DNA of 64,000 nucleotides from Thiomonas sp. FB-Cd (lineage in GTDB: Bacteria; Pseudomonadota; Gammaproteobacteria; Burkholderiales; Burkholderiaceae_C), in assembly GCF_000733775.1 (NCBI RefSeq), contig NZ_JPOE01000005.1, forward strand, positions 806,001-870,000, read 5' to 3'. Every line of letters begins with the position of its first letter. The stretch's first letter is position 1. Shown here in pieces: positions 1 through 64,000 of this stretch. The translations under genes and the position numbers were made by a program. The notes under the pieces were generated by a model. The model did no database searches, had not been told where the DNA came from, and saw only the letters and a list, made by a program, of their open reading frames with translations.

Positions 1-1
1 G

Positions 2-40
2 CTGCGCACCGTGGTCAAGCGCACGGACTATCCACTTTGA
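2..40 (+). CDS. 3' end of an unidentified gene
   Basis: The frame starting at base 2 reads LRTVVKRTDYPL and stops at TGA 38-40. Only twelve codons lie inside the window, too few to identify the product. It is listed because the frame is open to the window edge and the next gene is convergent, which is a usual arrangement for a gene end. Confidence 0.3.
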   Translation: MRTVVKRTDYPL

Positions 41-61
41 GCGCCGCGGCGCACGCGCCGC

Positions 62-454
62 TCAGTGCGTGAGGCGGCGCATGATGTGCACGTAGTAGCC
101 AATGCGCGCCGCACTTTGCTCCAACCCGGCGCGGCTGTGCTCCACCATGAACAGCTCCTCCACCGCACCCCCACGCGCGTGGACGCGCCCGCTCAAGCGA
201 TACGTCGCGCGGGCCGGCAATTGCTCGCCTGCGACGAGCGCGATATAGCCTTGGCCGTCATCGTCAACGACGATGGCGTCAAATCCATGCGCCTCGGCCA
301 CGGCCTGGATGGTCACAGGCTCAAGCCTGCACATGCCCAGATGGTCGATGTAAACCTGCGCGATGCGCGCCAAGCGATCCGCGGCTGCGGGGTCGTTCAA
401 AGCCAGGCTGGCGCCTGCCACGCCAACGCTCTTGGATGAAATCGTCTGGGCCAT
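62..454 (-). CDS. hypothetical protein, 130 aa
   Basis: A small soluble acidic protein with no signal peptide, membrane segment or cysteine motif that I recognise. The frame extends upstream to 523, but I place the start at ATG 454 (protein begins MAQTISSKSV) because AGGA lies about eight bases before it, while the longer version would begin with an arginine- and serine-rich stretch that looks untranslated. The middle part (DAIVVDDDGQGYIALVAGE) suggests a small alpha/beta fold. It is convergent with the gene fragment at the window start and transcribed in the same direction as the ammonium transporter upstream. Function unknown. Confidence 0.6.
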   Translation of the reverse strand: MAQTISSKSVGVAGASLALNDPAAADRLARIAQVYIDHLGMCRLEPVTIQAVAEAHGFDAIVVDDDGQGYIALVAGEQLPARATYRLSGRVHARGGAVEELFMVEHSRAGLEQSAARIGYYVHIMRRLTH

Positions 455-614
455 GATCTGTGTCCTTCGCTGCTGTTGGGAACCCGGCGAGCGGCTCTCA
501 TGGCCGATCACCCTGGTCCGCACTTTAGGAAGGACGTGAGCAGACGTCCGTGAACGATTTCACGAAAACGCTGAAAACCTTCGGGGCCGTGCCGGCAGCC
601 CCGCTACACCCGGC

Positions 615-1814
615 TCACCAGCTCACCTCCCGCTCGGGCGTCGACGTGATCTTGTGAATGGACAGGTCCGCCCCTTCGAACTCGGCCTCCGCATCCAGTC
701 GCAGGCCAAGCGTCAGCTTGAGCACGCCGTAGACGACGACGCCGCTGAGCAACGCCCAGCCCACGCCGGCTAACGTGCCCACGACCTGCGCCCAGAAGCT
801 CACGCCGCCGATGCCCCCCAGCGCGGTCTGCCCGAAGATGCCCGCAGCGATGCCCCCCCAGGCACCGCACAAGCCATGCAGCGGCCACACGCCCAGCACA
901 TCATCCACACGCAGCCGGTTTTGGGTTAGCGTAAACATCGTCACAAATAGCCAACCGGCCACGGCGCCTGTGATCAGTGCCCCGACCGGATGCATGATGT
1001 CCGAGCCCGCGCACACGGCCACAAGACCAGCCAAAGGTCCGTTGTGCACGAAACCAGGGTCGTTGCGCCCAGCCACGAGCGCGGCAATCGTGCCGCCCAC
1101 CAGCGCCATGAGCGAGTTCACCGCCACAAGCCCAGAGATCTTGCTGATGTTCTGTGCGCTCATGACGTTAAAGCCGAACCAACCGACGATGAGAATCCAC
1201 GAACCCAGCGCAAGAAAGGGAATGCTCGATGGCGGATGCGGGTTGACCCGACCGTCCCGGTAGCGCCCCCTTCGCGCACCCAGCAGCAGCACGGCTGGCA
1301 GCGCAATCCAGCCTCCCATCGCATGCACCACCACGGAACCTGCGAAATCGTGGAACTCGGCACCAAAGACGCCCTGGAACCAGGCCTGGACGCCGAATCG
1401 CTCGCCCCACACAGCGCCCTCGAACAGCGGGTAGGCCACGCCGACGATGGCTGCTGTGGCGATGAGCTGAGGCCAGAACTTGGCCCGCTCGGCAATCCCA
1501 CCCGACACGATGGCCGGAACTGCCGCAGCGAAAGTCAGCAGGAAAAAGAATCGGGTGAGCGCGAAGCCGTCATCGAGCTTAAGCTGGGCTGCCGGCACGA
1601 AGAAATGCACGCCATAGGCAATGCCGAAGCCGACGAAGTAGTAGGCCAACGTCGCCACCGAAAAGTCGGTCAGGATTTTGACCAGGGCGTTGACCTGGTT
1701 TTTTCTGCGCACCGTGCCCAGCTCCAAAAAGGCAAAGCCGGCATGCATGAAGAGCACCAGAATGGCGCCCAAAAGGAGAAACAACACGTCGCTGCTTTGT
1801 TGCAGGGCTTGCAT
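615..1814 (-). CDS. amtB: ammonium transporter (Amt/Rh family)
   Basis: Inner-membrane channel that takes up ammonium as NH3 or NH4+. The 399 residues are almost all membrane segments, eleven expected for the family. The two conserved pore histidines are visible: H164 in VVVHAMGG and H313 in WPLHGLCGAWGG, along with GWFGFN near residues 211-216 and the helix MHAGFAFLELG near the start. The initiator ATG at 1814 is preceded by GGAG at good spacing. The family usually sits beside a PII gene (glnK) that gates the channel, but none is found next to this copy. The mature N-terminus is short, about eight residues before the first membrane helix, so any cleaved leader is absent or misplaced. Confidence 0.95.
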   Translation of the reverse strand: MQALQQSSDVLFLLLGAILVLFMHAGFAFLELGTVRRKNQVNALVKILTDFSVATLAYYFVGFGIAYGVHFFVPAAQLKLDDGFALTRFFFLLTFAAAVPAIVSGGIAERAKFWPQLIATAAIVGVAYPLFEGAVWGERFGVQAWFQGVFGAEFHDFAGSVVVHAMGGWIALPAVLLLGARRGRYRDGRVNPHPPSSIPFLALGSWILIVGWFGFNVMSAQNISKISGLVAVNSLMALVGGTIAALVAGRNDPGFVHNGPLAGLVAVCAGSDIMHPVGALITGAVAGWLFVTMFTLTQNRLRVDDVLGVWPLHGLCGAWGGIAAGIFGQTALGGIGGVSFWAQVVGTLAGVGWALLSGVVVYGVLKLTLGLRLDAEAEFEGADLSIHKITSTPEREVSW

Positions 1815-2245
1815 CGTAGGGAACTCCGGAATGTAAATTCAGTGCACCATGATTGGGACGTTATCCTTCCAGATGCAAGCAATAAACGTTCCAAAAGCGT
1901 GCAAGCGCACCAAAACGGTCCGGCTTGGGAGCAATTCACTGGGGGTTCGCCGAGAAATGACCACCATCGAAGCGTCCGGGACCGCCTTTGCACGCATCAA
2001 CGCAGTGCGCGCCCCATACAAATGCCCTATTCTGGTGCGTTATGGCGCCCCGTTTTGGCGCATGCGAAGGGCGCCCGGGAAGCCGGCCTGCGTTGGCACC
2101 GCTCCCTTCGTGTGTTGCGGGATCGCACCGGACAGGACGCGCAGGAACCGCATTCGATCGGTCACATGGTGCGCGCAGCGCTTGCGGCCCGAAGGCGCAT
2201 CAGTTCGCGCCGGTGCGGTGCGTTTATGGCGCGGCGCGCCGGCAA
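1815..2245. other. intergenic region, no gene supported
   Basis: This stretch holds the upstream region of the ammonium transporter gene. Open frames exist on both strands but they are rich in Arg, Cys and Trp and have no credible ribosome binding site. No RNA gene or terminator hairpin was recognised, and no PII gene is present. Confidence 0.4.
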
Positions 2246-2362
2246 TTAATCTTTATCCGTTTGGGGCGGACGAAGAGTGCGGCGAAGGGCTAACGCCAGC
2301 CCCACCACCAAACTCAGTGCAGCCACACCAATCAGATACACGAAAAAGGGATACACAGACAT
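2246..2362 (-). CDS. small single-pass membrane protein, 38 aa
   Basis: The minus-strand frame from ATG 2362 to TAA 2246 encodes MSVYPFFVYLIGVAAL followed by a hydrophobic run ending LALALRRT and a charged tail with PPQTDKD. One membrane helix spans about residues 6-28, followed by positive residues, so the C-terminus should be cytoplasmic. The residue composition is coherent, unlike the neighbouring shadow frames. The ribosome binding site is weak. Small one-helix proteins of this shape often belong to respiratory or transport complexes, but nothing here assigns it. It could be a chance frame; the clean helix followed by a basic patch argues otherwise. Confidence 0.45.
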   Translation of the reverse strand: MSVYPFFVYLIGVAALSLVVGLALALRRTLRPPQTDKD

Positions 2363-2627
2363 GGCTCAATGCAATTTCTCGGCGCGCGTTACTCATCCGG
2401 TGGACGTCGCGGCGCCCACCACTTCAAGGCGGCATTTGCGCTCAGGCCGCCCACATCACTGAGTTCCAAATGGCGCACTGAAGTTCAACGCCTATGCGCT
2501 CGTCTCACGCACCGCGGATCCATCCATGCGGGCCCTCCTCCATTACCCACTCCATGATGCAAACACTGATGTGCTGCAAGATCGTGTTCAAACTTGAGCT
2601 CTGCGTCATCAAACGGACTCTTTGCTG

Positions 2628-3515
2628 ATGCGCCCCGTCTCTTCGCGCACGTCGCCCCTGTTGGCTTTGGTCGCGCTTACGCTGATCTGGAGCAGCAACT
2701 GGATCGTGATGAAACTGGCCATGCTGTACAGCGGGCCATTCGAGTTCTCCGCGCTTCGCTATGCCGGCGGCACCGCAGCGCTTTTCCTGGTTCTGCGCCT
2801 GCGCGGTGAAAATCTGGCGCCGCCGCCACTTGTCCCAACCCTGGTCATCGGTCTTGCGCAGACCACTGGTTTCACGGCCCTGGCCCAATGGGCCCTCGTC
2901 CAAGGCGGGGCGGGCAAGACCGCCCTCCTCGTCTACACCATGCCGTTCTGGACCGTGCTGCTGGCCTGGGCTTGGTTACGCGAACGCCTGCGCGCCACGC
3001 AAATCGCCAGCCTCGTGCTCGCAGCCTTCGGTCTGCTACTGATCATGCAACCGTGGAAAGCCCATGTCGATCTGCGAAGCGCGGGGCTTGCCGTCGCCGG
3101 CGGGGTGAGCTGGGCCATCGGCACGGTGGCAGCAAAGCGCCTTTTCGTGCGCCAAGGCACGGTGCTGTCGCCGCTGCGCCTGACGGCATGGCAAATGCTG
3201 ACTGGCACGGCCTTTCTCATCGCGCTGGCGTGGTTCGTACCGGAGCGGCCCGTGAGCTGGGCCCCCGGCTTCATTGCGGCGCTGGCCTTCAACATTGTTC
3301 TGGCTTCAGGGGTGGCGTGGACTCTGTGGCTTGTCGTGGTGCAACGCCTGCCAGCCGGCATCGCGGGACTCTCGAGCCTGGCGATACCGGTAACAGGCGT
3401 CCTGCTGGCATGGGGCCTGCTGGGCGAACGACCGGACGCGGCTGAGGGCTTGGGCATGGTCGTCGTCGCCGCAGCCCTGGTCCTTTTGTTGCGAGCGTCG
3501 AGCCGCCGTCGGTGA
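2628..3515 (+). CDS. EamA/DMT-family transporter
   Basis: A 295-residue inner-membrane protein with about ten hydrophobic helices in two halves, the duplicated EamA arrangement of drug/metabolite exporters. The first repeat begins LALVALTLIWSSNWIVMK and includes FSALRYAGGTAALF; the second starts near AVAGGVSWAIGTVAAKR and ends with ITGVLLAWGLLGERP-type residues. I use ATG 2628; a TTG two codons earlier is possible. Substrate cannot be read from sequence; relatives export amino acids or other small metabolites. It is convergent with the arginase gene downstream. Confidence 0.88.
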   Translation: MRPVSSRTSPLLALVALTLIWSSNWIVMKLAMLYSGPFEFSALRYAGGTAALFLVLRLRGENLAPPPLVPTLVIGLAQTTGFTALAQWALVQGGAGKTALLVYTMPFWTVLLAWAWLRERLRATQIASLVLAAFGLLLIMQPWKAHVDLRSAGLAVAGGVSWAIGTVAAKRLFVRQGTVLSPLRLTAWQMLTGTAFLIALAWFVPERPVSWAPGFIAALAFNIVLASGVAWTLWLVVVQRLPAGIAGLSSLAIPVTGVLLAWGLLGERPDAAEGLGMVVVAAALVLLLRASSRRR

Positions 3516-3572
3516 GCCCGACGTGACTCCGCCGCATGTGCGTCAGCCATGCAGCAGGCGCACGGCGCTGCC

Positions 3573-4487
3573 TCACGGCCGCATGAGGGTGGACTTGCCA
3601 AACAGGCTCTCGATCAGGTCCACCGCCACCTCCGCCGTCCTGTTGCGCAGATCGAAGGCGGGATTGATCTCCATCACGTCCAACGAACCCAGGCACCCCG
3701 TATCGCAGATCATCTCCATGCACAGTTGCGCCTCACGATAGCTCGGCCCACCGCGCACCGTGGTGCCCACCCCGGGTGCAATCTCGGGGTCGAGAAAGTC
3801 GACGTCAAAGCTCACATGCAAATGGGTATCGCTGTCCAACCCCGCCAGTGCCATATCCATCGTGGCTCGCATGCCGTGCTCGTCGATGAAGCGCATATCG
3901 AACACCTCGGGGCCCACGCGGTGGACCAGTTGCTTTTCGCCCGGATCCACGCTTCGAATCCCGATGAAGCGCAGCCAGGCCGGCTCAATGGCGGGCGCGG
4001 CGCCGGAGAACTCGAGCAACTCGCGCGGGCCGTGACCGCACAGGCAGGCTGCAGGCATACCGTGCACATTGCCACTTGGCGTGATGGCGCTGGTATTGAA
4101 GTCCGCATGCGCGTCCAACCACAGCACGCGCAGACGGCGACCGCGAGCGCGGCAAGATGACGCCACGGCGCTGATGGAACCAATGGCCAAGCTGTGGTCG
4201 CCCCCCAGCACAATGGGCAATTGGGAAGCACTCAGTGCATCGGTCACTGCATCGAACACAGCACGATTCCAGGCCGCGACTTCGGGCAGGTGGCGCCATC
4301 CATTCACGGGCGGTTGCCAGGGATTTCCTGGGCCCTGCAGGTTACCTGCATCCATCACATGCAGACCCAAGGTCCGCAGCGCCTCGCACAAACCCGCCAC
4401 GCGCAGGGCTTCCGGGCCCATGGACGCTCCACGCGCGCCCGCCCCAATATCCGTGGGTGCACCAATCAGTCGAACCGGCTTGCTCAT
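3573..4487 (-). CDS. rocF: arginase
   Basis: Hydrolyses L-arginine to ornithine and urea using a two-manganese centre. The 304 residues match family length. The metal-binding motifs are all present: GGDHS (residues 95-99, H98), DAHAD (125-129), H142 in NVHGM, and SFDVDFLDP (226-234, D228 and D230). GVGTTVRGG after the last motif is also typical of arginase rather than agmatinase. It lies 18 bases downstream of the LOG-family gene on the same strand, so the two are probably co-transcribed. No regulatory site was recognised. Confidence 0.92.
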   Translation of the reverse strand: MSKPVRLIGAPTDIGAGARGASMGPEALRVAGLCEALRTLGLHVMDAGNLQGPGNPWQPPVNGWRHLPEVAAWNRAVFDAVTDALSASQLPIVLGGDHSLAIGSISAVASSCRARGRRLRVLWLDAHADFNTSAITPSGNVHGMPAACLCGHGPRELLEFSGAAPAIEPAWLRFIGIRSVDPGEKQLVHRVGPEVFDMRFIDEHGMRATMDMALAGLDSDTHLHVSFDVDFLDPEIAPGVGTTVRGGPSYREAQLCMEMICDTGCLGSLDVMEINPAFDLRNRTAEVAVDLIESLFGKSTLMRP

Positions 4488-4505
4488 TGCCGCCCGCTCC
4501 CCGTC

Positions 4506-5426
4506 TCAGCCGTTGGCAGGCGGAGCATCGTCGGCCACGCCACCGGCATTGCTCGCAGCGTTCAAGCCAAATTCCTCGCATAGAAGGTCCCATGCCTCCT
4601 CGGCCGTTTCCACAAAGTGAAAAAGCCCCACATCCTGCGCAGCAATCATCCCGGTTTGCACCAGGTGCTCGAAATCAATCAGCCGTGTCCAGAATGCCCG
4701 GTCAAACAACAGGATGGGGCGCTTGCGCACCTTCCCGGTCTGTGTGAGCGTGAGGACTTCAAAGAGCTCATCCAGGGTGCCAAAGCCTCCGGGAAAGCAG
4801 ACCAGCGCAACCGATCGCATCAAAAAGTGCATCTTGCGCAATGCGAAATAATGAAACTGAAAGCAAAGCTCAGGCGTGATGTAAGGATTGGGCTGCTCCT
4901 CGCGCGGAAGCGTAATGTTCAACCCGATGCTTTGGCCTCCAACCTCGAACGCGCCGCGGTTGCCCGCCTCCATGACGCCAGGCCCGCCCCCCGTGACAAC
5001 CATGATGGGCTGCTCCAGGTTCCTGGACGCCTGCGTCACCAGCGCCGCGAAGCGTCTGGCCTCCTCGTAGTGCCTGGACATGAGCACGCCTTGCCGGGCG
5101 CGCGCAATGGCCTGAGCGTCGCCATCGGCCTCGGCCTGACTCAGTCGGTCCTGCGCCAGATCGGGCGGGGCGATGCGCGCGCTGCCGAAGATCACGATCG
5201 TGGCCTCGACCCCGTACTGCCGCTGCACCATCTCCGGCTTGAGCAGCTCGAGCTGCATGCGAACCGGGCGCAGATCATCCTGCAGCAAAAATGCCGTATC
5301 CGTGAAGGCGAGGCGGTAGCTGCTCTCTGGCCCGGCGTAGCGCGACGGCGTCTTGAGCTTTGCTGCCTCTTCCTGAGCCGATGGGAAATTACGATCGGCG
5401 AGGTGTGGTTTGCGTTTCTTGTTCAT
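4506..5426 (-). CDS. LOG-family nucleotide 5'-monophosphate nucleosidase
   Basis: A 306-residue Rossmann-fold protein of the LOG/TIGR00730 group. Members split purine or cytokinin riboside monophosphates into base and ribose 5-phosphate. The two signature motifs are clear: GGGPGVMEAGNRGA (146-159) and PGGFGTLDE (212-220), with LRKMHFLMR between them. It has an N-terminal extension of about 70 residues before the Rossmann core, as in the longer bacterial versions. It precedes the arginase gene on the same strand by 18 bases. The true in-cell substrate of these larger bacterial members is not well defined, so I do not name one. Confidence 0.88.
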   Translation of the reverse strand: MNKKRKPHLADRNFPSAQEEAAKLKTPSRYAGPESSYRLAFTDTAFLLQDDLRPVRMQLELLKPEMVQRQYGVEATIVIFGSARIAPPDLAQDRLSQAEADGDAQAIARARQGVLMSRHYEEARRFAALVTQASRNLEQPIMVVTGGGPGVMEAGNRGAFEVGGQSIGLNITLPREEQPNPYITPELCFQFHYFALRKMHFLMRSVALVCFPGGFGTLDELFEVLTLTQTGKVRKRPILLFDRAFWTRLIDFEHLVQTGMIAAQDVGLFHFVETAEEAWDLLCEEFGLNAASNAGGVADDAPPANG

Positions 5427-5570
5427 GCCATGAGCGTAGCGCGATCGTGGGCGATGGCGTCAAACCCTTGGCGGCGCCCAAGTCGCGGCGCAAGCGCCAG
5501 CCGCAAAAGACGAGGCGCAGCCGCCCCACCGGGCCTAGTGGCCGCCCATGTGCAAAGCTCTGGCGCAAGG

Positions 5571-6098
5571 TCAATGAGCCACCGACGGCAATTGATGCCC
5601 CATGGCCGCACCCTTGGACAGAGCCGTGAGATAGACAACCAGATCGACCATCTCCGGACTGTCGTAGCCGGGGGGCTGACCCATAATGCCGGCCCGCACG
5701 CAGTGCACGATCTGGCGCTCGAGTGTGTAGACGGAGTGCGTTTTGGCCTTGAACTTGGGATAGTTGGACGCCGCCCCAATGAGACTGGGCAAGTGCGCAC
5801 CCGACGGCGTCACGCCTTCCGTCAGGCCTCCGCTAGTGTGGCAGGCAGCGCAGCTCATCAGGTGGCTTCCAAACGCGCCAGCGGGCACCCAGGTCTGTTT
5901 GCTTCCGAAGCTGTCCTGCGCAAAAATCTTCGCGCCATCTTGCACGGCCTGCTCCATCGTGGTGGCCGGCCGCACGCGCATGGGCCCAGCCTTGGGAGGA
6001 ACCGCGGCAAAGGCGTTTCCAGCACTGGCCATCAGCGCGACGGCAAAAGCCACACCACACAGGTTGGCCCACGCTGGGCGAAAAGTTGCTTGCTTCAT
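5571..6098 (-). CDS. periplasmic monohaem cytochrome c, SoxA/TsdA-like domain
   Basis: A 175-residue exported cytochrome. The start at ATG 6098 gives a signal peptide (MKQATFRPAW, hydrophobic core, cleavage after AFA) and has GGAG upstream; a longer frame to 6155 is less likely. One haem site, CAACH, lies at about residues 83-87. Downstream, RQIVHCVRAGIMG followed by YDSPEMVDLVVYLTAL follows the pattern of the SoxA and TsdA families, where a cysteine (here C133) can be the distal haem ligand and the helix carries SPEM. SoxA and TsdA usually have two such domains; this protein has one. It may carry electrons in sulphur oxidation, but no sox gene is adjacent. Confidence 0.8.
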   Translation of the reverse strand: MKQATFRPAWANLCGVAFAVALMASAGNAFAAVPPKAGPMRVRPATTMEQAVQDGAKIFAQDSFGSKQTWVPAGAFGSHLMSCAACHTSGGLTEGVTPSGAHLPSLIGAASNYPKFKAKTHSVYTLERQIVHCVRAGIMGQPPGYDSPEMVDLVVYLTALSKGAAMGHQLPSVAH

Positions 6099-6143
6099 CA
6101 CGGGCGTCTCCAGATTGAATGTCGATGGCCTCGGCGCGCAGCG

Positions 6144-6204
6144 CTTGCCTAGCAAGCCGCCGCCTCAATGCATTTTCGGGCCACGCGCCCGCCTTGCCTA
6201 GCAA
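6144..6204. repeat. two copies of CTTGCCTAGCAA upstream of the cytochrome gene
   Basis: The 12-mer CTTGCCTAGCAA occurs at 6144-6155 and 6193-6204. Its core TTGC-CTA-GCAA is an inverted repeat. Both copies lie 46-106 bases upstream of the cytochrome c start on the minus strand, so they could be operators. They also lie near the left side of the element remnant and could instead be relics of its insertion. Confidence 0.4.
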
Positions 6205-6268
6205 TCCGGCGGTCACAATCGTTGCAAGGTGAAACGGGCGCTCCTGCCCTGGGGCATTTCCGCCAGGT

Positions 6269-6382
6269 TGTGGAGATTGTGGGGATTCGGGGTAGGCGCT
6301 GTGGCGATTGTGCCGATCAGGGGTGTGGACTGTGGGGATTGTGGTGATCGGGGGTAGGCGCTGTGGGGATTGTGGTGATCCC
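6269..6382. repeat. 31-bp tandem repeat, about 3.7 copies
   Basis: Units start at 6269, 6300, 6331 and 6362. Each begins TGTGGNGATTGTG and ends with GGGGTAGGCGC except unit 2, which is diverged. The last unit is incomplete and runs into a C-rich tract. The array lies between the cytochrome gene and the 3' end of the broken integrase. It has no coding signature in any frame. Confidence 0.85.
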
Positions 6383-6408
6383 CCGCCCCCGCCCCGACCT
6401 GCCGTCGG

Positions 6409-7708
6409 CTATTCCGGCTTCGGCGTCGGCTCGACCCCCGTCTCAACCGCTTCCGCTTGCGTTCCAGCATCAAGCTGCCGGTGGTAGTTCCCGGCACCTT
6501 CCAGGCCCCTCCAGGATTGCGATCGTCGCGCGTACTTCGTTGCCGAGTTGCTCCCAAGTGAGAGCTTCACCTCGTCGAGCGACATGACCCGTTTGGCGTT
6601 GGCGGCAAACTGGTGGCGGAATGAGTAGAACGAGTACAGCTTCTCGTCCTCCCAGATTGACTTGCAGACGCGTTGCAGATATTTCGTGCATGCCTTCTGG
6701 TATTTATCGAAACCGTCCTCGCCCTTGGCGTGTTCGCGCTCGACATTTTCCAGGTGGCGGCTCACGATGTCCAACTCATCGCCTTCGAGTTCCAGTGTTC
6801 TGTGTTCGATGATGTGTGCGATCGGCATTTCGCCCATCGCCTTAATGATAATGTCGTCGGCCTCGTAGACATTCTTGACGTCGCGCCCACAATTCGCCTG
6901 GCCATAGCCATGCGCTCGAATGCGGCGATATGCCGGTGCGTTTTTGCGCGTCGCGTATGAAGCTTGCCTTCCCAGTCCAGTTCGGACTGGTTCCACTCAA
7001 CAGGTCTTAATCCTGTGATCATGGTTGCCCGTGCCCAAAGCATGGTTCCGGATCCTTTTTCTCCGCGATCTTGCAGCTCACGGAGAATGGTTTTGAGATC
7101 AGCCCGTCCAATTCCTTTTTCCGAGACCTTTTTCTTTGGGCCCGTATGCTCCATCGGAAGGTTTGAGTCGAAGATTGTATTCGGCCTGTGCTTTTCTGGG
7201 AAAGGGCAGCGATCGCCTCGATGTATTCGCTCATCTCGCCGGCATCACCAAGGGCTCTGAGTTGAATGTTCATCTCGGACATCAGTGCAGTGCGGTACCT
7301 TGCATAGCTTGGTTTTGAATAACGTCCAGCCATCGTATCGGCGATAAAGTGCTCGATAATCTGTGGCATCGTGATGGCGGTCTCGACCTCAGGATCACCC
7401 TTGGCGATTTCGTTAATGGCGCGCCGCTGGACGATGTCGAAGATTTCCATATTGCGGGCTCGCGTCGTGGATCGGATCGTATTCTCACCCTCCCAGTTCT
7501 CCTCGAGCATTTTTACGCTCGCGCGGTATTTGGACGATCTCCTGACGTTGGTGGCGTTGCCGTCCTGGATTGGCGGCAGGCCGCCTTCGAAGCCGGGCGA
7601 GGCCTCGCGCGGGTCGATGGCTTGACCCGAGGGTGGGTTGGGTTGATGGACGCCTTCTGTGCTGTTGCTGTCGAAAAAGGGGAGATCGGGCGCTGTATTT
7701 TTTTTCAT
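6409..7708 (-). pseudogene. tyrosine recombinase, broken by two homopolymer frame changes
   Basis: Starting at ATG 7708, the frame reads an N-terminal DNA-binding region (IIEHFIADTMAGRYSKPSY). It shifts at TTTT 7192-7195 into a frame with the catalytic arginine box TGLRPVEW, then shifts again at TTTTT 6941-6945 into the frame with YSFRHQFAANAKR (Arg-His box) and SNSATKYARR, where Y is the likely nucleophile. Adding one base at each site restores a single 433-residue protein, so the gene is intact apart from two single-base indels. They may be sequencing errors. It is probably the integrase or resolvase of the element. The upstream palindromes suggest self-regulation. Confidence 0.75.
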
Positions 7709-7757
7709 GGCTTCAACTTTATTTCTGTTGAATGGTAGAAGGTAGGAGACAATTCAG

Positions 7758-8091
7758 TGTCGCTTGTCCGAACGACAAGGGACACTTTGGGGTGTCGCTT
7801 GTCATAGTGACAGGAGACAAAAATGAGGTTTTGATTGAAAAGCGTTGAGAGCGATCTGAAAAGGAGGGTGACCTTATGTCCCTTGTCGAGCAAACAAGAG
7901 ACATTCAGGCGTCCCTTGTCGTTCGGACAAGCGACGTATGCCATGTCCCCTGTCGTTCGGACAAGAGACATTGACGAGCATGCCAAGCGGTTGTTGTTGT
8001 TTGGTGATCACGGCTGCCGTAGAAGGCTAAAGACTTGAATGGAAAGGTATAAGCGATGCAACCATGTCCCTTGTCCGAACGACAACGGACA
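7758..8091. repeat. six copies of a 27-bp palindrome (iteron/operator cluster)
   Basis: Copies at 7758-7784, 7793-7819, 7877-7903, 7910-7936, 7944-7970 and 8065-8091. All are exactly 27 bp with consensus TGTCcCTTGTC-N5-GACAAGgGACA. The central five bases are CGAAC in copies 1 and 6 and the reverse complement GTTCG in copies 4 and 5, so copies occur in both orientations. Copies 2 and 3 have diverged centres. Copies 1-5 lie in the gap between the integrase start and the parR-like gene. They are likely binding sites of a dimeric protein such as the parR-like product, a replication initiator or the integrase. Spacing is irregular, so it is not a CRISPR array. Confidence 0.85.
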
Positions 8092-8121
8092 TGGCGAGCC
8101 ATCTTTCGGCGCCCGCCCATG

Positions 8122-8527
8122 TCAGCGCATGAATCGGCTGAGCCCACTTCCACCGCCTTGGCTGAGTGTGATGATGCCGCCGTCCTGTCCGAGTCCGGCA
8201 TCGGGCCCCTCCGCGGCTTCTTGAGCCTCCTGCGCACCATGTTGGTGCGGAGCGGGATTGGCTGCCGCGGGCTGCTGGCCTGGCTCGATCAAGGGCGCTT
8301 CCCCGCGGGTTGGCGTGGGCTCCGGAGACCCCTCCGGCTCCCCCTTGCTCAGCCCGGTCGAGGGCCCTTTCGATAAGCATTATCGATAATAGATTAGGGG
8401 GTAGAGAGTCCTGGTTTCCGGCAATTTTGAAGCGTTCCAGATCACGGTAAAGTTCGGGCCTGGATAATTCGCTGACATAGACCGCCGCATGGATCTTGAT
8501 ATACCTGACTTTATCGCGTTTGCTCAC
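8122..8527 (-). pseudogene. parR-like partner of parM, one homopolymer frame change
   Basis: GTG 8527 lies one base after the parM stop with AAGGGG before it, so the two genes are translationally coupled. The N-terminal 60 residues begin VSKRDKVRYIKIHAAVYVSELS and look like a small helical DNA-binding domain. At the C run 8340-8344 the frame changes. Removing one base gives a 134-residue product with a proline-, glutamate- and glutamine-rich tail ending SGLSRFMR. The uncorrected frame runs to 8027 as an arginine-rich stretch that looks wrong. By position it should be the adaptor that links ParM filaments to centromere-like sites. No family match beyond position and size can be claimed. Confidence 0.55.
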
Positions 8528-8528
8528 C

Positions 8529-9464
8529 TCAAGCCCCTTCCTGCGCCCGGCGCATGGTTTCCTCTCCGGAGAGGAGGAAACCCGTGACATTCCCGAAAAT
8601 GCCGAGTCTGGAATCGATCACCGGGACATTCGGCAATTTGCCTCGGAGATACTCGACATCATACTCCGGGTGGCCTCCGGCGACGACGATCATCTGGACG
8701 CGATCGAGCATATTGCCGACCCGGGTTAACACGAGGTCGACGGAATCACCGGCGGCCGCCTTGGCGTTTTTGACGTAATCGACGGTATCGATGCGCGTGC
8801 CGGCCACGTAAATCGGCTTCTTCTGGAGTATGGCCCTATTCATATCGACCCGCGAGCCCCATTTGATGGTGATGCCTGTCTCGCGTTCCATACGCTCGGC
8901 GACATGCGGCATAATGTGCATGCGGCCATGACAACCCTCGGCTCCGCTGGCGTCCTGAATGACGACGCCGTCCTGGTAGACGATCCAGTCCATGGTTTCC
9001 TGTCCGGGGTCCATGACCATAATCGGCATGCCGACAAGGTCGGACACGTCTTTAATCGGGTCACGCCCCACACGGCGGAATTCGGCGTTGATCTTGCTGG
9101 TGAATTCGCCGAGCAGCAGATAACTGCCAAGTGGCTTCGGCAGGACGCTGACCTCGCCGATGGAGAAGGTTTTGCCGCCGACGCTTAGGGTGCGGTTCCT
9201 GTATTTTGACTTGAGGTACTCGGCGGGCTTGCTCTGCAGATAGTGCGACACCGGCAGGCCCAGCACGAGAAGCTCGGTGTCCTGCACGCTCGCATCAAAG
9301 ATGGCGCCGGCCGTGAGGGCCTCATACTTGGGTGTGCGGTAGCAGGCGTCCGAGAAGTCGGCGCCGAATTCCTGCCCGACGATGACGCCGCGCCCGACCC
9401 GGTCGTGGTTGCCGCCGGCGCTGACGCGGGCGACAACCCGCGCGGCGGTCGAGCCTCTTGGCGC
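8529..9464 (-). pseudogene. parM: ParM/StbA-family actin-like partition protein, 5' end missing
   Basis: The product has the C-terminal half of ParM-type plasmid actins, including VAGGHPEYDVEYLRGKLPNV followed by FGNVTGFLLSGEE. The recognisable protein continues upstream of the first possible start at GTG 9287: the same frame reads FGADFSDACYRTPKYEALTAG, then meets TGA at 9465-9467 with no start codon between. The N-terminal phosphate-binding loop expected of an actin-fold ATPase is therefore absent. The break marks the right edge of the element. A filament-forming ATPase cannot be made from this copy, so the partition system should be dead. Confidence 0.8.
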
Positions 9465-9554
9465 TCAAGAAAAATGTCGCCGCAAGTCAACAATCCGGGG
9501 GGCGGCTGCGTTAAAGTCACTGTCTCTCGTTTTTCCGCAACTGCGGAGACCGCC

Positions 9555-10598
9555 ATGCGTCGCCAGTTTCTCAAAGCCGCGGCCTCTGCCGCTCTTGTGC
9601 CTGCTTTTGCGCGGGCCATACCCGCATGGGCTGCAACTCGGCCGTCTGACGTGGTCGTCGTGCTGAACTCGGGCGACGAGACGATCACCCTGATTGACCA
9701 GGCCACCCGGCAGCCGCTGCAGACGTTTCCGGTTGGCAAGCAACCGCATCACTTGATGGCTACGCCAGACAATAAGTTGCTGATCGTGGCCAACGCGGTC
9801 GGGAACGACCTGGTGTTTCTCAACCCGGTGAGCGGACAGCCCGAAGGGACGCGCCCGGGAATCGAAGACCCCTACCAGATCGGCTTTTCGCCTGACAAGA
9901 AGTGGTTTTTGACCAACTGCTTGCGCCTGAACCGGGTGGACATCTACAGCTATGCAGGTGGGCGTGCCTTGCAGCTCGTCAAGCGCATGCCCCTGGAAGC
10001 GCTGCCCAGCCATATGGCGTTCACTGCCGACAGCCAGATCGTCTTCGTCAGTTTGCAGCAGACGAATGAAGTGGCGGCCATCCACTTGCCCACCCAGGCC
10101 CTGCTTTGGACCATGAAGGTCGGCGAAACCCCGGCTGGCGTCTGGCTCACCCCGAAGGACGAGACACTGCTGGTGGCACTCACCGGATCGAACGCAGTGG
10201 TGGCGGTGGACTGGCGCCGGCGCAGCATCATCAGGCGCATCGTGACGGGCGATGCCGCGCACAACTTTCGCTCGCTGGCTGACGGACGCCATGTGCTCGT
10301 AAGCAACCGCGTGTCAGACACCATCAGCATTTTGGACATGCAGGCTCTGGCCAAGGTCGCCGACATTTCAGGTCTGCGCCCGGGGCCCGACGACATGGAG
10401 CTCTCCGCCGACCGCCGGTGGCTGTGGACAACCTTTCGCTTCGACCGCGGTGTGGGCGTGATCGACATGCAAACGCGCAAGCTCGTCGACGTGATTGGGG
10501 TGGGAAAGTCGCCACACGGAATCTACTTCTACGACCGCGCACCCTTCTACGACAACTTGCCGCCCGAGCTGCAGGTGCACGCGCCACGCGCCGCCTAA
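9555..10598 (+). CDS. Tat-exported YncE-like beta-propeller protein
   Basis: A 347-residue protein. ATG 9555 has GGAG ten bases upstream. The N-terminus MRRQFLKAAASAALVP is a twin-arginine signal ending near PAWA, so the protein is exported folded to the periplasm. The rest is a repeating pattern (VVVLNSGDETITLID, GKQPHHLMATPDNKLLIVAN, SHMAFTADSQIVFVS, VSNRVSDTISILD) of the YncE/YVTN seven-bladed propeller. No cofactor-binding motif stands out. The following hydroxylase-family gene begins 64 bases downstream and is probably co-transcribed. The plasmid-like remnant ends about 90 bases upstream, so the promoter may have been altered by that event. Confidence 0.85.
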   Translation: MRRQFLKAAASAALVPAFARAIPAWAATRPSDVVVVLNSGDETITLIDQATRQPLQTFPVGKQPHHLMATPDNKLLIVANAVGNDLVFLNPVSGQPEGTRPGIEDPYQIGFSPDKKWFLTNCLRLNRVDIYSYAGGRALQLVKRMPLEALPSHMAFTADSQIVFVSLQQTNEVAAIHLPTQALLWTMKVGETPAGVWLTPKDETLLVALTGSNAVVAVDWRRRSIIRRIVTGDAAHNFRSLADGRHVLVSNRVSDTISILDMQALAKVADISGLRPGPDDMELSADRRWLWTTFRFDRGVGVIDMQTRKLVDVIGVGKSPHGIYFYDRAPFYDNLPPELQVHAPRAA

Positions 10599-10662
10599 AT
10601 CCACCAACGCCGCGCCGCCAGCCCCCATCGCGATCCTCACCTGTCGACCAAGATCTCGCGCC

Positions 10663-11712
10663 ATGCTCGATGCCCTGATCAACGCCGCAACCGCAACCGT
10701 GGCGAATCTCGTTGGTGATGCCCAGACCTGGCTCTTTATTCAGTTGGTGCAGCCCTTGCTCTACCACTTCCATTTCATGGACATGGATGACCTGGCATAT
10801 GACGGCACGCTGTGGGTCGTGGCTGGTGCCGTGCAGATTGCCGTGGTGTATGCAATCCTGCGCCCGCTCGAAGCCCTGCGGCCTCTGGAGCATTGGGCAG
10901 ACCGCAAGGCGGTGCGTGTCGATGTGATCTACACGCTCATCAACCGGCTCGGCCTGGTCAGCCTTGTGTTTTTTCTGGTTCTGCAGCCGCAGTTCGACAG
11001 CCTGCAGGAATGGCTGCGGCTGCATGGCGTCGTCAACGTCAACCTGGACGAGATGATGCACGGCATGCGCATCCATCCGCTCATGGGCTTCGCCATTTAC
11101 GTCGTGGTCTTGGACTTTGCCGGCTATTGGTATCACCGGTTGCAGCACCAGATCCAATGGTGGTGGGAGCTGCACGCGGTGCACCATAGCCAGCGCCAGC
11201 TCACCCTATGGGCCGATGACCGCAACCATTTGCTCGACGACGCCCTGCAGCAAGCCTTCTTCGCCGCACTGGCGCTGGCCATCGGCGTGCCGCCGAGTCA
11301 GTTCGTGGCACTCGCCCTCGTAGGCGGCGCCTTGCAGAGTCTTCAGCACGCGAATATCCGCCTGCACTTCGGCTGGCTGGGTGAGCGCCTGCTCGTGAGT
11401 CCCCGCTTTCATCGCGTACACCATGCCGTTGGCTATGGGCACGAACTGGGCCACGGCAACCGCGCGCGCCTGTACGGCTGCAATTTCGGGGTGCTGTTTC
11501 CATGGTGGGACATGATCTTCGGATCGGCCGATTTTGCACTCTTGCCCCAGCCCACCGGGGTGCGTGCGCAGTACCCACCCCCACTAGGGCAAGGGCTGGA
11601 TTACGGAGCAGGCTTCTGGGCCCAGCAATGGCTGGGCCTGCAGCGCATGCTGGCTCGGCTCGTCGCCCGGCCCGGCTCCAAGCCGAAGTTGCAGGACATG
11701 GCCGGGGCGTGA
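10663..11712 (+). CDS. sterol desaturase/fatty acid hydroxylase family protein
   Basis: A 349-residue membrane protein with several hydrophobic helices and the histidine boxes of the di-iron hydroxylase superfamily: YHRLQH, HAVHHS and HRVHH, with further histidines in GHELGHGN. The enzyme would hydroxylate or desaturate a lipid in the inner membrane using O2. ATG 10663 is chosen over the longer frame from 10495 because the extension overlaps the propeller gene and reads as unstructured Ser/Arg/Pro sequence. It follows the Tat-exported propeller gene on the same strand. The lipid substrate cannot be inferred. Confidence 0.88.
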   Translation: MLDALINAATATVANLVGDAQTWLFIQLVQPLLYHFHFMDMDDLAYDGTLWVVAGAVQIAVVYAILRPLEALRPLEHWADRKAVRVDVIYTLINRLGLVSLVFFLVLQPQFDSLQEWLRLHGVVNVNLDEMMHGMRIHPLMGFAIYVVVLDFAGYWYHRLQHQIQWWWELHAVHHSQRQLTLWADDRNHLLDDALQQAFFAALALAIGVPPSQFVALALVGGALQSLQHANIRLHFGWLGERLLVSPRFHRVHHAVGYGHELGHGNRARLYGCNFGVLFPWWDMIFGSADFALLPQPTGVRAQYPPPLGQGLDYGAGFWAQQWLGLQRMLARLVARPGSKPKLQDMAGA

Positions 11713-11974
11713 CGCCTGGGCCATGTCTGACAGGCTGGCCCGCAGGCGCGCAAACCTCGCGCCGTCGTCAATGACAGCGGCGTTGAAAGCTGGCTTCGCG
11801 CAACCTATTTGCTGGCGCTTGTGGCGGCAGGCTGCTCGCCGCCGGGGGAACCCTGCGGCCCCGCGCCGCCATGCTCCTGTGCATGGACAGCCCGAGATGA
11901 AGCGCTGGCGGATCATGCTTTGAAAAGGCCGGCGTGGCGGCTGTGTTTCATTTCCTGTTTAGCATGGGAGCATC

Positions 11975-12577
11975 ATGTCAAGCGAGCTGACTCCGATGCA
12001 CTCTGACCTCACACCAGTCACGCGCGAGCAGGCCGAGGACGCCATTCGCACCTTATTGCGTTGGGCCGGTGACGACCCAGCCCGTGAAGGCCTTGGCGAC
12101 ACGCCGCGGCGCGTGGCCAAGGCCTACCGGGAGTGGTTTGCCGGCTACGCACAGGATCCCACGGCTTTTCTGGCCCGCACCTTCAAGGAGGTGGCTGGCT
12201 ACGATGAAATCATTGTGCTTCGCAATATCGAGTTTGAGAGTCACTGCGAGCACCATCTCGCACCGATCATCGGCCGCGCCCACGTGGGCTACCTTCCACG
12301 CAGCCGGGTGGTCGGCATCAGCAAGCTGGCCCGGGTCGTCGACGCCTATGCCAGGCGCCTGCAGGTGCAGGAGAAGATGACCGCGCAGATTGCACAGTGC
12401 ATTCATGACACCTTGCAGCCGCTGGGCGTGGGCGTGGTGATCGAAGCAGTGCACGAATGCATGACCACGCGCGGGGTTCACAAGCGCGGCGTGAGCATGG
12501 TCACGAGCACCTTGCTGGGAGCTTTTCGGGAAGACCATCGCACACGCGACGAGTTCATGCGACTCATCCGCGGCTGA
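11975..12577 (+). CDS. folE: GTP cyclohydrolase I
   Basis: Converts GTP to 7,8-dihydroneopterin triphosphate, the first step of folate synthesis. The 200-residue protein has the zinc ligands C91 and H94 in [10 protein letters not shown] and C162 in HECMTTRG, plus the conserved [18 protein letters not shown] helix and [11 protein letters not shown]. The N-terminus could start at either M1 or M8 of this frame. A tnpB insertion element begins shortly after the stop. No folate-responsive leader was recognised in the 260 bases upstream, which contain no supported gene. Confidence 0.95.
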
Positions 12578-12688
12578 CCCGATGCGCGACAGGCCCGGTC
12601 CTTCAGCGCGGGGAAGCAAAGCGCGGATGCCACAGGCATCCTTGTTTGTCTTGAAGTGGCGCCGCATAAGCTGCACATTAAACCAGTC

Positions 12689-13930
12689 ATGCAGCGACTC
12701 CAGGCGTTCAAGTTCGAGCTTCGTCCGAACGGCCCGCAGCAGCGCCAGATGCGCCGCTTCGCGGGCGCGTGCCGGGTCGTGTTCAATGAGGCGCTGGCGT
12801 TGCAAAAGGCCCGCCACGAGCGGGGTGAGAAAAAGCTCGGCTACGCCGGGCTGTGCAAGGAACTCACGGCATGGCGCAACGGGGCACCGCTGCCTTCGGG
12901 GCGCGTTGCGCCATGGCTGGCCGAGGCACCGATCCACCCGTTGCAACAGGCGCTCAAGGATCTGGAACGCGCCTACACCAACTTCTTCGCCAGGCGCGCG
13001 GACTTTCCGTGCTTCAAGAAGAAGGGCCAGAGCGACAGCTTCCGCTACCCGGATCCGAAACAGATCAAGCTCGATCCGGGGAACAGCCGCATCGCTCTGC
13101 CCAAGCTGGGGTGGCTGCGCTATCGCAGCAGCCGGGATGTGCTCGGTGCGGTGCGCAATGTCACCGTGAGCGCATCCTGTGGCAAATGGTTCGTGTCGAT
13201 CCAGACCGAGCGTGAAGTCGAGCAGCCGATCCCGAGCGCCATCCGCGCCATCGGGATCGACGTGGGCATTGCCCGCTTTGCCACGTTCAGCGACGGCACA
13301 TTCCTGCCACCGCTGAACAGCTTCAGGAAGCACGCGGTGCGTCTTGCGCGGTACCAGCGGGCGATGAGCCGCAAGGTGAAGTTCAGCAAGAACTGGCACA
13401 AGGCCAAACGGAGGGTTCAAACCCTTCACACCCGTATCGCCAATGCCCGGCGCGACGCCCTGCACAAGGCCACGACATCCATCAGCCAAAACCACGCGAT
13501 GGTGTGTATCGAGGACTTGCAGGTACGGAACATGTCCAGGTCGAGCAGGGGTAGTGCCGAGGCACCGGGGACGAATGTCCGGGCCAAGAGCGGCCTGAAC
13601 CGGTCGATCCTGGACCAGGGCTGGGCCGAGTTCCGCAGGCAACTGGACTACAAGCTCCAGTGGAGCGGCGGATGGCTCGTGGCGGTGCCGCCGCACAACA
13701 CGAGCCGAACCTGCCCGTGCTGCGGCCACATCGCGGCGGACAGTCGCCGCACGCAGGCCCAGTTCAGATGCGTGGCGTGTGGCTACGCGCATCACGCCGA
13801 TGTGGTCGGCGCGATGAATATTCTGGCGCGGGGACACCGCGTTGCAGCCTGTGGAGAGGTGGTGCATTCAGGCCCCTCGGCGAAGCAGGAACCCACCGAA
13901 GCGACTGCGTATGAGGTCACTCATGCGTAG
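12689..13930 (+). CDS. tnpB: TnpB RNA-guided nuclease
   Basis: A 413-residue TnpB when read from ATG 12689 (MQRLQAFKFELRPNG). A GTG at 12656 is possible but would put 11 untypical residues first. The split RuvC nuclease has D191 in GIDVGIARF, E275 in VCIEDLQVRNM and D371 in HHADVVGAMNI, so all three catalytic acids are present. A zinc finger, TCPCCGH ... RCVACGY, lies between the second and third. Family members use an RNA copied from the end of the element as guide and cut matching DNA next to a short target motif. The gene looks intact. The antisense frame of 604 residues is a shadow. Confidence 0.92.
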   Translation: MQRLQAFKFELRPNGPQQRQMRRFAGACRVVFNEALALQKARHERGEKKLGYAGLCKELTAWRNGAPLPSGRVAPWLAEAPIHPLQQALKDLERAYTNFFARRADFPCFKKKGQSDSFRYPDPKQIKLDPGNSRIALPKLGWLRYRSSRDVLGAVRNVTVSASCGKWFVSIQTEREVEQPIPSAIRAIGIDVGIARFATFSDGTFLPPLNSFRKHAVRLARYQRAMSRKVKFSKNWHKAKRRVQTLHTRIANARRDALHKATTSISQNHAMVCIEDLQVRNMSRSSRGSAEAPGTNVRAKSGLNRSILDQGWAEFRRQLDYKLQWSGGWLVAVPPHNTSRTCPCCGHIAADSRRTQAQFRCVACGYAHHADVVGAMNILARGHRVAACGEVVHSGPSAKQEPTEATAYEVTHA

Positions 13931-13942
13931 CGCCGTAGGAAT

Positions 13943-13996
13943 CCCCGTCCTTCCCGCGCAAGCGGTGGCGAAAGCCAAGGGCGGGGAGGAAGTCAA
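13943..13996 (+). ncRNA. right-end hairpin, probable scaffold end of the TnpB guide RNA
   Basis: The arms CCCCGTCCTT (13943-13952) and AAGGGCGGGG (13977-13986) pair over ten bases with one G-U pair in RNA. They are followed by AGGAAGTCAA, the usual end of this family's right end. In studied TnpB systems the RNA overlaps the 3' end of tnpB, ends with this hairpin, and the guide is copied from the DNA immediately outside. Here the guide would start around 13997 with CTGTTCGGACCC. The exact RNA 5' end is not visible. Confidence 0.65.
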
Positions 13997-14082
13997 CTGT
14001 TCGGACCCGGATCCGTTGCAACGCTTGCACCAACGCGCCACCCCAAATGCGCCAACCGTCTTTGGGCTGCGGACGCTGCAGA

Positions 14083-14661
14083 TCATGCGCCAGAGAGCAC
14101 GAACAGCGCCTCCGACGCGAGCAGATTTGGCCACGTGCGTATTTCGCGCCCAGCATGGATACCGAGGGCATCGTGCACATGCAACCCACACTTGGCAGCC
14201 AGCACGGCAAAGTCTGAGTGGGTTGCCACACGCAGATTGGGGGTGTCATACCACTGGTACGGCAATTCTTCAGTCACGGGAAGGCGACCCGAAGCGACTC
14301 GCAGGCGAATGCGCCAGTAGGCAAAGTTGGCGAAGGTGGCAATCCCGATGCGGCCGACGCGGGCCGCCTCGCGCAGGGCGGCCTCGGTGTGGCGAAGATT
14401 GGGCAACGAGTCGATGAGCAGGACCACGTCAAAGCTTGTGTCGGCGAACATCGCCAAACCTTGCTCCAGGTCGAGTTGCAAGACGTCGACGCCCCGGCGT
14501 GCACAAGCCACCAGCTTGTCGGGGTCGATTTCCACACCCTGCACCGAGCAGTTGCGCGTGTCGCGCAGGTGTGCCAGCAGCGCCCCGTCGCCGCAGCCCA
14601 GGTCGAGCACACGACTGCCCTGCGGTACCCGCGAAGCGATGATGTCGAATCGTTCATTCAT
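14083..14661 (-). CDS. metW: MetW, methionine biosynthesis partner of MetX
   Basis: A 192-residue SAM-methyltransferase-fold protein. [15 protein letters not shown] is motif I, and [11 protein letters not shown] and the region around [13 protein letters not shown] are typical of MetW. ATG 14659-14661 overlaps the metX stop (ATGA), so translation is coupled. In several proteobacteria MetW is needed for full MetX activity rather than acting as a classical methyltransferase. The tnpB element lies between its 3' end and folE, so the downstream flank has been changed by insertion. Confidence 0.92.
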
Positions 14662-15809
14662 CGCGCGCCCTCCAGATGCAGGTCGTGCGCGATGCGATCG
14701 AAATACGCGCGCACCATGTCGTGGTAATGGGGCTCATCCATCAGAAAGGCATCGTGGCCGTGCGGCGAGGCGATCTCCGCATAGCTCACCTCACGGCGGT
14801 TGGCCAGGAGCGCGCGCACGATCTCCCGGGAACGCTCCGGTGAAAACCGCCAGTCCGTCGTGAAACTCGCAAGCAGGAAGCGCGCCGTGGCCGGCGAAAG
14901 AGCGGCAACCAAATCGCCCCCGCACTCGGCAGCTGGGTCGAAATAGTCGAGTGCACGGGTAAGCAAGAGGTAGGTGTTGGCGTCGAAGTACCCGCTGAAC
15001 TTCTCACCCTGGTAGCGCAAGTAGCTCTCGATCTGAAAGTCCACGTCGTAGCCATAGGCCAGGGCACCATTGCGCAGGCTGCGTCCGAACTTGCGTGCCA
15101 TGGCGTCGTCGCTGAGGTAGGTGATGTGACCCACCATGCGCGCAACCGACAACCCTTGCCGAGGCACGACGCCGTATGCGTAGTAGTCGCCGCCGTGAAA
15201 TTCGGGATCCGTGATGATGGCGCGGCGCGCCACTTCATTGAAGGCGATATTCTGGGCCGATAGATTGGGGGCCGTTGCAATGGCGACGCAGTGCGCAACG
15301 CGCTGAGGGTGGCGGATGGCCCAGGACAGCGCTTGCATGCCCCCCAGGCTTCCGCCCATCACGGCCGCCAGGCGCGTGATGCCCAGACGATCAAGCACGC
15401 GAGCCTGCGCGTCCACCCAGTCTTCCACGGTCACGACGGGAAAGCGGCTGCCCCAGGGCTTGCCGGTTGCCGGGTCGATGCTTGCGGGCCCGGTGGAGCC
15501 AAAGCAGGACCCCAGGTTATTGATGCCAATGACGAAAAAGCGCTCGGTGTCGACCGGCTTGCCCGGACCCACCATGTTGTCCCACCATCCGCGAGTTTTG
15601 TCATCGGCTGCGTAGGTTCCTGCCACATGGTGGCTGGCATTGAGCGCGTGGCAAACCAGCACGGCGTTGTTGCGCGCAGCGCTCAACTGCCCGTAGGTTT
15701 CCACAACCAATTCGTAGCTCGGCATGGACACCCCGCTCTTGAGCGCGAGTGGCGCCTCGAAGGCCATGCGAACCGGTTCGGGCTCAGGGAGAGGAGAACG
15801 TGATGCCAT
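14658..15809 (-). CDS. metX: homoserine O-acyltransferase
   Basis: Transfers an acetyl or succinyl group from CoA to L-homoserine, the committed step of methionine synthesis. The 383-residue protein begins at ATG 15809; a TTG four codons earlier is possible. The alpha/beta-hydrolase nucleophile elbow [10 protein letters not shown] has S154, and the catalytic histidine lies in [15 protein letters not shown] near the C-terminus. NASHHVAG and [12 protein letters not shown] are also characteristic. The MetX fold does not by itself tell acetyl from succinyl specificity. It overlaps metW by four bases. Confidence 0.93.
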
Positions 15810-16277
15810 GCGCGTATCCAAGAAAAAGCCGGCTGCTCCTGCTGCAGTGGATGCAGCGAAAACGGCTGGCGGACGCGCGCTGTTTTAGCTGCATTTGTTA
15901 AGCGCCCGCAAGCTCAGGGCAAATCGGCGCGTGGCGGAAGTATAGGCCTTGCATAAGCGCCGCGCTGTCCTGACTCATGTACCCCCTGGAAGGGCAACGA
16001 CGCCCTTTGCTTTGATTGGAGGCGCCGATCCGCTCTCCAGACTCACGTCGCCGAGAAGGACTACATTGTGAATACGGCGCATCCGGAGAGATGGTGGAAG
16101 CAAGATCCCAGGATCTGATCATTGCGCAACGAATAAAAACCTCCGCAGCGCCACAAACACAATGCAGAAACAGGACATTGTGAAGATCCAGGCTTGCGGA
16201 CACGCTCCGCAACAAGAAAAAGACGTGGGGGAAAGGGCCACCTGGCCAAAATACGACCCAACGAACAGGACATGACG
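15810..16277. other. divergent intergenic region between metX and a YXWGXW-like gene
   Basis: It contains the upstream regions of two divergent genes. A short hairpin AAGGGC-AACGAC-GCCCTT lies at 15990-16007. I looked for a SAM-type riboswitch before metX and found no convincing match. Open frames here are shadows with no ribosome binding sites. Confidence 0.4.
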
Positions 16278-16937
16278 ATGCAAACCGCCAAAACAAGCCA
16301 GAGATATCCGATGCGCCGCGCGCTCGGCCTTGCCATCCTTGCCGTGCTCGGATCGTCGGGCGCCAGCAGCCTGGCCTATGCGGATGGGCCTCCCGTGAGC
16401 TTTCAAATCAGCGTCGGCACCCCACCGCCGGTGTACGCACCGGCAGCCTACTACGCCCAACCCGTGTATCCGCCACCTGTGGCCATGGCCCCGCCAGCCA
16501 TGGTTTGGCAACCGCAGCTCGGTGTGTATATCGCGTTGGGTGTGCAGCAGCCCATTTTCTACTTGGGAGGGCTTTACTACTACGCCTACGGCGGGCGCTG
16601 GTATGCGGGCCCGCATTATGGCGGCCCGTGGCGCCCCCTGGGCGGCCCGCCGCCGCAATTGCGCCGCTTCGAGGATCGGGACTGGAACCGTTACCAGGAC
16701 CAGGCCCGCGAGCATGAGCGCGACCCGCACTGGCGCCATTTTCATGCAGCTCCAATGCCGCAGGGGCGTGGCCCCGAGCGGGGGCGAGAACAGCGACAGG
16801 ACTACCACCCCGGCGCTGATCGCGGTCAACGGCAAGATCGCGGCCCCGGACGGAATCACGATCAAGGGCCGCAACGCGGTGGAAACCGAGATGGCCGGCC
16901 AGGCGACGGCCGCGACCGGAACCCGGGCAACCATTGA
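16278..16937 (+). CDS. exported proline/tyrosine-rich protein with basic tail
   Basis: A 219-residue protein. I start at ATG 16278, seven bases after AGGA; another ATG two codons earlier is too close to that site. A signal peptide (RRALGLAILAVLG, cleavage after AYA) is followed by a proline- and tyrosine-rich region with GGLYYYAYGGRWYAGPHYGG, which resembles YXWGXW-repeat envelope proteins. The last 60 residues are an Arg/Gly/Gln/Asp-rich disordered tail. Function unknown. Two further small exported proteins follow on the same strand, suggesting an envelope-related group. Confidence 0.75.
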   Translation: MQTAKTSQRYPMRRALGLAILAVLGSSGASSLAYADGPPVSFQISVGTPPPVYAPAAYYAQPVYPPPVAMAPPAMVWQPQLGVYIALGVQQPIFYLGGLYYYAYGGRWYAGPHYGGPWRPLGGPPPQLRRFEDRDWNRYQDQAREHERDPHWRHFHAAPMPQGRGPERGREQRQDYHPGADRGQRQDRGPGRNHDQGPQRGGNRDGRPGDGRDRNPGNH

Positions 16938-17111
16938 CACGTCGGGCATTCAAAGTTGCGTCCCTGTAGCGCTTGACAACGCAGGGACATCGCCCATGGA
17001 GAACCCATCGGATTTGCGGAGTCGTATGGCGCGATTGCCCCGGATGCTGCAACCGGGGCTCAAGGCCTGACGCCTCGCCATCGTGCTTCTGTTCCCGACA
17101 TGTCATCAGGA

Positions 17112-17127
17112 AACGATCTGGATCGTT
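17112..17127. promoter_or_regulatory. perfect dyad AACGATC-TG-GATCGTT
   Basis: Seven-base arms separated by two bases, 27 bases before the start codon of the next exported protein. It could be an operator. It is too compact and lacks a T tract, so I do not call it a terminator. Confidence 0.35.
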
Positions 17128-17153
17128 AAAGTCAAGGTGTTGAGAGGTGCGTC

Positions 17154-17564
17154 ATGAAACATTCCTATTTTTTGTCGGGCCTTCGGCGGTCATCATGGAT
17201 TTTTGCCTTGGCGCTCGCTGCGATTTCCTCCCTGACGCCAGCCGCACAGGCGCGTGACCATGTGCATTGGAGCATCGGCATCGGGCTTCCCGTCTATGGG
17301 TACGGCTGGGATGGTGGCTGGTACGGCGGCTGGGGTCCGGGCTGGGGTGGGTGGAGTTATGCGCCTCCGATCGTCGTGCAGGAACCACCGCAGCGCATCG
17401 AGTATCAGAACGTACCGCTCGGGCCAGCGCCGCCCGCGTACTGGTACTACTGCAGCAATCCCGCTGGTTATTACCCGCAGATAGCGACCTGTCCGGGCGG
17501 CTGGGCGCAGGTCTTGGCGCAACCTCAGGAACCTGAGGAAGCGGCGCCGGCAGGCAATCGCTAA
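17154..17564 (+). CDS. small exported protein, glycine/tryptophan-rich with CPGGW motif
   Basis: A 136-residue protein. The signal peptide (SSWIFALALAAISSL, cleavage after AQA) leads into a Gly/Trp/Tyr-rich segment (YGYGWDGGWYGGWGPGWGG). It ends with AYWYYCSNPAGYYPQIATCPGGW, a motif I know from many small proteobacterial envelope proteins of unknown function, where the two cysteines probably form a disulphide. GAGAGG lies shortly before the ATG. No enzymatic role can be assigned. Confidence 0.8.
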   Translation: MKHSYFLSGLRRSSWIFALALAAISSLTPAAQARDHVHWSIGIGLPVYGYGWDGGWYGGWGPGWGGWSYAPPIVVQEPPQRIEYQNVPLGPAPPAYWYYCSNPAGYYPQIATCPGGWAQVLAQPQEPEEAAPAGNR

Positions 17565-17680
17565 GCAGAACTCGATGACAATCTGCACGAAACCCTTGTA
17601 TTCGGCACGATTCAGCCGCAATTAGGTCGATATCACAACGAACGCCAGTCTTTTTCCTTTCGATTCGCAGGATGATCACC

Positions 17681-18232
17681 ATGCGTAAACTTTCCTTCCT
17701 TGCCTTGGGCAGCGCGGGCTCAGCGCTTTTCCTGGCTGGATGCGCCACGGCGCCAATGGGCCCGACCATCGCCGTCATGCCGGCTCCCGGCATGCCCTTT
17801 GAGCAATTCCAGGCCATCGATGCATCGTGCCGCGCGTTTGCCGCGCAGCAAATTGGTGGCTACAGCCAGTCGGCAAGCAATTCAGGCGTGGTGTCGGGCG
17901 CCACTGGCGCCGTGCTGGGCGCAGCGGCTGGCGCCCTGATCGGGGGCAATAGCCAAGGCGCTGGCGTCGGCGCTGGCTTGGGCCTGCTGGCCGGCAGCGC
18001 AGGCGGTGCAGGCACTTACAGTGACACCCAGTATGGCGCGCAGCGCGCCTACAACATTGCCTACCAACAGTGCATGTACTCCAAGGGCGCCCAAGTCCCC
18101 GGGTACGCAGCGCCACGCTACATCCCGCCACCAAGCTATGCCCCCCCTGCGCCAGGCTACGCGCCTCCCCCGCCTGCCTACAATCCGGCGCAGCCGCAAA
18201 CCTATCCGCCGGCGCAGCAGCCAGGGTATTGA
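17681..18232 (+). CDS. glycine-zipper lipoprotein
   Basis: A 183-residue lipoprotein. I start at ATG 17681 (MRKLSFLALG). The lipobox FLAGC predicts cleavage before the cysteine and attachment to the outer membrane. The middle part (GATGAVLGAAAGALIGG and GVGAGLGLLAGSAGG) is a glycine-zipper membrane-inserting segment. QYGAQRAYNIAYQQCMYSKG follows, as in other family members. The tail is Pro/Tyr/Ala-rich. Proteins of this type affect outer-membrane integrity, but the role of this one is not known. Confidence 0.85.
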   Translation: MRKLSFLALGSAGSALFLAGCATAPMGPTIAVMPAPGMPFEQFQAIDASCRAFAAQQIGGYSQSASNSGVVSGATGAVLGAAAGALIGGNSQGAGVGAGLGLLAGSAGGAGTYSDTQYGAQRAYNIAYQQCMYSKGAQVPGYAAPRYIPPPSYAPPAPGYAPPPPAYNPAQPQTYPPAQQPGY

Positions 18233-18447
18233 AACGGTTAACGTACACCCGCCAGCTGCGCTTGCTGGCGAGCTGGCGTTCCATCGGTCGCAGTAGGGCT
18301 GGCCGACGGGGCAGCCTCCATGCATGAAATGTCGGCAGGCTGGTGTGAAATCCCGCGTGCGCTCGGCCCGCCGGATACACTCCCTCACCTTTGGGCAGAC
18401 CACGAGCCCGGGAGCGAGGCTCTCGGCGGCTATCATGCCCCGCTGCA

Positions 18448-21017
18448 ATGACTGAACCGACCTTCGATCCGGACAAGCCGGCACCATCATCCCGGGGGCC
18501 ACGTACACCCAAGCGGCAGCCGCGCCCAAGCAAATCGGGCGGGTGGAGCCTGAGGCTGTGGCCTTCCATCGTGCTCGGCTTGCTGCTGCTGGGCGCAGGC
18601 GGCGCGATGTTCCTGGCTTTTTGCGTCATCCTTTTGTGGCCGCGGCTGCCCGACCTCAGCAAGGTGACGGACTACCGGCCTGATCTGCCTCTGCGCGTGT
18701 TCACGGCAAAAGGCACGCTGATCGGCGAGTTCGGTGTGCAGCGCCGCGCCGTGGTTCCCTATGACCAAGTGCCCAAGCAGCTCAAGCAGGCCGTGCTCGC
18801 TGCGGAAGACTCACGCTTCTTTGAACACGGGGCGATTGATTTCGCCGGCGTCGCACGCGCGGCGTTGGCTGACTTTGGCGCAGGCGGTGCGGTCCAGGGC
18901 GCGTCCACCATCACCATGCAGGTGGCCCGGGATTTCTATCTATCGCCGGAAAAGACGCCGCTGCGCAAGTTCGTCGAAGCGCTGCTCGCCTACAAGATCG
19001 AAAATACCCTGAGCAAGGATCAGATCCTCGACCGCTACATCAATCAGGTCTACCTGGGGCAGCGCGCATATGGCTTCGCCGCCGCCGCCCAGGTGTATTA
19101 CGGCAAACCGCTCACCGAACTGAGTCTGGCACAGATGGCGGTGCTGGCCGGGCTGCCGCAGGCACCATCGGCCTACAACCCGCAAAGCAGCATGAAGCTG
19201 GCCGTATGGCGCCAGCATTACGTGCTTGGGCGCATGCTGGCGCTGGGCGATATCACGCGTCAGCAGTACGAGCAGGCACTTGCTGCGCCCTTGAACGTGC
19301 TGACCGGGCAGGGGGTGCTTCACTACAGCGTGGACGCTGACTACGCGGCCGAAGCCGTTCGCGAACTCATGGTGGCGCGATTCGGCGAAGCGGCCTACAC
19401 CGATGGCTACAAAGTCACCACCACACTGGTGGACGCCGACCAGACAGCGGCCAACGCCGCCGTGCGTGCCGGACTCCTCGCCTACGACCGCCACACAGGC
19501 TGGCGCGGGCCCGAGGCGCATGTGGACCTGCCAGCGAACGCGCAGGACGCCACGCAGGCAGCGCTTCGGGCGCTGAAACCCGCACACGACGTCGGCGGGC
19601 TCAAGGCCGCCGTGGTGCTGAGCATGGATCCGAAGGCCGTGGTCGTCATCCGGCGCGACGGCCAGCAGGAGACGATCTCGGGACAGGGTCTGGACTTTTG
19701 CCGCACGGGCCTCAATAGCAAGGCGCCACCCGCCAAGCGCCTGCGCGTGGGCAGTCTGGTGCGTCTGCACAAGGATGCCAAGGGCACATGGAGCATCGTG
19801 CAACTGCCGCTGGCCCAATCCGCGCTGGTGTCGCTGCAGCCGCAAACCGGGGCGGTGCAGGCCTGGGTGGGGGCTTCGACTTCAACCATGAGAAGTTCGA
19901 TCACGTGGATCAGGCCTACCGTCAGCCCGGCTCCAGCTTCAAGCCCTTTATCTACTCGGCCGCCGTGGCTGAAGGGCTGGCACCGTCAACCATCATTGAT
20001 GACTCGCCCATCTCCATCAACCCCGGACCGGGTCAGCCGCTATGGCAGCCGCATAACTACGAAAACGGCTTCGCCGGCCCCATACCTGCGGCGGCTGCGC
20101 TGGCCCATTCGGACAACGTCTGCGCCGTGCGCGTGGTGTTGGCCGTGGGTGTGCCCTACGCGCGGTATCACGCCTCGCAGTTCGGGCTGCCCCTGAACCA
20201 GATCCCTCCGTATCCCACCATGGTGCTGGGGGCGGGCTCCTTTACCCCGCTGCAGATGGCGCGCGCCTATGGCGTGTTCGCAAGCGGCGGGTATCTGGTG
20301 CAGCCCATGCTCATCAGCAAAATCACCGATGCGCGCGGCAATCTGGTGTACCAGGCGCCCAAGCCGGTCCTGGGCGAGGCCGACGCGCCACGGATCATCA
20401 GCCCTGGCAACGCGTACCTGTTGACACGCATGATGCAAGATGTGATCCAGTACGGCACGGGCGCTGCCGCACGCGCCCTGGGGCGCACAGACCTGGCCGG
20501 CAAGACCGGCACCACCTCCGACTTTCACGATGCGTGGTTCGACGGCTACAACCACAACCGCGTCACCATCACCTGGGTTGGCTACAACCAGCCGCGCAGC
20601 CTGGGCAAGGGCGAGCAGGGTGCCAGTGTGGCGCTGCCGATCTGGATGCAGTACATGCGCACAGCGCTCAGCGGCGACCCTGATATTCCTTGGGCAGCAC
20701 CGCCCGAAGTGGTCCAAATCCCCGTCAACCCCGCCACCGGCTTTGCCTCCGTCGGCGACTTCGCCGTGCCCAATGCCAAGGAAGCGTATTTCCTGCAACA
20801 GTACCCGCCCCTGGACCCTGCGGCTGTGCCCGGGCTGGCTGCCGGGTCTTCATCGGCGGCGGCCGCAGGAACCGTGGAGACCGCGGGCGGCCAACTCACC
20901 AGTGGCAGCGGCCAGCCCGTGACGGCAGGCGCGGCACCCGGCCCGGTGGCCAATCCACGCCCGGCGCCCGCGCAAAACAATGGCCCCTTCATCGTCTTGC
21001 CGGGCGCCGGCCGGTAG
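18448..21017 (+). pseudogene. mrcA: penicillin-binding protein 1A, frame broken at a G run
   Basis: Bifunctional peptidoglycan synthase. The first frame (from ATG 18448) has a basic cytoplasmic tail, one membrane helix and the transglycosylase domain (AAEDSRFFEHGAIDFAG, GASTITMQVARDFYL). At GGGGG 19869-19873 the frame ends, and the transpeptidase half continues in another frame, with nucleophile box GSSFKPF, SDN and KTGTTSDFHDAWFDG. One extra G restores an 856-residue protein reading QAWVGGFDFNHEK. As written, the transpeptidase domain would not be made. Because the break is a single base in a homopolymer, a sequencing error is the simplest explanation. Confidence 0.88.
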
Positions 21018-21178
21018 ATCCGATGGGGTTACGGAATCTTTTCTGGAAGACCCTGTCGAACCTTCTGTAAGCCGGCCGAATGGGGTTTTGCTTACAACCC
21101 ATCGATCCCTCTTTATCTTGCATCGCTTCAAAGCGCGGCGCTTCTCGCTGCGCTTTGCGCATTTTCCGGAGATTGTTC

Positions 21179-21841
21179 ATGCTGCGTTTCCCCACCCGCG
21201 CGCCGTCCACGCCAGCCTTTCTGGGGATGGCCACGTTGATTGCTGCCTCGTTCCTGCCGCTGCCCGCGCTGGCCAGCGGCTTCACCTTCACGCCCTATCC
21301 CGCACCACGTCCAGTGCCTTTGGCCAAAGTCACGTTCGAGAACGCCCAGGGCAAGCTGATGAACCTGGCGGACTTCAAGGGCAAGGTGGTGCTCCTCAAT
21401 ATCTGGGCCACATGGTGCCCGCCCTGTGTGGAGGAGATGCCCACGCTCAACAAGCTGCAAACCCTGCTCGGAGGCAAGGAGTTCGCCGTGGTGCCGCTGT
21501 CCATCGACAAGGGGGGCATTTTCACGGTGAAGAGCTTCTACCAGGACAACTTCATCGACCATCTGCCCATTTACGTCGACGCCACAACGCACGCCCTGGA
21601 CACGCTCGACATTCTGGGCACGCCCACCACCATCCTGATCGACAAGCAAGGCCGCGAGGTGGCGCGAACGCTGGGGCCGCAGGATTGGGACAAACCTGAT
21701 GTGATCGCACAAATCAAGCGCTACATGGCGATGCCCGGGCCTGCGCCTTCCAAGCCCGGCGCCCAAGCGCGGGCGGGCACGCTCGTGCACACCGTGGCAG
21801 AAGTCACCACGCCGACTGCCCCGGCGGCGGCGCTGCGCTGA
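21179..21841 (+). CDS. TlpA/ResA-type periplasmic thioredoxin
   Basis: A 220-residue exported thiol-disulphide oxidoreductase. ATG 21179 has GGAG nine bases upstream. A signal peptide or N-terminal anchor covers about residues 10-33. NIWATWCPPCVEEMPTLN holds the CPPC active site. VDATTHALDTLDILGTPTTILID contains the conserved cis-proline. Family members reduce apocytochrome c or copper-site cysteines, in keeping with the cytochromes in this window, but no ccm gene is adjacent. The C-terminal 40 residues are Pro/Ala-rich and variable. It follows the PBP1A gene and precedes an MFS gene by 42 bases. Confidence 0.88.
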   Translation: MLRFPTRAPSTPAFLGMATLIAASFLPLPALASGFTFTPYPAPRPVPLAKVTFENAQGKLMNLADFKGKVVLLNIWATWCPPCVEEMPTLNKLQTLLGGKEFAVVPLSIDKGGIFTVKSFYQDNFIDHLPIYVDATTHALDTLDILGTPTTILIDKQGREVARTLGPQDWDKPDVIAQIKRYMAMPGPAPSKPGAQARAGTLVHTVAEVTTPTAPAAALR

Positions 21842-21883
21842 AGGCCAGGGTGCGGCTCGCGCGCTAGCCGGCGCAACGATCCC

Positions 21884-23170
21884 ATGTCCACAGCAATCTC
21901 GCGACCCGATGGCTTGCTCGCTGGTGAAGCCTGGCCGGCTGCCGTCAAGCTCATCATGGGCGCGCGCTTTGCGCGCAGCGTGGGCCAGGGAGCGCTGGTC
22001 GTGGGGTTTGCGCTTTACCTGCATGCGCTGAGCTGGAGCGCGGCTGCAATCGGGGCGGTCCTGTCGGCTGGGTTGCTGCTAGGCGTCATCCTCACCCTTC
22101 TCATCGGCCCGGCCAGCGATCGCCTCGGCCGCAAGCAGTTCCTGCTGGGCTACGAAGGGGTGCTCATCGCCAGTGCACTGCTCGCCTTGGCCAGCAGTGC
22201 CACTTGGGTGATCACCCTGGGGGCCGTACTGGGCGGCTTTGGACGCGGTGCGAACGGCGCAGCCGGACCTTTTGGCCCCTTGGAACAGGCCTGGCTGGCG
22301 CAGAACCTGCCGGCGTCGCAGCGCCCGCGCGTGTTCAACCTCAATTCCACCCTGGGTTTTGCGGGAATGGCCGTCGGTGCCTTGCTGGGCGGCTTGCCTG
22401 CGCTATGGGGTGCATGGCTGCCCGGTGCGCTGGCCTACCGCCCCCTTTTTGCGCTGCCGCTTCTGGGCTCCGTGATCGGGCTGATCCTGATCTGGAAGGC
22501 CCCGGATACGCGACGCCCGAAACCGGTTGCTCCAACACCCGATGTGGACGTCTCCCCTGCGGGCGTGTCCGTCAACAGCCGCGCTCATTCCGCGACCCAC
22601 CACGCCGAAAACCGCCTGCTCGTTCGCCTGGGCTTTGCAAACGTCCTCAATGGGTTCGGCATCGGACTGGTGGCCCCGCTGATGGCTTACTGGTTCTTGC
22701 GCCGCTTCGGCCACGGACCCGCCAGCATCGGGCCCGCCTTGGCGGTGAGTTTCATCCTGGCCGCCCTTGGGGCGCAGATCGCCCAGCGCATCGTGCCGCG
22801 CCTTGGCGTTGTGCGCACCGTGGTGGCCATGCGCGGAGTTGGTCTGGTGCTCATGCTGATGACGCCGTTCATGCCTGTCTTTGCGCTCGCCGCCGCGTTG
22901 TGGGCGGTGCGAGCGGCGTTCAACCAGGGAACGCTGGGTGTGCGGCAGGCGCTGACCATGGGCCTGACGCGGCAGCACCGTCAGGGACTGGCGGCCACGG
23001 TGAACAACGTGTCCATCCAGGTGCCGCGAGCCATCGGCCCCGCCATCACCGGACTGATGCTGCATCAGGGCTGGCTGACTGCACCCTTCATCCTGGCTGC
23101 GCTATTCCAGCTTGCCTACCTCGTGGTGTACCAGCGCTTCTTCGGGAGCCTGGAACGCGCCGCTGCCTGA
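21884..23170 (+). CDS. MFS transporter
   Basis: A 428-residue inner-membrane protein with about twelve hydrophobic helices and a central cytoplasmic loop of 40 residues rich in Pro, Arg and His. GPASDRLGRKQF after the second helix is motif A of the major facilitator superfamily. The second half begins RLGFANVLNGFGIGLVAP. Substrate unknown; the shape is that of a drug or metabolite exporter. ATG 21884 follows the thioredoxin-like gene by 42 bases and may share its transcript. Confidence 0.88.
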   Translation: MSTAISRPDGLLAGEAWPAAVKLIMGARFARSVGQGALVVGFALYLHALSWSAAAIGAVLSAGLLLGVILTLLIGPASDRLGRKQFLLGYEGVLIASALLALASSATWVITLGAVLGGFGRGANGAAGPFGPLEQAWLAQNLPASQRPRVFNLNSTLGFAGMAVGALLGGLPALWGAWLPGALAYRPLFALPLLGSVIGLILIWKAPDTRRPKPVAPTPDVDVSPAGVSVNSRAHSATHHAENRLLVRLGFANVLNGFGIGLVAPLMAYWFLRRFGHGPASIGPALAVSFILAALGAQIAQRIVPRLGVVRTVVAMRGVGLVLMLMTPFMPVFALAAALWAVRAAFNQGTLGVRQALTMGLTRQHRQGLAATVNNVSIQVPRAIGPAITGLMLHQGWLTAPFILAALFQLAYLVVYQRFFGSLERAAA

Positions 23171-23248
23171 ATCGCACGCAATCAGCCCTGGCCGCGCAGG
23201 GTCGCGCCCGCGGTGCTACAAAGATTGGCAACTGCCCACTGTCCTGCC

Positions 23249-24891
23249 ATGCCCAAGCTCCATGCCCTGATCGCTGCTTTCGCCCTGAGCATGCCCCTGG
23301 TGGCTGCCGGTGAAACCCTGCAGGCCATACCGCCTGCTGACGCAATCCAGGTTGACCGGGTGCTGGAGCCGGGCTGGCACTTTGCCACAGCGTCGCAGGC
23401 ACAGGCGGCAGCTCGCGGCGCCTTGCAGCTGCTCACGCCGGTGGGCACGCCAGTCACCGGGATCGTGAAAGTGACGGGCGCCACCGCCGTGTTCGAGCCC
23501 GCCGCGCCGCTTGCAGGCTGCACGCGCTACACGCTGCAACTTCTGCGCGCGCCTGCGCAGAGCGCACTGCGCAGAGCGCACTGCGCAGCAGCTTCACCAC
23601 CGCATGCAGCGCCTGGAGTGAGCCCGTGGAAATCGACGACGCCCACACCGCGCATCAAGTGGACCGGCCAGCCAGTGGCGCGGAGGTGGTTGCCGGCAAG
23701 CAAGGCCGTGCGGTGGCTGCATGGTTCCAGAGCGACGGCCAGCGCAACGCCATCTTCGCCAGCCGCTACGCCGCCCAGACCGACTTCTGGAGCACACCGC
23801 AGGCCATTGACCTCAGTGGTGGCGGGGCCGCCGACGTACCTGCCCTCGTGGCCGATGGCCAAGGCCGTGTCACCGCAACTTGGTTCCAGACGCTGGGTGG
23901 GCGCACCGCGATTTTCGCCTGCAGGCTCGATGCCGGGGGCGGCTGCCCAGCGCCCGTGAGACTTGACGACCCAGGCGTGCGGGGAAACGCGACGAATCCG
24001 CAATTGGCTGCGGATGATCTGGGCAATGTGGTGGCTGTCTGGCAGCAACCGGACGGCCACCACACCGCCATCTTCGCCGCGCGATGGGCCCAGGCGCAGC
24101 AGCGCTGGCGACCCGCCCAGGCGCTGGATCGCTCACCCGCAAACGCCTACGACGTGGTGATCGCCGCCATGGGCGGAGGAGGCTTCCTATCGGCCTGGGA
24201 GCAAGGCAAGCGCGGGCACGAGGCGATATGGGCCTCGACACTGCCCAGCCCAACCGCGAGCTGGAGTGCGCCGCGCCGCATCAGCCCCGCCGCAGTGCGC
24301 GCCCTGCACCCGACCCTGGCCATGGATCCCCGAGGCGGCGCGGCCGTGGCCTGGGTTCAGGGGATCGGCCGCGCCAGGCGCATCGCCGCGACCCGGCTTG
24401 ACGCCTCCTCCCAGCATGAACGCCCGGCCGCTGTGATGACCAGTGCCGCCTTCCCCGGCGCAGCCCTTGCCCCGGCGCTGGCGGTCGACGCAGCCGGCAA
24501 CATCACGCTGGCCTGGGAACAGGCGGATGCACAGGGACGTGATGCCATCCTGGTCAGCCACATGGATGGCATCACGCGACACTGGAACGCTGCCGTGCGC
24601 ATCGACGATGCACGCCTGGCCAGCGCCGGCAACCCCGTATTGGCTGTCGACCCAGCCGGAAACGTCACCTGCGCGTGGTACCAGGACAGCGCGCACGGCA
24701 TGCAGATTCAGGCCGCCCGCCTTGACCCGGAAAGCAAGCGCTGGGCCGCTGCGGTGGAGCTCTCGGACCCGCGCCGGACCATCCAGGCCAGCCTGCCGGC
24801 CTTGGCAGTGGACAGCGCGGGTAGCGTGACCGTGGTGTGGCAACAGTACAACGGCTGGCGCACGATCGTGATGGCAAGTCGCCTGCCTTGA
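23249..24891 (+). pseudogene. exported repeat protein, frame broken by a 14-bp tandem duplication
   Basis: ATG 23249 opens a signal peptide (HALIAAFALSMPLVAAG) and an Ig-like region ending CTRYTLQLLRAPAQSAL. The frame then shifts at 23554-23588, where 14 bases occur twice. Deleting one copy gives an uninterrupted 542-residue protein continuing LRSSFTTACSAWSEPVEIDD. The rest is a series of repeats of 50-60 residues with the pattern AVAAWFQSDGQRNAIFASR, VVAVWQQPDGHHTAIFAAR, ITLAWEQADAQGRDAILVS and VTVVWQQYNG, which should form a propeller-like fold. A separate start at 23626 cannot export the protein. Function unknown. Confidence 0.75.
23554..23588. repeat. 14-bp tandem duplication inside a coding region
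   Basis: TGCGCAGAGCGCAC occurs at 23554-23567 and again at 23568-23581, followed by seven bases of a third copy. Because 14 is not a multiple of three, the second copy changes the frame of the surrounding gene. Confidence 0.95.
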
Positions 24892-25031
24892 TGCACGCCC
24901 GCGGCTAACACGGGGATTCTGCTGCGCGCTGCCGCGTGCGCAGGCAGGCGATGGCATGCCTTATGCTGGTGCGACCGCGTGTTGCAAATCCCGCATGGTG
25001 CGGCCCCGCTGCGCGGCCTTCACCTGCGCGC

Positions 25032-27020
25032 ATGACCGGTCTCGAAATCACCCTTCTCTATCTCATCGCCGCCGTGCTCGGCGTTGCGCTCTTTCGCTTC
25101 CTTCAGCTCCCGGCCATGCTGGGCTATCTGGCTGTGGGGGTGGTGATCGGACCCAATGCCCTGGCGCTGGCCGGCGATCCGTCCACGGCGCAGCATCTCG
25201 CCGAGTTCGGTGTGGTGTTCCTGATGTTCTCCATCGGGCTGGAGTTCAGTCTGCCCAAAATCAAGGCCATGCGCAAGGTGGTCTTCGGATTGGGCGCAGC
25301 GCAGGTCGCCGCCACGATCCTGATCGTGCTTGCAGCCAGCGTGGTCCTGGGCTGGCTGTGGCCAAGGGGCTGGAGTCGGCCCGAGGCCTATGGCTTGGTC
25401 CTCGGCGGCGTCTTTGCGATGTCGTCGACCGCGATTCTGGTCAAGCTCCTGGCCGACCGGCTTGAGCTGGAATCCGAGCATGGCCGTCACATCATGGGTG
25501 TGTTGCTGTTCCAGGATCTGGCCGTGGTTCCGCTGTTGGTGATCATTCCGGCGCTGGCCTCACCGGGGCGCCAGCTGGTCATGACCCTGGCTTGGGCGGC
25601 GCTGAAGGCGGCCGTGGTATTGGCCGTGATCCTGCTCGCCGGCGGGCGCGTGCTGCGGCCCTGGCTGCGGCTGGTGGTGCGGCGCCGCTCGGACGAGCTG
25701 TTCATGCTCAACCTGCTGCTCATCACGTTGGGCCTGGCCTGGCTCACCCAACTGGCAGGGCTGTCGCTTGCACTGGGCGCTTTTCTGGCTGGCATGCTCA
25801 TCGCCGAGACTGAATTTCGCCACCAGGTGGAGGCCGACATCAGGCCGTTCCGCGACGTGCTCCTGGGTCTGTTTTTCATCACCATCGGCATGCTTCTGGA
25901 CTGGCGCCTCGTCGTGGCGCAATGGTGGGTTGTGCTGTTGCTCGCCACGCTTCCCGTGCTCGTCAAGGCGGCAATCGTGCTGGGCGCTGAGCGCCTTCTC
26001 GGCACCCCGCCAGGCCTTGCGTTGCGCACGGCGTTGTGGCTGGCTCCCGCAGGTGAATTCGGGATCGTGCTGCTTAACCTGGCCGCCGCGCATCATCTGT
26101 TGCCGCCCGAACTGCTGAGCTCGGTGCTGGCTGCGGTGGTGCTGTCCATGCTGGCCGCACCCTTCCTGGCCCAGCACATCGACGCCATCGTGCTCAAGTT
26201 CGTGGCAAGCGAGTGGATGCTGGCGTCGTTGCACCTCACCGACATCGCGCGCCAGACCATCAAGATCCAGCGCCATGTCATCATTTGCGGCTACGGGCGT
26301 TGCGGCCAGAACCTCGGGCAGTTACTGCACGACGAAGGCATTGCCTATGTCGCGCTGGACCTGGATCCCGACCGCGTGTCCAAAACGCGCGCCAGTGGCC
26401 GCAGCGTCGTGTACGGCGACGCCTCCCGCCTGGCGAGCCTGCAAGCCGCGGGGCTCACGCGCGCCAGCGCCATGGCCATCACCTATGTCGACAAACGCTC
26501 AGCGCTGCGCGTGCTGCAACTGGTTCGCGCGCATGCGCCGCAGTTGCCTGTGATCGTGCGCACCCGCGACGATGCGCCGCTGGACGAGCTGCGCGCCGCC
26601 GGCGCCACTGAAGTGGTCCCCGAAGTGCTGGAGGGCGCGCTGATGCTGGCCTCGCAAACAATGGCCGTGGCAGGCGTGCCGCTGCAGCGCGTCTTGGCGC
26701 GTCTGCGCGCCGCGCGCGCCGAGCGCTACAGCCTGCTGCGCGACTATTTCCATGGCATCGACGACCCCGGATCCAGCCTGGAGCTGCGCGAAAAGACGCG
26801 GCTGAAGCCGCTCACGCTGCCACCGGGCGCGCTGGCGGTGGGCTGCAGGCTCGAGGCACTGAACCTGCACGGCGCTCAGGTCGCCAAGGTGCACCGCGCC
26901 GATGGCCATGTGCTGCAGCCCGAACCTGAATTGGTGCTGTCGGCGGGCGACACGCTGGTGCTCTCCGGGCCACCCGAGGCCCTGGCCCTGGCGGAGGATG
27001 CGCTGCTGGGCGGTGGATGA
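25032..27020 (+). CDS. KefB-type potassium/proton antiporter (CPA2 family)
   Basis: A 662-residue inner-membrane protein starting at ATG 25032 (MTGLEITLLYLIAAV). About the first 385 residues form the CPA2 exchanger with roughly twelve helices, including GVFAMSSTAILVKLL, HIMGVLLFQDLAVVPLL and LWLAPAGEFGIVLLNL. RHVIICGYGRCGQNLGQLL opens a cytoplasmic RCK-N (TrkA-N) domain with a Rossmann nucleotide loop. The C-terminal 80 residues (LPPGALAVGCRLEALNLHG) are an RCK-C domain. The glutathione-gated Kef proteins lack a C-terminal RCK-C, so this belongs to the wider YbaL/KefB-like group; the ion is inferred. The gene stands alone. Confidence 0.9.
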   Translation: MTGLEITLLYLIAAVLGVALFRFLQLPAMLGYLAVGVVIGPNALALAGDPSTAQHLAEFGVVFLMFSIGLEFSLPKIKAMRKVVFGLGAAQVAATILIVLAASVVLGWLWPRGWSRPEAYGLVLGGVFAMSSTAILVKLLADRLELESEHGRHIMGVLLFQDLAVVPLLVIIPALASPGRQLVMTLAWAALKAAVVLAVILLAGGRVLRPWLRLVVRRRSDELFMLNLLLITLGLAWLTQLAGLSLALGAFLAGMLIAETEFRHQVEADIRPFRDVLLGLFFITIGMLLDWRLVVAQWWVVLLLATLPVLVKAAIVLGAERLLGTPPGLALRTALWLAPAGEFGIVLLNLAAAHHLLPPELLSSVLAAVVLSMLAAPFLAQHIDAIVLKFVASEWMLASLHLTDIARQTIKIQRHVIICGYGRCGQNLGQLLHDEGIAYVALDLDPDRVSKTRASGRSVVYGDASRLASLQAAGLTRASAMAITYVDKRSALRVLQLVRAHAPQLPVIVRTRDDAPLDELRAAGATEVVPEVLEGALMLASQTMAVAGVPLQRVLARLRAARAERYSLLRDYFHGIDDPGSSLELREKTRLKPLTLPPGALAVGCRLEALNLHGAQVAKVHRADGHVLQPEPELVLSAGDTLVLSGPPEALALAEDALLGGG

Positions 27021-27445
27021 CCGGGCGCCTAAGCACGATGGAAGAAGCCGCCGTGGATCCGAACCGCGGCCCATGTGCGCCGCAGCGCAAGCCTTCCCTT
27101 GTGAGCCCGCGCGGGCCTCATACCCGCCACGGCCAGTAGATTCGATGGCGATCAAGGCATGGCGCGCCACGAACCCAAAGGGGACCAGGGATCCGGTTTG
27201 ATGCGGATGGCATGGTCCTTTTCTGTGCATGCACCTGAGATCGACCGCTGGGGACCGTGTCTTCACGCACGCAAAGCGATGGCTGCCCGTAAAGTCGTGC
27301 GCGGGCACGGCGAGCGTCACATCAGTTTCACGAAAGCCAGGGACAATGCGCCTTGCCCGCCCCTTCCACCCGTGGCCAGGCTTCGCCGCGGGGCCAGTAG
27401 AGCGTCACCCCCGTTTCCCGTCGACTCACAAAAGAAGACTTCACC
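27021..27445. other. intergenic region, no gene supported
   Basis: It should hold the promoter of the phosphoesterase-peroxidase pair. Frames crossing it are Arg/Pro-rich with no ribosome binding site. No repeat, RNA gene or strong terminator was seen. Confidence 0.4.
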
Positions 27446-29215
27446 ATGCCCCACAGATCGCGACTTGCCGCCCCGGTGAGCTTGGTGCTCGTTGCGATGG
27501 CTCTCAGCGCCTGCATCACGGCCGCTTTCGCGGCCGCGCCGGCAACCAACGCCAATACGCCCGGGCAGCGCCGCCCCGCAGCGTTGCCCACGGCCACACC
27601 GATCCGGCACCTGGTGGTGATCTACAACGAGAACGTGTCCTTTGACCACTACTTTGCCACCTACCCGAAGGCCGCGAACCCGAAGGGTGAGCCCGCATTC
27701 CACGCTCGCCCTGGCACGCCTGGGGTTGACGGCCTGAGCGGCACCCTATTGGGGGACAACCCGAATTTCGCGAATGCGGCCAACGGCGCGGACGCCGCCA
27801 ACCCATTCCGGATGGACCGCACCCAGGCTGCCACGGCCGACCAGAACCATGCCTATACCGCCGAGCAACAGGCGTACGACGCCGGGCGTGCCGACCTCTT
27901 CCCCAAGTACACCGGCGCAGCCACATCAGGTGGCGTCGGTGCATTCGGCACGAAGGGCCAGGTCATGGGCTACTACGACGGCAACACGGTCACCGCATTG
28001 TGGAATTACGCCCAGCATTTCGCCATGAGCGATCACGCATACACCGACACCTACGGGCCATCCACACCCGGGGCCCTGGAAGTCGTGTCGGGGCAGACCA
28101 ACGGCATGCAGATCGTGGCCACGACCAAAAGGCCGTTTGCCTTGACCCGCTATTCCTATTACATCGACGACGGCCGAGGCGGCTACACATTGATCAACGA
28201 CGTGGATCCCGGCCACGATGTGTGTTCCAACCCGAAGGACCAGGTGATGATGCTGGGCAGGAACATCGGTGACCTGCTCAATGCGCATGGCATTTCCTGG
28301 GGCGGCTTCATGGGCGGCTTTGATTTGCAGCGGGTTAACGCCAACGGCACCACCGGCTGCAAGCGCAGCACCTACTCACGGGTGGTGGGGGCCAACGTGC
28401 CCGATTACATCCAGCACCACAACTGGTTTCAGTACTTCGCCTCCACGGCAAACCCCACCCACGCGCGGCCGTCGTCCGTGCAAGCCATCGGCCATACCAA
28501 CGAGCCTGACGGCAAAACGCGAGACCCAGCCAACCACGAATATGGCCTGAACGATTTCTTCACCGCGGTCAAGGCGGGCAATGAGCCGGCGGTGAGTTTC
28601 CTCAAAGCCCCGGCATATCAGGACGGGCACGCCGGCTATTCGGATCCGCTGGACGAGCAGGCTTTTATCACAAAGGTTGTCAACTTCCTGCAACAGTACC
28701 CCGAATGGGCGCGAACTGCCGTCATCATGACTTGGGACGACTCGGACGGCTGGTACGACCACGCCTACGCGCCGGTCACCAATCCCTCGTCCGATCCTCA
28801 GGCCGACCAGCTCGATGGCGCCGGCCGATGCGGTCATGGCGCACCGCTCCAAGGCGTGCAGGGGGCCCCCGTGAACGGGCGCTGCGGTCCCGGAACCCGC
28901 ATCCCCTTCCTCGTCATCTCGCCCTGGGCCAAATCAAACGATGTCAGCCACGTGCCCATCTCGCAGGCCTCGGTCGTACGCTTCATCGAGGACAACTGGT
29001 TGCAGGGTCAGCGTCTGGGCGGTGGGTCCTTTGATGCCACTGCGGGCAGCATCATGGACCTGTTCGACTTTACGCGTGCCGGCGATGGCGCCAACACGCC
29101 TCCCGTCCCGGGTCGCCAGCACGCGCGCCCGAATGCCCGGCTCTACCTCGACCCGCATGACGGGACCGTGTTGAGCGGCCCGCCCAAGGGCAGCGCATCG
29201 CCGAGGTCAAGCTGA
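27446..29215 (+). CDS. exported phosphoesterase (acid phosphatase/phospholipase C family)
   Basis: A 589-residue secreted or periplasmic phosphoesterase of the PF04185 group. The N-terminus is a signal peptide whose core ends in ALSAC, so it may be a lipoprotein. The family motif appears as YNENVSFDHYFATYP at about residues 57-71. HAYTDTYGPSTPGALEVVSG, IMTWDDSDGWYDHAY and GPGTRIPFLVISPWAK are the usual further active-site regions. Related enzymes release phosphate from phosphomonoesters or cleave phospholipid head groups; this copy cannot be placed closer. Its stop overlaps the start of the di-haem peroxidase gene (TGATG), so the pair is co-translated. Confidence 0.88.
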   Translation: MPHRSRLAAPVSLVLVAMALSACITAAFAAAPATNANTPGQRRPAALPTATPIRHLVVIYNENVSFDHYFATYPKAANPKGEPAFHARPGTPGVDGLSGTLLGDNPNFANAANGADAANPFRMDRTQAATADQNHAYTAEQQAYDAGRADLFPKYTGAATSGGVGAFGTKGQVMGYYDGNTVTALWNYAQHFAMSDHAYTDTYGPSTPGALEVVSGQTNGMQIVATTKRPFALTRYSYYIDDGRGGYTLINDVDPGHDVCSNPKDQVMMLGRNIGDLLNAHGISWGGFMGGFDLQRVNANGTTGCKRSTYSRVVGANVPDYIQHHNWFQYFASTANPTHARPSSVQAIGHTNEPDGKTRDPANHEYGLNDFFTAVKAGNEPAVSFLKAPAYQDGHAGYSDPLDEQAFITKVVNFLQQYPEWARTAVIMTWDDSDGWYDHAYAPVTNPSSDPQADQLDGAGRCGHGAPLQGVQGAPVNGRCGPGTRIPFLVISPWAKSNDVSHVPISQASVVRFIEDNWLQGQRLGGGSFDATAGSIMDLFDFTRAGDGANTPPVPGRQHARPNARLYLDPHDGTVLSGPPKGSASPRSS

Positions 29216-30597
29216 TGGGAAGGCCCGCATGGTGGACCGTGGCGGCAGTTCTGGGCGCCGCCGTCCTGGCGTGGGCAGGGTACGGGGTGAGCACCTCGCC
29301 CATCGCCCTTCGGCAATGGCTTGTGCACCCGCACGCCAGCTGGCTGCTCGCGCACGGCGCCAACCCCCATCCGGTGCGCCTGGCGCTGCCGCCCCGGCAG
29401 CCCCTGAGCGCTGTGGCCCGTCTGGGCGGGAAGCTGTTCGTCGACTCGGCCCTGTCGGGCTCCCGCAAACTGTCCTGCGCGTCGTGTCACAACCCGGCGC
29501 ATGCCTATGCCCCGGCCAACAATCTGTCGGTGCAGCTCGGCGGTGGCGCCATGCGCACGGCAGGCGTGCGCGCCGTGCCGTCGCTTAAATACCTGTATCG
29601 GCAGCAGAATTTCTCCATCGGACCCGACAACGCCGAAAACGAGGCTGTCAGCCTCCAGCAACTGGCGGCCAGCGGCAACAAGGCTGCACGCGCGACCAAG
29701 ACTGTGCAAAGCACGGCGCGGGCGGCGCAAAACCTGGTTCCCCAAGGCGGGCTGTTCTGGGACGGTCGCGCCAACACCCTTCAGCAGCAAGCCGGTGGCC
29801 CCTTGTTCAATCCGGTGGAGATGGATGCGGGCAGGGTCAGCGCCGTTGCAGCCCGACTGCAGCACTCACCCTACGCGCGGGACTTCACGCAACTCTTCGG
29901 CCCCAGCATTTTCCAGGACCCGAAGCTCCTCGTCTCGGAGGCCCTCTTCGCCATTTCGCGCTATCAGATCGAGGACCCCCGCTTTCACCCGTTTACAAGC
30001 AAATTTGACGCCTGGGTGCAAGGCAAGGCGCGCTTCACCCCGGCCGAATTGCGCGGATACCTGGCCTTCAACGATCCCAAGCGCGGCAACTGCGCCGCTT
30101 GCCACCTCGACCAACCGACATCCGACGGCCTGCCGCCGCTATTCACCGACACGCAATACGAAGCGCTCGGCGTGCCGCGCAATTCATCCATTCCCGCGAA
30201 CCACGATCCCCGCCATTTTGATCTCGGTCTTTGTGGCCCCTACCGCAGCGACCTGAAGGCCCAGACCGCGTACTGCGGCATGTTCCTGACGCCCACGTTG
30301 CGCAATGTAGCCACGCGCCATGCGTTCTTTCACAACGGCCTCTATCACTCGCTGCAGCACGTGCTGGCGTTCTACAACTTTCGCAGCACTGCGCCCCAAA
30401 AGATCTATCCGCATGGCCCCGCTGGGATGATTCTCGTGGACGACGATTTGCCAGCCGCGTACCGCGCCAACGTCGACCATACCGATCCGCCCTTCGATCG
30501 CAAACCCGGCGATCGGCCGCCCATGAGCACGCAAGACATGCGCGACATCATTGCCTTTTTGCAGACGCTCACAGACGGTTACGCGGCACACCCCTGA
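29215..30597 (+). CDS. di-haem cytochrome c peroxidase family protein
   Basis: A 460-residue exported protein with an N-terminal hydrophobic anchor (VAAVLGAAVLAWAG). It has two haem sites, CASCH near residue 98 and CAACH near 295, in the order of the bacterial peroxidase/MauG family. LFWDGRANTLQQQAGGPLFNPVEM is highly characteristic, and FLTPTLRNVATRHAFFHNG is the usual C-terminal region. Family members reduce hydrogen peroxide or oxidise proteins in the periplasm. The start codon overlaps the stop of the phosphoesterase gene, an arrangement that suggests the two exported proteins work in one process I cannot name. Confidence 0.9.
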   Translation: MGRPAWWTVAAVLGAAVLAWAGYGVSTSPIALRQWLVHPHASWLLAHGANPHPVRLALPPRQPLSAVARLGGKLFVDSALSGSRKLSCASCHNPAHAYAPANNLSVQLGGGAMRTAGVRAVPSLKYLYRQQNFSIGPDNAENEAVSLQQLAASGNKAARATKTVQSTARAAQNLVPQGGLFWDGRANTLQQQAGGPLFNPVEMDAGRVSAVAARLQHSPYARDFTQLFGPSIFQDPKLLVSEALFAISRYQIEDPRFHPFTSKFDAWVQGKARFTPAELRGYLAFNDPKRGNCAACHLDQPTSDGLPPLFTDTQYEALGVPRNSSIPANHDPRHFDLGLCGPYRSDLKAQTAYCGMFLTPTLRNVATRHAFFHNGLYHSLQHVLAFYNFRSTAPQKIYPHGPAGMILVDDDLPAAYRANVDHTDPPFDRKPGDRPPMSTQDMRDIIAFLQTLTDGYAAHP

Positions 30598-30616
30598 GGC
30601 CCGAAGCCGCCGCCCG

Positions 30617-31252
30617 CTAGAGGCCGCTCTGCCCACCCCGCATCATCCATGTCGCGAGCTCTGCGTGCCCCTCGCCGGCCAGGGCCTGCGCAGCCCCGTG
30701 GCTGTTGCGCTCCGGCTGGTTCTGGCTGACTTTCCATTTGCCCTGAAGACTCGTGAGCGCGATCTCGATGCCCACGATGGCCTTGAGCATTGCGTCGATG
30801 TAGTCGGCCGGCGCGTCGTCCGCGGCCCACGGTTGAGGTCGAACGCGTTCGTGCACACCGGTGAGCGTCGTGACCAATTCGCGCAGCCAGGATGCATCGT
30901 CGATCACACGCAGCGGCCCTCGCGCCTGCACGACCACGTAATTCCAGGTCGGCACGACATGCCCGGTCTCGCGCTTGGTTGCATACCAGGACGGACTGAT
31001 GTAGGCGTCGGGGCCGTGAAAGATCGCCAACACCTCGCTGCCCTTCGCCGTATCGCGCCAGACGGGGTTGGCTCGCGCCACATGCCCGCGCAGCACCCCG
31101 TGCGGCGACCCGTCGTCGACCCACATCATGGGCACGGGGTTCGCGTCCAGCCCCTGCGCGCCATGCGTGACGAGCGTCGCAAGCGGATGCGCCTGCATCA
31201 ACGCACGCAAGGCTTTCACGTCCGGTTGCTGAAAATGCGGGGGTAGGTACAT
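30617..31252 (-). CDS. PaiB-like FMN-binding negative transcriptional regulator
   Basis: A 211-residue protein of the FMN-binding split-barrel group. It starts MYLPPHFQQPDVKALRALM, and TLVTHGAQGLDANPVPM, HVARANPVW and YISPSWYATKRETGHVVPTWNY are the standard PaiB motifs. Start ATG 31252; the frame is open far upstream to 32290 but that part is antisense to the AraC gene. PaiB in Bacillus represses sporulation and protease genes; in proteobacteria the role is not settled, and an oxidoreductase function is possible. It is divergent from the AraC-type regulator and convergent with the peroxidase gene. Confidence 0.88.
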   Translation of the reverse strand: MYLPPHFQQPDVKALRALMQAHPLATLVTHGAQGLDANPVPMMWVDDGSPHGVLRGHVARANPVWRDTAKGSEVLAIFHGPDAYISPSWYATKRETGHVVPTWNYVVVQARGPLRVIDDASWLRELVTTLTGVHERVRPQPWAADDAPADYIDAMLKAIVGIEIALTSLQGKWKVSQNQPERNSHGAAQALAGEGHAELATWMMRGGQSGL

Positions 31253-31369
31253 GGTTGTCTCCGCGCTGCCCTCATGCCTCGTGCGATCGCACTGTTCGGC
31301 GGCGAAACCGGGCACGCTCGCAGCAACGCAACCCGCTGCACAGCCTACCATTGCCATTTCAAGTCCTTG

Positions 31370-32218
31370 ATGAGCCAAGCGCGCATGCCATCCCTGTTGC
31401 CCAACACCGAAGCCGATGCCGGGCGAGAGTATGCACACCTGTGCGTGATCCCGGAACTTGCCGGGATGGAGTGCCTGAGCGCGCATTTCTGGGGCCATCG
31501 TTTTGCACCGCATGTGCACGACAGCTACGTGATTGCGCTGATCGAGCGCGGCGCAGAGCGCTTTCACCACGGTCGCACTGAACACGTCGCGGGCGCCGGC
31601 AGCATCGTTCTGCTCAATCCTGGAGCCGTGCACACCGGCCAGCGCGGCGCCGATGAAGGCTGGTCGTACCGCGCCTTTTACCCACCCGTGGAATTGTTGG
31701 CGAGTCTGGGCAGTCAACTCGGGATCGGCCAGCCGGACTTCAGGCATGTCGTCGTCGACGATCCACCCATGTTTCACGCCATGCGCGAAACCCATATCCA
31801 CATCCAGAGCGAGCCTGACCCGCTCGCTCGCCAGGCGGCGTGGGTCGAGGCTTGCGGCGTCCTGCTCCAGCGTCATGCGGGTGTGCAGCGGAGCCGCCGC
31901 GATGACGCCGGCGCTGTGGCTCAGGTGCGCGCAATTCTGGCGGACGCCTGTGGCGAGCCGCTTTCGCTCAGCGCCTTGGCTCAGGCCGTCGGCTTGAGCC
32001 CCTGGCAGCTCAGCCGCGCGTTCCGGCAGCACACCGGACTGCCCGTGCATGCTTGGCGCAACCAGATCCGGCTGAGCCAAGCCCGCACCCTGTTGCGCCA
32101 GCGGCGACCCATCGCCGAGGTGGCAAACGCACTGGGGTTTGCCGACCAGGCCCATTTCACACGGCATTTCAAGCGCGCCTTCGGCTTTACGCCCGGGCAA
32201 TACCGAACCCTCGCTTGA
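31370..32218 (+). CDS. AraC-family transcriptional regulator
   Basis: A 282-residue regulator with an N-terminal cupin (HRFAPHVHDSYVIALIERG, GSIVLLNPGAVHTG) and a C-terminal AraC DNA-binding domain of two helix-turn-helix units (LSLSALAQAVGLSPWQLSRAF and EVANALGFADQAHFTRHFKRAFGFTPGQYR). The start is uncertain: ATG 31370 or ATG 31385 both lack a strong ribosome binding site, while the frame from 31274 begins with an unlikely extension. It lies directly upstream of azlC on the same strand, and regulators of this kind often control an adjacent azlCD exporter. Confidence 0.88.
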   Translation: MSQARMPSLLPNTEADAGREYAHLCVIPELAGMECLSAHFWGHRFAPHVHDSYVIALIERGAERFHHGRTEHVAGAGSIVLLNPGAVHTGQRGADEGWSYRAFYPPVELLASLGSQLGIGQPDFRHVVVDDPPMFHAMRETHIHIQSEPDPLARQAAWVEACGVLLQRHAGVQRSRRDDAGAVAQVRAILADACGEPLSLSALAQAVGLSPWQLSRAFRQHTGLPVHAWRNQIRLSQARTLLRQRRPIAEVANALGFADQAHFTRHFKRAFGFTPGQYRTLA

Positions 32219-32339
32219 GCCCAGGGACGTGCGGCGACCCTCCGCGCACAAACGTTCAAGACGCGCCCCAAGCGAATCCGTAACCTTCAACAGGCGCGCT
32301 CACGGCGTGCGCTGTCTCCGCCTCTGACCCTTCGACCGC

Positions 32340-33113
32340 ATGTCCACCGCAACACCCCTTCATCCCGGGCGCCCCCGTGAGCTCCTTCTCGGCGCGCGCG
32401 ACACCTTTCCGCTATTGCTCGGCGCCGCCCCGTTTGGGCTGATCTTCGGCGCGCTTTCGGGCCCCAGCGGGCTGCCGGCGGCTGGGGCGCTGGCCATGTC
32501 GGCACTGGTGTTCGCAGGCTCGTCGCAGTTCATCGCGTTGACCCTGCTTGGCGGTGGCGCCGGAATCGCGGTGATCGTGTTCACAACCTTCATCGTCAAT
32601 CTGCGCCATGCGCTGTACGCCGCCACGCTGCTGCCCCACGTGTCCGAGTTGCCCCTGCGCTGGCGTGTACCGCTGGGCTTCTGGCTCACCGACGAGACCT
32701 TTGCCGTGGTGCAACACCGTTACGCGCAAACCGGGGATACGCCCCTGGCGCACTGGTACTACCTGGGCTCGTGTCTTGCGATGTATGGCAATTGGCTCGC
32801 ATGGACGGCAGCGGGCCTGTGGCTCGGCCATGCACAGCCCTGGCTCACGCACGCCGGGCTTGAATTCGCGATGGTGGCGACCTTCACAGGCATCGTCGCA
32901 CCCATGTTGCGCCAACGCCCGGCGCTTGGGGCCGCGCTCGCAGCGGCAACCGTGGCCGTGCTGGCGCGCAATCTTCCCTACAAGATCGGGTTGATGCTGG
33001 CGGCTTTGGCTGGCGTGATCGCGGGCGTGTGGCTGGAAGAGCGAGGCGCCGCGCGACAAATTCGCAATACCGTGCGGACCGAGCAGAGCGATGACAAGGA
33101 GCAACCGCAATGA
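32340..33113 (+). CDS. azlC: AzlC-family amino acid exporter subunit
   Basis: A 257-residue inner-membrane protein, the large subunit of branched-chain amino acid exporters (AzlCD, YgaZH). [38 protein letters not shown] and [19 protein letters not shown] are diagnostic. About six to seven helices. The stop overlaps the azlD start by four bases (ATGA at 33110-33113). Substrate by family: branched-chain amino acids, possibly methionine. Confidence 0.92.
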
Positions 33114-33436
33114 GTGCACAACTGCTGGCCATCATCCTCGGCATGGCCCTGGTTACGTTCGGGATTCGCTTCACCCTGTTCGCGCTGGGCAAGCGCGCCA
33201 CATTTCCGCCCCGCGTGCGCCGGGCTCTGGCCTACGTACCCGTCGCCGTGCTCACGGCCATTACCGTACCCATGGTGCTTCTGCCCGACGCGCATTGGGA
33301 CCTGAGCTGGCGCAATCCCTGGCTGGCCGGCGCCCTTGCCAGTCTCGCGTTTGCGTTGCGTGCGCGCCGGCTGCTTGGGGCGATTGCTGCAGGCATGGCC
33401 GTATTCCTGCTCTGGCGTTGGGCGTTCGGCGCGTAA
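33110..33436 (+). CDS. azlD: AzlD-family exporter subunit
   Basis: A 108-residue membrane protein with about four helices, including [17 protein letters not shown] and [19 protein letters not shown], which fits AzlD, the small partner of AzlC. The start overlaps the azlC stop. It is the last gene before the chromosomal tRNA-Leu(UAA) gene that the island has split. Confidence 0.9.
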
Positions 33437-33623
33437 GGCGGCGCCCGCTGAGGCATTGGCCAAGAGCAGACGCTGTCCGCCGCATTCGCGCACCTATCGC
33501 CCTCGGATCCGTTAGAACGCGCCATTTCGGACGTTTGTTGCCCTGGAGCAACGACAGTGCCTTAAACTGCGCGGCTTTGACGGCCATGGGCATGCTTCGC
33601 AGTTGCTCATGGGGTTCATGCAG

Positions 33624-33665
33624 GCCGGCGTGGCGAAATCGGTAGACGCAACGGACTTAAAATCC
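33624..33665 (+). tRNA. 5' part of the chromosomal tRNA-Leu(UAA), cut by island integration
   Basis: The sequence starts GCCGGCGTGGCGAAATCGGT and runs through the D arm to the anticodon stem and loop (ACGGA CTTAAAA TCC). It then departs from a tRNA into island DNA. The acceptor strand GCCGGCG pairs perfectly with CGCCGGC at 47988-47994. The 3' part lies 14.3 kb away at 47936-47998. Joined at the shared 13-bp core the two parts form a complete tRNA-Leu(UAA) with CCA and no intron. As it stands neither part can make a tRNA. Its promoter now reads toward the island integrase gene. Confidence 0.93.
33653..33665. repeat. left attachment core (attL), GGACTTAAAATCC
   Basis: A 13-bp direct repeat with 47936-47948. 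It covers the anticodon loop and three bases on either side. Bases outside the core differ at the two ends, so the repeat is exactly 13 bp. Confidence 0.93.
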
Positions 33666-33746
33666 CCCAATTATTCTTTCTTTGGCTATTTTTAATCAAA
33701 CAAAATCAACTTGTTATAAACCGTTCTCCATTTCGCTCTAGAATCC

Positions 33747-33752
33747 GTGCAC
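33747..33752. promoter_or_regulatory. GTGCAC motif near attL, possible integrase arm site
   Basis: GTGCAC occurs here, 82 bases inside the left core, and repeatedly near the right end at 47754-47759, 47767-47772, 47859-47864 and 47868-47873. Short motifs repeated at both ends of an integrated element are often arm-type integrase or excisionase sites. The left copy is single and the motif short, so this is tentative. Confidence 0.35.
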
Positions 33753-33776
33753 ACTTTTTGTGTATGAGGAAGCAAA

Positions 33777-34994
33777 ATGGCAACGATTCGTCGTCTCCCC
33801 AGCGGGAGCTACCAAGCGCAGATTCGGCGCGGTAAGCACTACGTCTCGAGGACCTTCGCGGCCGAGGGTGAGGCGAGGCAGTGGGCTCAGGACGAAGAGG
33901 GGCGTCTTGTCAAAACGCTCATTGATGCACGGGTAACCCGCGGTAAGGAACGCTCCTTCGCTGACGTCGCCGCTGAATATTTTCAAAGCCCACGCTACGA
34001 AGATAAGGCGGAAGCAACACGCAGGCGTGAAGCTGTATGCGCCAAGTCCGTGCTGACTGTCCTCGGACGATTGGCGGTAGCCGCCATCGAAACCGCTGAC
34101 GTCCAGGAGTACATCGATAAACGACGGCGTGACAAAGGAGTGGGCGGTCGCAAGCTGGCTGGTGACACGGTACGGCTGGACCGCGCGTTCATCAGTTCCG
34201 TATTCCGATTTGCGATGGCCAAGGGCTACGCGCGCTCCAACCCGGCTCGCTCCTCTCTTGATATGCCAGCCCGGCACGAGCCTGAAGAGCGTGTATCCAT
34301 CGTGCAACGGGTTCACCTGGAGACTGCAGCACGGGCCTTGCGCGACGATGAGCGCACCAACACGGCGATGCTCCCTTGGCTCGTGCTGTGCATGACCACT
34401 GGAATGCGGCCCGGCGAAGCCGCAAAGATACGCACCTCCTGGGTGAATCTCGACAAGCGAGAAATCCGCATCCCGGCAGTGGAGCACAAGCCACGGCACG
34501 CTCGCATCGTGCTTCTTACCGACGACAGGTGTATCGACCTTCTTGCCGGTCAAATGGTCCAGGCCGAGGCAGCGGGCAGCGAGTACGTGTTCTTCAGCCG
34601 CGCACGAAAAACTGGTGACCCAGTGCCCTATCGGTATAGCCACGCCTTCGCACTGCTGCGCAAGCGGGCTGGCCTACCCTCGGCTGTCAAGCCACATACG
34701 ATGAGACACGAATGGATTAGCACGCTCTACGAAGGCACGCAGCTCTCAGATGGACAGATTGCGGCACTCGCGGGCGACAAGAGCATCCTTTCACTCGACC
34801 GTTATCGACACTTGCGGGTCAACTCGCTGCGCAGCTCCGTAGACGAACTGACCGCCATCGTTCTCAAAGAACGTCAAGCTCAGCTGCGCCTGGATGCCAA
34901 AAAACTAGGCAAGGACGTGAAGAAGCTCCTCGGGCGGAGTCTGCCACCTGAATGGTTGGAAAACCCACCCGACCCCACGACTCTCGATGATTGA
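33777..34994 (+). CDS. int: tyrosine-type site-specific integrase
   Basis: A 405-residue recombinase presumed to catalyse insertion and excision of the island at the tRNA core. N-terminal arm-binding region (MATIRRLPSGSYQAQIRRG), core-binding domain about residues 60-165, then the catalytic domain with R211 in TGMRPGEA, K238, H307 and R310 in HTMRHEW and nucleophile Y343 in SLDRYRHL. All catalytic residues are present, so it should be active. GAGGA lies just before the ATG. It starts 111 bases from the attL core, in line with the interrupted tRNA promoter, which may drive it after integration. Confidence 0.93.
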   Translation: MATIRRLPSGSYQAQIRRGKHYVSRTFAAEGEARQWAQDEEGRLVKTLIDARVTRGKERSFADVAAEYFQSPRYEDKAEATRRREAVCAKSVLTVLGRLAVAAIETADVQEYIDKRRRDKGVGGRKLAGDTVRLDRAFISSVFRFAMAKGYARSNPARSSLDMPARHEPEERVSIVQRVHLETAARALRDDERTNTAMLPWLVLCMTTGMRPGEAAKIRTSWVNLDKREIRIPAVEHKPRHARIVLLTDDRCIDLLAGQMVQAEAAGSEYVFFSRARKTGDPVPYRYSHAFALLRKRAGLPSAVKPHTMRHEWISTLYEGTQLSDGQIAALAGDKSILSLDRYRHLRVNSLRSSVDELTAIVLKERQAQLRLDAKKLGKDVKKLLGRSLPPEWLENPPDPTTLDD

Positions 34995-35385
34995 CGTCTA
35001 CAGGCAAACCGCAGCCTAAGACCTTGCCGGTGCCCACCTCGGCCCATCCGCTTCGCCGCCATGGCAGGCGATAAACGGCATTGCTACACAGTTCACCACA
35101 TCACTCGGTGAATTGCTATGCCCTACTGCGCTTGTGCGTCTCTCCCCTCGCCTCCTAGTCTGCGGCGCTGCCCCAGCACATCCTGGCGCCTCCGGCTCGG
35201 GGAACTGCCCCACCGCGGCCGCGAAATCAAGCCTCATCAACTCAGATAACGACAATTGCCCTGCTAGGAGGCGGGGCGGCGCTCGCATCATGCGAGCACA
35301 GGACACTTTAGAAATGGCGGTAACGTACCGCGACCAAGGTAAATTTTCGGAGCCGCTTGACTGACTGGCAGGGCTGGAGACAGCC
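34995..35385. other. intergenic region before the replication gene
   Basis: No gene is well supported. A short frame at 35290-35364 (MRAQDTLEMAVTYRDQGKFS) ends 21 bases before the repA start and could be a leader peptide for translational control, but it has no good ribosome binding site. I saw no clear iterons. Confidence 0.35.
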
Positions 35386-36360
35386 TTGCAACTTGCACCC
35401 CATTTCGAGCCCTCACGACTCGCTCGTCGCCCCTATTGCACCGACGATAAGGCCTTCGGCCTTCAAATTCGCGGCCAAGCGTCCGCACTTGAGCACCGGT
35501 ACATCCAGGCTAACTCACCTGCATCGCAGTTCCGCATCATCCTAGACATCGACCACGACGTTCGAGGTTCTGCACATGGGCGCTATTGGCACGATGACTA
35601 CGGCGCGCCAGAACCGAGCTGGACAGCAATAACACCCGGAACAGGCCGCGCTCATGTCGCATACGAACTCGCGGTCCCGATAGCCAAGCACGGCCAGGCT
35701 CGCTCTGGGCCCATCCAATACGGCGCTGCTGTCGAAGCTGGCTTGGCCGTCAGGCTGCGTGCCGACCCCGGCTATGTCGGGTTGGTCTGCAAAAATCCTC
35801 TACACCCTGACTGGGATACCGTGCCAGGTCGTTTAGAACCCTACGACCTGGCTGAGCTGGCGGAGTGGATAGACCTCACACCGAAGGCCGAGCTACGAGA
35901 ATCGGCGGGCGGTGCCCTTGGCCGGAATTGCCTCCTGTTCGAGCATCTGAGCCACTGGGCCTATCGGACGGTGGTGCCCTTCAAGTCAAGCGGAGGCCGC
36001 TGCGACGGCTGGGAGGCCGCCATACTCCAGCAGGCGCTGCAGCTCAATGATTTCTCTGAGGCAGATGTGGCGCGACGTGACCCGCTCGCCTACAACGAAA
36101 TCAAGGCAACCGCACACAGTGTGGCCCGGTACACTTGGCGGCATTTCAGCGCCGCATCTAAGCAAGCCTTGATAGACCGAACCCATACCCCTGAACAACA
36201 GGCTGCTCGGGGCCGCCGGTCTGGTGAGGCGCGTCGAGCAGCAACGCAAACCTCGCGCGCAACCGCGAGCATGCTTATGGCGCAGGGAAAAAGCACCCGA
36301 GCCATCGCTGCCGAACTGGCGGTCAATCAGTCCACCATCAGCCGCTGGCTGGCCACCTGA
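35386..36360 (+). CDS. repA: plasmid-type replication initiator (replicase/PriCT family)
   Basis: A 324-residue protein read from TTG 35386, which has GGAG seven bases upstream; no ATG or GTG exists between the upstream stop and the conserved region. RIILDIDHDVRG, GTGRAHVAYELAVPIAKHG, ADPGYVGLVCKNPLHPDW and LGRNCLLFEHLSHWAYR are the motifs of the plasmid replicase family that primes theta replication. The following 70 residues (AYNEIKATAHSVARYTWRHFS) are PriCT-like. The C-terminus (GKSTRAIAAELAVNQSTISRW) is a helix-turn-helix. It implies the island is, or derives from, a plasmid. Confidence 0.85.
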   Translation: MQLAPHFEPSRLARRPYCTDDKAFGLQIRGQASALEHRYIQANSPASQFRIILDIDHDVRGSAHGRYWHDDYGAPEPSWTAITPGTGRAHVAYELAVPIAKHGQARSGPIQYGAAVEAGLAVRLRADPGYVGLVCKNPLHPDWDTVPGRLEPYDLAELAEWIDLTPKAELRESAGGALGRNCLLFEHLSHWAYRTVVPFKSSGGRCDGWEAAILQQALQLNDFSEADVARRDPLAYNEIKATAHSVARYTWRHFSAASKQALIDRTHTPEQQAARGRRSGEARRAATQTSRATASMLMAQGKSTRAIAAELAVNQSTISRWLAT

Positions 36361-36503
36361 TGCAGAAACCTATATCAGATAACAGCGCTTGCGAAACCAA
36401 AAAAAAGGGAGGTGCGCCGAGCATGACGGAGGTGGACCCGTAGGTGCCAGGCGATGCCGACCCAGCGTTGCAGTTACGCTCGGCTGCATCAACGCCAAGG
36501 CGA

Positions 36504-39500
36504 CTACACGCCGCTATCGAGCACCGTGAGCAAGTCGGCCGGGTGCCGAACCATCCGGTAGCTCCACGCACCGTAACGGCCGTCGTGGTTCACGGCTCCA
36601 CACCAGCGATGCGCCGCGGCAGCTTTGATTTCGGCATCGCCGAGCTCGCCCTTGACTTCGACTATCAGCCGCCTACCGTCGGTCAACTCCACGAGAAAAT
36701 CCGGGAGGTATTTACGTCGAAGTCCATCTTTGCGATACGGCACCACGAAACCGAGGTGGTCATTCTTGACCCAGCGTTTGACACGGATGTGGGCATCCAA
36801 TGCGGTGGCTGCAGCCTGCTCCCACGTCTTGGTGTCGGCCACAATGGCGTTGAGGTGGCACTTTTGCGCGGGCCACGGCTGCCGACCGGTGTAGAACTCC
36901 ACATAGCGGGTTGAACGCTCTCCTGCACTGCCCGGCGCGACAACTGGCCGTTCGCGGGCCTTGCCACTCTCGTCTACGGCCTGGACGGCATCGAGCAGAA
37001 TCCCGACCGCCTTCTGAAAATACGGATTGAGCGCTACGTCTTGTGGGGCTCGGTTACCACGGCAATCGAGCTTGGACGCCAGGAACTGCTGGGTAAATCC
37101 GAGCAGCTGCGGGAACAGCCGGTGCATTGGAATTTCCTCGCCGCGCTCCCGCACCCATTGCTGAGCCAAGACCTTTGCCAGCGTGAAGGCGACCTGCTGC
37201 ACGCGCACCTTTGAACGCCACTGCGCAAGGTCCACCACACCAGCAGCTCCAGGGCCGTACGCGGCCAGAGTCCCGTCCACCGTGGTCAGCCCCTTCATCA
37301 AGGTGATGTCGGGCACCTCCATCGGGTCCAGAGCCAAGGTTGGCACTTTGGGCCAATCGACCGCCAGACGCGTGATGCCGGGGTCCACATAGCCTTCAAC
37401 CACCGGGAACGTGATTTCGTACTCGGACTTCTCGGGAACTGCGTAGATTTGATTCGCGGGAGGCGATGGCGGTTGCTGCGCACCGCCCTCCACCTTGAAC
37501 GGAATCAGCTCGAACGGCACACCGAACACCTTGGCCGTCTCTTCCCGAAAAAAGCCCGTCGCTTCGTCCACTGCGTAGGACGTGCGGCGTAGCGCGCGCC
37601 CGACGACCTGCTCGCACAGCAACTGCGAGCCGAAGGGCCGCAGGCCCACAACATGGGTGACGGTCGTTGCGTCCCAGCCTTCAGACAACATCGCCACGCT
37701 GATGATGCAGCGCACGTCCCGGCCAGGTGGAATGCTTGGGTCGATGGTGACGAGGCCGTTGTCCTCCTCCTCCATCGCCTTGTGGTTGTGCTTGTCCACC
37801 AAGGCCGCATATTCCTCGGGCACCTTGTTGCCCGGCCACGCTGTCCGACCGATGGTTTCCAGAACGAAACGCAGCCGACGTGCTTCGTCGTTCTTGCCGC
37901 CCCCTTCCGCAATATCCTCGGCAACCTTGCTATCCACGCGCACGGTCCACTCGCGGCCTGGCGCGTTACGGAATTGTTCAGGTGCAGCTCCATAGATTGG
38001 ATTGCCGTTGGCCAGCCAATCATGCAGTTCCTTGGCCAGAGCGGTATCTCGGCAGACGATGATGAATACGGGAGGCACGTCCGTTTTGCGGTGACCTGCC
38101 TCAAACTGCGCCTGCCAAGCTGCGGCCGTCTGCCGCCATTCATCGGCCAGCTGCATGATGGGCTGGGTGGCATAGCGCATCAACACATCAGGCGTGAGCT
38201 TGCCGCTGGCTCCGTCTTTCTCAGCCAGCTCCTGCACCCACCGCCAGACGTTGAAATAGGCCGGTGTCTGCGTGCCGCCGATGTCCTGAGTTGGCAACTG
38301 CGGGATTTTGACTAGCCCGGCCTCGATGGCTTCGAGCAGACTGAAATCCGAGACGACCCAAGGGAACGGTTTGCCGACCTCATTGCCACTGCCCTGGATA
38401 TAGAACGGCGTCGCGGACAAATCCAAGCAAAGACGAATCCCATTCTTCTTTCCGCCCAGCGCGTTGTTGATGCGGTCCAGACCCTCGACCCAGACGGTCG
38501 CCTCGCGGGCATCGACCTCGGCGGTTTCCTCGTCGATGGCGTAGCTGTCCTCGGCATCCAGCTTGCCCCGCCGGTAAGCGTGGTGCGCCTCGTCATTCAT
38601 CACGAAGATGGCCGAGCTTCGACCCTTCCGGTTACCCAGCACGCGACGCAAAAACGCCGCGTCGCTTTCGTAGTAACGCACCTCCCGGACATCGAACCCA
38701 GTCAGGCGTCCCTTAGCGTCGCGCAACTCGCGCACGATATCAAAGGCTCCGGTCAGCGCTTGTTGCCGAATGTCGGCTTCGCTCAGGTCATCCCGGCCGC
38801 CGAGCTTGACGGTGCGCAGCTTCTCGACCGGAACCCCACGCTTGACCACGCGGGCCGATTTGCCATTCACGTCGCTCAGTTCGCGCCGTTCGAGGTTGTG
38901 CCAATTGGTGATAAACACCTCCCCGCGCCGCAGGTCCGGCATGCGTTGCAGGGGAACTAGCTGACGGGTGCGGTACAGGCTCAGCTCATCTAAATTAGGG
39001 TCCAGCTCCCGCAATCGGTCGCGGATAGTGACGTTCGGGCAAACAAGCAGCACCGTGTCGGAATATGCCGGGTTTTGGGGCTGGGCCACCTTATTCAGAA
39101 TCGACCACGCGGCGAGCATCCCCATGACGGTCGTCTTGCCGCTGCCCGTAGCCATCTTGAGGGCGTAGCGGACAAAGGCCTTGTAACCTGCCTCTTTGGC
39201 ATCGCCGCCGGGCTCATCGGTCGGTACGTTCACCCCTTGCTTGAGGTCGTCCGGCCCTTCCACAAGAAACAGCACGGTTTCGACGGCTTCGAGCTGGGCA
39301 TAAAACAGCCGTTGCTGCCGGTCAGGCGACTGCCAAAGTTCAAGCAATTCGCGGGTAACCTTGGTGGCTCCCGCATAGTCTCGCTCGCGCCATTCCTGGC
39401 GGCGCTGGCGAATCAAATTCGCCAAGTCCAGCAGATATTCCTGGCCTTTCGAGGCGTCATCGAACAGTGCTTCCTGCTTCTTGGTCTTGCGCCCTCGGGC

Positions 39501-39650
39501 CGCACGGTCAGGCACGCGGAAGAAATACGACGCAGGCCGTCGGCCGGAACGTTTCTCGGGAGGTTTGGCAACCTCGATATGCCAATGAAATTGCGGCTTG
39601 TCGTAGGGCGAATTGATGATGGGCGCTTCGACGGCGTTGATTTGGCTCAT
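36504..39650 (-). CDS. res: type III-like restriction subunit: helicase with C-terminal nuclease
   Basis: A 1048-residue SF2 helicase-nuclease. Walker A ATGSGKT at 167-173, DEAH at 353-356, DLSATPF as motif III, and QVVGRALRR as motif VI. Near the C-terminus YLPDFLVELTDGRRLIVEVKG is a PD-(D/E)xK nuclease site. The start ATG overlaps the DUF262 stop by four bases, and that gene overlaps the methyltransferase gene, so the three are one translationally coupled operon. The likely role is ATP-driven cutting of unmodified invading DNA. The gene is complete. It is convergent with repA. Confidence 0.92.
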   Translation of the reverse strand: MSQINAVEAPIINSPYDKPQFHWHIEVAKPPEKRSGRRPASYFFRVPDRAARGRKTKKQEALFDDASKGQEYLLDLANLIRQRRQEWRERDYAGATKVTRELLELWQSPDRQQRLFYAQLEAVETVLFLVEGPDDLKQGVNVPTDEPGGDAKEAGYKAFVRYALKMATGSGKTTVMGMLAAWSILNKVAQPQNPAYSDTVLLVCPNVTIRDRLRELDPNLDELSLYRTRQLVPLQRMPDLRRGEVFITNWHNLERRELSDVNGKSARVVKRGVPVEKLRTVKLGGRDDLSEADIRQQALTGAFDIVRELRDAKGRLTGFDVREVRYYESDAAFLRRVLGNRKGRSSAIFVMNDEAHHAYRRGKLDAEDSYAIDEETAEVDAREATVWVEGLDRINNALGGKKNGIRLCLDLSATPFYIQGSGNEVGKPFPWVVSDFSLLEAIEAGLVKIPQLPTQDIGGTQTPAYFNVWRWVQELAEKDGASGKLTPDVLMRYATQPIMQLADEWRQTAAAWQAQFEAGHRKTDVPPVFIIVCRDTALAKELHDWLANGNPIYGAAPEQFRNAPGREWTVRVDSKVAEDIAEGGGKNDEARRLRFVLETIGRTAWPGNKVPEEYAALVDKHNHKAMEEEDNGLVTIDPSIPPGRDVRCIISVAMLSEGWDATTVTHVVGLRPFGSQLLCEQVVGRALRRTSYAVDEATGFFREETAKVFGVPFELIPFKVEGGAQQPPSPPANQIYAVPEKSEYEITFPVVEGYVDPGITRLAVDWPKVPTLALDPMEVPDITLMKGLTTVDGTLAAYGPGAAGVVDLAQWRSKVRVQQVAFTLAKVLAQQWVRERGEEIPMHRLFPQLLGFTQQFLASKLDCRGNRAPQDVALNPYFQKAVGILLDAVQAVDESGKARERPVVAPGSAGERSTRYVEFYTGRQPWPAQKCHLNAIVADTKTWEQAAATALDAHIRVKRWVKNDHLGFVVPYRKDGLRRKYLPDFLVELTDGRRLIVEVKGELGDAEIKAAAAHRWCGAVNHDGRYGAWSYRMVRHPADLLTVLDSGV

Positions 39651-41395
39651 CCCTCCCCTCCTGCCTTAGCAGTCGCCAGCTCGGGATTCACCGTTCGGTC
39701 GCAAATCTCCCAGATGCGTTGCAGCCGACGGTCTCTAAAGCTTCGATAGGTTGATTCGTCAAAGACAAGCTTCTTGGTATCTGTCGCGAACTCATCAAGG
39801 AGAAGGTGCTTCTCGATGGGGCAACCGTACGACTTGAGGCGTCCAAAGTAACTATCCGGGAGCTCTGCGCGCTTGCGGATGTTGTCGGTAGCTCCCACGA
39901 AACGGAAGTTGCCCAGGGTATTGACCTCGGCGCCGCCAAGGCCCAGTTTGGTAGACAAAGCATGCCGAGGGTAGATGTGGTCGATGTGTGGTTCGTTGCC
40001 CTTGCACTTCACATCGAAAGGCGAGCCCCCCATCTGGTCCACATATACCAGGTTGAGCAGCAAGAACCGTAGCCGCGTCTGTTCCAAGTCTTGCTTATAC
40101 AGGTTGGTCGAATAGCCGCGGCCGGAGAAGTAGTCCTTGACGGACTGCATCGGAAAACTTCCTGTGCAGTGCTGGCCAACCACCGAATGAAGGCCGTTGA
40201 TGACCTTATCCGTGCCATGGGAGTACCACCCGAAGAGCTGAGCCTTGTAGTAGTACCCCCGCATCAGCGCCCGGCTGCGCTCGTTGGGCTTCGGGTTGAA
40301 ATACAAGTAATCGAACAGCGGGATAAAGCTATTGTGGCTGCGAACCACCTTCTCGGAATAGACTTTCAAATCTGTCTTCAGAAAGTCATGAAGCTCCTGA
40401 AATGCTGCCTCGGCCTTGTCCCAACCCTCCTTCATATCTGCGAGCAACTTAGCACCATCGGCGCCCGTAAATTTCTCCGCCGACGCCTCGGCTCCGCGCC
40501 CATGCACGACTAGCAAGCACTTCAGCGGGAATGTCTTGTCGAAGCCGATTTTGGTGCTGTTGAGCAGTGCGGTGGTCTCTTCAATCGCCTCCTCGATTTC
40601 GTCCCAGCCCTCCTTCATGGCGGCGAACATCAGGTCAGAGGCGTCAAGTTTGGTGCCACCGGAGTTCACGCGGACGAAAATATCCAGAACGGTCCCGTAG
40701 GTGTAATTGTTCGCTACACCATCGAGCTCTTGAATCCAGAAATGCTTGTCCTCGCGCAGCAGAGAGACCAGTTGCGCGAAATTGCGTCGTACCCGCTTTT
40801 GACGTGCTTTCTGGTCCGCCGAATTGGGCCGTGCCTCCGCAGGCTGGGCATCCTCCGCCTCATCGAGGTGCTCATTCATGTCATCGGCGAGTTCCTCCGA
40901 GTTTCGCTGCCCATCCTTGCCAACCAGGTCGGCCACGCGGTACCACGGACGAGGCAACGCCACCTTGGAGAATTTGAGCGCGTAAAGCAAGCCGTCTTCA
41001 GACATGACGTCGCCATTGCTTGTGTCGAAGTAAGCCTCCAGTCGCTCTTCGTTGGCGCCTTTGATGGCACCGGCAAACGTCGCATACAGGGTCTGCAAAC
41101 GCTGCTGTCCGTCCAGCACGAATGTTTTTTCGCATCCAGCCTTGCTAACGTTGGGCTCGTAGTAGTCGCTCAGGTTGGGGTCCCATTCGACCTCTTCCAT
41201 GAACTTACGAGCCTTGATTTCGTCCTTGGTTTTCCAGAACAGCAGCGTCTGAATGGGGTAGTTACGCATCAAGCTATCGAACAGCTTGAGCATCTGCTCT
41301 TCCTCCCACACAAAGGGTCGCTGGATGTGCGGCAGGAACAGCCCCTTATTGATGCTCTGAATGAGGTTAAACAGCGAACTCGGCTTGTAGCTCAT
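39647..41395 (-). CDS. DUF262/DUF1524-type (GmrSD-like) nuclease
   Basis: A 582-residue protein. The N-terminal DUF262 domain shows LPHIQRPFVWEEEQM, the nucleotide-binding FVLDGQQRLQTLYATF and IFVRVNSGGTKLDASDL. The C-terminal part has HIDHIYPRHAL and NTLGNFRFVGATDNIRKR, an HNH-like nuclease arrangement as in DUF1524. This is the layout of GmrSD, a type IV enzyme that cuts DNA with modified bases. It sits between mod and res with four-base overlaps on both sides, so it is part of the same defence operon. It may hit phages whose base modifications block the type III-like pair. Confidence 0.88.
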   Translation of the reverse strand: MSYKPSSLFNLIQSINKGLFLPHIQRPFVWEEEQMLKLFDSLMRNYPIQTLLFWKTKDEIKARKFMEEVEWDPNLSDYYEPNVSKAGCEKTFVLDGQQRLQTLYATFAGAIKGANEERLEAYFDTSNGDVMSEDGLLYALKFSKVALPRPWYRVADLVGKDGQRNSEELADDMNEHLDEAEDAQPAEARPNSADQKARQKRVRRNFAQLVSLLREDKHFWIQELDGVANNYTYGTVLDIFVRVNSGGTKLDASDLMFAAMKEGWDEIEEAIEETTALLNSTKIGFDKTFPLKCLLVVHGRGAEASAEKFTGADGAKLLADMKEGWDKAEAAFQELHDFLKTDLKVYSEKVVRSHNSFIPLFDYLYFNPKPNERSRALMRGYYYKAQLFGWYSHGTDKVINGLHSVVGQHCTGSFPMQSVKDYFSGRGYSTNLYKQDLEQTRLRFLLLNLVYVDQMGGSPFDVKCKGNEPHIDHIYPRHALSTKLGLGGAEVNTLGNFRFVGATDNIRKRAELPDSYFGRLKSYGCPIEKHLLLDEFATDTKKLVFDESTYRSFRDRRLQRIWEICDRTVNPELATAKAGGEG

Positions 41396-44151
41396 GCCTT
41401 CACCTCTAGTACGCGCATCAGCTCGTTGCCACGCTCATCGATGACTTTGACCGCCACGCGCCGTTTCGGCCCTAAGGCAAAGGGTTCGCTGACCGTGCCC
41501 GCCAAGTGCGACCACACGGAGGGGTCGAACTCCGCTTTTAGCGATTTTTGCAGGTTGTCCCACGTGGCCGTTTTAGGAAAGAACACCTGGGTTGCATAGA
41601 AACACATGCCGTCGTAATCGGTATCCAGCATCCAGGCAGGCATGTTCTGCCCCTCGATGCTCTCCTGGTCCATCGTGGCCGGGTTAAAAATATCCAAACC
41701 CAGCAATTCGACCTCGTAAAGGTCGGCACCGTCGGTATTTTTCTTGCCGGTCTTGCGTATCACGGTATCCGGTAACCCTGTAACGGAAAAAATCTCGCTG
41801 GCCCGGCTCGTCTTGAGCAGGTCGCTCATGGCCACATCAGGAGTTACTGTTACGTAGTTACAAGCGATGCGCAGCTTTGCACGGTCCTCCAGCAGCTCGC
41901 GGGCCTTCGCCTGGATGGCGAAGCCAAAGAAATAAAGCTGGAGAAATTTCAGAAAATACGCCTCGCGCGCCGCCTCAAACACCACGTCCGACGAGATAGC
42001 CCCATCCTCGGGGCCGAACACGATGCCGATGCGCTGCCCTTCTGTGTCAACCGCCTCCGCGTGCAGCACGTCACTATCGGACATGCGCCGTATGTCGGCC
42101 AGCACCAGTTCCCGGTTACCGGGCAGTCGCAGCGTCTTGGATTGGCGCAGCACCTGGGTCATGCGCTCGATGTGGGTCGCAGGGTCGCCATAGCGCGCTG
42201 CCGGGTCGGCCACGGCCAGCGGCAGGCCGCCGTTCGCCGCATCGGCCGCGCCGATGGCGTCGTCGAGCAACTGTGCCGAGGCAGGCTGCGCAGCGGCGGC
42301 GGGTTCATCGTCCACCACTTGGACCGGCGCGATGGTGGCCTCCACCACGAAAGGCCCCGCCACGCGCACCACGCCGGTATTCACTTCGGGCCGGTCCACC
42401 AGCACTTCGGTGGCCGGTGCTTCATCGTTGGCGATGGACTTCAGCGTGATGTGCGGCACCAGACCGCCGACCTCTTCCCCCTTGCGATTCTGGCGGCGCC
42501 TGTATTCGAATCCGCCGACTGGGCCGGCCTGCGGGCTCTTCAACTCGTAGTACGGGAAAGTCGCTGTCAGCAGGCGCTGCCGCGCCAGCGCGAGCGGCAC
42601 GCGCGATGTGTCGCAGGTAATCCAGCGTCGCCCCCACTGCTCAGCAACATAGGCAGTCGTTCCCGAACCGCAGGTAGTGTCAAGAACTAAGTCACCTGGG
42701 TCTGAGCACATGAGCATGCACCGCTCAATGAACTTTTCTGCGGTCTGCACGACGTACAGCTTCGCTTTGGCGGCGGGCTTATCTGTCCAGCAATTGTCGA
42801 ATTGCTGCCAAGGGAAATCAGTTTGATAGCTCTTGAAATATGGGTCCTTCCCCAATACAAACAGGCGGTTTCGCTCTTTTAGCCGCTCAATCCCTCTCGG
42901 ATTTGTTGACCAACTCTTTCCCCCTGCGGGATAGAAAGTCTTTCCGCTCAGTTCGAACTCAAAAGTACAACTTTCGGTGAATCCTGACGACGTGAGGTTA
43001 CGGCGACGAAATATGCCGGAATGGTCTTTGAGGGCATCAAACTCTTCCTCGCTGAGGACTCTATAGCCCAAGGGTTGTGATTTGTCGTCAATAAACTTGT
43101 ATTCGCGGTCTCCGCTTATGTCACGAGACTTGAAGATGGGTCTATACTTCTGCCGCGCCGCATCTTTTGCGTACCAAAGGATGTAGTCGTAGACCCGGGC
43201 TAGGCCTTTTTGCCCAAGGGGGTCCGCAGCCTTAAACGCTATTTGTGCAGAGAAATTCCTTTCACCGAAAATCTCGTCGAGTATTTCCCGGACATGATGA
43301 ATGTTTTCGTCTGCAATTTGAACAAAAATGCTTCCGGACTCGTTCAATAGCTCTTTGGCCAAGAGCAGGCGGTCTCGCATGTACGTCAAGTATGAATGCA
43401 GACCCATTTCCCAAGTATCACGATACGCCTTCACCATTTCTGGTTCGCGCGTCATATCGTCGTCGCCACCGTGCTTTACGTCTCGACGGCGAATAAATGG
43501 CTGAAAATTCGACCCGAATTTCACCCCATAAGGCGGGTCCATATAAACCATCTGCACCTGGCCACCCAAACCCTCGAACTCCAACAACGAGTTCATGATT
43601 TGCAGGCTGTCGCCCAGAATCATCCGGTTCTGCCACGGCCCCTTGTGCTCGTAGGCGTCCAGCTTGTCGGTCACGTCCAGCCCGCCGTCGCCGAACAGGT
43701 CCAGCGTCGTGCCCTTGGCCTTGCGGCTCTTGATGCCGTCGAGGATGGCCTTGGTCGATTGCCGCTCGTGCACGAACAGCGGCACCGTGGGCACCTCAAT
43801 CTGGTGGCGCTCGGCCTTCCCCGCCCAGTTCAGGAAGGGCTGTGACAGACTCTTGAGCAGGTCAGCCGCAGCCTTCAGCGACTGCACCTGCACCCCACCA
43901 CCAGCCCAAACCTGCGGCGCGGCGAACACCATCGCTTCGCCCTCGGTGGCGCAGCGCTGCACCAGGCAAATCAGCCACTCGGCCAGGTCGCGGTTACGGT
44001 TCTCGTCCCAGCTCAAGGCTGGGTCGAGGCTGCTGTCGTAACGGTAGGTCTTTGCAGGTCTTTTGGCAGAAAACTGGTCTTGCAAGCCCACATCCGGGCG
44101 TTGCGTCGCTTCTTGGCTGTGGGTGTAGTTTGTTGTTGTCGGGTTGGCCAT
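41392..44151 (-). CDS. mod: site-specific DNA methyltransferase (type III Mod-like, beta class)
   Basis: A 919-residue N6-adenine or N4-cytosine methyltransferase. MDPPYGVKF (motif IV) precedes LDTTCGSGTTAYVAEQW (motif I), the beta-class order of type III Mod proteins. The 350-residue C-terminal part after the catalytic domain is unusual in length and includes a long Ala/Val/Asp-rich linker; it may contain target recognition or the contact to the nuclease partners. The Shine-Dalgarno AGGGA lies in a perfect 12-bp hairpin four bases before the start codon, so translation may be regulated. First gene of the mod-DUF262-res block. Confidence 0.92.
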   Translation of the reverse strand: MANPTTTNYTHSQEATQRPDVGLQDQFSAKRPAKTYRYDSSLDPALSWDENRNRDLAEWLICLVQRCATEGEAMVFAAPQVWAGGGVQVQSLKAAADLLKSLSQPFLNWAGKAERHQIEVPTVPLFVHERQSTKAILDGIKSRKAKGTTLDLFGDGGLDVTDKLDAYEHKGPWQNRMILGDSLQIMNSLLEFEGLGGQVQMVYMDPPYGVKFGSNFQPFIRRRDVKHGGDDDMTREPEMVKAYRDTWEMGLHSYLTYMRDRLLLAKELLNESGSIFVQIADENIHHVREILDEIFGERNFSAQIAFKAADPLGQKGLARVYDYILWYAKDAARQKYRPIFKSRDISGDREYKFIDDKSQPLGYRVLSEEEFDALKDHSGIFRRRNLTSSGFTESCTFEFELSGKTFYPAGGKSWSTNPRGIERLKERNRLFVLGKDPYFKSYQTDFPWQQFDNCWTDKPAAKAKLYVVQTAEKFIERCMLMCSDPGDLVLDTTCGSGTTAYVAEQWGRRWITCDTSRVPLALARQRLLTATFPYYELKSPQAGPVGGFEYRRRQNRKGEEVGGLVPHITLKSIANDEAPATEVLVDRPEVNTGVVRVAGPFVVEATIAPVQVVDDEPAAAAQPASAQLLDDAIGAADAANGGLPLAVADPAARYGDPATHIERMTQVLRQSKTLRLPGNRELVLADIRRMSDSDVLHAEAVDTEGQRIGIVFGPEDGAISSDVVFEAAREAYFLKFLQLYFFGFAIQAKARELLEDRAKLRIACNYVTVTPDVAMSDLLKTSRASEIFSVTGLPDTVIRKTGKKNTDGADLYEVELLGLDIFNPATMDQESIEGQNMPAWMLDTDYDGMCFYATQVFFPKTATWDNLQKSLKAEFDPSVWSHLAGTVSEPFALGPKRRVAVKVIDERGNELMRVLEVKA

Positions 44152-44155
44152 CGGG

Positions 44156-44185
44156 GTCCCTGCATTGGCGTGTCAATGCAGGGAC
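44156..44185 (-). promoter_or_regulatory. perfect 12-bp hairpin covering the mod ribosome binding site
   Basis: Arms GTCCCTGCATTG (44156-44167) and CAATGCAGGGAC (44174-44185) with a six-base loop. In the mod transcript the 3' arm contains AGGGA, the likely Shine-Dalgarno sequence, and the hairpin ends four bases before the ATG. It could block translation or be an operator for a dimeric repressor. Confidence 0.75.
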
Positions 44186-44236
44186 ATCCGCCCTTGGCGA
44201 CCACCGCCAGAACGCCCGCATCGAGCTCGGGGCAAT

Positions 44237-44470
44237 TTACCAAACATCCATCGCAGAATCGGCACTATGAAACACATCGGTACACCCTGAAGATGAAAAC
44301 GACGACCAATCCGACAGCGACGAGCTACTCGTGCAGATATCCTGCACCACAAATCCAGCCTGCAACCCGTTAGAGCACGGTGCGATGGCATGGTCATCTG
44401 TGATGTAGGACCGACAGACCTCTGACGGACCGGCCAAGACCCAACCGCATAGAACATTCCAAAGTTTCAT
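44237..44470 (-). CDS. putative small protein, 77 aa
   Basis: The start ATG 44470 is preceded by AAGGA eight bases away, the best ribosome binding site in this area, and follows the ardC-like stop by 46 bases. The product begins MKLWNVLCGWVLAGPSEV and then has a Ser-rich stretch with several cysteines. No family is recognised. The good start signal supports translation, but the composition of the second half is untypical, so only the first part may be meaningful. It lies between ardC and mod on the same strand. Confidence 0.4.
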   Translation of the reverse strand: MKLWNVLCGWVLAGPSEVCRSYITDDHAIAPCSNGLQAGFVVQDICTSSSSLSDWSSFSSSGCTDVFHSADSAMDVW

Positions 44471-44516
44471 TTCGTTTTCCTTTTAATGAGCACCCGCACT
44501 GTGGGCGGGCAGGTTT

Positions 44517-45380
44517 TCAGGTGGATGCTTTTGGTTGGCCCGCAGCCAAGATGCGCTGCGCTGCCGAAAACATGCGCTTTGCCGATTTCTCCGGCAATTG
44601 CCCGCCATCGAGCCAACCTTGGATGTAGTGGCGCGATTCCGGCAGGCCAGGCAATCCCAGCAGAGCGCAGAGCACATAAGCGACACCTTCCGCCTCGACT
44701 TCCTGAAGCGAACGCGACAGCATGAGCGTGTCCGAGCATTCGCTCTGCGCTGTGTGGCCGAGCACCACATGCGCCAGCTCGTGAAATCTTGTCTTGTGCG
44801 GATAGAGCGCAACCGGATTGACTGCGATTTGCCGCCTTTGTGCGTAGCCTTGCACGTTACCGTTGAGCATGGAAAACCGAGCCTCCGTGACATCCAGCGT
44901 CACTAGGGCCAGGCCGGCATCCCATGCCGGAATCGCCAACGGCGACAACTCGACCTCTGCGCCCTCGGTCTGCTCTAGAGAAAACCAGTTCCGCGCAAGC
45001 TTGAACAGAGTGAACGTGTCCGCTTCATCGGTGCCGTTCTGGTCGCCCTTGGCCTGCCGTTTGAGCGTCACAGGCATGTACAGGGTTAACGCCTTCTCGC
45101 CCTTGCGCACCGCCCGTCCTAAGTCTTGCCAGCCCCGAAAACTAGCAATCGGCGATAGCGGAAGACCTCGGCTCAACAGTTGCGACGCGGCGAACAGCTG
45201 ATTGCCCAGGCTGTAGCGGTGAAACCGGCTGTAGGCCTTGCTGACCAGCCCCGGCTCAGTCAGTGCGTGTTGCAACAGATTGGAGAACACACGTTCTGCT
45301 GGTTGGTGAGCCTCGGGGGGATTGGGGGGAACGCCCAGGGTTGGATTGGGGTTCGTGGTGGTGATGGTCGCATTCGTCAT
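44517..45380 (-). CDS. ardC: ArdC-like antirestriction protein with zinc metallopeptidase motif
   Basis: A 287-residue protein. The N-terminal half (SLGNQLFAASQLLSRGLPL, GWQDLGRAVRKGEKALTLY) is the single-strand DNA-binding ArdC domain. The second half has RFHELAHVVLGH, with HELAH at 200-204 as zinc site, and EVEAEGVAYVLCALLGL supplying the likely third ligand E231. ArdC proteins of plasmids protect incoming DNA from host restriction. It is upstream of the mod operon and could act with it: protecting the island on entry before its own methylation is established. Start ATG 45380 has GGAGAG upstream. Confidence 0.88.
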   Translation of the reverse strand: MTNATITTTNPNPTLGVPPNPPEAHQPAERVFSNLLQHALTEPGLVSKAYSRFHRYSLGNQLFAASQLLSRGLPLSPIASFRGWQDLGRAVRKGEKALTLYMPVTLKRQAKGDQNGTDEADTFTLFKLARNWFSLEQTEGAEVELSPLAIPAWDAGLALVTLDVTEARFSMLNGNVQGYAQRRQIAVNPVALYPHKTRFHELAHVVLGHTAQSECSDTLMLSRSLQEVEAEGVAYVLCALLGLPGLPESRHYIQGWLDGGQLPEKSAKRMFSAAQRILAAGQPKAST

Positions 45381-46233
45381 GGTTACTCTCCTTTCACACT
45401 GTGTCTGCTCGTCGGAGCCGCCTCAAGGGAGAGGTCGCGCGCAGGTGGGAGGCCGGAATAAGCCGGGATGCAGGTCGGCATGACAGAGCCGCTGGCGATG
45501 GCGTGGCGACGTGCTTTTCCCCGGCCCGGTCGAACCCGAGCACGGGCCTTGGTGGCTCAGAAAGAGCTGAGTGGGAAAGGGATGGGCGAATGCGACCGGC
45601 CTTCGTCACCATGCCGTTTGGCACGGTCTGCTTGCAGACGGTGCCAGTTGCCTCGGCAAGCATCGCGCGCAACACCGGGCACAGCCGGGTGTGTAGGGGG
45701 AGCCACGGCGGCGCCGTGGGGCCAGGGCGTTCAGCCCGCGGCCCCGCAAGGTGCGCCCGGCCCCAGACGGGCCGCCTTGCGGCGGGGGAGCCAAGCACCA
45801 GTCTGCGTGACGCAGCCCGCCAGGGTGCCGACCGTCCAGGGAGACAGGCGAAGCCCTGCGCCGCAGGCAGGCAGCCCCCAGGCTGCCGGTGGAGCTTGGG
45901 GGGCGCAGCCCGGCGCCCAAGCCGCAGGCGCGGGAAACCCGGTGGAGTCCGAGCCACAGGCGACGGACCGCAGGCGCAGCCGTAGCCGGTGCAGCGTCCA
46001 GCGCAACGGTTCACCGGGTTTCCCGCGCCTTGGATGCCGCGCCAGCGGTGTCCAAGGTGTGGGCGCCCGGATTCAAAGGATGCGCGCCCCGTCCAGGGGC
46101 AAGAGCCGCGGCTGAGCGTCCAGCGAAGGAAAAGTGGCGTCGTCCGCCGTGTTCACCTCCCCCGTGCGCCTCCAGGCGCATGGGGACATGCATGGCAGGG
46201 CTGTCGCTATACGTGTCAGGAGGAAGACAGAAG
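45381..46233. other. GC-rich non-coding block with inverted repeats, possible replication or transfer origin
   Basis: This 850-base stretch lies between divergent ardC and the winged-helix gene. It has a hairpin at 45620-45645 (GGCACGGTCTGC-TT-GCAGACGGTGCC, one mismatch), a hairpin CCACGGC-GGC-GCCGTGG at 45703-45719, and an 18-bp perfect inverted repeat at 45927-45944 and 46012-46029. Open frames across it are Arg/Pro/Gly-rich on both strands. The structures and the nearby repA and ardC suggest an origin, but neither oriV iterons nor a nic site can be named. Confidence 0.5.
45927..46029. repeat. 18-bp perfect inverted repeat, arms 67 bp apart
   Basis: GGCGCGGGAAACCCGGTG at 45927-45944 and its exact reverse complement at 46012-46029. 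The length makes chance unlikely even in GC-rich DNA. Confidence 0.9.
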
Positions 46234-47094
46234 ATGACGCAACGCGACGGACAAGATATGGCCAGGCTGAACGAGCAGCGCATTCTGAAAGCGCTGCATA
46301 AGTATGGCTGGCTGCGCACGCGCGATATTGCCGCGCTGCTCTGGATGCGGGGGCGGCCAAAACGACCCGGCGAATTTTTGCCGGAGCTTATCGAGCTCAC
46401 CGCGAGCGCTCTGCGCATGGCGCAGCGCTCGGTCGCCCGACTGCGCAAGCAGCATTCCGTCATTTCAGCCAAGGGGCCGGACGGCAGTGTGTTGTATGCG
46501 CTATCCGAAGCGGGAGCTCGCGCTTTACTAGCACAAGGAATCCCGGCCCGGTCTGGCAAGGACCAGCTACGCCGCGTGAGTTTGAGTTACTACCACCATA
46601 GGCGGTTAGCCAACGAGTTGGCGATTGTGGCAACGCTTCAGGGCTATCGCGTGGCGACCGAATATGAGATTGCGAAAGGGCAATGGTTCGGCGGCAAGGC
46701 AGGCATCCTCGGCAAAATACCCGACGTCCTGGTACGCGACGGAAAGAATGTGGGGTGGGTCGAGGTCGAGCGCAGCCGACGTAATCGTCCAGACTACGAC
46801 AAACTGTTGACCTGGCTAATGACCATTAGAAAATCGCACACGACAGGTGCCACGGCTTTGGCGCCTTTGCCTGGTGATATGCAACTGTCGCGAGTTCTAT
46901 TTGCCTGCAACCGCGCGTTCGTCAATAAGCTTCGTGATGACCTGGCTCGTCGCGGGTGGCCTGTGACGGACCAACGCAACTATCTGGCTGAAATCCCGTT
47001 GCTATACGTTTCAGAGGCCAAATTTATCGTGAAATCCGGCAGCGACCGAGGAGCCGCAGAACACTCTGACGGCGAGATGGACAGTATGGGCTGA
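46234..47094 (+). CDS. winged-helix protein with PD-(D/E)xK-like segment
   Basis: A 286-residue protein read from ATG 46234, which has AGGAGG about ten bases before it. The first 110 residues (RILKALHKYGWLRTRDIAALLW, SVARLRKQHSVISAK) form a winged-helix DNA-binding domain. The second part has KIPDVLVRDGKNVGWVEVERSRRNRPDY, a pattern of the restriction-endonuclease-like fold also seen in replication-relaxation and mobilisation proteins. It stands next to the inverted-repeat block and probably acts on it. The frame continues upstream to 45889 but without a start signal. Function inferred from position only. Confidence 0.7.
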   Translation: MTQRDGQDMARLNEQRILKALHKYGWLRTRDIAALLWMRGRPKRPGEFLPELIELTASALRMAQRSVARLRKQHSVISAKGPDGSVLYALSEAGARALLAQGIPARSGKDQLRRVSLSYYHHRRLANELAIVATLQGYRVATEYEIAKGQWFGGKAGILGKIPDVLVRDGKNVGWVEVERSRRNRPDYDKLLTWLMTIRKSHTTGATALAPLPGDMQLSRVLFACNRAFVNKLRDDLARRGWPVTDQRNYLAEIPLLYVSEAKFIVKSGSDRGAAEHSDGEMDSMG

Positions 47095-47414
47095 ACGGAG
47101 CGCTCCTCCCCAAGGAACGACACGGACGCCTCATGCAGCCCGCTCAGTGGCGGGGGCCTCTGCCGAGGTCGTTGCTGGAGTCGAGGAAAGGACAGGATGG
47201 GCCGGCCCTGCTTCCTTAAAAAATTCATTCTCTGACGCAGACCCGTGTCAGACTCGGCGCCGGCCCGCCGATTTTTTCCAGTATTTCGGCTAACAAGCCC
47301 CTTGGCAAAGGGCTCCGTCGAGCCAGTGAGCTATGGGGCTTGCGGACCCACTGGCTGAACTCTGGTGGCCTGTTCCTAAGTCGGCATCGGTCGTTCAATT
47401 AGACTTCGCGCAAG
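47095..47414. other. intergenic region before the intron-containing tRNA
   Basis: It contains a small hairpin CCCGC-TCAGTG-GCGGG (47139-47154) and an inverted repeat AGCCAGTG / CACTGGCT (47321-47328, 47349-47356). The tRNA promoter should lie here; TAGACT at 47400-47405 is a possible -10 box. No gene is supported. Confidence 0.4.
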
Positions 47415-47737
47415 GCCCCGATGGTGAAATCGGTAGACACAGCGGACTTGATGAAAATTTGAGCACTCTGACGGGAAACCACAGAGTGAATCCCGTCAAA
47501 TTCGGTGAACCCCCTGAAGCTGAGCTTCGAGGCAACGCCGAGCCAATCCCGTTATTCGGGCAGGTGTAGAGAGTGGACGGCGGGGGCCTAAGGCGGTGCA
47601 TTTATCGCTATGGCCAAGGCGCACTCCAGACCCCAAACGCGACCAACTGGTTGCGGCAGCGAAAGCTGTAGTGGGTATGAAAATCCGCCGCTTACCCGAA
47701 AGGGAGCGTGCCGGTTCGATTCCGGCTCGGGGCACCA
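47415..47737 (+). tRNA. tRNA-Leu(UAA) interrupted by a group I intron, carried by the island
   Basis: The 5' exon is 47415-47449 (begins GCCCCGATGGTGAAATCGGT, ends GCGGACTT) and the 3' exon 47680-47737 (begins AAAATCCGC, ends TCGGGGCACCA). Acceptor arms GCCCCGA and TCGGGGC pair perfectly, the T arm CCGGTTCGATTCCGG is standard, CCA is encoded, and the long variable arm fits leucine. Joined exons give anticodon loop CTTAAAA, anticodon UAA. The intron lies between anticodon bases U34 and A35. Because the chromosomal UAA gene is split, this may be the cell's only source of tRNA-Leu(UAA). Its body differs from the chromosomal tRNA, so it is not a local copy. Confidence 0.93.
47450..47679 (+). ncRNA. 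group I intron in tRNA-Leu(UAA), cyanobacterial-type (IC3-like)
   Basis: A 230-nt insert between U34 and A35. It has the conserved core pieces of the cyanobacterial and plastid tRNA-Leu intron: GACGGGAAACC, GGCAACGCCGAGCCAA, GCAGGTGTAGAGAGTGGACG and near the 3' end GGCAGCGAAAGCTGTAG (a GAAA-capped stem). It follows a U and ends in G, as group I introns do. A stem CACTCTG/CAGAGTG is at 47464-47488, and GACGGGA (47470-47476) can also pair with TCCCGTC (47491-47497). No homing endonuclease frame fits inside. Self-splicing is expected but not shown. Confidence 0.92.
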
Positions 47738-47750
47738 ACATCCTTCAATT

Positions 47751-47775
47751 CGCGTGCACATATTTCGTGCACGCG
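47751..47775. repeat. inverted repeat CGCGTGCAC/GTGCACGCG near the island's right end
   Basis: Nine-base perfect arms with a seven-base AT-rich loop, 14 bases after the tRNA CCA. It may help end the tRNA transcript or be an integrase/excisionase binding site. GTGCAC recurs at 47859-47864 and 47868-47873 and once near attL. Confidence 0.6.
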
Positions 47776-47935
47776 ACTCCCATTGTCCTGCGCAAAATAT
47801 AGGCAATTTTTTGATGCTTCCCTCGGCACTGGGGCATTCATGGGTCTTCGTTGAATTTGTGCACGTTGTGCACGAAAAGACGCATAAATATAAATAGTTT
47901 CAATCACTTATATCGACTTAACGAATACAATTAGA

Positions 47936-47948
47936 GGACTTAAAATCC
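47936..47948. repeat. right attachment core (attR), GGACTTAAAATCC
   Basis: Exact copy of 33653-33665. To its left is AT-rich island DNA and to its right the chromosomal tRNA continues with GTCGC. Confidence 0.93.
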
Positions 47949-47998
47949 GTCGCTTCCTGTAAAGGGGCATGCGGGTTCGACCCCCGCCGCCGGCACCA
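47936..47998 (+). tRNA. 3' part of the chromosomal tRNA-Leu(UAA)
   Basis: From the anticodon core through variable arm (CGCTTCCTGTAAAGGGGCATG), T arm (GCGGGTTCGACCCCCGC), acceptor strand CGCCGGC and encoded CCA. Its 5' half is at 33624-33665. No 5' half precedes it, so it cannot be processed into a tRNA. Confidence 0.93.
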
Positions 47999-48286
47999 AA
48001 ATCGTGGGGAAAGTCGCATGGACCGCAACATGCGTCCCCCACGCATGGCAAGCGCCCTGATTGAGCGTGTCAAATGGCCCCCTGCTGGCTTTCGCCACCA
48101 CCGTCGCCAAAGTCATCCGTGTGGGGCGCCACCCGGACCGCGCAGCAGAGAAATGTGCGTGTTCCAGGCTTTCCGGCGCCCAAAAAGAGGGGCGGTGACA
48201 GCCGCCGGGGCGCAAGTGCGAGAAGCGCGGTTCGGGCATTCGCAGCTGATGGGGATAATGGTGGGGTTGCATCCCAGGGGATCCCC

Positions 48287-49153
48287 ATGCCGGTGTCTGC
48301 CAATCCATCCGTTTCACCCCTTCTGCCTTACCGCCGCGTGCCCGCCGGCCAGGCTATTGTCTGGTGGGCAGAAGGCTGGCGCACCTTCCTGCGCGCACCG
48401 CTGCCATGGGTGGGCATGACTGTCGCCCTGCTGGTCATCCTGGTCGTGTTGCGCGCGCTGCCTCTCGGGGGCCTGCTCTCCCAATGGCTGAGCCTGCCGC
48501 TCTTCGCGCTAGGTGCTGTGTTCGCCTCTTTTTTGCGTCGGCGATGGGTGCAGGCTCAAACCATGACGCCGCAAGGCATGCCAGTGGAACCCGCTACCGA
48601 GGGAACTCTCGAGGAGTCTGCACAATTGTGGCGAAAGCGGATCCGACCTTTGCTGGTGGCGTCGGTGCTGGTGCTGGTGCTGGGTGGAGCATTCGGTGCG
48701 GTGTTCGTCCTGGGCCTGGGTGCGATGTTCGGCGTGGGCCTGGCCAGCATGGGGGCCTTGTCCCACGTCCTGTCGCCTGGCGCGGGCATGATGGCCGGCA
48801 TGGGCGCGATGGCCGGCGGCCTGTTCACGCTGATGCTGCTCGCGCTGGCAGCGCTGTTCCTGCTGAATGTGGCCTTCTGGTTCGTTAACACGCTGGTGGC
48901 GCTCGGTGGTGTACAACCATGGGACGCCATCGTGCTGTCGGCCAAGGCGGGCTTCGCCAACGTCGGGGCTCTGATCCTGTTCACGCTGTTGCTCATTCCC
49001 ATCAGCCTGATTGCGATGATTCCCGCTGGCCTGGGGCTTCTGGTACTGCTGCCAGTCTTGTCGGGTGCGTCCTATGCGTCGTATCAGGATGTTTTCGGTA
49101 TGGCCCGGGCCATGCCTGTCGATGCAGACACGCCGCCAGGCTACGTACGCTGA
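48287..49153 (+). CDS. BPSS1780-family membrane protein
   Basis: A 288-residue inner-membrane protein starting at ATG 48287 with AGGGG upstream. [21 protein letters not shown] at the N-terminus and [25 protein letters not shown] near the C-terminus are characteristic of this Burkholderiales family. About six hydrophobic helices, with a Met/Gly-rich central region. No function is established. It lies 31 bases upstream of apt on the same strand. Confidence 0.85.
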
Positions 49154-49184
49154 AATTTTTCCACCGGCTAGGAGCCGAACCGTA

Positions 49185-49730
49185 ATGGACGTCAATCACT
49201 ATTTGCGCCAGCACATTCGCACGATCCCGGACTGGCCCGCCCCTGGCGTGCAGTTTCGCGACATTACGCCACTGCTCCAGGATCCACGTGTGTTTCGCAT
49301 CCTCATCGACCAGTTCGTGCACCGTTATATGGCGCCCGAATTGCGGCCTGACGTCGTGGCCGGCATCGACGCACGCGGCTTCATTCTCGGTGCGGTGATC
49401 GCTTACGAACTGGGCGTCGGCTTCGTGCCCATCCGTAAGAAGGGCAAGCTGCCGTTTGCCACGGTGTCCGAGACCTACGAACTCGAGTATGGCAGCGCGA
49501 CAGTCGAAATCCATACCGACGCCGTGAAACCCGGCAGTCGTGTGCTGCTCATTGACGATCTGATTGCCACGGGCGGCACCATGATGGCTGGCAAACGCCT
49601 TCTGGAAAAGCTGGGCGGCCAGGTAATCGAAGGTGCAGCCATCGTGGACCTTCCCGAACTTGGCGGATCGGCCGCGCTACGTGCTGCGGGGCTTCCGCTG
49701 TTCACTCTGGTCGACTATGCGGGGCACTGA
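49185..49730 (+). CDS. apt: adenine phosphoribosyltransferase
   Basis: Salvages adenine with PRPP to AMP in the cytoplasm. The 181-residue protein has the PRPP motif [41 protein letters not shown] and IRKKGKLPF, all diagnostic. Start ATG 49185 with GGAG (in TAGGAGCCG) upstream. It is between the BPSS1780 gene and the LEA-like gene, all on the plus strand and closely spaced. Confidence 0.95.
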
Positions 49731-49733
49731 GAC

Positions 49734-50195
49734 ATGACAGCTCTGTCACGCGTCGCGGCCTTTGTCATCTCGCTAATGGTCGGCGCCTCGTGCCCACCTG
49801 CTGTCGCACAGAGCGCGCCCGAGGTTTCCATCGCGAGCGTGACGGGCATCGCCTTGCAGGGCAGCAATGCGGTGGTCGACCTGCTGCTGTCCGTGCGCAA
49901 TCAGGGCGGATTGGTGTTGCCCCTGCAGGCGCTGCGCTTTCACTGCTGGCTGGGCGGTGTGGACGTGGCCCGCGGCCAGAGCACTGAGCCCGTGACCATT
50001 CCCGCTCAAGGCCGAGCCAGCGTCCCGGTACGGCTCAACGTGGACAGCGCGAGCCTGCTTGGCGTGCTGGCCACGGCTGCACCCGACGGCACGGTGCCGT
50101 ACAAGCTTGAAGGCCACGCCGAGATTGGCCTGACCATGCTGCAGATCCCATTCAGCCACAGCGGGGTCGTGGCGCTTCAGCTGAATGGAAGTTGA
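49734..50195 (+). CDS. exported LEA type 2-like protein
   Basis: A 153-residue protein with a signal peptide (RVAAFVISLMVGASC, cleavage after VAQ). The mature part shows the immunoglobulin-like pattern of the LEA-2 / water-stress domain: VSIASVTGIALQGSNAVV, SVRNQGGLVLPLQALRF, TIPAQGRASVPVRLNVD and IPFSHSGVVALQ at the end. Such bacterial proteins are periplasmic and of unknown role, perhaps stress-related. It begins three bases after the apt stop. Confidence 0.8.
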   Translation: MTALSRVAAFVISLMVGASCPPAVAQSAPEVSIASVTGIALQGSNAVVDLLLSVRNQGGLVLPLQALRFHCWLGGVDVARGQSTEPVTIPAQGRASVPVRLNVDSASLLGVLATAAPDGTVPYKLEGHAEIGLTMLQIPFSHSGVVALQLNGS

Positions 50196-50318
50196 GCCTC
50201 GTCACTCCCCCGATCCCGGGAGCGACAGGTGTACGTTTGTATGGCACAGTATCCACGATCGAAGCTTCCGAACCCGTCATCGTGCCGGCAGGGGACTTGC
50301 CCTAAAGGGGATCGCATC

Positions 50319-51395
50319 ATGCGCACCTTAGCCTTACTGTTCACCATGACCGTTAGCCTACTTCTCACCGCATGTGGTGGTGGGGGTGGCGGTACGGCAA
50401 CCAGCCCGAGCGGTACGGTCACTAGCACCACGGCCACCAGCCCCACTGGCACCACAATCACCACGATTTACTCAGGCGGAGGAGGTTCGGGCTCTTCTGC
50501 AACTGGCTCAGGAACGAACAGCACGGTTAGCGTCACGGGGCAAGCCTATCCACAAGGCATCGCGGTTTCTGGCGGCACCCTCTATGTTGCCAACACTGCG
50601 GGCAACTCGATCAGCGCGATTTCCCTGAGCGACCCCCAACATCCTGTCACGCAGATCGGATTGACCGACCCGCCGGGGGCCTTGGCAACCATCTCTTTGC
50701 CAACCGGCCTGGCTGTTTCGCTCGATGGCAAAACCCTGTACGTGGCAAGTTGGGATGGTGAAATTGACTCCATATCCCTCAGCAGCGGGAGTGGTGGCGC
50801 TATTGACGGTGTTGTCAAGCCGCTAGCCGTTAACCCAACCCTTGGCCCGACTCCCACATCCATCGACCTCCCTGCAAACTTCCCGCTGGACAATCCAGAC
50901 GGCATCGCCCTTTCTCCTGATGGCAAGTCGCTTTTCGTTGCCAATCGCGCCAATGGGAACGTTCTCCAAATCTCGACGGATCCCTCGGCCTCACAAAATG
51001 TCCTCATCGCAGCGTATGAGTACCCTTTAGGTGAGACCAACAATCCTGTGAGCGTCTATGCGGATGCCAAATGCAACTGCGTCTACGCGAGCAGTTCAAA
51101 CGGCGTCTTTGGCGAGTGGCCCATCGTAAGCAGCGCGCAGAGCCCCACCTCATCGTTCAGCCAGATCCTGCCCAACAGCTTCAGTTACCCGAGCGGTATC
51201 ACGAGTGCGGGTGGGTACATTTACGTGGCCGACTATCAAGCCGAAACCATCAGCAAGATCGACACGGCGACCGGTTCGATCGTCTCGACGGTTAGCGTAA
51301 GCCCTGACCAACCGTTCTACCTGGCGCAGGACGGCACCAATCTCTATTTCACGGACGGGAATAACGGCGCCGTGAACGCAATCCCACTGCCGTAA
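50319..51395 (+). CDS. beta-propeller lipoprotein
   Basis: A 358-residue lipoprotein. ATG 50319 has AAGGGG eight bases upstream. The lipobox LLTACG is followed by a Gly/Thr/Ser-rich linker. The body has repeats of the NHL/YncE type (YPQGIAVSGGTLYVANTAGN, LPTGLAVSLDGKTLYVASWDG, NPDGIALSPDGKSLFVANRANG, YPSGITSAGGYIYVADYQ). Probably a cell-surface or periplasmic scaffold. Base use is less GC-biased than in the neighbours, as in the next exported lipoprotein. Confidence 0.85.
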   Translation: MRTLALLFTMTVSLLLTACGGGGGGTATSPSGTVTSTTATSPTGTTITTIYSGGGGSGSSATGSGTNSTVSVTGQAYPQGIAVSGGTLYVANTAGNSISAISLSDPQHPVTQIGLTDPPGALATISLPTGLAVSLDGKTLYVASWDGEIDSISLSSGSGGAIDGVVKPLAVNPTLGPTPTSIDLPANFPLDNPDGIALSPDGKSLFVANRANGNVLQISTDPSASQNVLIAAYEYPLGETNNPVSVYADAKCNCVYASSSNGVFGEWPIVSSAQSPTSSFSQILPNSFSYPSGITSAGGYIYVADYQAETISKIDTATGSIVSTVSVSPDQPFYLAQDGTNLYFTDGNNGAVNAIPLP

Positions 51396-52125
51396 CCTTG
51401 AATCCGCGCTTGAATTTGTCGAGCGTGGATCGGGGCCCGCGGCGTGCGAAGCGGAGAGCACACACAAGCGCAGCCGGGAATCAATCGGCACCGCGAGTCT
51501 TGCCGACACTGCCATCTGCGTAGCGCCGCCGAAGGCCTAGTCTGTTGGGGTACGCCCAATCGCGCTGACGCAGCCCTGCCACGTCAGCGTAAAGCGGACG
51601 CCCTGCGCCGCCTATGCCTTTGGCCGGGGTTTTTGCACCCACGACCAAGAGCGCTAATGTGCAGGTCTTTCCTGGACGGTACGTCATGCCCGCTCAAGAT
51701 CATGCGTCGGACGGCCAAAGGCGAAGGACAAGTCGAATGGCCGGTCAACGTCGACGTTCAGCCAGTCCGCTCTGATGTTCAGCGTGAAGTGCGGCCTTCA
51801 TCACGATCCATTCTCCGTGCCGGCATTCAAAAACCCAGCAAGGGACCCCGTTTCTGGGGCAGGGCTCAGTGCGTGCCCCTAATGGTCCGGGTGTCTCGGG
51901 TGTGCTCTGCTATACTTTTCGCTTACAGTTCGATTCAAATTTGTGGTTTCGGAATTTCATCCGTGCGCGCACAGATGGCACCGGCCACCTTGGACGGGCT
52001 AGAGCGATCGTGCAAACAAGGCAGTGTGATGTGGAACTCTTCCACCTCCGCAACTCGCCGGCTCACGCAGCATCCTTGGGGGGATGGAAGCAGTCATTTT
52101 TTTGCAATTTTCGGAGAACACCCCC
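51396..52125. other. long intergenic region between two exported lipoproteins
   Basis: No gene is supported. TG-C-TATACT at 51908-51916 is a fair extended -10 promoter box, 210 bases before the next start; no -35 box stands out. The rest looks like GC-rich non-coding DNA. Confidence 0.35.
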
Positions 52126-53664
52126 ATGAAGCATTCGCGCCGCCGTTTTATCCAGCATTCCCTGCTTAGCCTTCCCGCCATTGGCGCGTTGGCGTCTTGT
52201 GGCGGCGGAGGTGGATCGACAGCATTGAACGGATTGCCGTCCTCATCCACGCAGAACAATACGGCGTTGCCGAGCGAACTAAAGAATTATGGCAAAACAC
52301 TGGTTCCCTACTCTCCACTGGCGAAGCAGCCGAAGCTGAAATATTTTGCCGACCCCGACTTCGGCACCAGAATGCTCCGTATCACGGATGCCAAGGCAGA
52401 CTGGAATTCGCAGATCGCCATACCTGTCTATCCCACGACCCAGGCGTGGAATGCTGACGAGACGCTTTTGATTCTTTATGTTTCTCAGCCTTTAAGTTCA
52501 AGCGGTGTTGCGGGAAGTTGGGGACTATTCGATGGAAAGTCGTACGCGTTCATCCAATTCCTTCCAATCAACCCAGCTGACGTTGAGCAATTCTATTGGT
52601 CCACGACCAACCCACAGGTTCTTTTTTACGTCAACAATGGGCAACCCAATGGCACTTGGGTCAACCAACTCACCCAGGCCAATATAGTTCCAAGTGCGAA
52701 GGCATCCAATGGCACGATCACAGCAGTGCAGGTCACTCAGACCGTGATCCACGACTTCGCCAACGATTTCAAAAGTGGTGGGTTGTTGGCAGGTGCGGTT
52801 TCGGGCGCAGGGACGATCACCGTGGTTTCAGGCGGCGAAGACCCGTTTGCGATGAGTGAAGACAATGATCTCATCGGCCTTGGTGCCTATCTGAATAAGA
52901 ATGGTCCTACCGGTTCAGCAGCTTACGCCGCATTCAGCTACAGAATTTCAAGCAACACCATAGGGGCTCCCTTCACCGTAGAGGCCGACGTGCCTCAAGC
53001 ACTTCCCTCGGGGCGTGGAAGTTATTTTTATAAGGACACAAGTGGGGTCCAAGTCCTTGACGCGGTGACGAACAAGGTGCTGCTCACCCTTCCATTCGAC
53101 GGAAGCCAGCACAGCGACTTGCTTCGCAACGCGGCAGGCGATGACATTATTGTGGGGGTGCAGTTCGATGTGCCGTCGGGGGGCGCGACCGGAACCCTAG
53201 TATGGACCAATCTCACAAAAGGTGGAACAGTCAATACCCTTATAGGGCCTGCGGCGGGTGACCCCTACCCCCCGGGTGGCACGTTGGTTAGTGGCCGCGC
53301 CTACAAGAACCCAGGTTGGCTAGCCGCGGGAATCGTCGGATGCCCAAGCGGATCAACTGGCAACTGCAATGGGCCAAATCCGTCCGTCGTGGGAAGCCCG
53401 ATGACCTATCTCGACCAAGAAGTCCTTGTTGCCAATGTCGATAACGGCGGCATCTTCCGTGTGGCCCATCACCGCTCAACTGGCAATTACAGCAATGCGT
53501 CGAACTCCAATTACTGGGCGCAGCCAAACGTGACCATCAGCCCTAGCGGTACACGCGTTCTGTTCCAAAGCGATTGGGGCAGCGCAAACCCAAGCAGCCC
53601 AGTCATCAATCCGAATGCCATTGTGGATACTTATGTGATCGAATTGCCAACCTATAAGGGGTAG
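52126..53664 (+). CDS. Tat-exported lipoprotein, unknown function
   Basis: A 512-residue protein. ATG 52126 has GGAG upstream. The N-terminus MKHSRRRFIQHSLLSLPAIG is a twin-arginine signal and ends in the lipobox LASCG, so it should be exported folded and lipidated. The mature protein is Ser/Asn/Gly-rich with propeller-like segments (GTRMLRITDAKADWNSQIA, NADETLLILYVSQP, VTISPSGTRVLFQSDWG). This resembles exported proteins that combine WD40-like repeats with an N-terminal linker. No catalytic motif recognised. It stands alone between two long gene-free stretches. Confidence 0.8.
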   Translation: MKHSRRRFIQHSLLSLPAIGALASCGGGGGSTALNGLPSSSTQNNTALPSELKNYGKTLVPYSPLAKQPKLKYFADPDFGTRMLRITDAKADWNSQIAIPVYPTTQAWNADETLLILYVSQPLSSSGVAGSWGLFDGKSYAFIQFLPINPADVEQFYWSTTNPQVLFYVNNGQPNGTWVNQLTQANIVPSAKASNGTITAVQVTQTVIHDFANDFKSGGLLAGAVSGAGTITVVSGGEDPFAMSEDNDLIGLGAYLNKNGPTGSAAYAAFSYRISSNTIGAPFTVEADVPQALPSGRGSYFYKDTSGVQVLDAVTNKVLLTLPFDGSQHSDLLRNAAGDDIIVGVQFDVPSGGATGTLVWTNLTKGGTVNTLIGPAAGDPYPPGGTLVSGRAYKNPGWLAAGIVGCPSGSTGNCNGPNPSVVGSPMTYLDQEVLVANVDNGGIFRVAHHRSTGNYSNASNSNYWAQPNVTISPSGTRVLFQSDWGSANPSSPVINPNAIVDTYVIELPTYKG

Positions 53665-54351
53665 CCGCAATCAAGCTGTTGGATGTCCCGCCACGCATTT
53701 TTTCGTGATGGCACGCGAGGATTGGCAACGCAATGTCGAACAAAGCGGGGTCAATTCTCATTATGGCTCAAGGCGCAGAAGGAATGGTAGGAAACGGTTT
53801 GGCGCACATGAGTCATCCCGCACGATGCCGCACACAAAGGGGCTCGCGTAGAGTTGCAGATTAAGGCATCGACCTTAAGCGAAGCGAAGTTCAGAGGTGA
53901 TCGTCATGTTTACCGCGTGTCAGGGACGCTGATGTAGCCTCACTCGTGTTTTGATCATGGGCGTCCGGCCCGGCTCAACAGTTGTAACGGCTGACGGCAA
54001 CGCGGCACCTGAGCGCGCTCGCTCTACCTCTAGATCGCCAAATTTGAAATTCGTGTTCTCCGGATTTCTCATGCCGCTTCGCTCTGCCGCGAGAACGCTG
54101 CATGCGTACTTCCGATGCCTCTGCATTTGGCAAGGCCCTTTCTGTCCACTTGGCAGCCAATCTGCTCAAGGTCTTGGCTGCATGGTGAGCAGCACACAGC
54201 CCCGGCGCGCACCGAACTCGGAGCAATCCGTTCGCCAGGCATATCGGGCATCGAACGACGATGGTTGACTCGACCGCGTTTACACATCGACATTGTGTTC
54301 CATCAGCTTGTTCAGCAAGCGTTACCCGTTGGATCTCTTTACTCGCGATGA
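53665..54351. other. long region without recognisable genes
   Basis: Several frames cross this stretch on both strands, but none has both a start signal and protein-like composition. A minus-strand segment around 53920-54126 reading MRNPENTNFKFGDLEVERAR may be a remnant of something. No repeat or RNA gene was recognised. The region separates the lipoprotein from the exopolysaccharide genes. Confidence 0.4.
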
Positions 54352-55428
54352 TCAGTGTTCGGGGAGCCCTTCGGCCTCCCGCTGCTGCACATACCACGGC
54401 ATTGACTCATGCAAACCCTGACGCACGCTGTGGGTTGGAGCGTAGCCCAAGCGCATGCGGGCCTTCGTGATGTCGGCCAGCGAATGTCGAACATCACCCT
54501 TGCGAAAGTCACGGTATCGGGGTGGAAGGACGGCAAGGCCCGGTATCAAGCCCTGCAGTTCTTGGCCGAGTAACGTGTGGAGCTCATTAAGAGTGATTTG
54601 CTCGCCGAATGCGACGTTGAACACATCATGGCACTCCTTCTCGGCTGGAACGAGGGCAGCGCGCAAATTAGCTTGCACCACATTGGTGACATAGCAAAAA
54701 TCACGGGTCGTGTCGCCGTCGCCATTAATGAAACAGGACTCGCCGCGCGCGATGCGGCTCGCCCAATTGGGAATGACAGCAGCATAGGCACCATTCGGAT
54801 CTTGCCGAGGTCCGAATACATTGAAATAACGCAGACCCACGGTCTGCATCCGGTAGGTGCGCGTAAACACACCGGCATACAGCTCGTCCAGATATTTGGT
54901 GACGGCATAAGGCGAAAGCGGATTGCCAATGCGATCTTCAACTTTGGGCAAACCTGGATGATCACCGTAGGTGGAGCTGGACGCAGCAAACACAAATCGA
55001 GCGCAGCGGGCGTCGCGCGCGGCGACGAGCATATTGAGAAAACCCGTGGCATTAACTGCGTGAGTGCGCAGTGGGTCTTCGATCGAACGCGGCACTGAAC
55101 CGAGTGCCGCCTGATGCAGCACAATATCCACGCCCTCGCACGCATCGCGGCAGCTTTGCGGGTCGACGATGTCGCCCTCGATAAAGCGATGGCGTGCCCA
55201 TGCGGTTTGACCCACAATGCGGCGCACCTCATCCAGATTGCATTGGTAACCCGTGGCGAAGTTATCGAGGCTCACGACCTCCTGCCCAGCGCGCAGCAAG
55301 TGTTCGAGAAGGTGCGAACCAATGAAACCCGCGGACCCAGTGATGAGCCACCGCCTGGGCGTAGCTAAGGATTCCCGTAGATCGAAGGCCGGCGGGATTT
55401 CGGGCAGAGCGAATTCGCGCATGTCCAT
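54352..55428 (-). CDS. tviC: UDP-GlcNAc 4-epimerase family (TviC/WbpP-like)
   Basis: A 358-residue extended short-chain dehydrogenase. [19 protein letters not shown] binds [16 protein letters not shown] holds the catalytic Ser/Thr region and YAVTK the catalytic Tyr and Lys. GYQCNLDEV and [10 protein letters not shown] also match TviC/WbpP, which interconvert UDP-GlcNAc(A) and UDP-GalNAc(A). I start at ATG 55428, five bases after the preceding gene's stop, with GAGG close by; a GTG at 55446 would overlap that gene. Together with the dehydrogenase it would supply UDP-GalNAcA-type sugars for the exopolysaccharide. Confidence 0.88.
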
Positions 55429-55433
55429 GGCCC

Positions 55434-56714
55434 TCAGAGCCGCCACACGTACAGACCGTGGCTGCGCAATTGACCTGCGTCGAACGCAGCCTTGACATCC
55501 ATGAACACACCTCGCGGTTCGAGCTTGTCTAGAAATTCCTGCAATGGTTTCTGCCGGTAGGGGTCGTGAGCTACCGCAGCGACGATGGCGGCTGCGCGCG
55601 GCAGCTTTTCCCAGGGAACGAGGTCGATGCCATACTCGTGCTGGGCTTCGTCCGGCGCTGCCATGGGATCATGCACGAAAACTTCCACACCGTACGAGCG
55701 AAGCTCATGGATGACGTCAATGACTTTGGAGTTGCGCAGATCAGGGCAGTTTTCCTTGAAAGTCAGCCCCAGCACAATGACCTTGGCACCCCGAATCGGA
55801 TACCCGGCCTGACTCATTTGCTTGACAGTTTGCTCAGCAATGTACGTCCCCATGCTGTCGTTGATGCGTCGTCCAGCCAGGATGACCTGAGGGTGGTACC
55901 CGACCGTGTCAGCCTTGTGCGTGAGGTAGTAGGGATCGACGCCGATGCAGTGCCCACCGACCAGCCCAGGGCGGAAAGGCATGAAGTTCCATTTCGTGCC
56001 CGCCGCCTGGAGCACCTCGGTGGTGTCGATGCCAATGCGGTGGAAGATCAGCGACAGTTCATTCATAAGCGCAATATTCAGGTCACGCTGCGTATTCTCA
56101 ATGACCTTGGCAGCCTCAGCCACCTTAATGCTTGACGCTCTGTGCACCCCGGCCGCAATCACATTGCCGTACATCGTCGCGACGTGCTCCAACGTCTCGG
56201 GCGAGTCACCCGAGACGACCTTGACGATGCGCGTGAGCGTGTGCTCCCGGTCGCCGGGATTGATGCGCTCCGGCGAGTAACCGACGAAAAAACCCTGCTT
56301 CCAGCGCAGGCCGGAATAACGTTCGATGATCGGAACACATACGTCCTCGGTGGCCCCCGGGTAAACGGTGGACTCGAACACGACCGTTGCGCCCTTTTTC
56401 AGATTGCGCCCAACCGCTTCACTGGCCGATTCCAGCGGCGATAGATCCGGGTTATGCGCGGCATCCACCGGCGTGGGTACGGCGACGATAACAAAGTCGG
56501 CTTCACGCAATTGACTGGCATCGCATGTGGGTTCGAGCAGCTTGGACGCCTGAAGCTCGCTACTTGGTACCTCACCGGTCGGATCGATGCACTTGAGATA
56601 GGCATCGATCTTGTGTTTTGACAAATCAAATCCGATCGTGCGGTATTTTTTGCCAAACTCAACGGCGAGCGGCAAACCAACATAACCCAGACCCACGACT
56701 GCAACGACGGTCAT
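55434..56714 (-). CDS. tviB: UDP-N-acetylhexosamine 6-dehydrogenase (TviB/WbpO-like)
   Basis: A 426-residue nucleotide-sugar dehydrogenase that oxidises C6 of UDP-GlcNAc or UDP-GalNAc in two NAD-dependent steps. [18 protein letters not shown] is the NAD site, [12 protein letters not shown] the central motif and [17 protein letters not shown] holds catalytic C256. [17 protein letters not shown] is typical of the TviB/WbpA group. It is followed at five bases by the epimerase gene, so the two form an operon. The pair gives the classic route to an aminosugar uronic acid. Confidence 0.92.
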
Positions 56715-56794
56715 ACATCACCTTAAGAATTTGTTGAACGCACTAAACCCGGGCTCGCCCGCTTTGCATGAACCTCATATGGTGGCGCACCCAT

Positions 56795-58204
56795 TCAGCG
56801 TGCACCTTCGCCGAGAATTACCACGCGCACTGTCTCCAGGATGATCTGCACATCGAGAAGAAGCGAGTGATTCTTGACGTAATACAGATCGAACTGCAGC
56901 TTGCGCCGCGCCTCGGCAAGCGATGCCCCATAGGAAAAGCGTACCTGCGCCCATCCGCTCACACCAGGCTTGACGCTGTGGCGAATTGCGTAATAGGGTA
57001 TCGCTTCGGTAAGCTGCTCGACAAAGGACGGCCGTTCTGGCCTCGGCCCGACGAGGCTCATCTCACCTTTGAGTACGTTGATGAGCTGCGGGAGTTCGTC
57101 GATTCGGGTTTTGCGGATGAAGCGCCCCACGCGTGTGATGCGATTGTCATTCGCCTGCGCCCAGCGCGCAACGCCGTCCATCTCAGCATCCTTGCGCATG
57201 CTTCGGAATTTCAGCACCATAAACGGCTTGCCGAACCGACCCACGCGCTCCTGCCGGAAGACCACCGGCGCGCCATCTTCGAGCCAAATGGCCAACGTCG
57301 CCAGCAACATGACCGGCCATAACATCAGCAAGAGCGAGAGCGAGACCATGATGTCGAACAGGCGCTTGACCGTCGTCCGCACGACCCCCTGCGAAAATCC
57401 ATGGCCGTAGATCATCCAACTAGCCTTCAGGCTGTCAAGCGGCACCTCGCCCTTCAGTCGCTCACTGAAAGTGGCCAGCGAATGCACAGGGATCCCCTGT
57501 GTGCGGCATTCAAGCAATTGGCGGAGCGGGATTGCACCCCCGCGCTGTTCGCGCACCGCCACAACGATCTCGTCAATGCCAAGTTGCCTTACGAGATCGT
57601 CGAGCGGGCTCTCCCGACGGAATAGCGGGGCGGGTAATGTGCCTGCGGGCTCGGGGTCGTGGCCTGAAGGGTAGAAGCCCGCAACCCGATAGACACCTGA
57701 AGCCTGGCTCGCGATGTCAACCGCCACGCTGATGGCATCCGGTCCGCTGCCCACCACCAGTACTGCGCGGGTCCATAGTTGTCGGGCCTTTCCTCCCAGA
57801 ACCGGCTGCCGAACGAGCACAAGAAGCACGAACTGGTAGCAGTACGCCAAGCCAAGAAAGCGAAGCGCGTAGCGGTGGGGGAAAAAAAGCTTGAAATAGA
57901 TGAAGAACAAGGGGCCGACGCTGACCATGCTGGCAATTAGCGCGCAAAGCAAAAGCATGCGCAGCGAATTCACGCGATCACGCTGGTAAGCACCAAACGT
58001 GATGTAGAGCAGCAGCATCACCCCAGCGAAAATCGCCGAAGGCAAGACCGTCAACTGCACACCGGGAAGATTCGGATCGTGTAGCCCGGCGGCCAGCGTG
58101 AGCGTGACGCCGGCCAATACACCAGAGAATGTCAACACGATGAGATCAGTCGACAACTCCAGCAACGTCCGGGTCGGGACATACTGGTCAAATACGCGGA
58201 TCAT
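56795..58204 (-). CDS. initiating sugar transferase (polyprenyl-phosphate glycosylphosphotransferase)
   Basis: A 469-residue membrane protein that loads the first sugar phosphate on undecaprenyl phosphate. About four to five N-terminal helices, a nucleotide-binding-like middle part (AVLVVGSGPDAISVAVD), then the catalytic domain: KRLFDIMVSLSLLLMLWPV, FRQERVGRFGKPFMVLKFRS, TRIDELPQLINVLKGEMS and LVGPRPERP. It fits the EpsB-type group (TIGR03013) often found in XrtA loci. Start ATG 58204. It is divergent from the export lipoprotein gene and may share an operator with it. Confidence 0.9.
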   Translation of the reverse strand: MIRVFDQYVPTRTLLELSTDLIVLTFSGVLAGVTLTLAAGLHDPNLPGVQLTVLPSAIFAGVMLLLYITFGAYQRDRVNSLRMLLLCALIASMVSVGPLFFIYFKLFFPHRYALRFLGLAYCYQFVLLVLVRQPVLGGKARQLWTRAVLVVGSGPDAISVAVDIASQASGVYRVAGFYPSGHDPEPAGTLPAPLFRRESPLDDLVRQLGIDEIVVAVREQRGGAIPLRQLLECRTQGIPVHSLATFSERLKGEVPLDSLKASWMIYGHGFSQGVVRTTVKRLFDIMVSLSLLLMLWPVMLLATLAIWLEDGAPVVFRQERVGRFGKPFMVLKFRSMRKDAEMDGVARWAQANDNRITRVGRFIRKTRIDELPQLINVLKGEMSLVGPRPERPSFVEQLTEAIPYYAIRHSVKPGVSGWAQVRFSYGASLAEARRKLQFDLYYVKNHSLLLDVQIILETVRVVILGEGAR

Positions 58205-58521
58205 GACGTGAGTCCCCCATTGACAACCTGTCGGTGTGCGAAAGCCTCGCTCAGGCGGATCCCGCCGTTGGTGCGGCTGCCCGATCGGTTTCTCCGCCAA
58301 TAAGCCGCGGGAATACCGCGATGCACTATTTCAGCTTCACATCCGGCATTTCACGGATGCTGATCTGTGCATGATGTTTCCACAGAGCCCCAGCCCTCGT
58401 AACCCCCTGATAGAGGGTGATCGGCGCCCGATCACGTGTCATAGACTGCACCGACAATTAGGCATCCTCCGTCGCTCATCAGTGCCAGCCCGTTGCGTTT
58501 TCCTCTTTATTGGAGAAGTTC
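58205..58521. promoter_or_regulatory. divergent exopolysaccharide promoter region with a 19-bp palindrome
   Basis: GTGATCGG-CGC-CCGATCAC (58417-58435) is a perfect dyad with eight-base arms. It lies about 85 bases before the export lipoprotein start and 210 bases before the sugar transferase start. It is a candidate operator controlling both directions. No promoter boxes are clear. Confidence 0.55.
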
Positions 58522-59145
58522 ATGTGCACCACTTCCCTCCCCCGGCACGCAGGCCGACTGCCACGACTGTTTGCGGCATTCATGGCTTTTCTTCTGTCGG
58601 CTTGCGCGAGCAATAACTTTCCGCCGGCACCCAGCCAAGTCGCCACATCGGACTACCACTACATCATTGGCTCGGGCGACACCCTGCACATCACCGTATG
58701 GCAGAACCCTGACCTGTCGTCCACGGTACAGGTGCGCCCCGACGGTCGCATTTCCTCGCCATTAGTCAGTGGCATGCAAGCCGCCGGTCTTACGCCTGAT
58801 CAACTCGCCACCGAGATCTCCAAGCACATCGCCAAGTACGTGCGCGACCCCGTTGTCACGGTTGTCGTGAGCAATTTCCACGGCGCATTAAGCCAGCAAG
58901 TAAGCATCGTCGGTGCCGCTGCCAAACCCCAGAGCATTCCCTACCGTGACCGGATGACGCTGCTTGATGCGATGATCGTCGCTGGCGGCCTCAGCCCTTA
59001 CGCCAACGGCAACGCCGCCGTGCTGATTCGGAACGGCAAGTCCTATAGCGTGCGCCTCGATGGCTTGCTGCGTCGCGGCAACATGGCTGATAACGTGCCG
59101 TTGTTGCCCGGCGACACGATCGTGATCCCGCAAGGGTGGTTCTGA
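58522..59145 (+). CDS. polysaccharide export lipoprotein (Wza-like)
   Basis: A 207-residue outer-membrane lipoprotein starting at ATG 58522 with GGAG seven bases upstream. The lipobox LLSACA gives lipidation. YHYIIGSGDTLHITVWQNPDLS opens the Poly_export domain and VQVRPDGRISSPLVSGMQAAG continues it. A SLBB-like segment follows (VSIVGAAAKPQSIPYRDRMTLLDAMIVAGGLSPYA). It is shorter than E. coli Wza, as usual for the XrtA-locus form. It forms the exit channel for the polysaccharide. Confidence 0.9.
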   Translation: MCTTSLPRHAGRLPRLFAAFMAFLLSACASNNFPPAPSQVATSDYHYIIGSGDTLHITVWQNPDLSSTVQVRPDGRISSPLVSGMQAAGLTPDQLATEISKHIAKYVRDPVVTVVVSNFHGALSQQVSIVGAAAKPQSIPYRDRMTLLDAMIVAGGLSPYANGNAAVLIRNGKSYSVRLDGLLRRGNMADNVPLLPGDTIVIPQGWF

Positions 59146-59211
59146 CGGATCGCGGCGCCTATCGTGTTTGAATAGGGCTCAAAACTCCGAAGACCCAGGG
59201 GAAACCTCGCC

Positions 59212-60813
59212 ATGAACTATCGTCGCGCGACGCTCCCGAGCGCCATCCTCATCGCATGCGCAGCTGCACCCGTTGTGCATGCCCAAGCCCTTCCGGCCTT
59301 GCCGGTCTTGCCGGCCAACACCGCTTCTGGCGCCGAGCCGCAAGCCGTTGAAGCGCCACCCACCACCTATCTCGCTCCATCAGTGGCGGTACTGGGCATG
59401 TCCACTAGCAATGCAAATTTTGGCAACGGTAGCCCACCGCGCAGCGATACGATCCTCAATATCGTGCCGCGCCTGGTGGTCGCATCGGACCACGCGCATT
59501 GGCATCTGCGCGGCGATTTCAGCTTGTACGGCCTGTATTACCTGCGCGGCACCCTGGGCAACGAGATCCTGCCCAGTGGCAGCGTAAATCTCCGAAGCGA
59601 GCTCGTCGATCGATTCGTGTACTTTGATGCCGGCATTCAGTCACAGCAGAACGTCATCAACCCTTACGTCGGCCAGTTCAGTGGCCCCTCGTCGAACCAG
59701 TACACGACCACACAATATCGCGTCAGTCCCTACATCGACAGGCTCATCACCCCAGACTTGCGCTTCATCGCGCGGAGCGACGACACCTGGACCAAAACCA
59801 ACAACATCCCAATCAATACCGGCATTTACGGCGGGCGCTATACGGTACAGACCGTCAGCCTCGACCAAAGACCCGTGCGCTTGGGCTATACGCTGCTGGC
59901 AAGGCAGACCGAGACGACCTACGACAATGAGGCCGAAGCATCACTGAAGGAATCCTCCTTCCGCGCCATTGGCAACTATGCGCTGTCCGACCGATTGATC
60001 CTTGGGTTGATCGGCGGTTACGAGAAGGTGCAAGCCTTCCTCGCATCAGAAAGCAAGCCAATCTACGGCGTGCGCGGTCATTGGCAACCCAACGCTTTCG
60101 GCCGCGTCGACGCCACGCTGGAGCACCGCTACTTCGGCACCGGCTGGAATTTGCAGGCGGTGGGCGGCTCGCCATTATTGAACCTAAGCGCGAATTGGAC
60201 GCGCGGGCCAACAACCTACTTGGCCGCGCTGGCCAATGGCGCGAATCCCGGTGGCAACATCGCGAGCTTGGTCGACGGCATGTTGTTGTCGCAATACCCT
60301 GACCCTGTGAGCCGTGCGCAGGCGGTGCAAAACCTGCTTAACAGTAGCGGCCTGCCAGCCAGTCTTGCGACGAGCAATAATTTCTTCACGGCTTCAGCAA
60401 ACCTGCAAAATGCCCTGAGCCTTACGGCGCTCATGCTCCGCGAGCGCAACACATATGCGTTGACGCTCTACCGCGTCAAGACGGAGGATCTATTTTTGCC
60501 CGGGCAGGCTCTCCTACAAGCCATCCAGACACTTTCAACCGACAACATTCAAACTGGAGCCGCGCTCAATTTTGGCCGCAGGCTCACGCCAATCGACAAC
60601 GTCAACTTCACGGTCGTGCGCGCGAATAATTCGGGCTTCGGACCGAATCAAGGACAAAGCTCGCGGCAGACCAGCTTCATGATCCAGCTTGACCACGGAT
60701 TCTCCCCGCACACCACTGGCGTCATCGGCCTTCGTCGCCAATTTCTCGTGTCCACCGCCGTCCCCAACACCAACGAATCCGCCATTTACATCGGCGCGAT
60801 CCACCGGTTTTAG
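59212..60813 (+). CDS. outer-membrane beta-barrel of the exopolysaccharide locus
   Basis: A 533-residue exported protein. A signal peptide (PSAILIACAAAPVVHAQ) is followed by alternating strands typical of an outer-membrane barrel, ending in a C-terminal aromatic (IYIGAIHRF). The layout and position fit the TIGR03016 family, PEP-CTERM-associated outer-membrane proteins. Such proteins may take part in polysaccharide passage, but the role is not shown. ATG 59212 has AGGGGAAA upstream. Confidence 0.82.
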   Translation: MNYRRATLPSAILIACAAAPVVHAQALPALPVLPANTASGAEPQAVEAPPTTYLAPSVAVLGMSTSNANFGNGSPPRSDTILNIVPRLVVASDHAHWHLRGDFSLYGLYYLRGTLGNEILPSGSVNLRSELVDRFVYFDAGIQSQQNVINPYVGQFSGPSSNQYTTTQYRVSPYIDRLITPDLRFIARSDDTWTKTNNIPINTGIYGGRYTVQTVSLDQRPVRLGYTLLARQTETTYDNEAEASLKESSFRAIGNYALSDRLILGLIGGYEKVQAFLASESKPIYGVRGHWQPNAFGRVDATLEHRYFGTGWNLQAVGGSPLLNLSANWTRGPTTYLAALANGANPGGNIASLVDGMLLSQYPDPVSRAQAVQNLLNSSGLPASLATSNNFFTASANLQNALSLTALMLRERNTYALTLYRVKTEDLFLPGQALLQAIQTLSTDNIQTGAALNFGRRLTPIDNVNFTVVRANNSGFGPNQGQSSRQTSFMIQLDHGFSPHTTGVIGLRRQFLVSTAVPNTNESAIYIGAIHRF

Positions 60814-60826
60814 ATGCAGTACAGCC

Positions 60827-63058
60827 ATGTACGAGCAGTTCTTTGGCCTCTCTGCGCCCCCATTCCAGATTAACCCCGACCCAAGCTTTTATTTCGAGAG
60901 TAGAGGCCACGGTAGCGCGCATCAGTACCTTCGCTTTGGCGCGTTCCAGGGCGAGGGTTTCATCGTTCTCACTGGAGACATCGGGGCTGGCAAAACCACT
61001 TTGTTGCGGGCGCTTCTGGCGGAGCTTGACCCAGCCAAAGTGGTGGCAGCGCAGATCGTCAGCACACAGCTTGAGGCCGGGGAACTGCTATCCGCCGTGG
61101 CCCTGGCTTTTGGCATTCCCTGCGACGGAATGAGCAAGGCTAAGCTTCTGGTCACGCTCGAGGCCTTTCTGGCATCCCTAGCGACGACCCATCGCCGCGC
61201 CCTGCTCATTATCGATGAGGCACAGAATCTGGGGCCGGCTGCGATCGAGGAATTGCGCATGCTCTCGAACTTTCAGTTCGGGAGCCGCGCGCTTCTGCAG
61301 AGCTTCTTGGTTGGCCAACCTGAGTTGCGAGATATCCTGCGCTTACCCCAAATGGAGCAGTTGCGCCAGCGCGTGATCGCAAGTTGTCACCTCGGCCCCA
61401 TGGATGCCGATGAAACTCGCGCTTATATCGAACACCGTCTGCGCCACGTCGGCTGGGCGAATCGCCCCGCATTCAACGATGAGGCCTTCGAAACCGTGCA
61501 CCACTGGTCGGCAGGCGTGCCGCGGCGCATTAACATGCTCTGCAGTCGCCTGTTGCTTTCTGCGTTCCTTGAAAACAGCGAGCTCATTGATGCCGAGCGC
61601 GTCGAACGTGTTGCAGCCGAAATCCGCGGCGAACTCACCGGCGCAGCGCAGCCCTCAACAGCGGGTGGTTCTAATGCGCCCACACACACGACCGCGCACG
61701 CCACGATCACTGATCCGGCCACACCGCCCGACCCGAGGCTCAAGCGCGAATCAGGCAGCCGCAAACCGGAAAAATCCTCTGCCGAGGCGACATTCCATGA
61801 AACACTGAATGCATCGCCACCTGAACACGTTTCGCATGCCGCCTATCTCGATCTTCAGCTTGCGGGCGATTTACCCCTCACCTCAAACCCACCCAGCGCA
61901 GGGCCGCTGCTATGCGTGGCTGCATCGCGCGCCGCTCTAATCGCGATAAGCGCCTTGATACGCGCCTTCGCAGCGCGCGAAGACCTGCCGCCAGTCAAAC
62001 TGGTGCAAATCCTAGGTCCCGATGCGCTGACCGACGCGGAGATCGTAGCAAGCGACGCCGCTGATCTCGGCCTTCCGGACACCGGATTTATTCTCGACCT
62101 CCAAGCATCCAGCCAGGCTGGGCGCTTGGCTGAGGTCATGGCCACCTTCGCCGGCCTGCTGAACGCGCATGCCCCGAGCGCTGTGGTGATCTGCGACGAA
62201 GCTGGCGTGAGTGTCGTCTGCGCCTTGACCGCAAGCCAATGCCGCGTCCCAGTGGTGCGCATCGACGCCGGCTTCCGTCATGGCGAACGCAGCGATCTCC
62301 GCGAAACGAACCGGGTTTTGCTGGACAACATCGCGAGCCTGTTATGTGTCAGCGAGCATCCGGCGCTGACCCACCTTCAATCCGAGGGGATTCCAGACAG
62401 CCGTATGCACCTGACCGGAAATCCCTCCATCGACGCGCTGCTCCAATGTCTCCCACGTAGCGTCGATCCGGCCCGAACCCTGAGAAAATTCGGTGCCTCG
62501 CCAGACGTTTTGGCGCAGCCAAAAGGCTACGCCCTAGTCTGGATTGAACAGGCGGCGCAGGAGCAGGATGACCCCACACTGGCTGAGCGCAACTCTGCCC
62601 TGCATCGCCTCAGCAGCACTATCACCCTCGTCTGGCCCATGCGCCATATGCTAGGAGCCACGCTGCCACGACATCGCTCCCGCGGGGAGCCCGCCATGGT
62701 GGTTTTGCCCGAACTTAGCTATCTGGAACTTCTCGGCCTGCTACGGGAGGCCGTCTGCGTGCTGACCGACAGCGGTTGGATGCAGGATCACGCTACGGCG
62801 ATTGGCGTTCCCTGTCTCACTCTGGCCCATGGCACGGAGCGACAGGCATCCGTACAAGATGGCACCAATGTGCTCGTGGGCTCGAGCCTGCGCCACATGT
62901 TCCAAGAAATTTCCGAAATTCTCGACAGCGGTGGAAAGCGCGCGCACCTCCCCGAGACGTGGGACGGACACGCGGCGGAACGGATCGCCTGGCACCTTTC
63001 CAACTGGCTATTTGCACAACGTGACGGCGCGTTCCGGGCCTATCTTGAACATGCCTAG
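60827..63058 (+). CDS. fusion: exopolysaccharide-locus ATPase plus degenerate UDP-GlcNAc 2-epimerase-like domain
   Basis: A 743-residue protein. Residues 1-270 are an ExeA/TIGR03015-type AAA ATPase: MYEQFFGLSAPPFQINPDP, Walker A GDIGAGKTT, Walker B ALLIIDEAQNL and VPRRINMLCSRLLLSAF. A Pro/Thr/Ala-rich linker follows. From about residue 355 the protein resembles WecB: VRIDAGFRHGERSDLRETNR and HLTGNPSIDALLQ. The glutamate of the usual EAG motif is D here and the HRREN-type histidine motif is not seen, so catalysis is doubtful. The ATPase is normally a separate protein; the fused part may bind a UDP-sugar to regulate it. Confidence 0.82.
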   Translation: MYEQFFGLSAPPFQINPDPSFYFESRGHGSAHQYLRFGAFQGEGFIVLTGDIGAGKTTLLRALLAELDPAKVVAAQIVSTQLEAGELLSAVALAFGIPCDGMSKAKLLVTLEAFLASLATTHRRALLIIDEAQNLGPAAIEELRMLSNFQFGSRALLQSFLVGQPELRDILRLPQMEQLRQRVIASCHLGPMDADETRAYIEHRLRHVGWANRPAFNDEAFETVHHWSAGVPRRINMLCSRLLLSAFLENSELIDAERVERVAAEIRGELTGAAQPSTAGGSNAPTHTTAHATITDPATPPDPRLKRESGSRKPEKSSAEATFHETLNASPPEHVSHAAYLDLQLAGDLPLTSNPPSAGPLLCVAASRAALIAISALIRAFAAREDLPPVKLVQILGPDALTDAEIVASDAADLGLPDTGFILDLQASSQAGRLAEVMATFAGLLNAHAPSAVVICDEAGVSVVCALTASQCRVPVVRIDAGFRHGERSDLRETNRVLLDNIASLLCVSEHPALTHLQSEGIPDSRMHLTGNPSIDALLQCLPRSVDPARTLRKFGASPDVLAQPKGYALVWIEQAAQEQDDPTLAERNSALHRLSSTITLVWPMRHMLGATLPRHRSRGEPAMVVLPELSYLELLGLLREAVCVLTDSGWMQDHATAIGVPCLTLAHGTERQASVQDGTNVLVGSSLRHMFQEISEILDSGGKRAHLPETWDGHAAERIAWHLSNWLFAQRDGAFRAYLEHA

Positions 63059-63172
63059 ACCGCCTGCGATTCCCCAAAAAAAGATCTTCCCCCGCATTCG
63101 CAGGTTTACCCGATTGCCTGGCTCCCGCATGATTCGTCGCTGCCTCGCACCCGCGCCGACTGAAAGCACCCT

Positions 63173-64000
63173 ATGAACGACCTGCTTCGCCCGCTGTTCA
63201 ATCTTTTTCCCGCCATGTGGGAGAAGCGCTGGTGGGGGCTTGCTGTGGCATGGGGCTTTGCGCTTCTCGGCGCGGTCGGCGTTGCAACCTACAAAGAACG
63301 CTACATGGCATCGGCCACGGTTTATGTTGACGTCCAGAGCACGCTGCGCCCCTTGCTCGAAGGCCTGACTGTCCAGCCAAACATCAGCGAACAAGTCAAC
63401 ATGCTCGCGCGCACCTTGTTGTCGCGTCCCAACATCAACACCATCATCAATGAAAACCACCTCCTCACCCCAGGAGCGGATGCGCTCAAACGCGAGCGAC
63501 TCATCCAACAACTGACCAAGGCCATCGAGCTCAAGATCAACGGACGCGATAACCTCTACTCCGTCAGTTTCACCAGCAACAACCCCAATCAAACCCTAGG
63601 CGTGGTGCGCAGCGTTCTCCGCCTGTTCGTTACCAAAGGCATCGACAGCAACCGCAAGGATTCTGACCAAGCCGTGCAGTTTATCGACAGCCAGCTTGCC
63701 ATCTACGACAGCAAGTTGCGTGATGCCGAAAACAAACTCAAACAGTTCAAGACCGCCAACCCGGGGTACTCCGGCCAAGCAACGACTGACTATTACACCA
63801 GGCAAGCGCAACTGCAAGACCAACTCACCTTGCTGCAAGGCCAACTGAGCTCAGCGGCAAGTTCGCGCGACGCCCTCCGCCGCCAGCTTGCTGACGTCAA
63901 GCCTACCCTGGCGCCACAGTTGCTGCCCGGCACCAACATCGTCGTTGGTGGCCAGACGCCCGACATCGACATGCGCATCGCCGCTCAGCGCAAGCGCCTG
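63173..64000 (+). CDS. exopolysaccharide chain-length determinant (Wzz/PCP family), partial
   Basis: The start ATG 63173 opens a frame that runs off the window after 276 codons. MWEKRWWGLAVAWGFALLGAVG is the first membrane helix and YMASATVYVDVQSTLRPLLEG the beginning of the periplasmic Wzz domain. Further on a coiled coil is evident (AIYDSKLRDAENKLKQFK, QLQDQLTLLQGQLSSA). It is the expected copolymerase of the XrtA-type locus that sets polymer length together with the export lipoprotein. The second helix and the C-terminus lie beyond the window. Confidence 0.9.
   Translation, partial: MNDLLRPLFNLFPAMWEKRWWGLAVAWGFALLGAVGVATYKERYMASATVYVDVQSTLRPLLEGLTVQPNISEQVNMLARTLLSRPNINTIINENHLLTPGADALKRERLIQQLTKAIELKINGRDNLYSVSFTSNNPNQTLGVVRSVLRLFVTKGIDSNRKDSDQAVQFIDSQLAIYDSKLRDAENKLKQFKTANPGYSGQATTDYYTRQAQLQDQLTLLQGQLSSAASSRDALRRQLADVKPTLAPQLLPGTNIVVGGQTPDIDMRIAAQRKRL

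What the first reader, a model, noticed from the sequence alone, without database searches (positions are those of the whole stretch)
33624..47998. Island splits the chromosomal tRNA-Leu(UAA) and brings its own replacement
Seen: 13-bp cores at both ends, a chromosomal tRNA-Leu(UAA) cut through the anticodon loop with one part at each end, and a complete tRNA-Leu(UAA) with different body sequence inside the island. Most tRNA-targeting elements restore the tRNA at one end; this one does not. Inference: the element inactivates a gene the cell is likely to need for UUA codons and pays for it with a substitute, which also makes loss of integrated island DNA costly unless excision is precise.
Basis: partly seen in the sequence, partly recalled or inferred. 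Interest (0 to 1): 0.95.

Follow-up and report, generated by a model that had tools for sequence, protein, structure and literature searches.

The report
Island with intron-armoured substitute tRNA gene
An integrase-bearing DNA island splits a bacterium's own gene for the leucine tRNA with the UUA-reading anticodon, of which the genome has no other intact copy, and carries a likely substitute gene whose anticodon loop is interrupted by a predicted self-splicing intron, which would keep the island's integrase from cutting the substitute as well.

Summary
Confirmed, and more unusual than reported. A 14.3-kb island (integrase, plasmid-type Rep, type III-like restriction cargo) splits the chromosomal tRNA-Leu(UAA) in the anticodon loop at a 13-bp core. 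Three congeners hold the intact gene in the same flanks. No other tRNA-Leu(UAA) was found except the island's own, which carries a 230-nt group I intron between U34 and A35, inside the core: spliced, it contains the perfect core; unspliced, it does not. Two elements with related integrases (Paucimonas lemoignei; an IMG/VR provirus) split the same gene and carry a complete substitute, intronless but altered at the core edge. Conjugative elements with another integrase type, one sharing the published ICEKKS102Tn4677 att, also carry intron-bearing substitutes: 24 of 44 intron-bearing tRNA-Leu loci examined have the broken native 5' half 180-227 bp upstream, anticodons matching in 24 of 24 (13 UAA, 11 CAA); spliced substitutes contain the core in 24 of 24, unspliced in 0 of 24. 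Best reading: break-and-substitute integration with an intron-protected substitute. Break and substitute are seen in sequence; splicing, protection and the cost of losing the island are inferred. Ten open-access library searches listed no description.

The parts
33624..33665 (+). 5' half of the chromosomal tRNA-Leu(UAA), ending in the core (attL)
   Evidence: joined with 47949-47998 it gives a complete tRNA; intact in congeners
33653..33665 (+). 13-bp core GGACTTAAAATCC, left copy
33777..34994 (+). tyrosine integrase (405 aa)
   Evidence: Phage_integrase PF00589 E=3.6e-17, phrog_1 integrase; R211, K238, H307, R310, Y343 invariant in 6 aligned sequences, itself included (catalytic roles recalled)
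35386..36360 (+). plasmid-type replication initiator (Replicase + PriCT_1); start codon uncertain
   Evidence: 38-40% identical to replication initiators of plasmids in the 20 best rows shown
36504..39650 (-). BPTD_3080-family restriction endonuclease (ResIII), cargo
   Evidence: NCBIfam NF046055, 1142 bits over cut-off 800
39647..41395 (-). GmrSD_N protein, PADLOC HEC-05, cargo
41392..44151 (-). type III-like DNA methyltransferase, cargo
   Evidence: PF01555; MTase_III 465 bits
44517..45380 (-). ArdC-N-like anti-restriction protein
46198..47094 (+). ORF of unknown function, no Pfam, NCBIfam, PADLOC or PHROG match; start assumed
47415..47737 (+). substitute tRNA-Leu(UAA) gene with intron
   Evidence: ARAGORN with intron search; spliced form folds as tRNA-Leu(UAA) with encoded CCA
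47450..47679 (+). group I intron (230 nt) between U34 and A35; splits the 13-bp core 6+7
   Evidence: RF00028 21.2 bits, E=0.005, below the gathering score of 50; covariation in 15 introns, this one included
47936..47948 (+). 13-bp core, right copy
47936..47998 (+). 3' half of the chromosomal tRNA-Leu(UAA) (attR)

Best explanation
The island is inserted in the anticodon loop of the only chromosomal tRNA-Leu(UAA) gene without restoring it, and carries a likely substitute tRNA-Leu(UAA) gene whose copy of the integrase core is interrupted by a predicted self-splicing group I intron, so that the substitute would be no target for the integrase yet would still give a normal tRNA. Seen in the sequence: the split at a 13-bp core, empty sites in three relatives, no other UAA leucine tRNA gene found in this genome, a conserved and covarying group I fold, and a perfect core in the spliced but not in the unspliced substitute. 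Inferred: that the integrase at 33777-34994 made the insertion, that the intron splices, that the substitute is charged and decodes UUA, and that the intron protects it. Why an intron: the core lies over the anticodon loop, which cannot be changed freely without changing decoding, so interrupting the DNA and repairing the RNA is a way to hide the site. A further inferred consequence is that the cell depends on the island until precise excision rebuilds the native gene, and that the occupied locus no longer offers a site to other elements using it.
For: Split, uniqueness and empty sites. Intron; group I structure with a P3/P7 pseudoknot on 15 introns (91.0% of cells paired against 32-43% when slid; covariation score 0.374 against at most 0.079; P3 and P7 each have pairs changed on both sides). 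Related integrases, same strategy: L065 (Paucimonas lemoignei, 40% identical) and L076 (IMG/VR provirus, 37%) have the tRNA-Leu(UAA) 5' half just before the integrase, a 3' half far off at the other end, and a complete tRNA-Leu(UAA) after the integrase; the joined halves give tRNA-Leu(UAA) in 2 of 2. Second integrase type: 24 of 44 intron-bearing tRNA-Leu loci have the native 5' half 180-227 bp upstream with the same anticodon (13 UAA, 11 CAA); 15 of 20 attL/attR pairs tried rebuild a native tRNA-Leu. Spliced substitutes contain the element's core in 24 of 24, unspliced in 0 of 24; same for the window. The two intronless substitutes both lack GGACTTAAAA; they read AGACTTAAAA with a matching change across the stem. 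Dependence: 12 of 13 UAA-element genomes have no uninterrupted UAA gene by pattern, and the one hit (G178) is the 3' half beside the integrase; 0 of 11 CAA-element genomes have an uninterrupted CAA gene by pattern. UUA is used: 35 of 1,817 Leu codons, in 22 of 44 mechanically called long ORFs of the window.
Against: No splicing, charging, excision or integration assay. The window intron scores below Rfam's gathering threshold, as do the introns of the 15 related loci scanned. 20 of the 44 intron-bearing loci show no split half; some sit directly in a tRNA-Gly/Cys cluster, so the intron also exists without a visible island. The window-type integrase relatives L065 and L076 have no intron in their substitutes. 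The intact-gene patterns are strict and can miss diverged genes: G367 and G378 gave no UAA hit though only a CAA element was seen there, and G323 gave no CAA hit. In 5 of the 22 genomes with a split half (G168, G043, G298, G309, G378) no integrase match at E <= 1e-30 was found. No closer relative of the island's integrase was found among the 28 same-genus genomes. Whether P. lemoignei has a further intact tRNA-Leu(UAA) was not settled.
Confidence: 0.72

Rival explanations
1. The intron is a bystander: the substitute gene happened to come from a lineage whose tRNA-Leu genes carry this intron, and it has no part in protection.
For: 20 of 44 intron-bearing tRNA-Leu loci have no split half nearby and several sit in tRNA clusters; related introns are in tRNA-Arg(CCU) and CAU-anticodon tRNAs; L065 and L076 have intronless substitutes.
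Against: In elements with different cores and anticodons the intron always splits the core (24 of 24 loci with a half; these loci were found by searching with an intron-bearing gene, so elements with intronless substitutes would have been missed). The two intronless substitutes instead differ at the core edge. Of 22 genomes with intron-bearing UAA genes and no half detected (20) or not examined for one (2), none holds a close (90% or more) relative of the UAA-element integrase and 3 hold one at 66-68% (not a random sample).
Confidence: 0.18
2. The island tRNA is ordinary cargo (as phages carry tRNAs), and breaking the native gene was an accident survived by luck.
For: Phages and plasmids do carry cargo tRNAs (general knowledge).
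Against: The substitute's anticodon equals that of the broken gene in 24 of 24 loci and in the window, L065 and L076.
Confidence: 0.04
3. The two chromosomal halves are transcribed and joined in trans, as split tRNAs of archaea are, so the native tRNA is not lost.
For: Both halves are intact up to the core.
Against: The only + strand promoter-like site found in 47100-48050 overlaps the core itself and is a 9-of-12 consensus match; bacteria have no known bulge-helix-bulge splicing machinery (general knowledge); a complete substitute is present.
Confidence: 0.02
4. Assembly error at the 13-bp core.
For: None found.
Against: Junctions lie within a 1.56-Mb contig; other elements show the same attL anatomy; empty sites in relatives are syntenic.
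Confidence: 0.01

Closest known systems
tRNA-targeting genomic islands of tyrosine integrases (Islander definition; Hudson et al. 2015, PMC4383910, passages read)
   Same: Tyrosine integrase beside attL, short direct repeat in a tRNA gene, anticodon-loop subsite.
   Different: By that definition the island restores the target gene; here neither end is restored and a separate substitute is carried. A method that looks for a regenerated tRNA plus a fragment would probably not find this layout.
ICEKKS102Tn4677 branch of the Tn4371 ICE family (PMC11448139, PMC6563109, PMC9960961, passages read)
   Same: Published att GATTTTAAG is the reverse complement of the 9-bp core CTTAAAATC read at the UAA elements of G097 and relatives; published as lying upstream of a Gly-tRNA gene (PMC11448139) and, in the review, with tRNA-Leu as main target; conjugation genes.
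   Different: The word intron was not found in those three papers by text search. The window island is not of this branch: other integrase, 13-bp core, integrase at attL and substitute at attR, no Trb genes among the proteins scanned.
Group I introns of bacterial tRNA genes (Azoarcus-type tRNA-Ile introns recalled; tRNAscan-SE 2.0 paper PMC8450103 reports tRNA-Ile2 introns in Acidovorax and Burkholderia, passages read)
   Same: Short intron in the anticodon loop.
   Different: Here it sits in an element-borne tRNA gene that stands in for the host gene the element breaks.
Randau and Soll proposal that disrupted archaeal tRNA genes are protected from integrating elements (seen as cited in PMC4390854 and PMC3293823, passages read)
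   Same: A disrupted tRNA gene hides an integration site.
   Different: There the host benefits and introns are protein-spliced; here the mobile element carries the protected gene and the intron is group I.

Membership tests
tRNA-targeting genomic island (Islander definition) | tyrosine integrase on board | tested here: met
   PF00589, phrog_1
tRNA-targeting genomic island (Islander definition) | direct repeats lie in a tRNA gene | tested here: met
   13-bp core in tRNA-Leu(UAA)
tRNA-targeting genomic island (Islander definition) | target tRNA regenerated at one end | tested here: not met
   Neither end holds a complete tRNA
Group I intron | conserved core with P3/P7 pseudoknot supported by covariation | tested here: met
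   (15 introns; P3 and P7 each have 2 pairs changed on both sides)
Group I intron | last intron base G, U before the 5' splice site | tested here: met
   Met for the window. In one search all 24 end in G; the 13 UAA introns follow U, but the 11 CAA introns follow C. Boundaries placed by ARAGORN
Group I intron | Rfam RF00028 gathering score | tested here: not met
   21.2 bits against 50; no gathering match to an intron in 16 loci scanned, the window's included
Group I intron | self-splicing | not testable with these tools
   Needs an in vitro splicing assay
Tn4371 / ICEKKS102Tn4677-type ICE (for the window island) | 9-bp att and Trb conjugation genes | tested here: not met
   13-bp core; no conjugation family among the 7 island proteins scanned
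Tn4371 / ICEKKS102Tn4677-type ICE (for G097 and UAA relatives) | att GATTTTAAG/CTTAAAATC and Trb genes | tested here: met
   Core read; TrbI, TrbL, CagX and TrbE-type families in G097. Direct comparison with the ICEKKS102Tn4677 sequence itself not done

The most novel reading that the evidence does not exclude
Break-and-substitute integration is a general strategy that arose at least twice: elements seize a host tRNA-Leu by destroying the chromosomal gene and supplying an intron-armoured one, which makes the cell depend on the element, shields the element from itself, and shuts out rivals; mobile elements of this kind are also the vehicles that brought group I introns into many bacterial tRNA-Leu genes, now seen as intron-bearing native genes after the element decayed.
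Probability: 0.4. Interest if true: 0.92.

Novelty: new variant of a known kind. Interest (0 to 1): 0.86.

Why it matters
It gives a bacterial group I intron a plausible selected job (hiding an integration site in DNA while leaving the RNA intact), offers a mechanism by which a mobile element could make an indispensable tRNA its hostage, and suggests why such elements go unseen: the default ARAGORN scan and Rfam at gathering thresholds both miss the intron-bearing tRNA here. Whether introns protect tRNA genes from integrases is an old proposal for archaea; here it can be tested directly in a bacterium with one integrase and a few attB plasmids.

Tried and rejected
Rejected: assembly artefact, accidental cargo tRNA and trans-spliced halves (see rivals). 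Filing the window island under the ICEKKS102/Tn4371 branch was rejected (other integrase, core and layout). The chance-like ARAGORN hits under relaxed settings were ignored.

Led nowhere: plasmid DNA matches to the left end and integrase (8 records, 41-48 bp each) and phage integrases (17 records, 24-28% identity); a same-genus search for the integrase (best other match 33%); an order-wide profile search found 11 more distant integrases among 399 genomes, 10 of whose loci hold an ordinary intact tRNA (Leu-CAA twice, Leu-UAA, Thr, Lys, and CAU-anticodon five times) and none a split half by my pattern, so with this integrase type break-and-substitute was seen only in the window, L065 and L076. 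The host could not be named: nearest AzlC proteins are from unnamed Proteobacteria/Betaproteobacteria MAGs.

Against my reading: 20 of 44 intron loci have no half; G367 and G378 (UAA) and G323 (CAA) gave no intact-gene hit where one was expected, 4 of 20 pairs lacked a 5' half under the strict pattern (three of these, G178, G203 and G324, show one under the looser pattern), G345 lacked both halves, and G367 was misjoined by the pattern; some joined pairs come from different contigs (G228, G221, G121); five genomes with a half gave no integrase match. Of 55 places, 44 went into: the window, two unfetched (G339, G396) and eight partial or other-tRNA matches were left out. Alignment A2 holds 15 of the 17 intron-bearing tRNA-Leu genes then in hand (L204 and L212 left out). 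My P6 columns were partly off, so two of its pairs never form. That contig C19 of G421 (3' half) is the same record as L065 is taken from its number; a second pattern match in that genome (C6) was not followed.
Full report
WHAT IS THERE. The window (contig C5 of a 4.39-Mb, 6-contig genome) holds a 14.3-kb island between two copies of GGACTTAAAATCC at 33653-33665 and 47936-47948. Left of the island lies the 5' half of a tRNA-Leu(UAA), right of it the 3' half; the joined flanks give a complete 92-nt tRNA-Leu(UAA) with encoded CCA. The 13-mer occurs nowhere else in the genome. Same-genus genomes G004, G026 (100%) and G010 (98%) have the intact gene with the window's flanks around it: 92% over 3,095 bp in G004, 89% over 1,851 bp in G026, two pieces at 82-83% in G010. 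They are the empty sites.

THE SUBSTITUTE. Inside the island, 47415-47737 is a tRNA-Leu(UAA) with another body sequence. It is not found by the default ARAGORN scan, nor by Rfam at gathering thresholds, because it carries a 230-nt intron (47450-47679) between U34 and A35. The intron matches RF00028 weakly (21.2 bits, E 0.005, gathering 50). It was aligned with 14 tRNA-Leu introns of other genomes; on these 15 the named group I structure with the P3/P7 pseudoknot pairs in 91.0% of cells, against 32-43% when the partners are slid, with covariation 0.374 against at most 0.079, and 0 of 500 shuffles reaching the observed value on any of the five measures (related sequences can exceed shuffles without structure, so the slid control counts more). 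No intron in 16 loci scanned, the window's included, reaches Rfam's gathering score.

IT IS THE ONLY ONE FOUND. All 44 tRNA matches of the genome were read for anticodon (30 loci from the search, 14 fetched): leucine anticodons are CAA, CAG, GAG and TAG. UUA is rare but used: 35 of 1,817 leucine codons, in 22 of 44 mechanically called long ORFs of the window.

THE CORE IS HIDDEN IN THE SUBSTITUTE. The spliced substitute contains GGACTTAAAATCC exactly; the unspliced gene does not, because the intron sits after the sixth of the 13 bases.

RELATED INTEGRASES ELSEWHERE. The integrase (33777-34994) has few close relatives (13 proteins at E <= 0.001 among 7,993 scored candidates, one at 73%). Two are in readable context: Paucimonas lemoignei L065 (40%) and an IMG/VR provirus L076 (37%). 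In both the 5' half of tRNA-Leu(UAA) lies directly before the integrase, a 3' half lies far off (contig C19 of the P. lemoignei genome, taken to be the same contig; base 44817 of the 44,937-base virus record), and the joined halves give tRNA-Leu(UAA). The shared cores are GGACTTAAAAT and GGACTTAAAA. Both carry a complete, intronless tRNA-Leu(UAA) on the other strand just after the integrase. Neither contains GGACTTAAAA: each has AGACTTAAAA with the pairing base on the other side of the stem changed too. So three elements break the same gene and bring a whole replacement; the window's alone has an intron in it. More distant integrases found by an order-wide profile search (11 besides the window among 399 genomes) show no split half in their loci; 10 of the 11 loci hold an ordinary intact tRNA.

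A SECOND INTEGRASE TYPE. A family-wide search with one intron-bearing tRNA-Leu found matches in 53 of 399 genomes drawn from a larger group. Of its 55 places I examined 44 (window, two unfetched and eight partial or other-tRNA matches left out): 24 have the broken native 5' half 180-227 bp upstream of the intron-bearing gene, and the anticodon agrees in all 24 (13 UAA, 11 CAA; up to five errors allowed, three or more used in G043, G178 and G298). As a control, 600 random 400-bp stretches of the 20 loci L198-L217 gave 10 matches, which by their printed sequence and place are tRNA-Leu genes or halves themselves. For 20 element ends chosen from the integrase matches, 16 had a 5' half by strict pattern, 19 a 3' half, 16 could be joined and 15 read as tRNA-Leu of the right anticodon (8 UAA, 7 CAA). 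The core is CTTAAAATC for UAA elements and CTCAAAA for CAA elements (read); spliced substitutes contain it in 24 of 24, unspliced in 0 of 24. Conjugation genes were found in the one UAA element (G097: TrbI, CagX, TrbL, TrbE-type) and the one CAA element (G121: TrbI, TrbL, TrbE-type) examined. The UAA core is the reverse complement of GATTTTAAG, the published att of ICEKKS102Tn4677 (PMC11448139 and PMC6563109, passages read); a text search found no 'intron' in those papers or in PMC9960961. Here integrase and substitute lie at opposite ends compared with the window island. The integrase is only distantly related to the window's: it aligned to 11 of the window integrase's 13 relatives at E 1e-3 or better, at 20-31% identity, but not to the window integrase itself.

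DEPENDENCE IN THOSE GENOMES. Of 13 genomes with a UAA split half, 12 have no uninterrupted tRNA-Leu(UAA) by pattern; the single hit (G178) is the 3' half beside the integrase. None of 11 genomes with a CAA split half has an uninterrupted CAA gene by pattern, while 4 of 5 others searched have one. Exceptions and limits are told under Tried and rejected.

MECHANISM. Seen: break, substitute, matching anticodons, core present only after splicing. Inferred: integration at the anticodon loop destroys the target because attP holds only the core; a substitute must be on board; an uninterrupted substitute with the same core would itself be a target, and the core lies over the anticodon loop, which decoding fixes. 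An intron breaks the DNA site and is removed from the RNA. The same break would close the locus to other elements that use it. Losing the island other than by precise excision would remove the only UUA-reading tRNA. The cargo adds a restriction-modification set, often stabilising in its own right (general knowledge).

WHAT IS KNOWN. Islander's definition requires a regenerated tRNA (PMC4383910, passages). tRNA-Ile2 introns in Acidovorax and Burkholderia are reported in PMC8450103 (passages). The idea that disrupted archaeal tRNA genes are shielded from integration is credited to Randau and Soll in PMC4390854 and PMC3293823 (passages). Ten searches of the open-access library listed no paper whose title, abstract start or passages that I saw describe an element-borne, intron-bearing substitute tRNA; only listings were seen for most. 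Papers not held, among them a DOI that I recalled as the original ICEKKS102 report and two others looked up by id, could not be read.

VERDICT. Membership in the ordinary class of tRNA-restoring islands fails at its defining feature, so I call it a new variant of a known kind.

Noticed in passing
L304 2995-3293 (NZ_CP053220.1), L305 2995-3295 (CP042640.1): An unannotated intron-bearing tRNA-Leu(UAA)-like gene lies beside aac(3)-IId on resistance plasmids: 1,257 of 72,556 plasmid records cover at least 80% of it, and 1,273 of the 1,280 records with a match are 99% identical or more; 622 of 5,426 complete E. coli genomes hold a 60-80% identical match covering at least 80% of a related query (15 rows seen). 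The link to aac(3)-IId was read in two records only. Origin and function unknown.
   Followed up: partly
L215 9968-10272, L275 1903-2209; L216, L217, L276: Similar introns in tRNA-Arg(CCU) and in CAU-anticodon tRNAs of the same family.
   Followed up: no
L199, L200, L250, L251, L265, L267: Intron-bearing tRNA-Leu(UAA) sitting directly behind tRNA-Gly/tRNA-Cys with no split half: native or domesticated.
   Followed up: partly
window 36504-44151: Three-gene restriction set with a GmrSD_N/HEC-05 gene between the methyltransferase and the BPTD_3080-family endonuclease.
   Followed up: no
L076 5685-6746 and 3308-4507: The provirus that splits tRNA-Leu(UAA) carries an RNA ligase (phrog_548) besides a terminase.
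   Followed up: no
L325 2501-2740 (CP094621.1): A conjugative Bradyrhizobium plasmid has an unannotated match to the intron-bearing tRNA-Leu about 2 kb from trbH.
   Followed up: no
L214 9800-11506: G049: intron-bearing tRNA-Leu(UAA) (355-nt intron) immediately followed by a different tyrosine integrase.
   Followed up: no
window 33747-33765, 47754-47772 and 47859-47873: GTGCA-type inverted repeats near both island ends, with similar ones before the integrases of L065 and L076; possible accessory integrase or regulator sites (read by eye).
   Followed up: no
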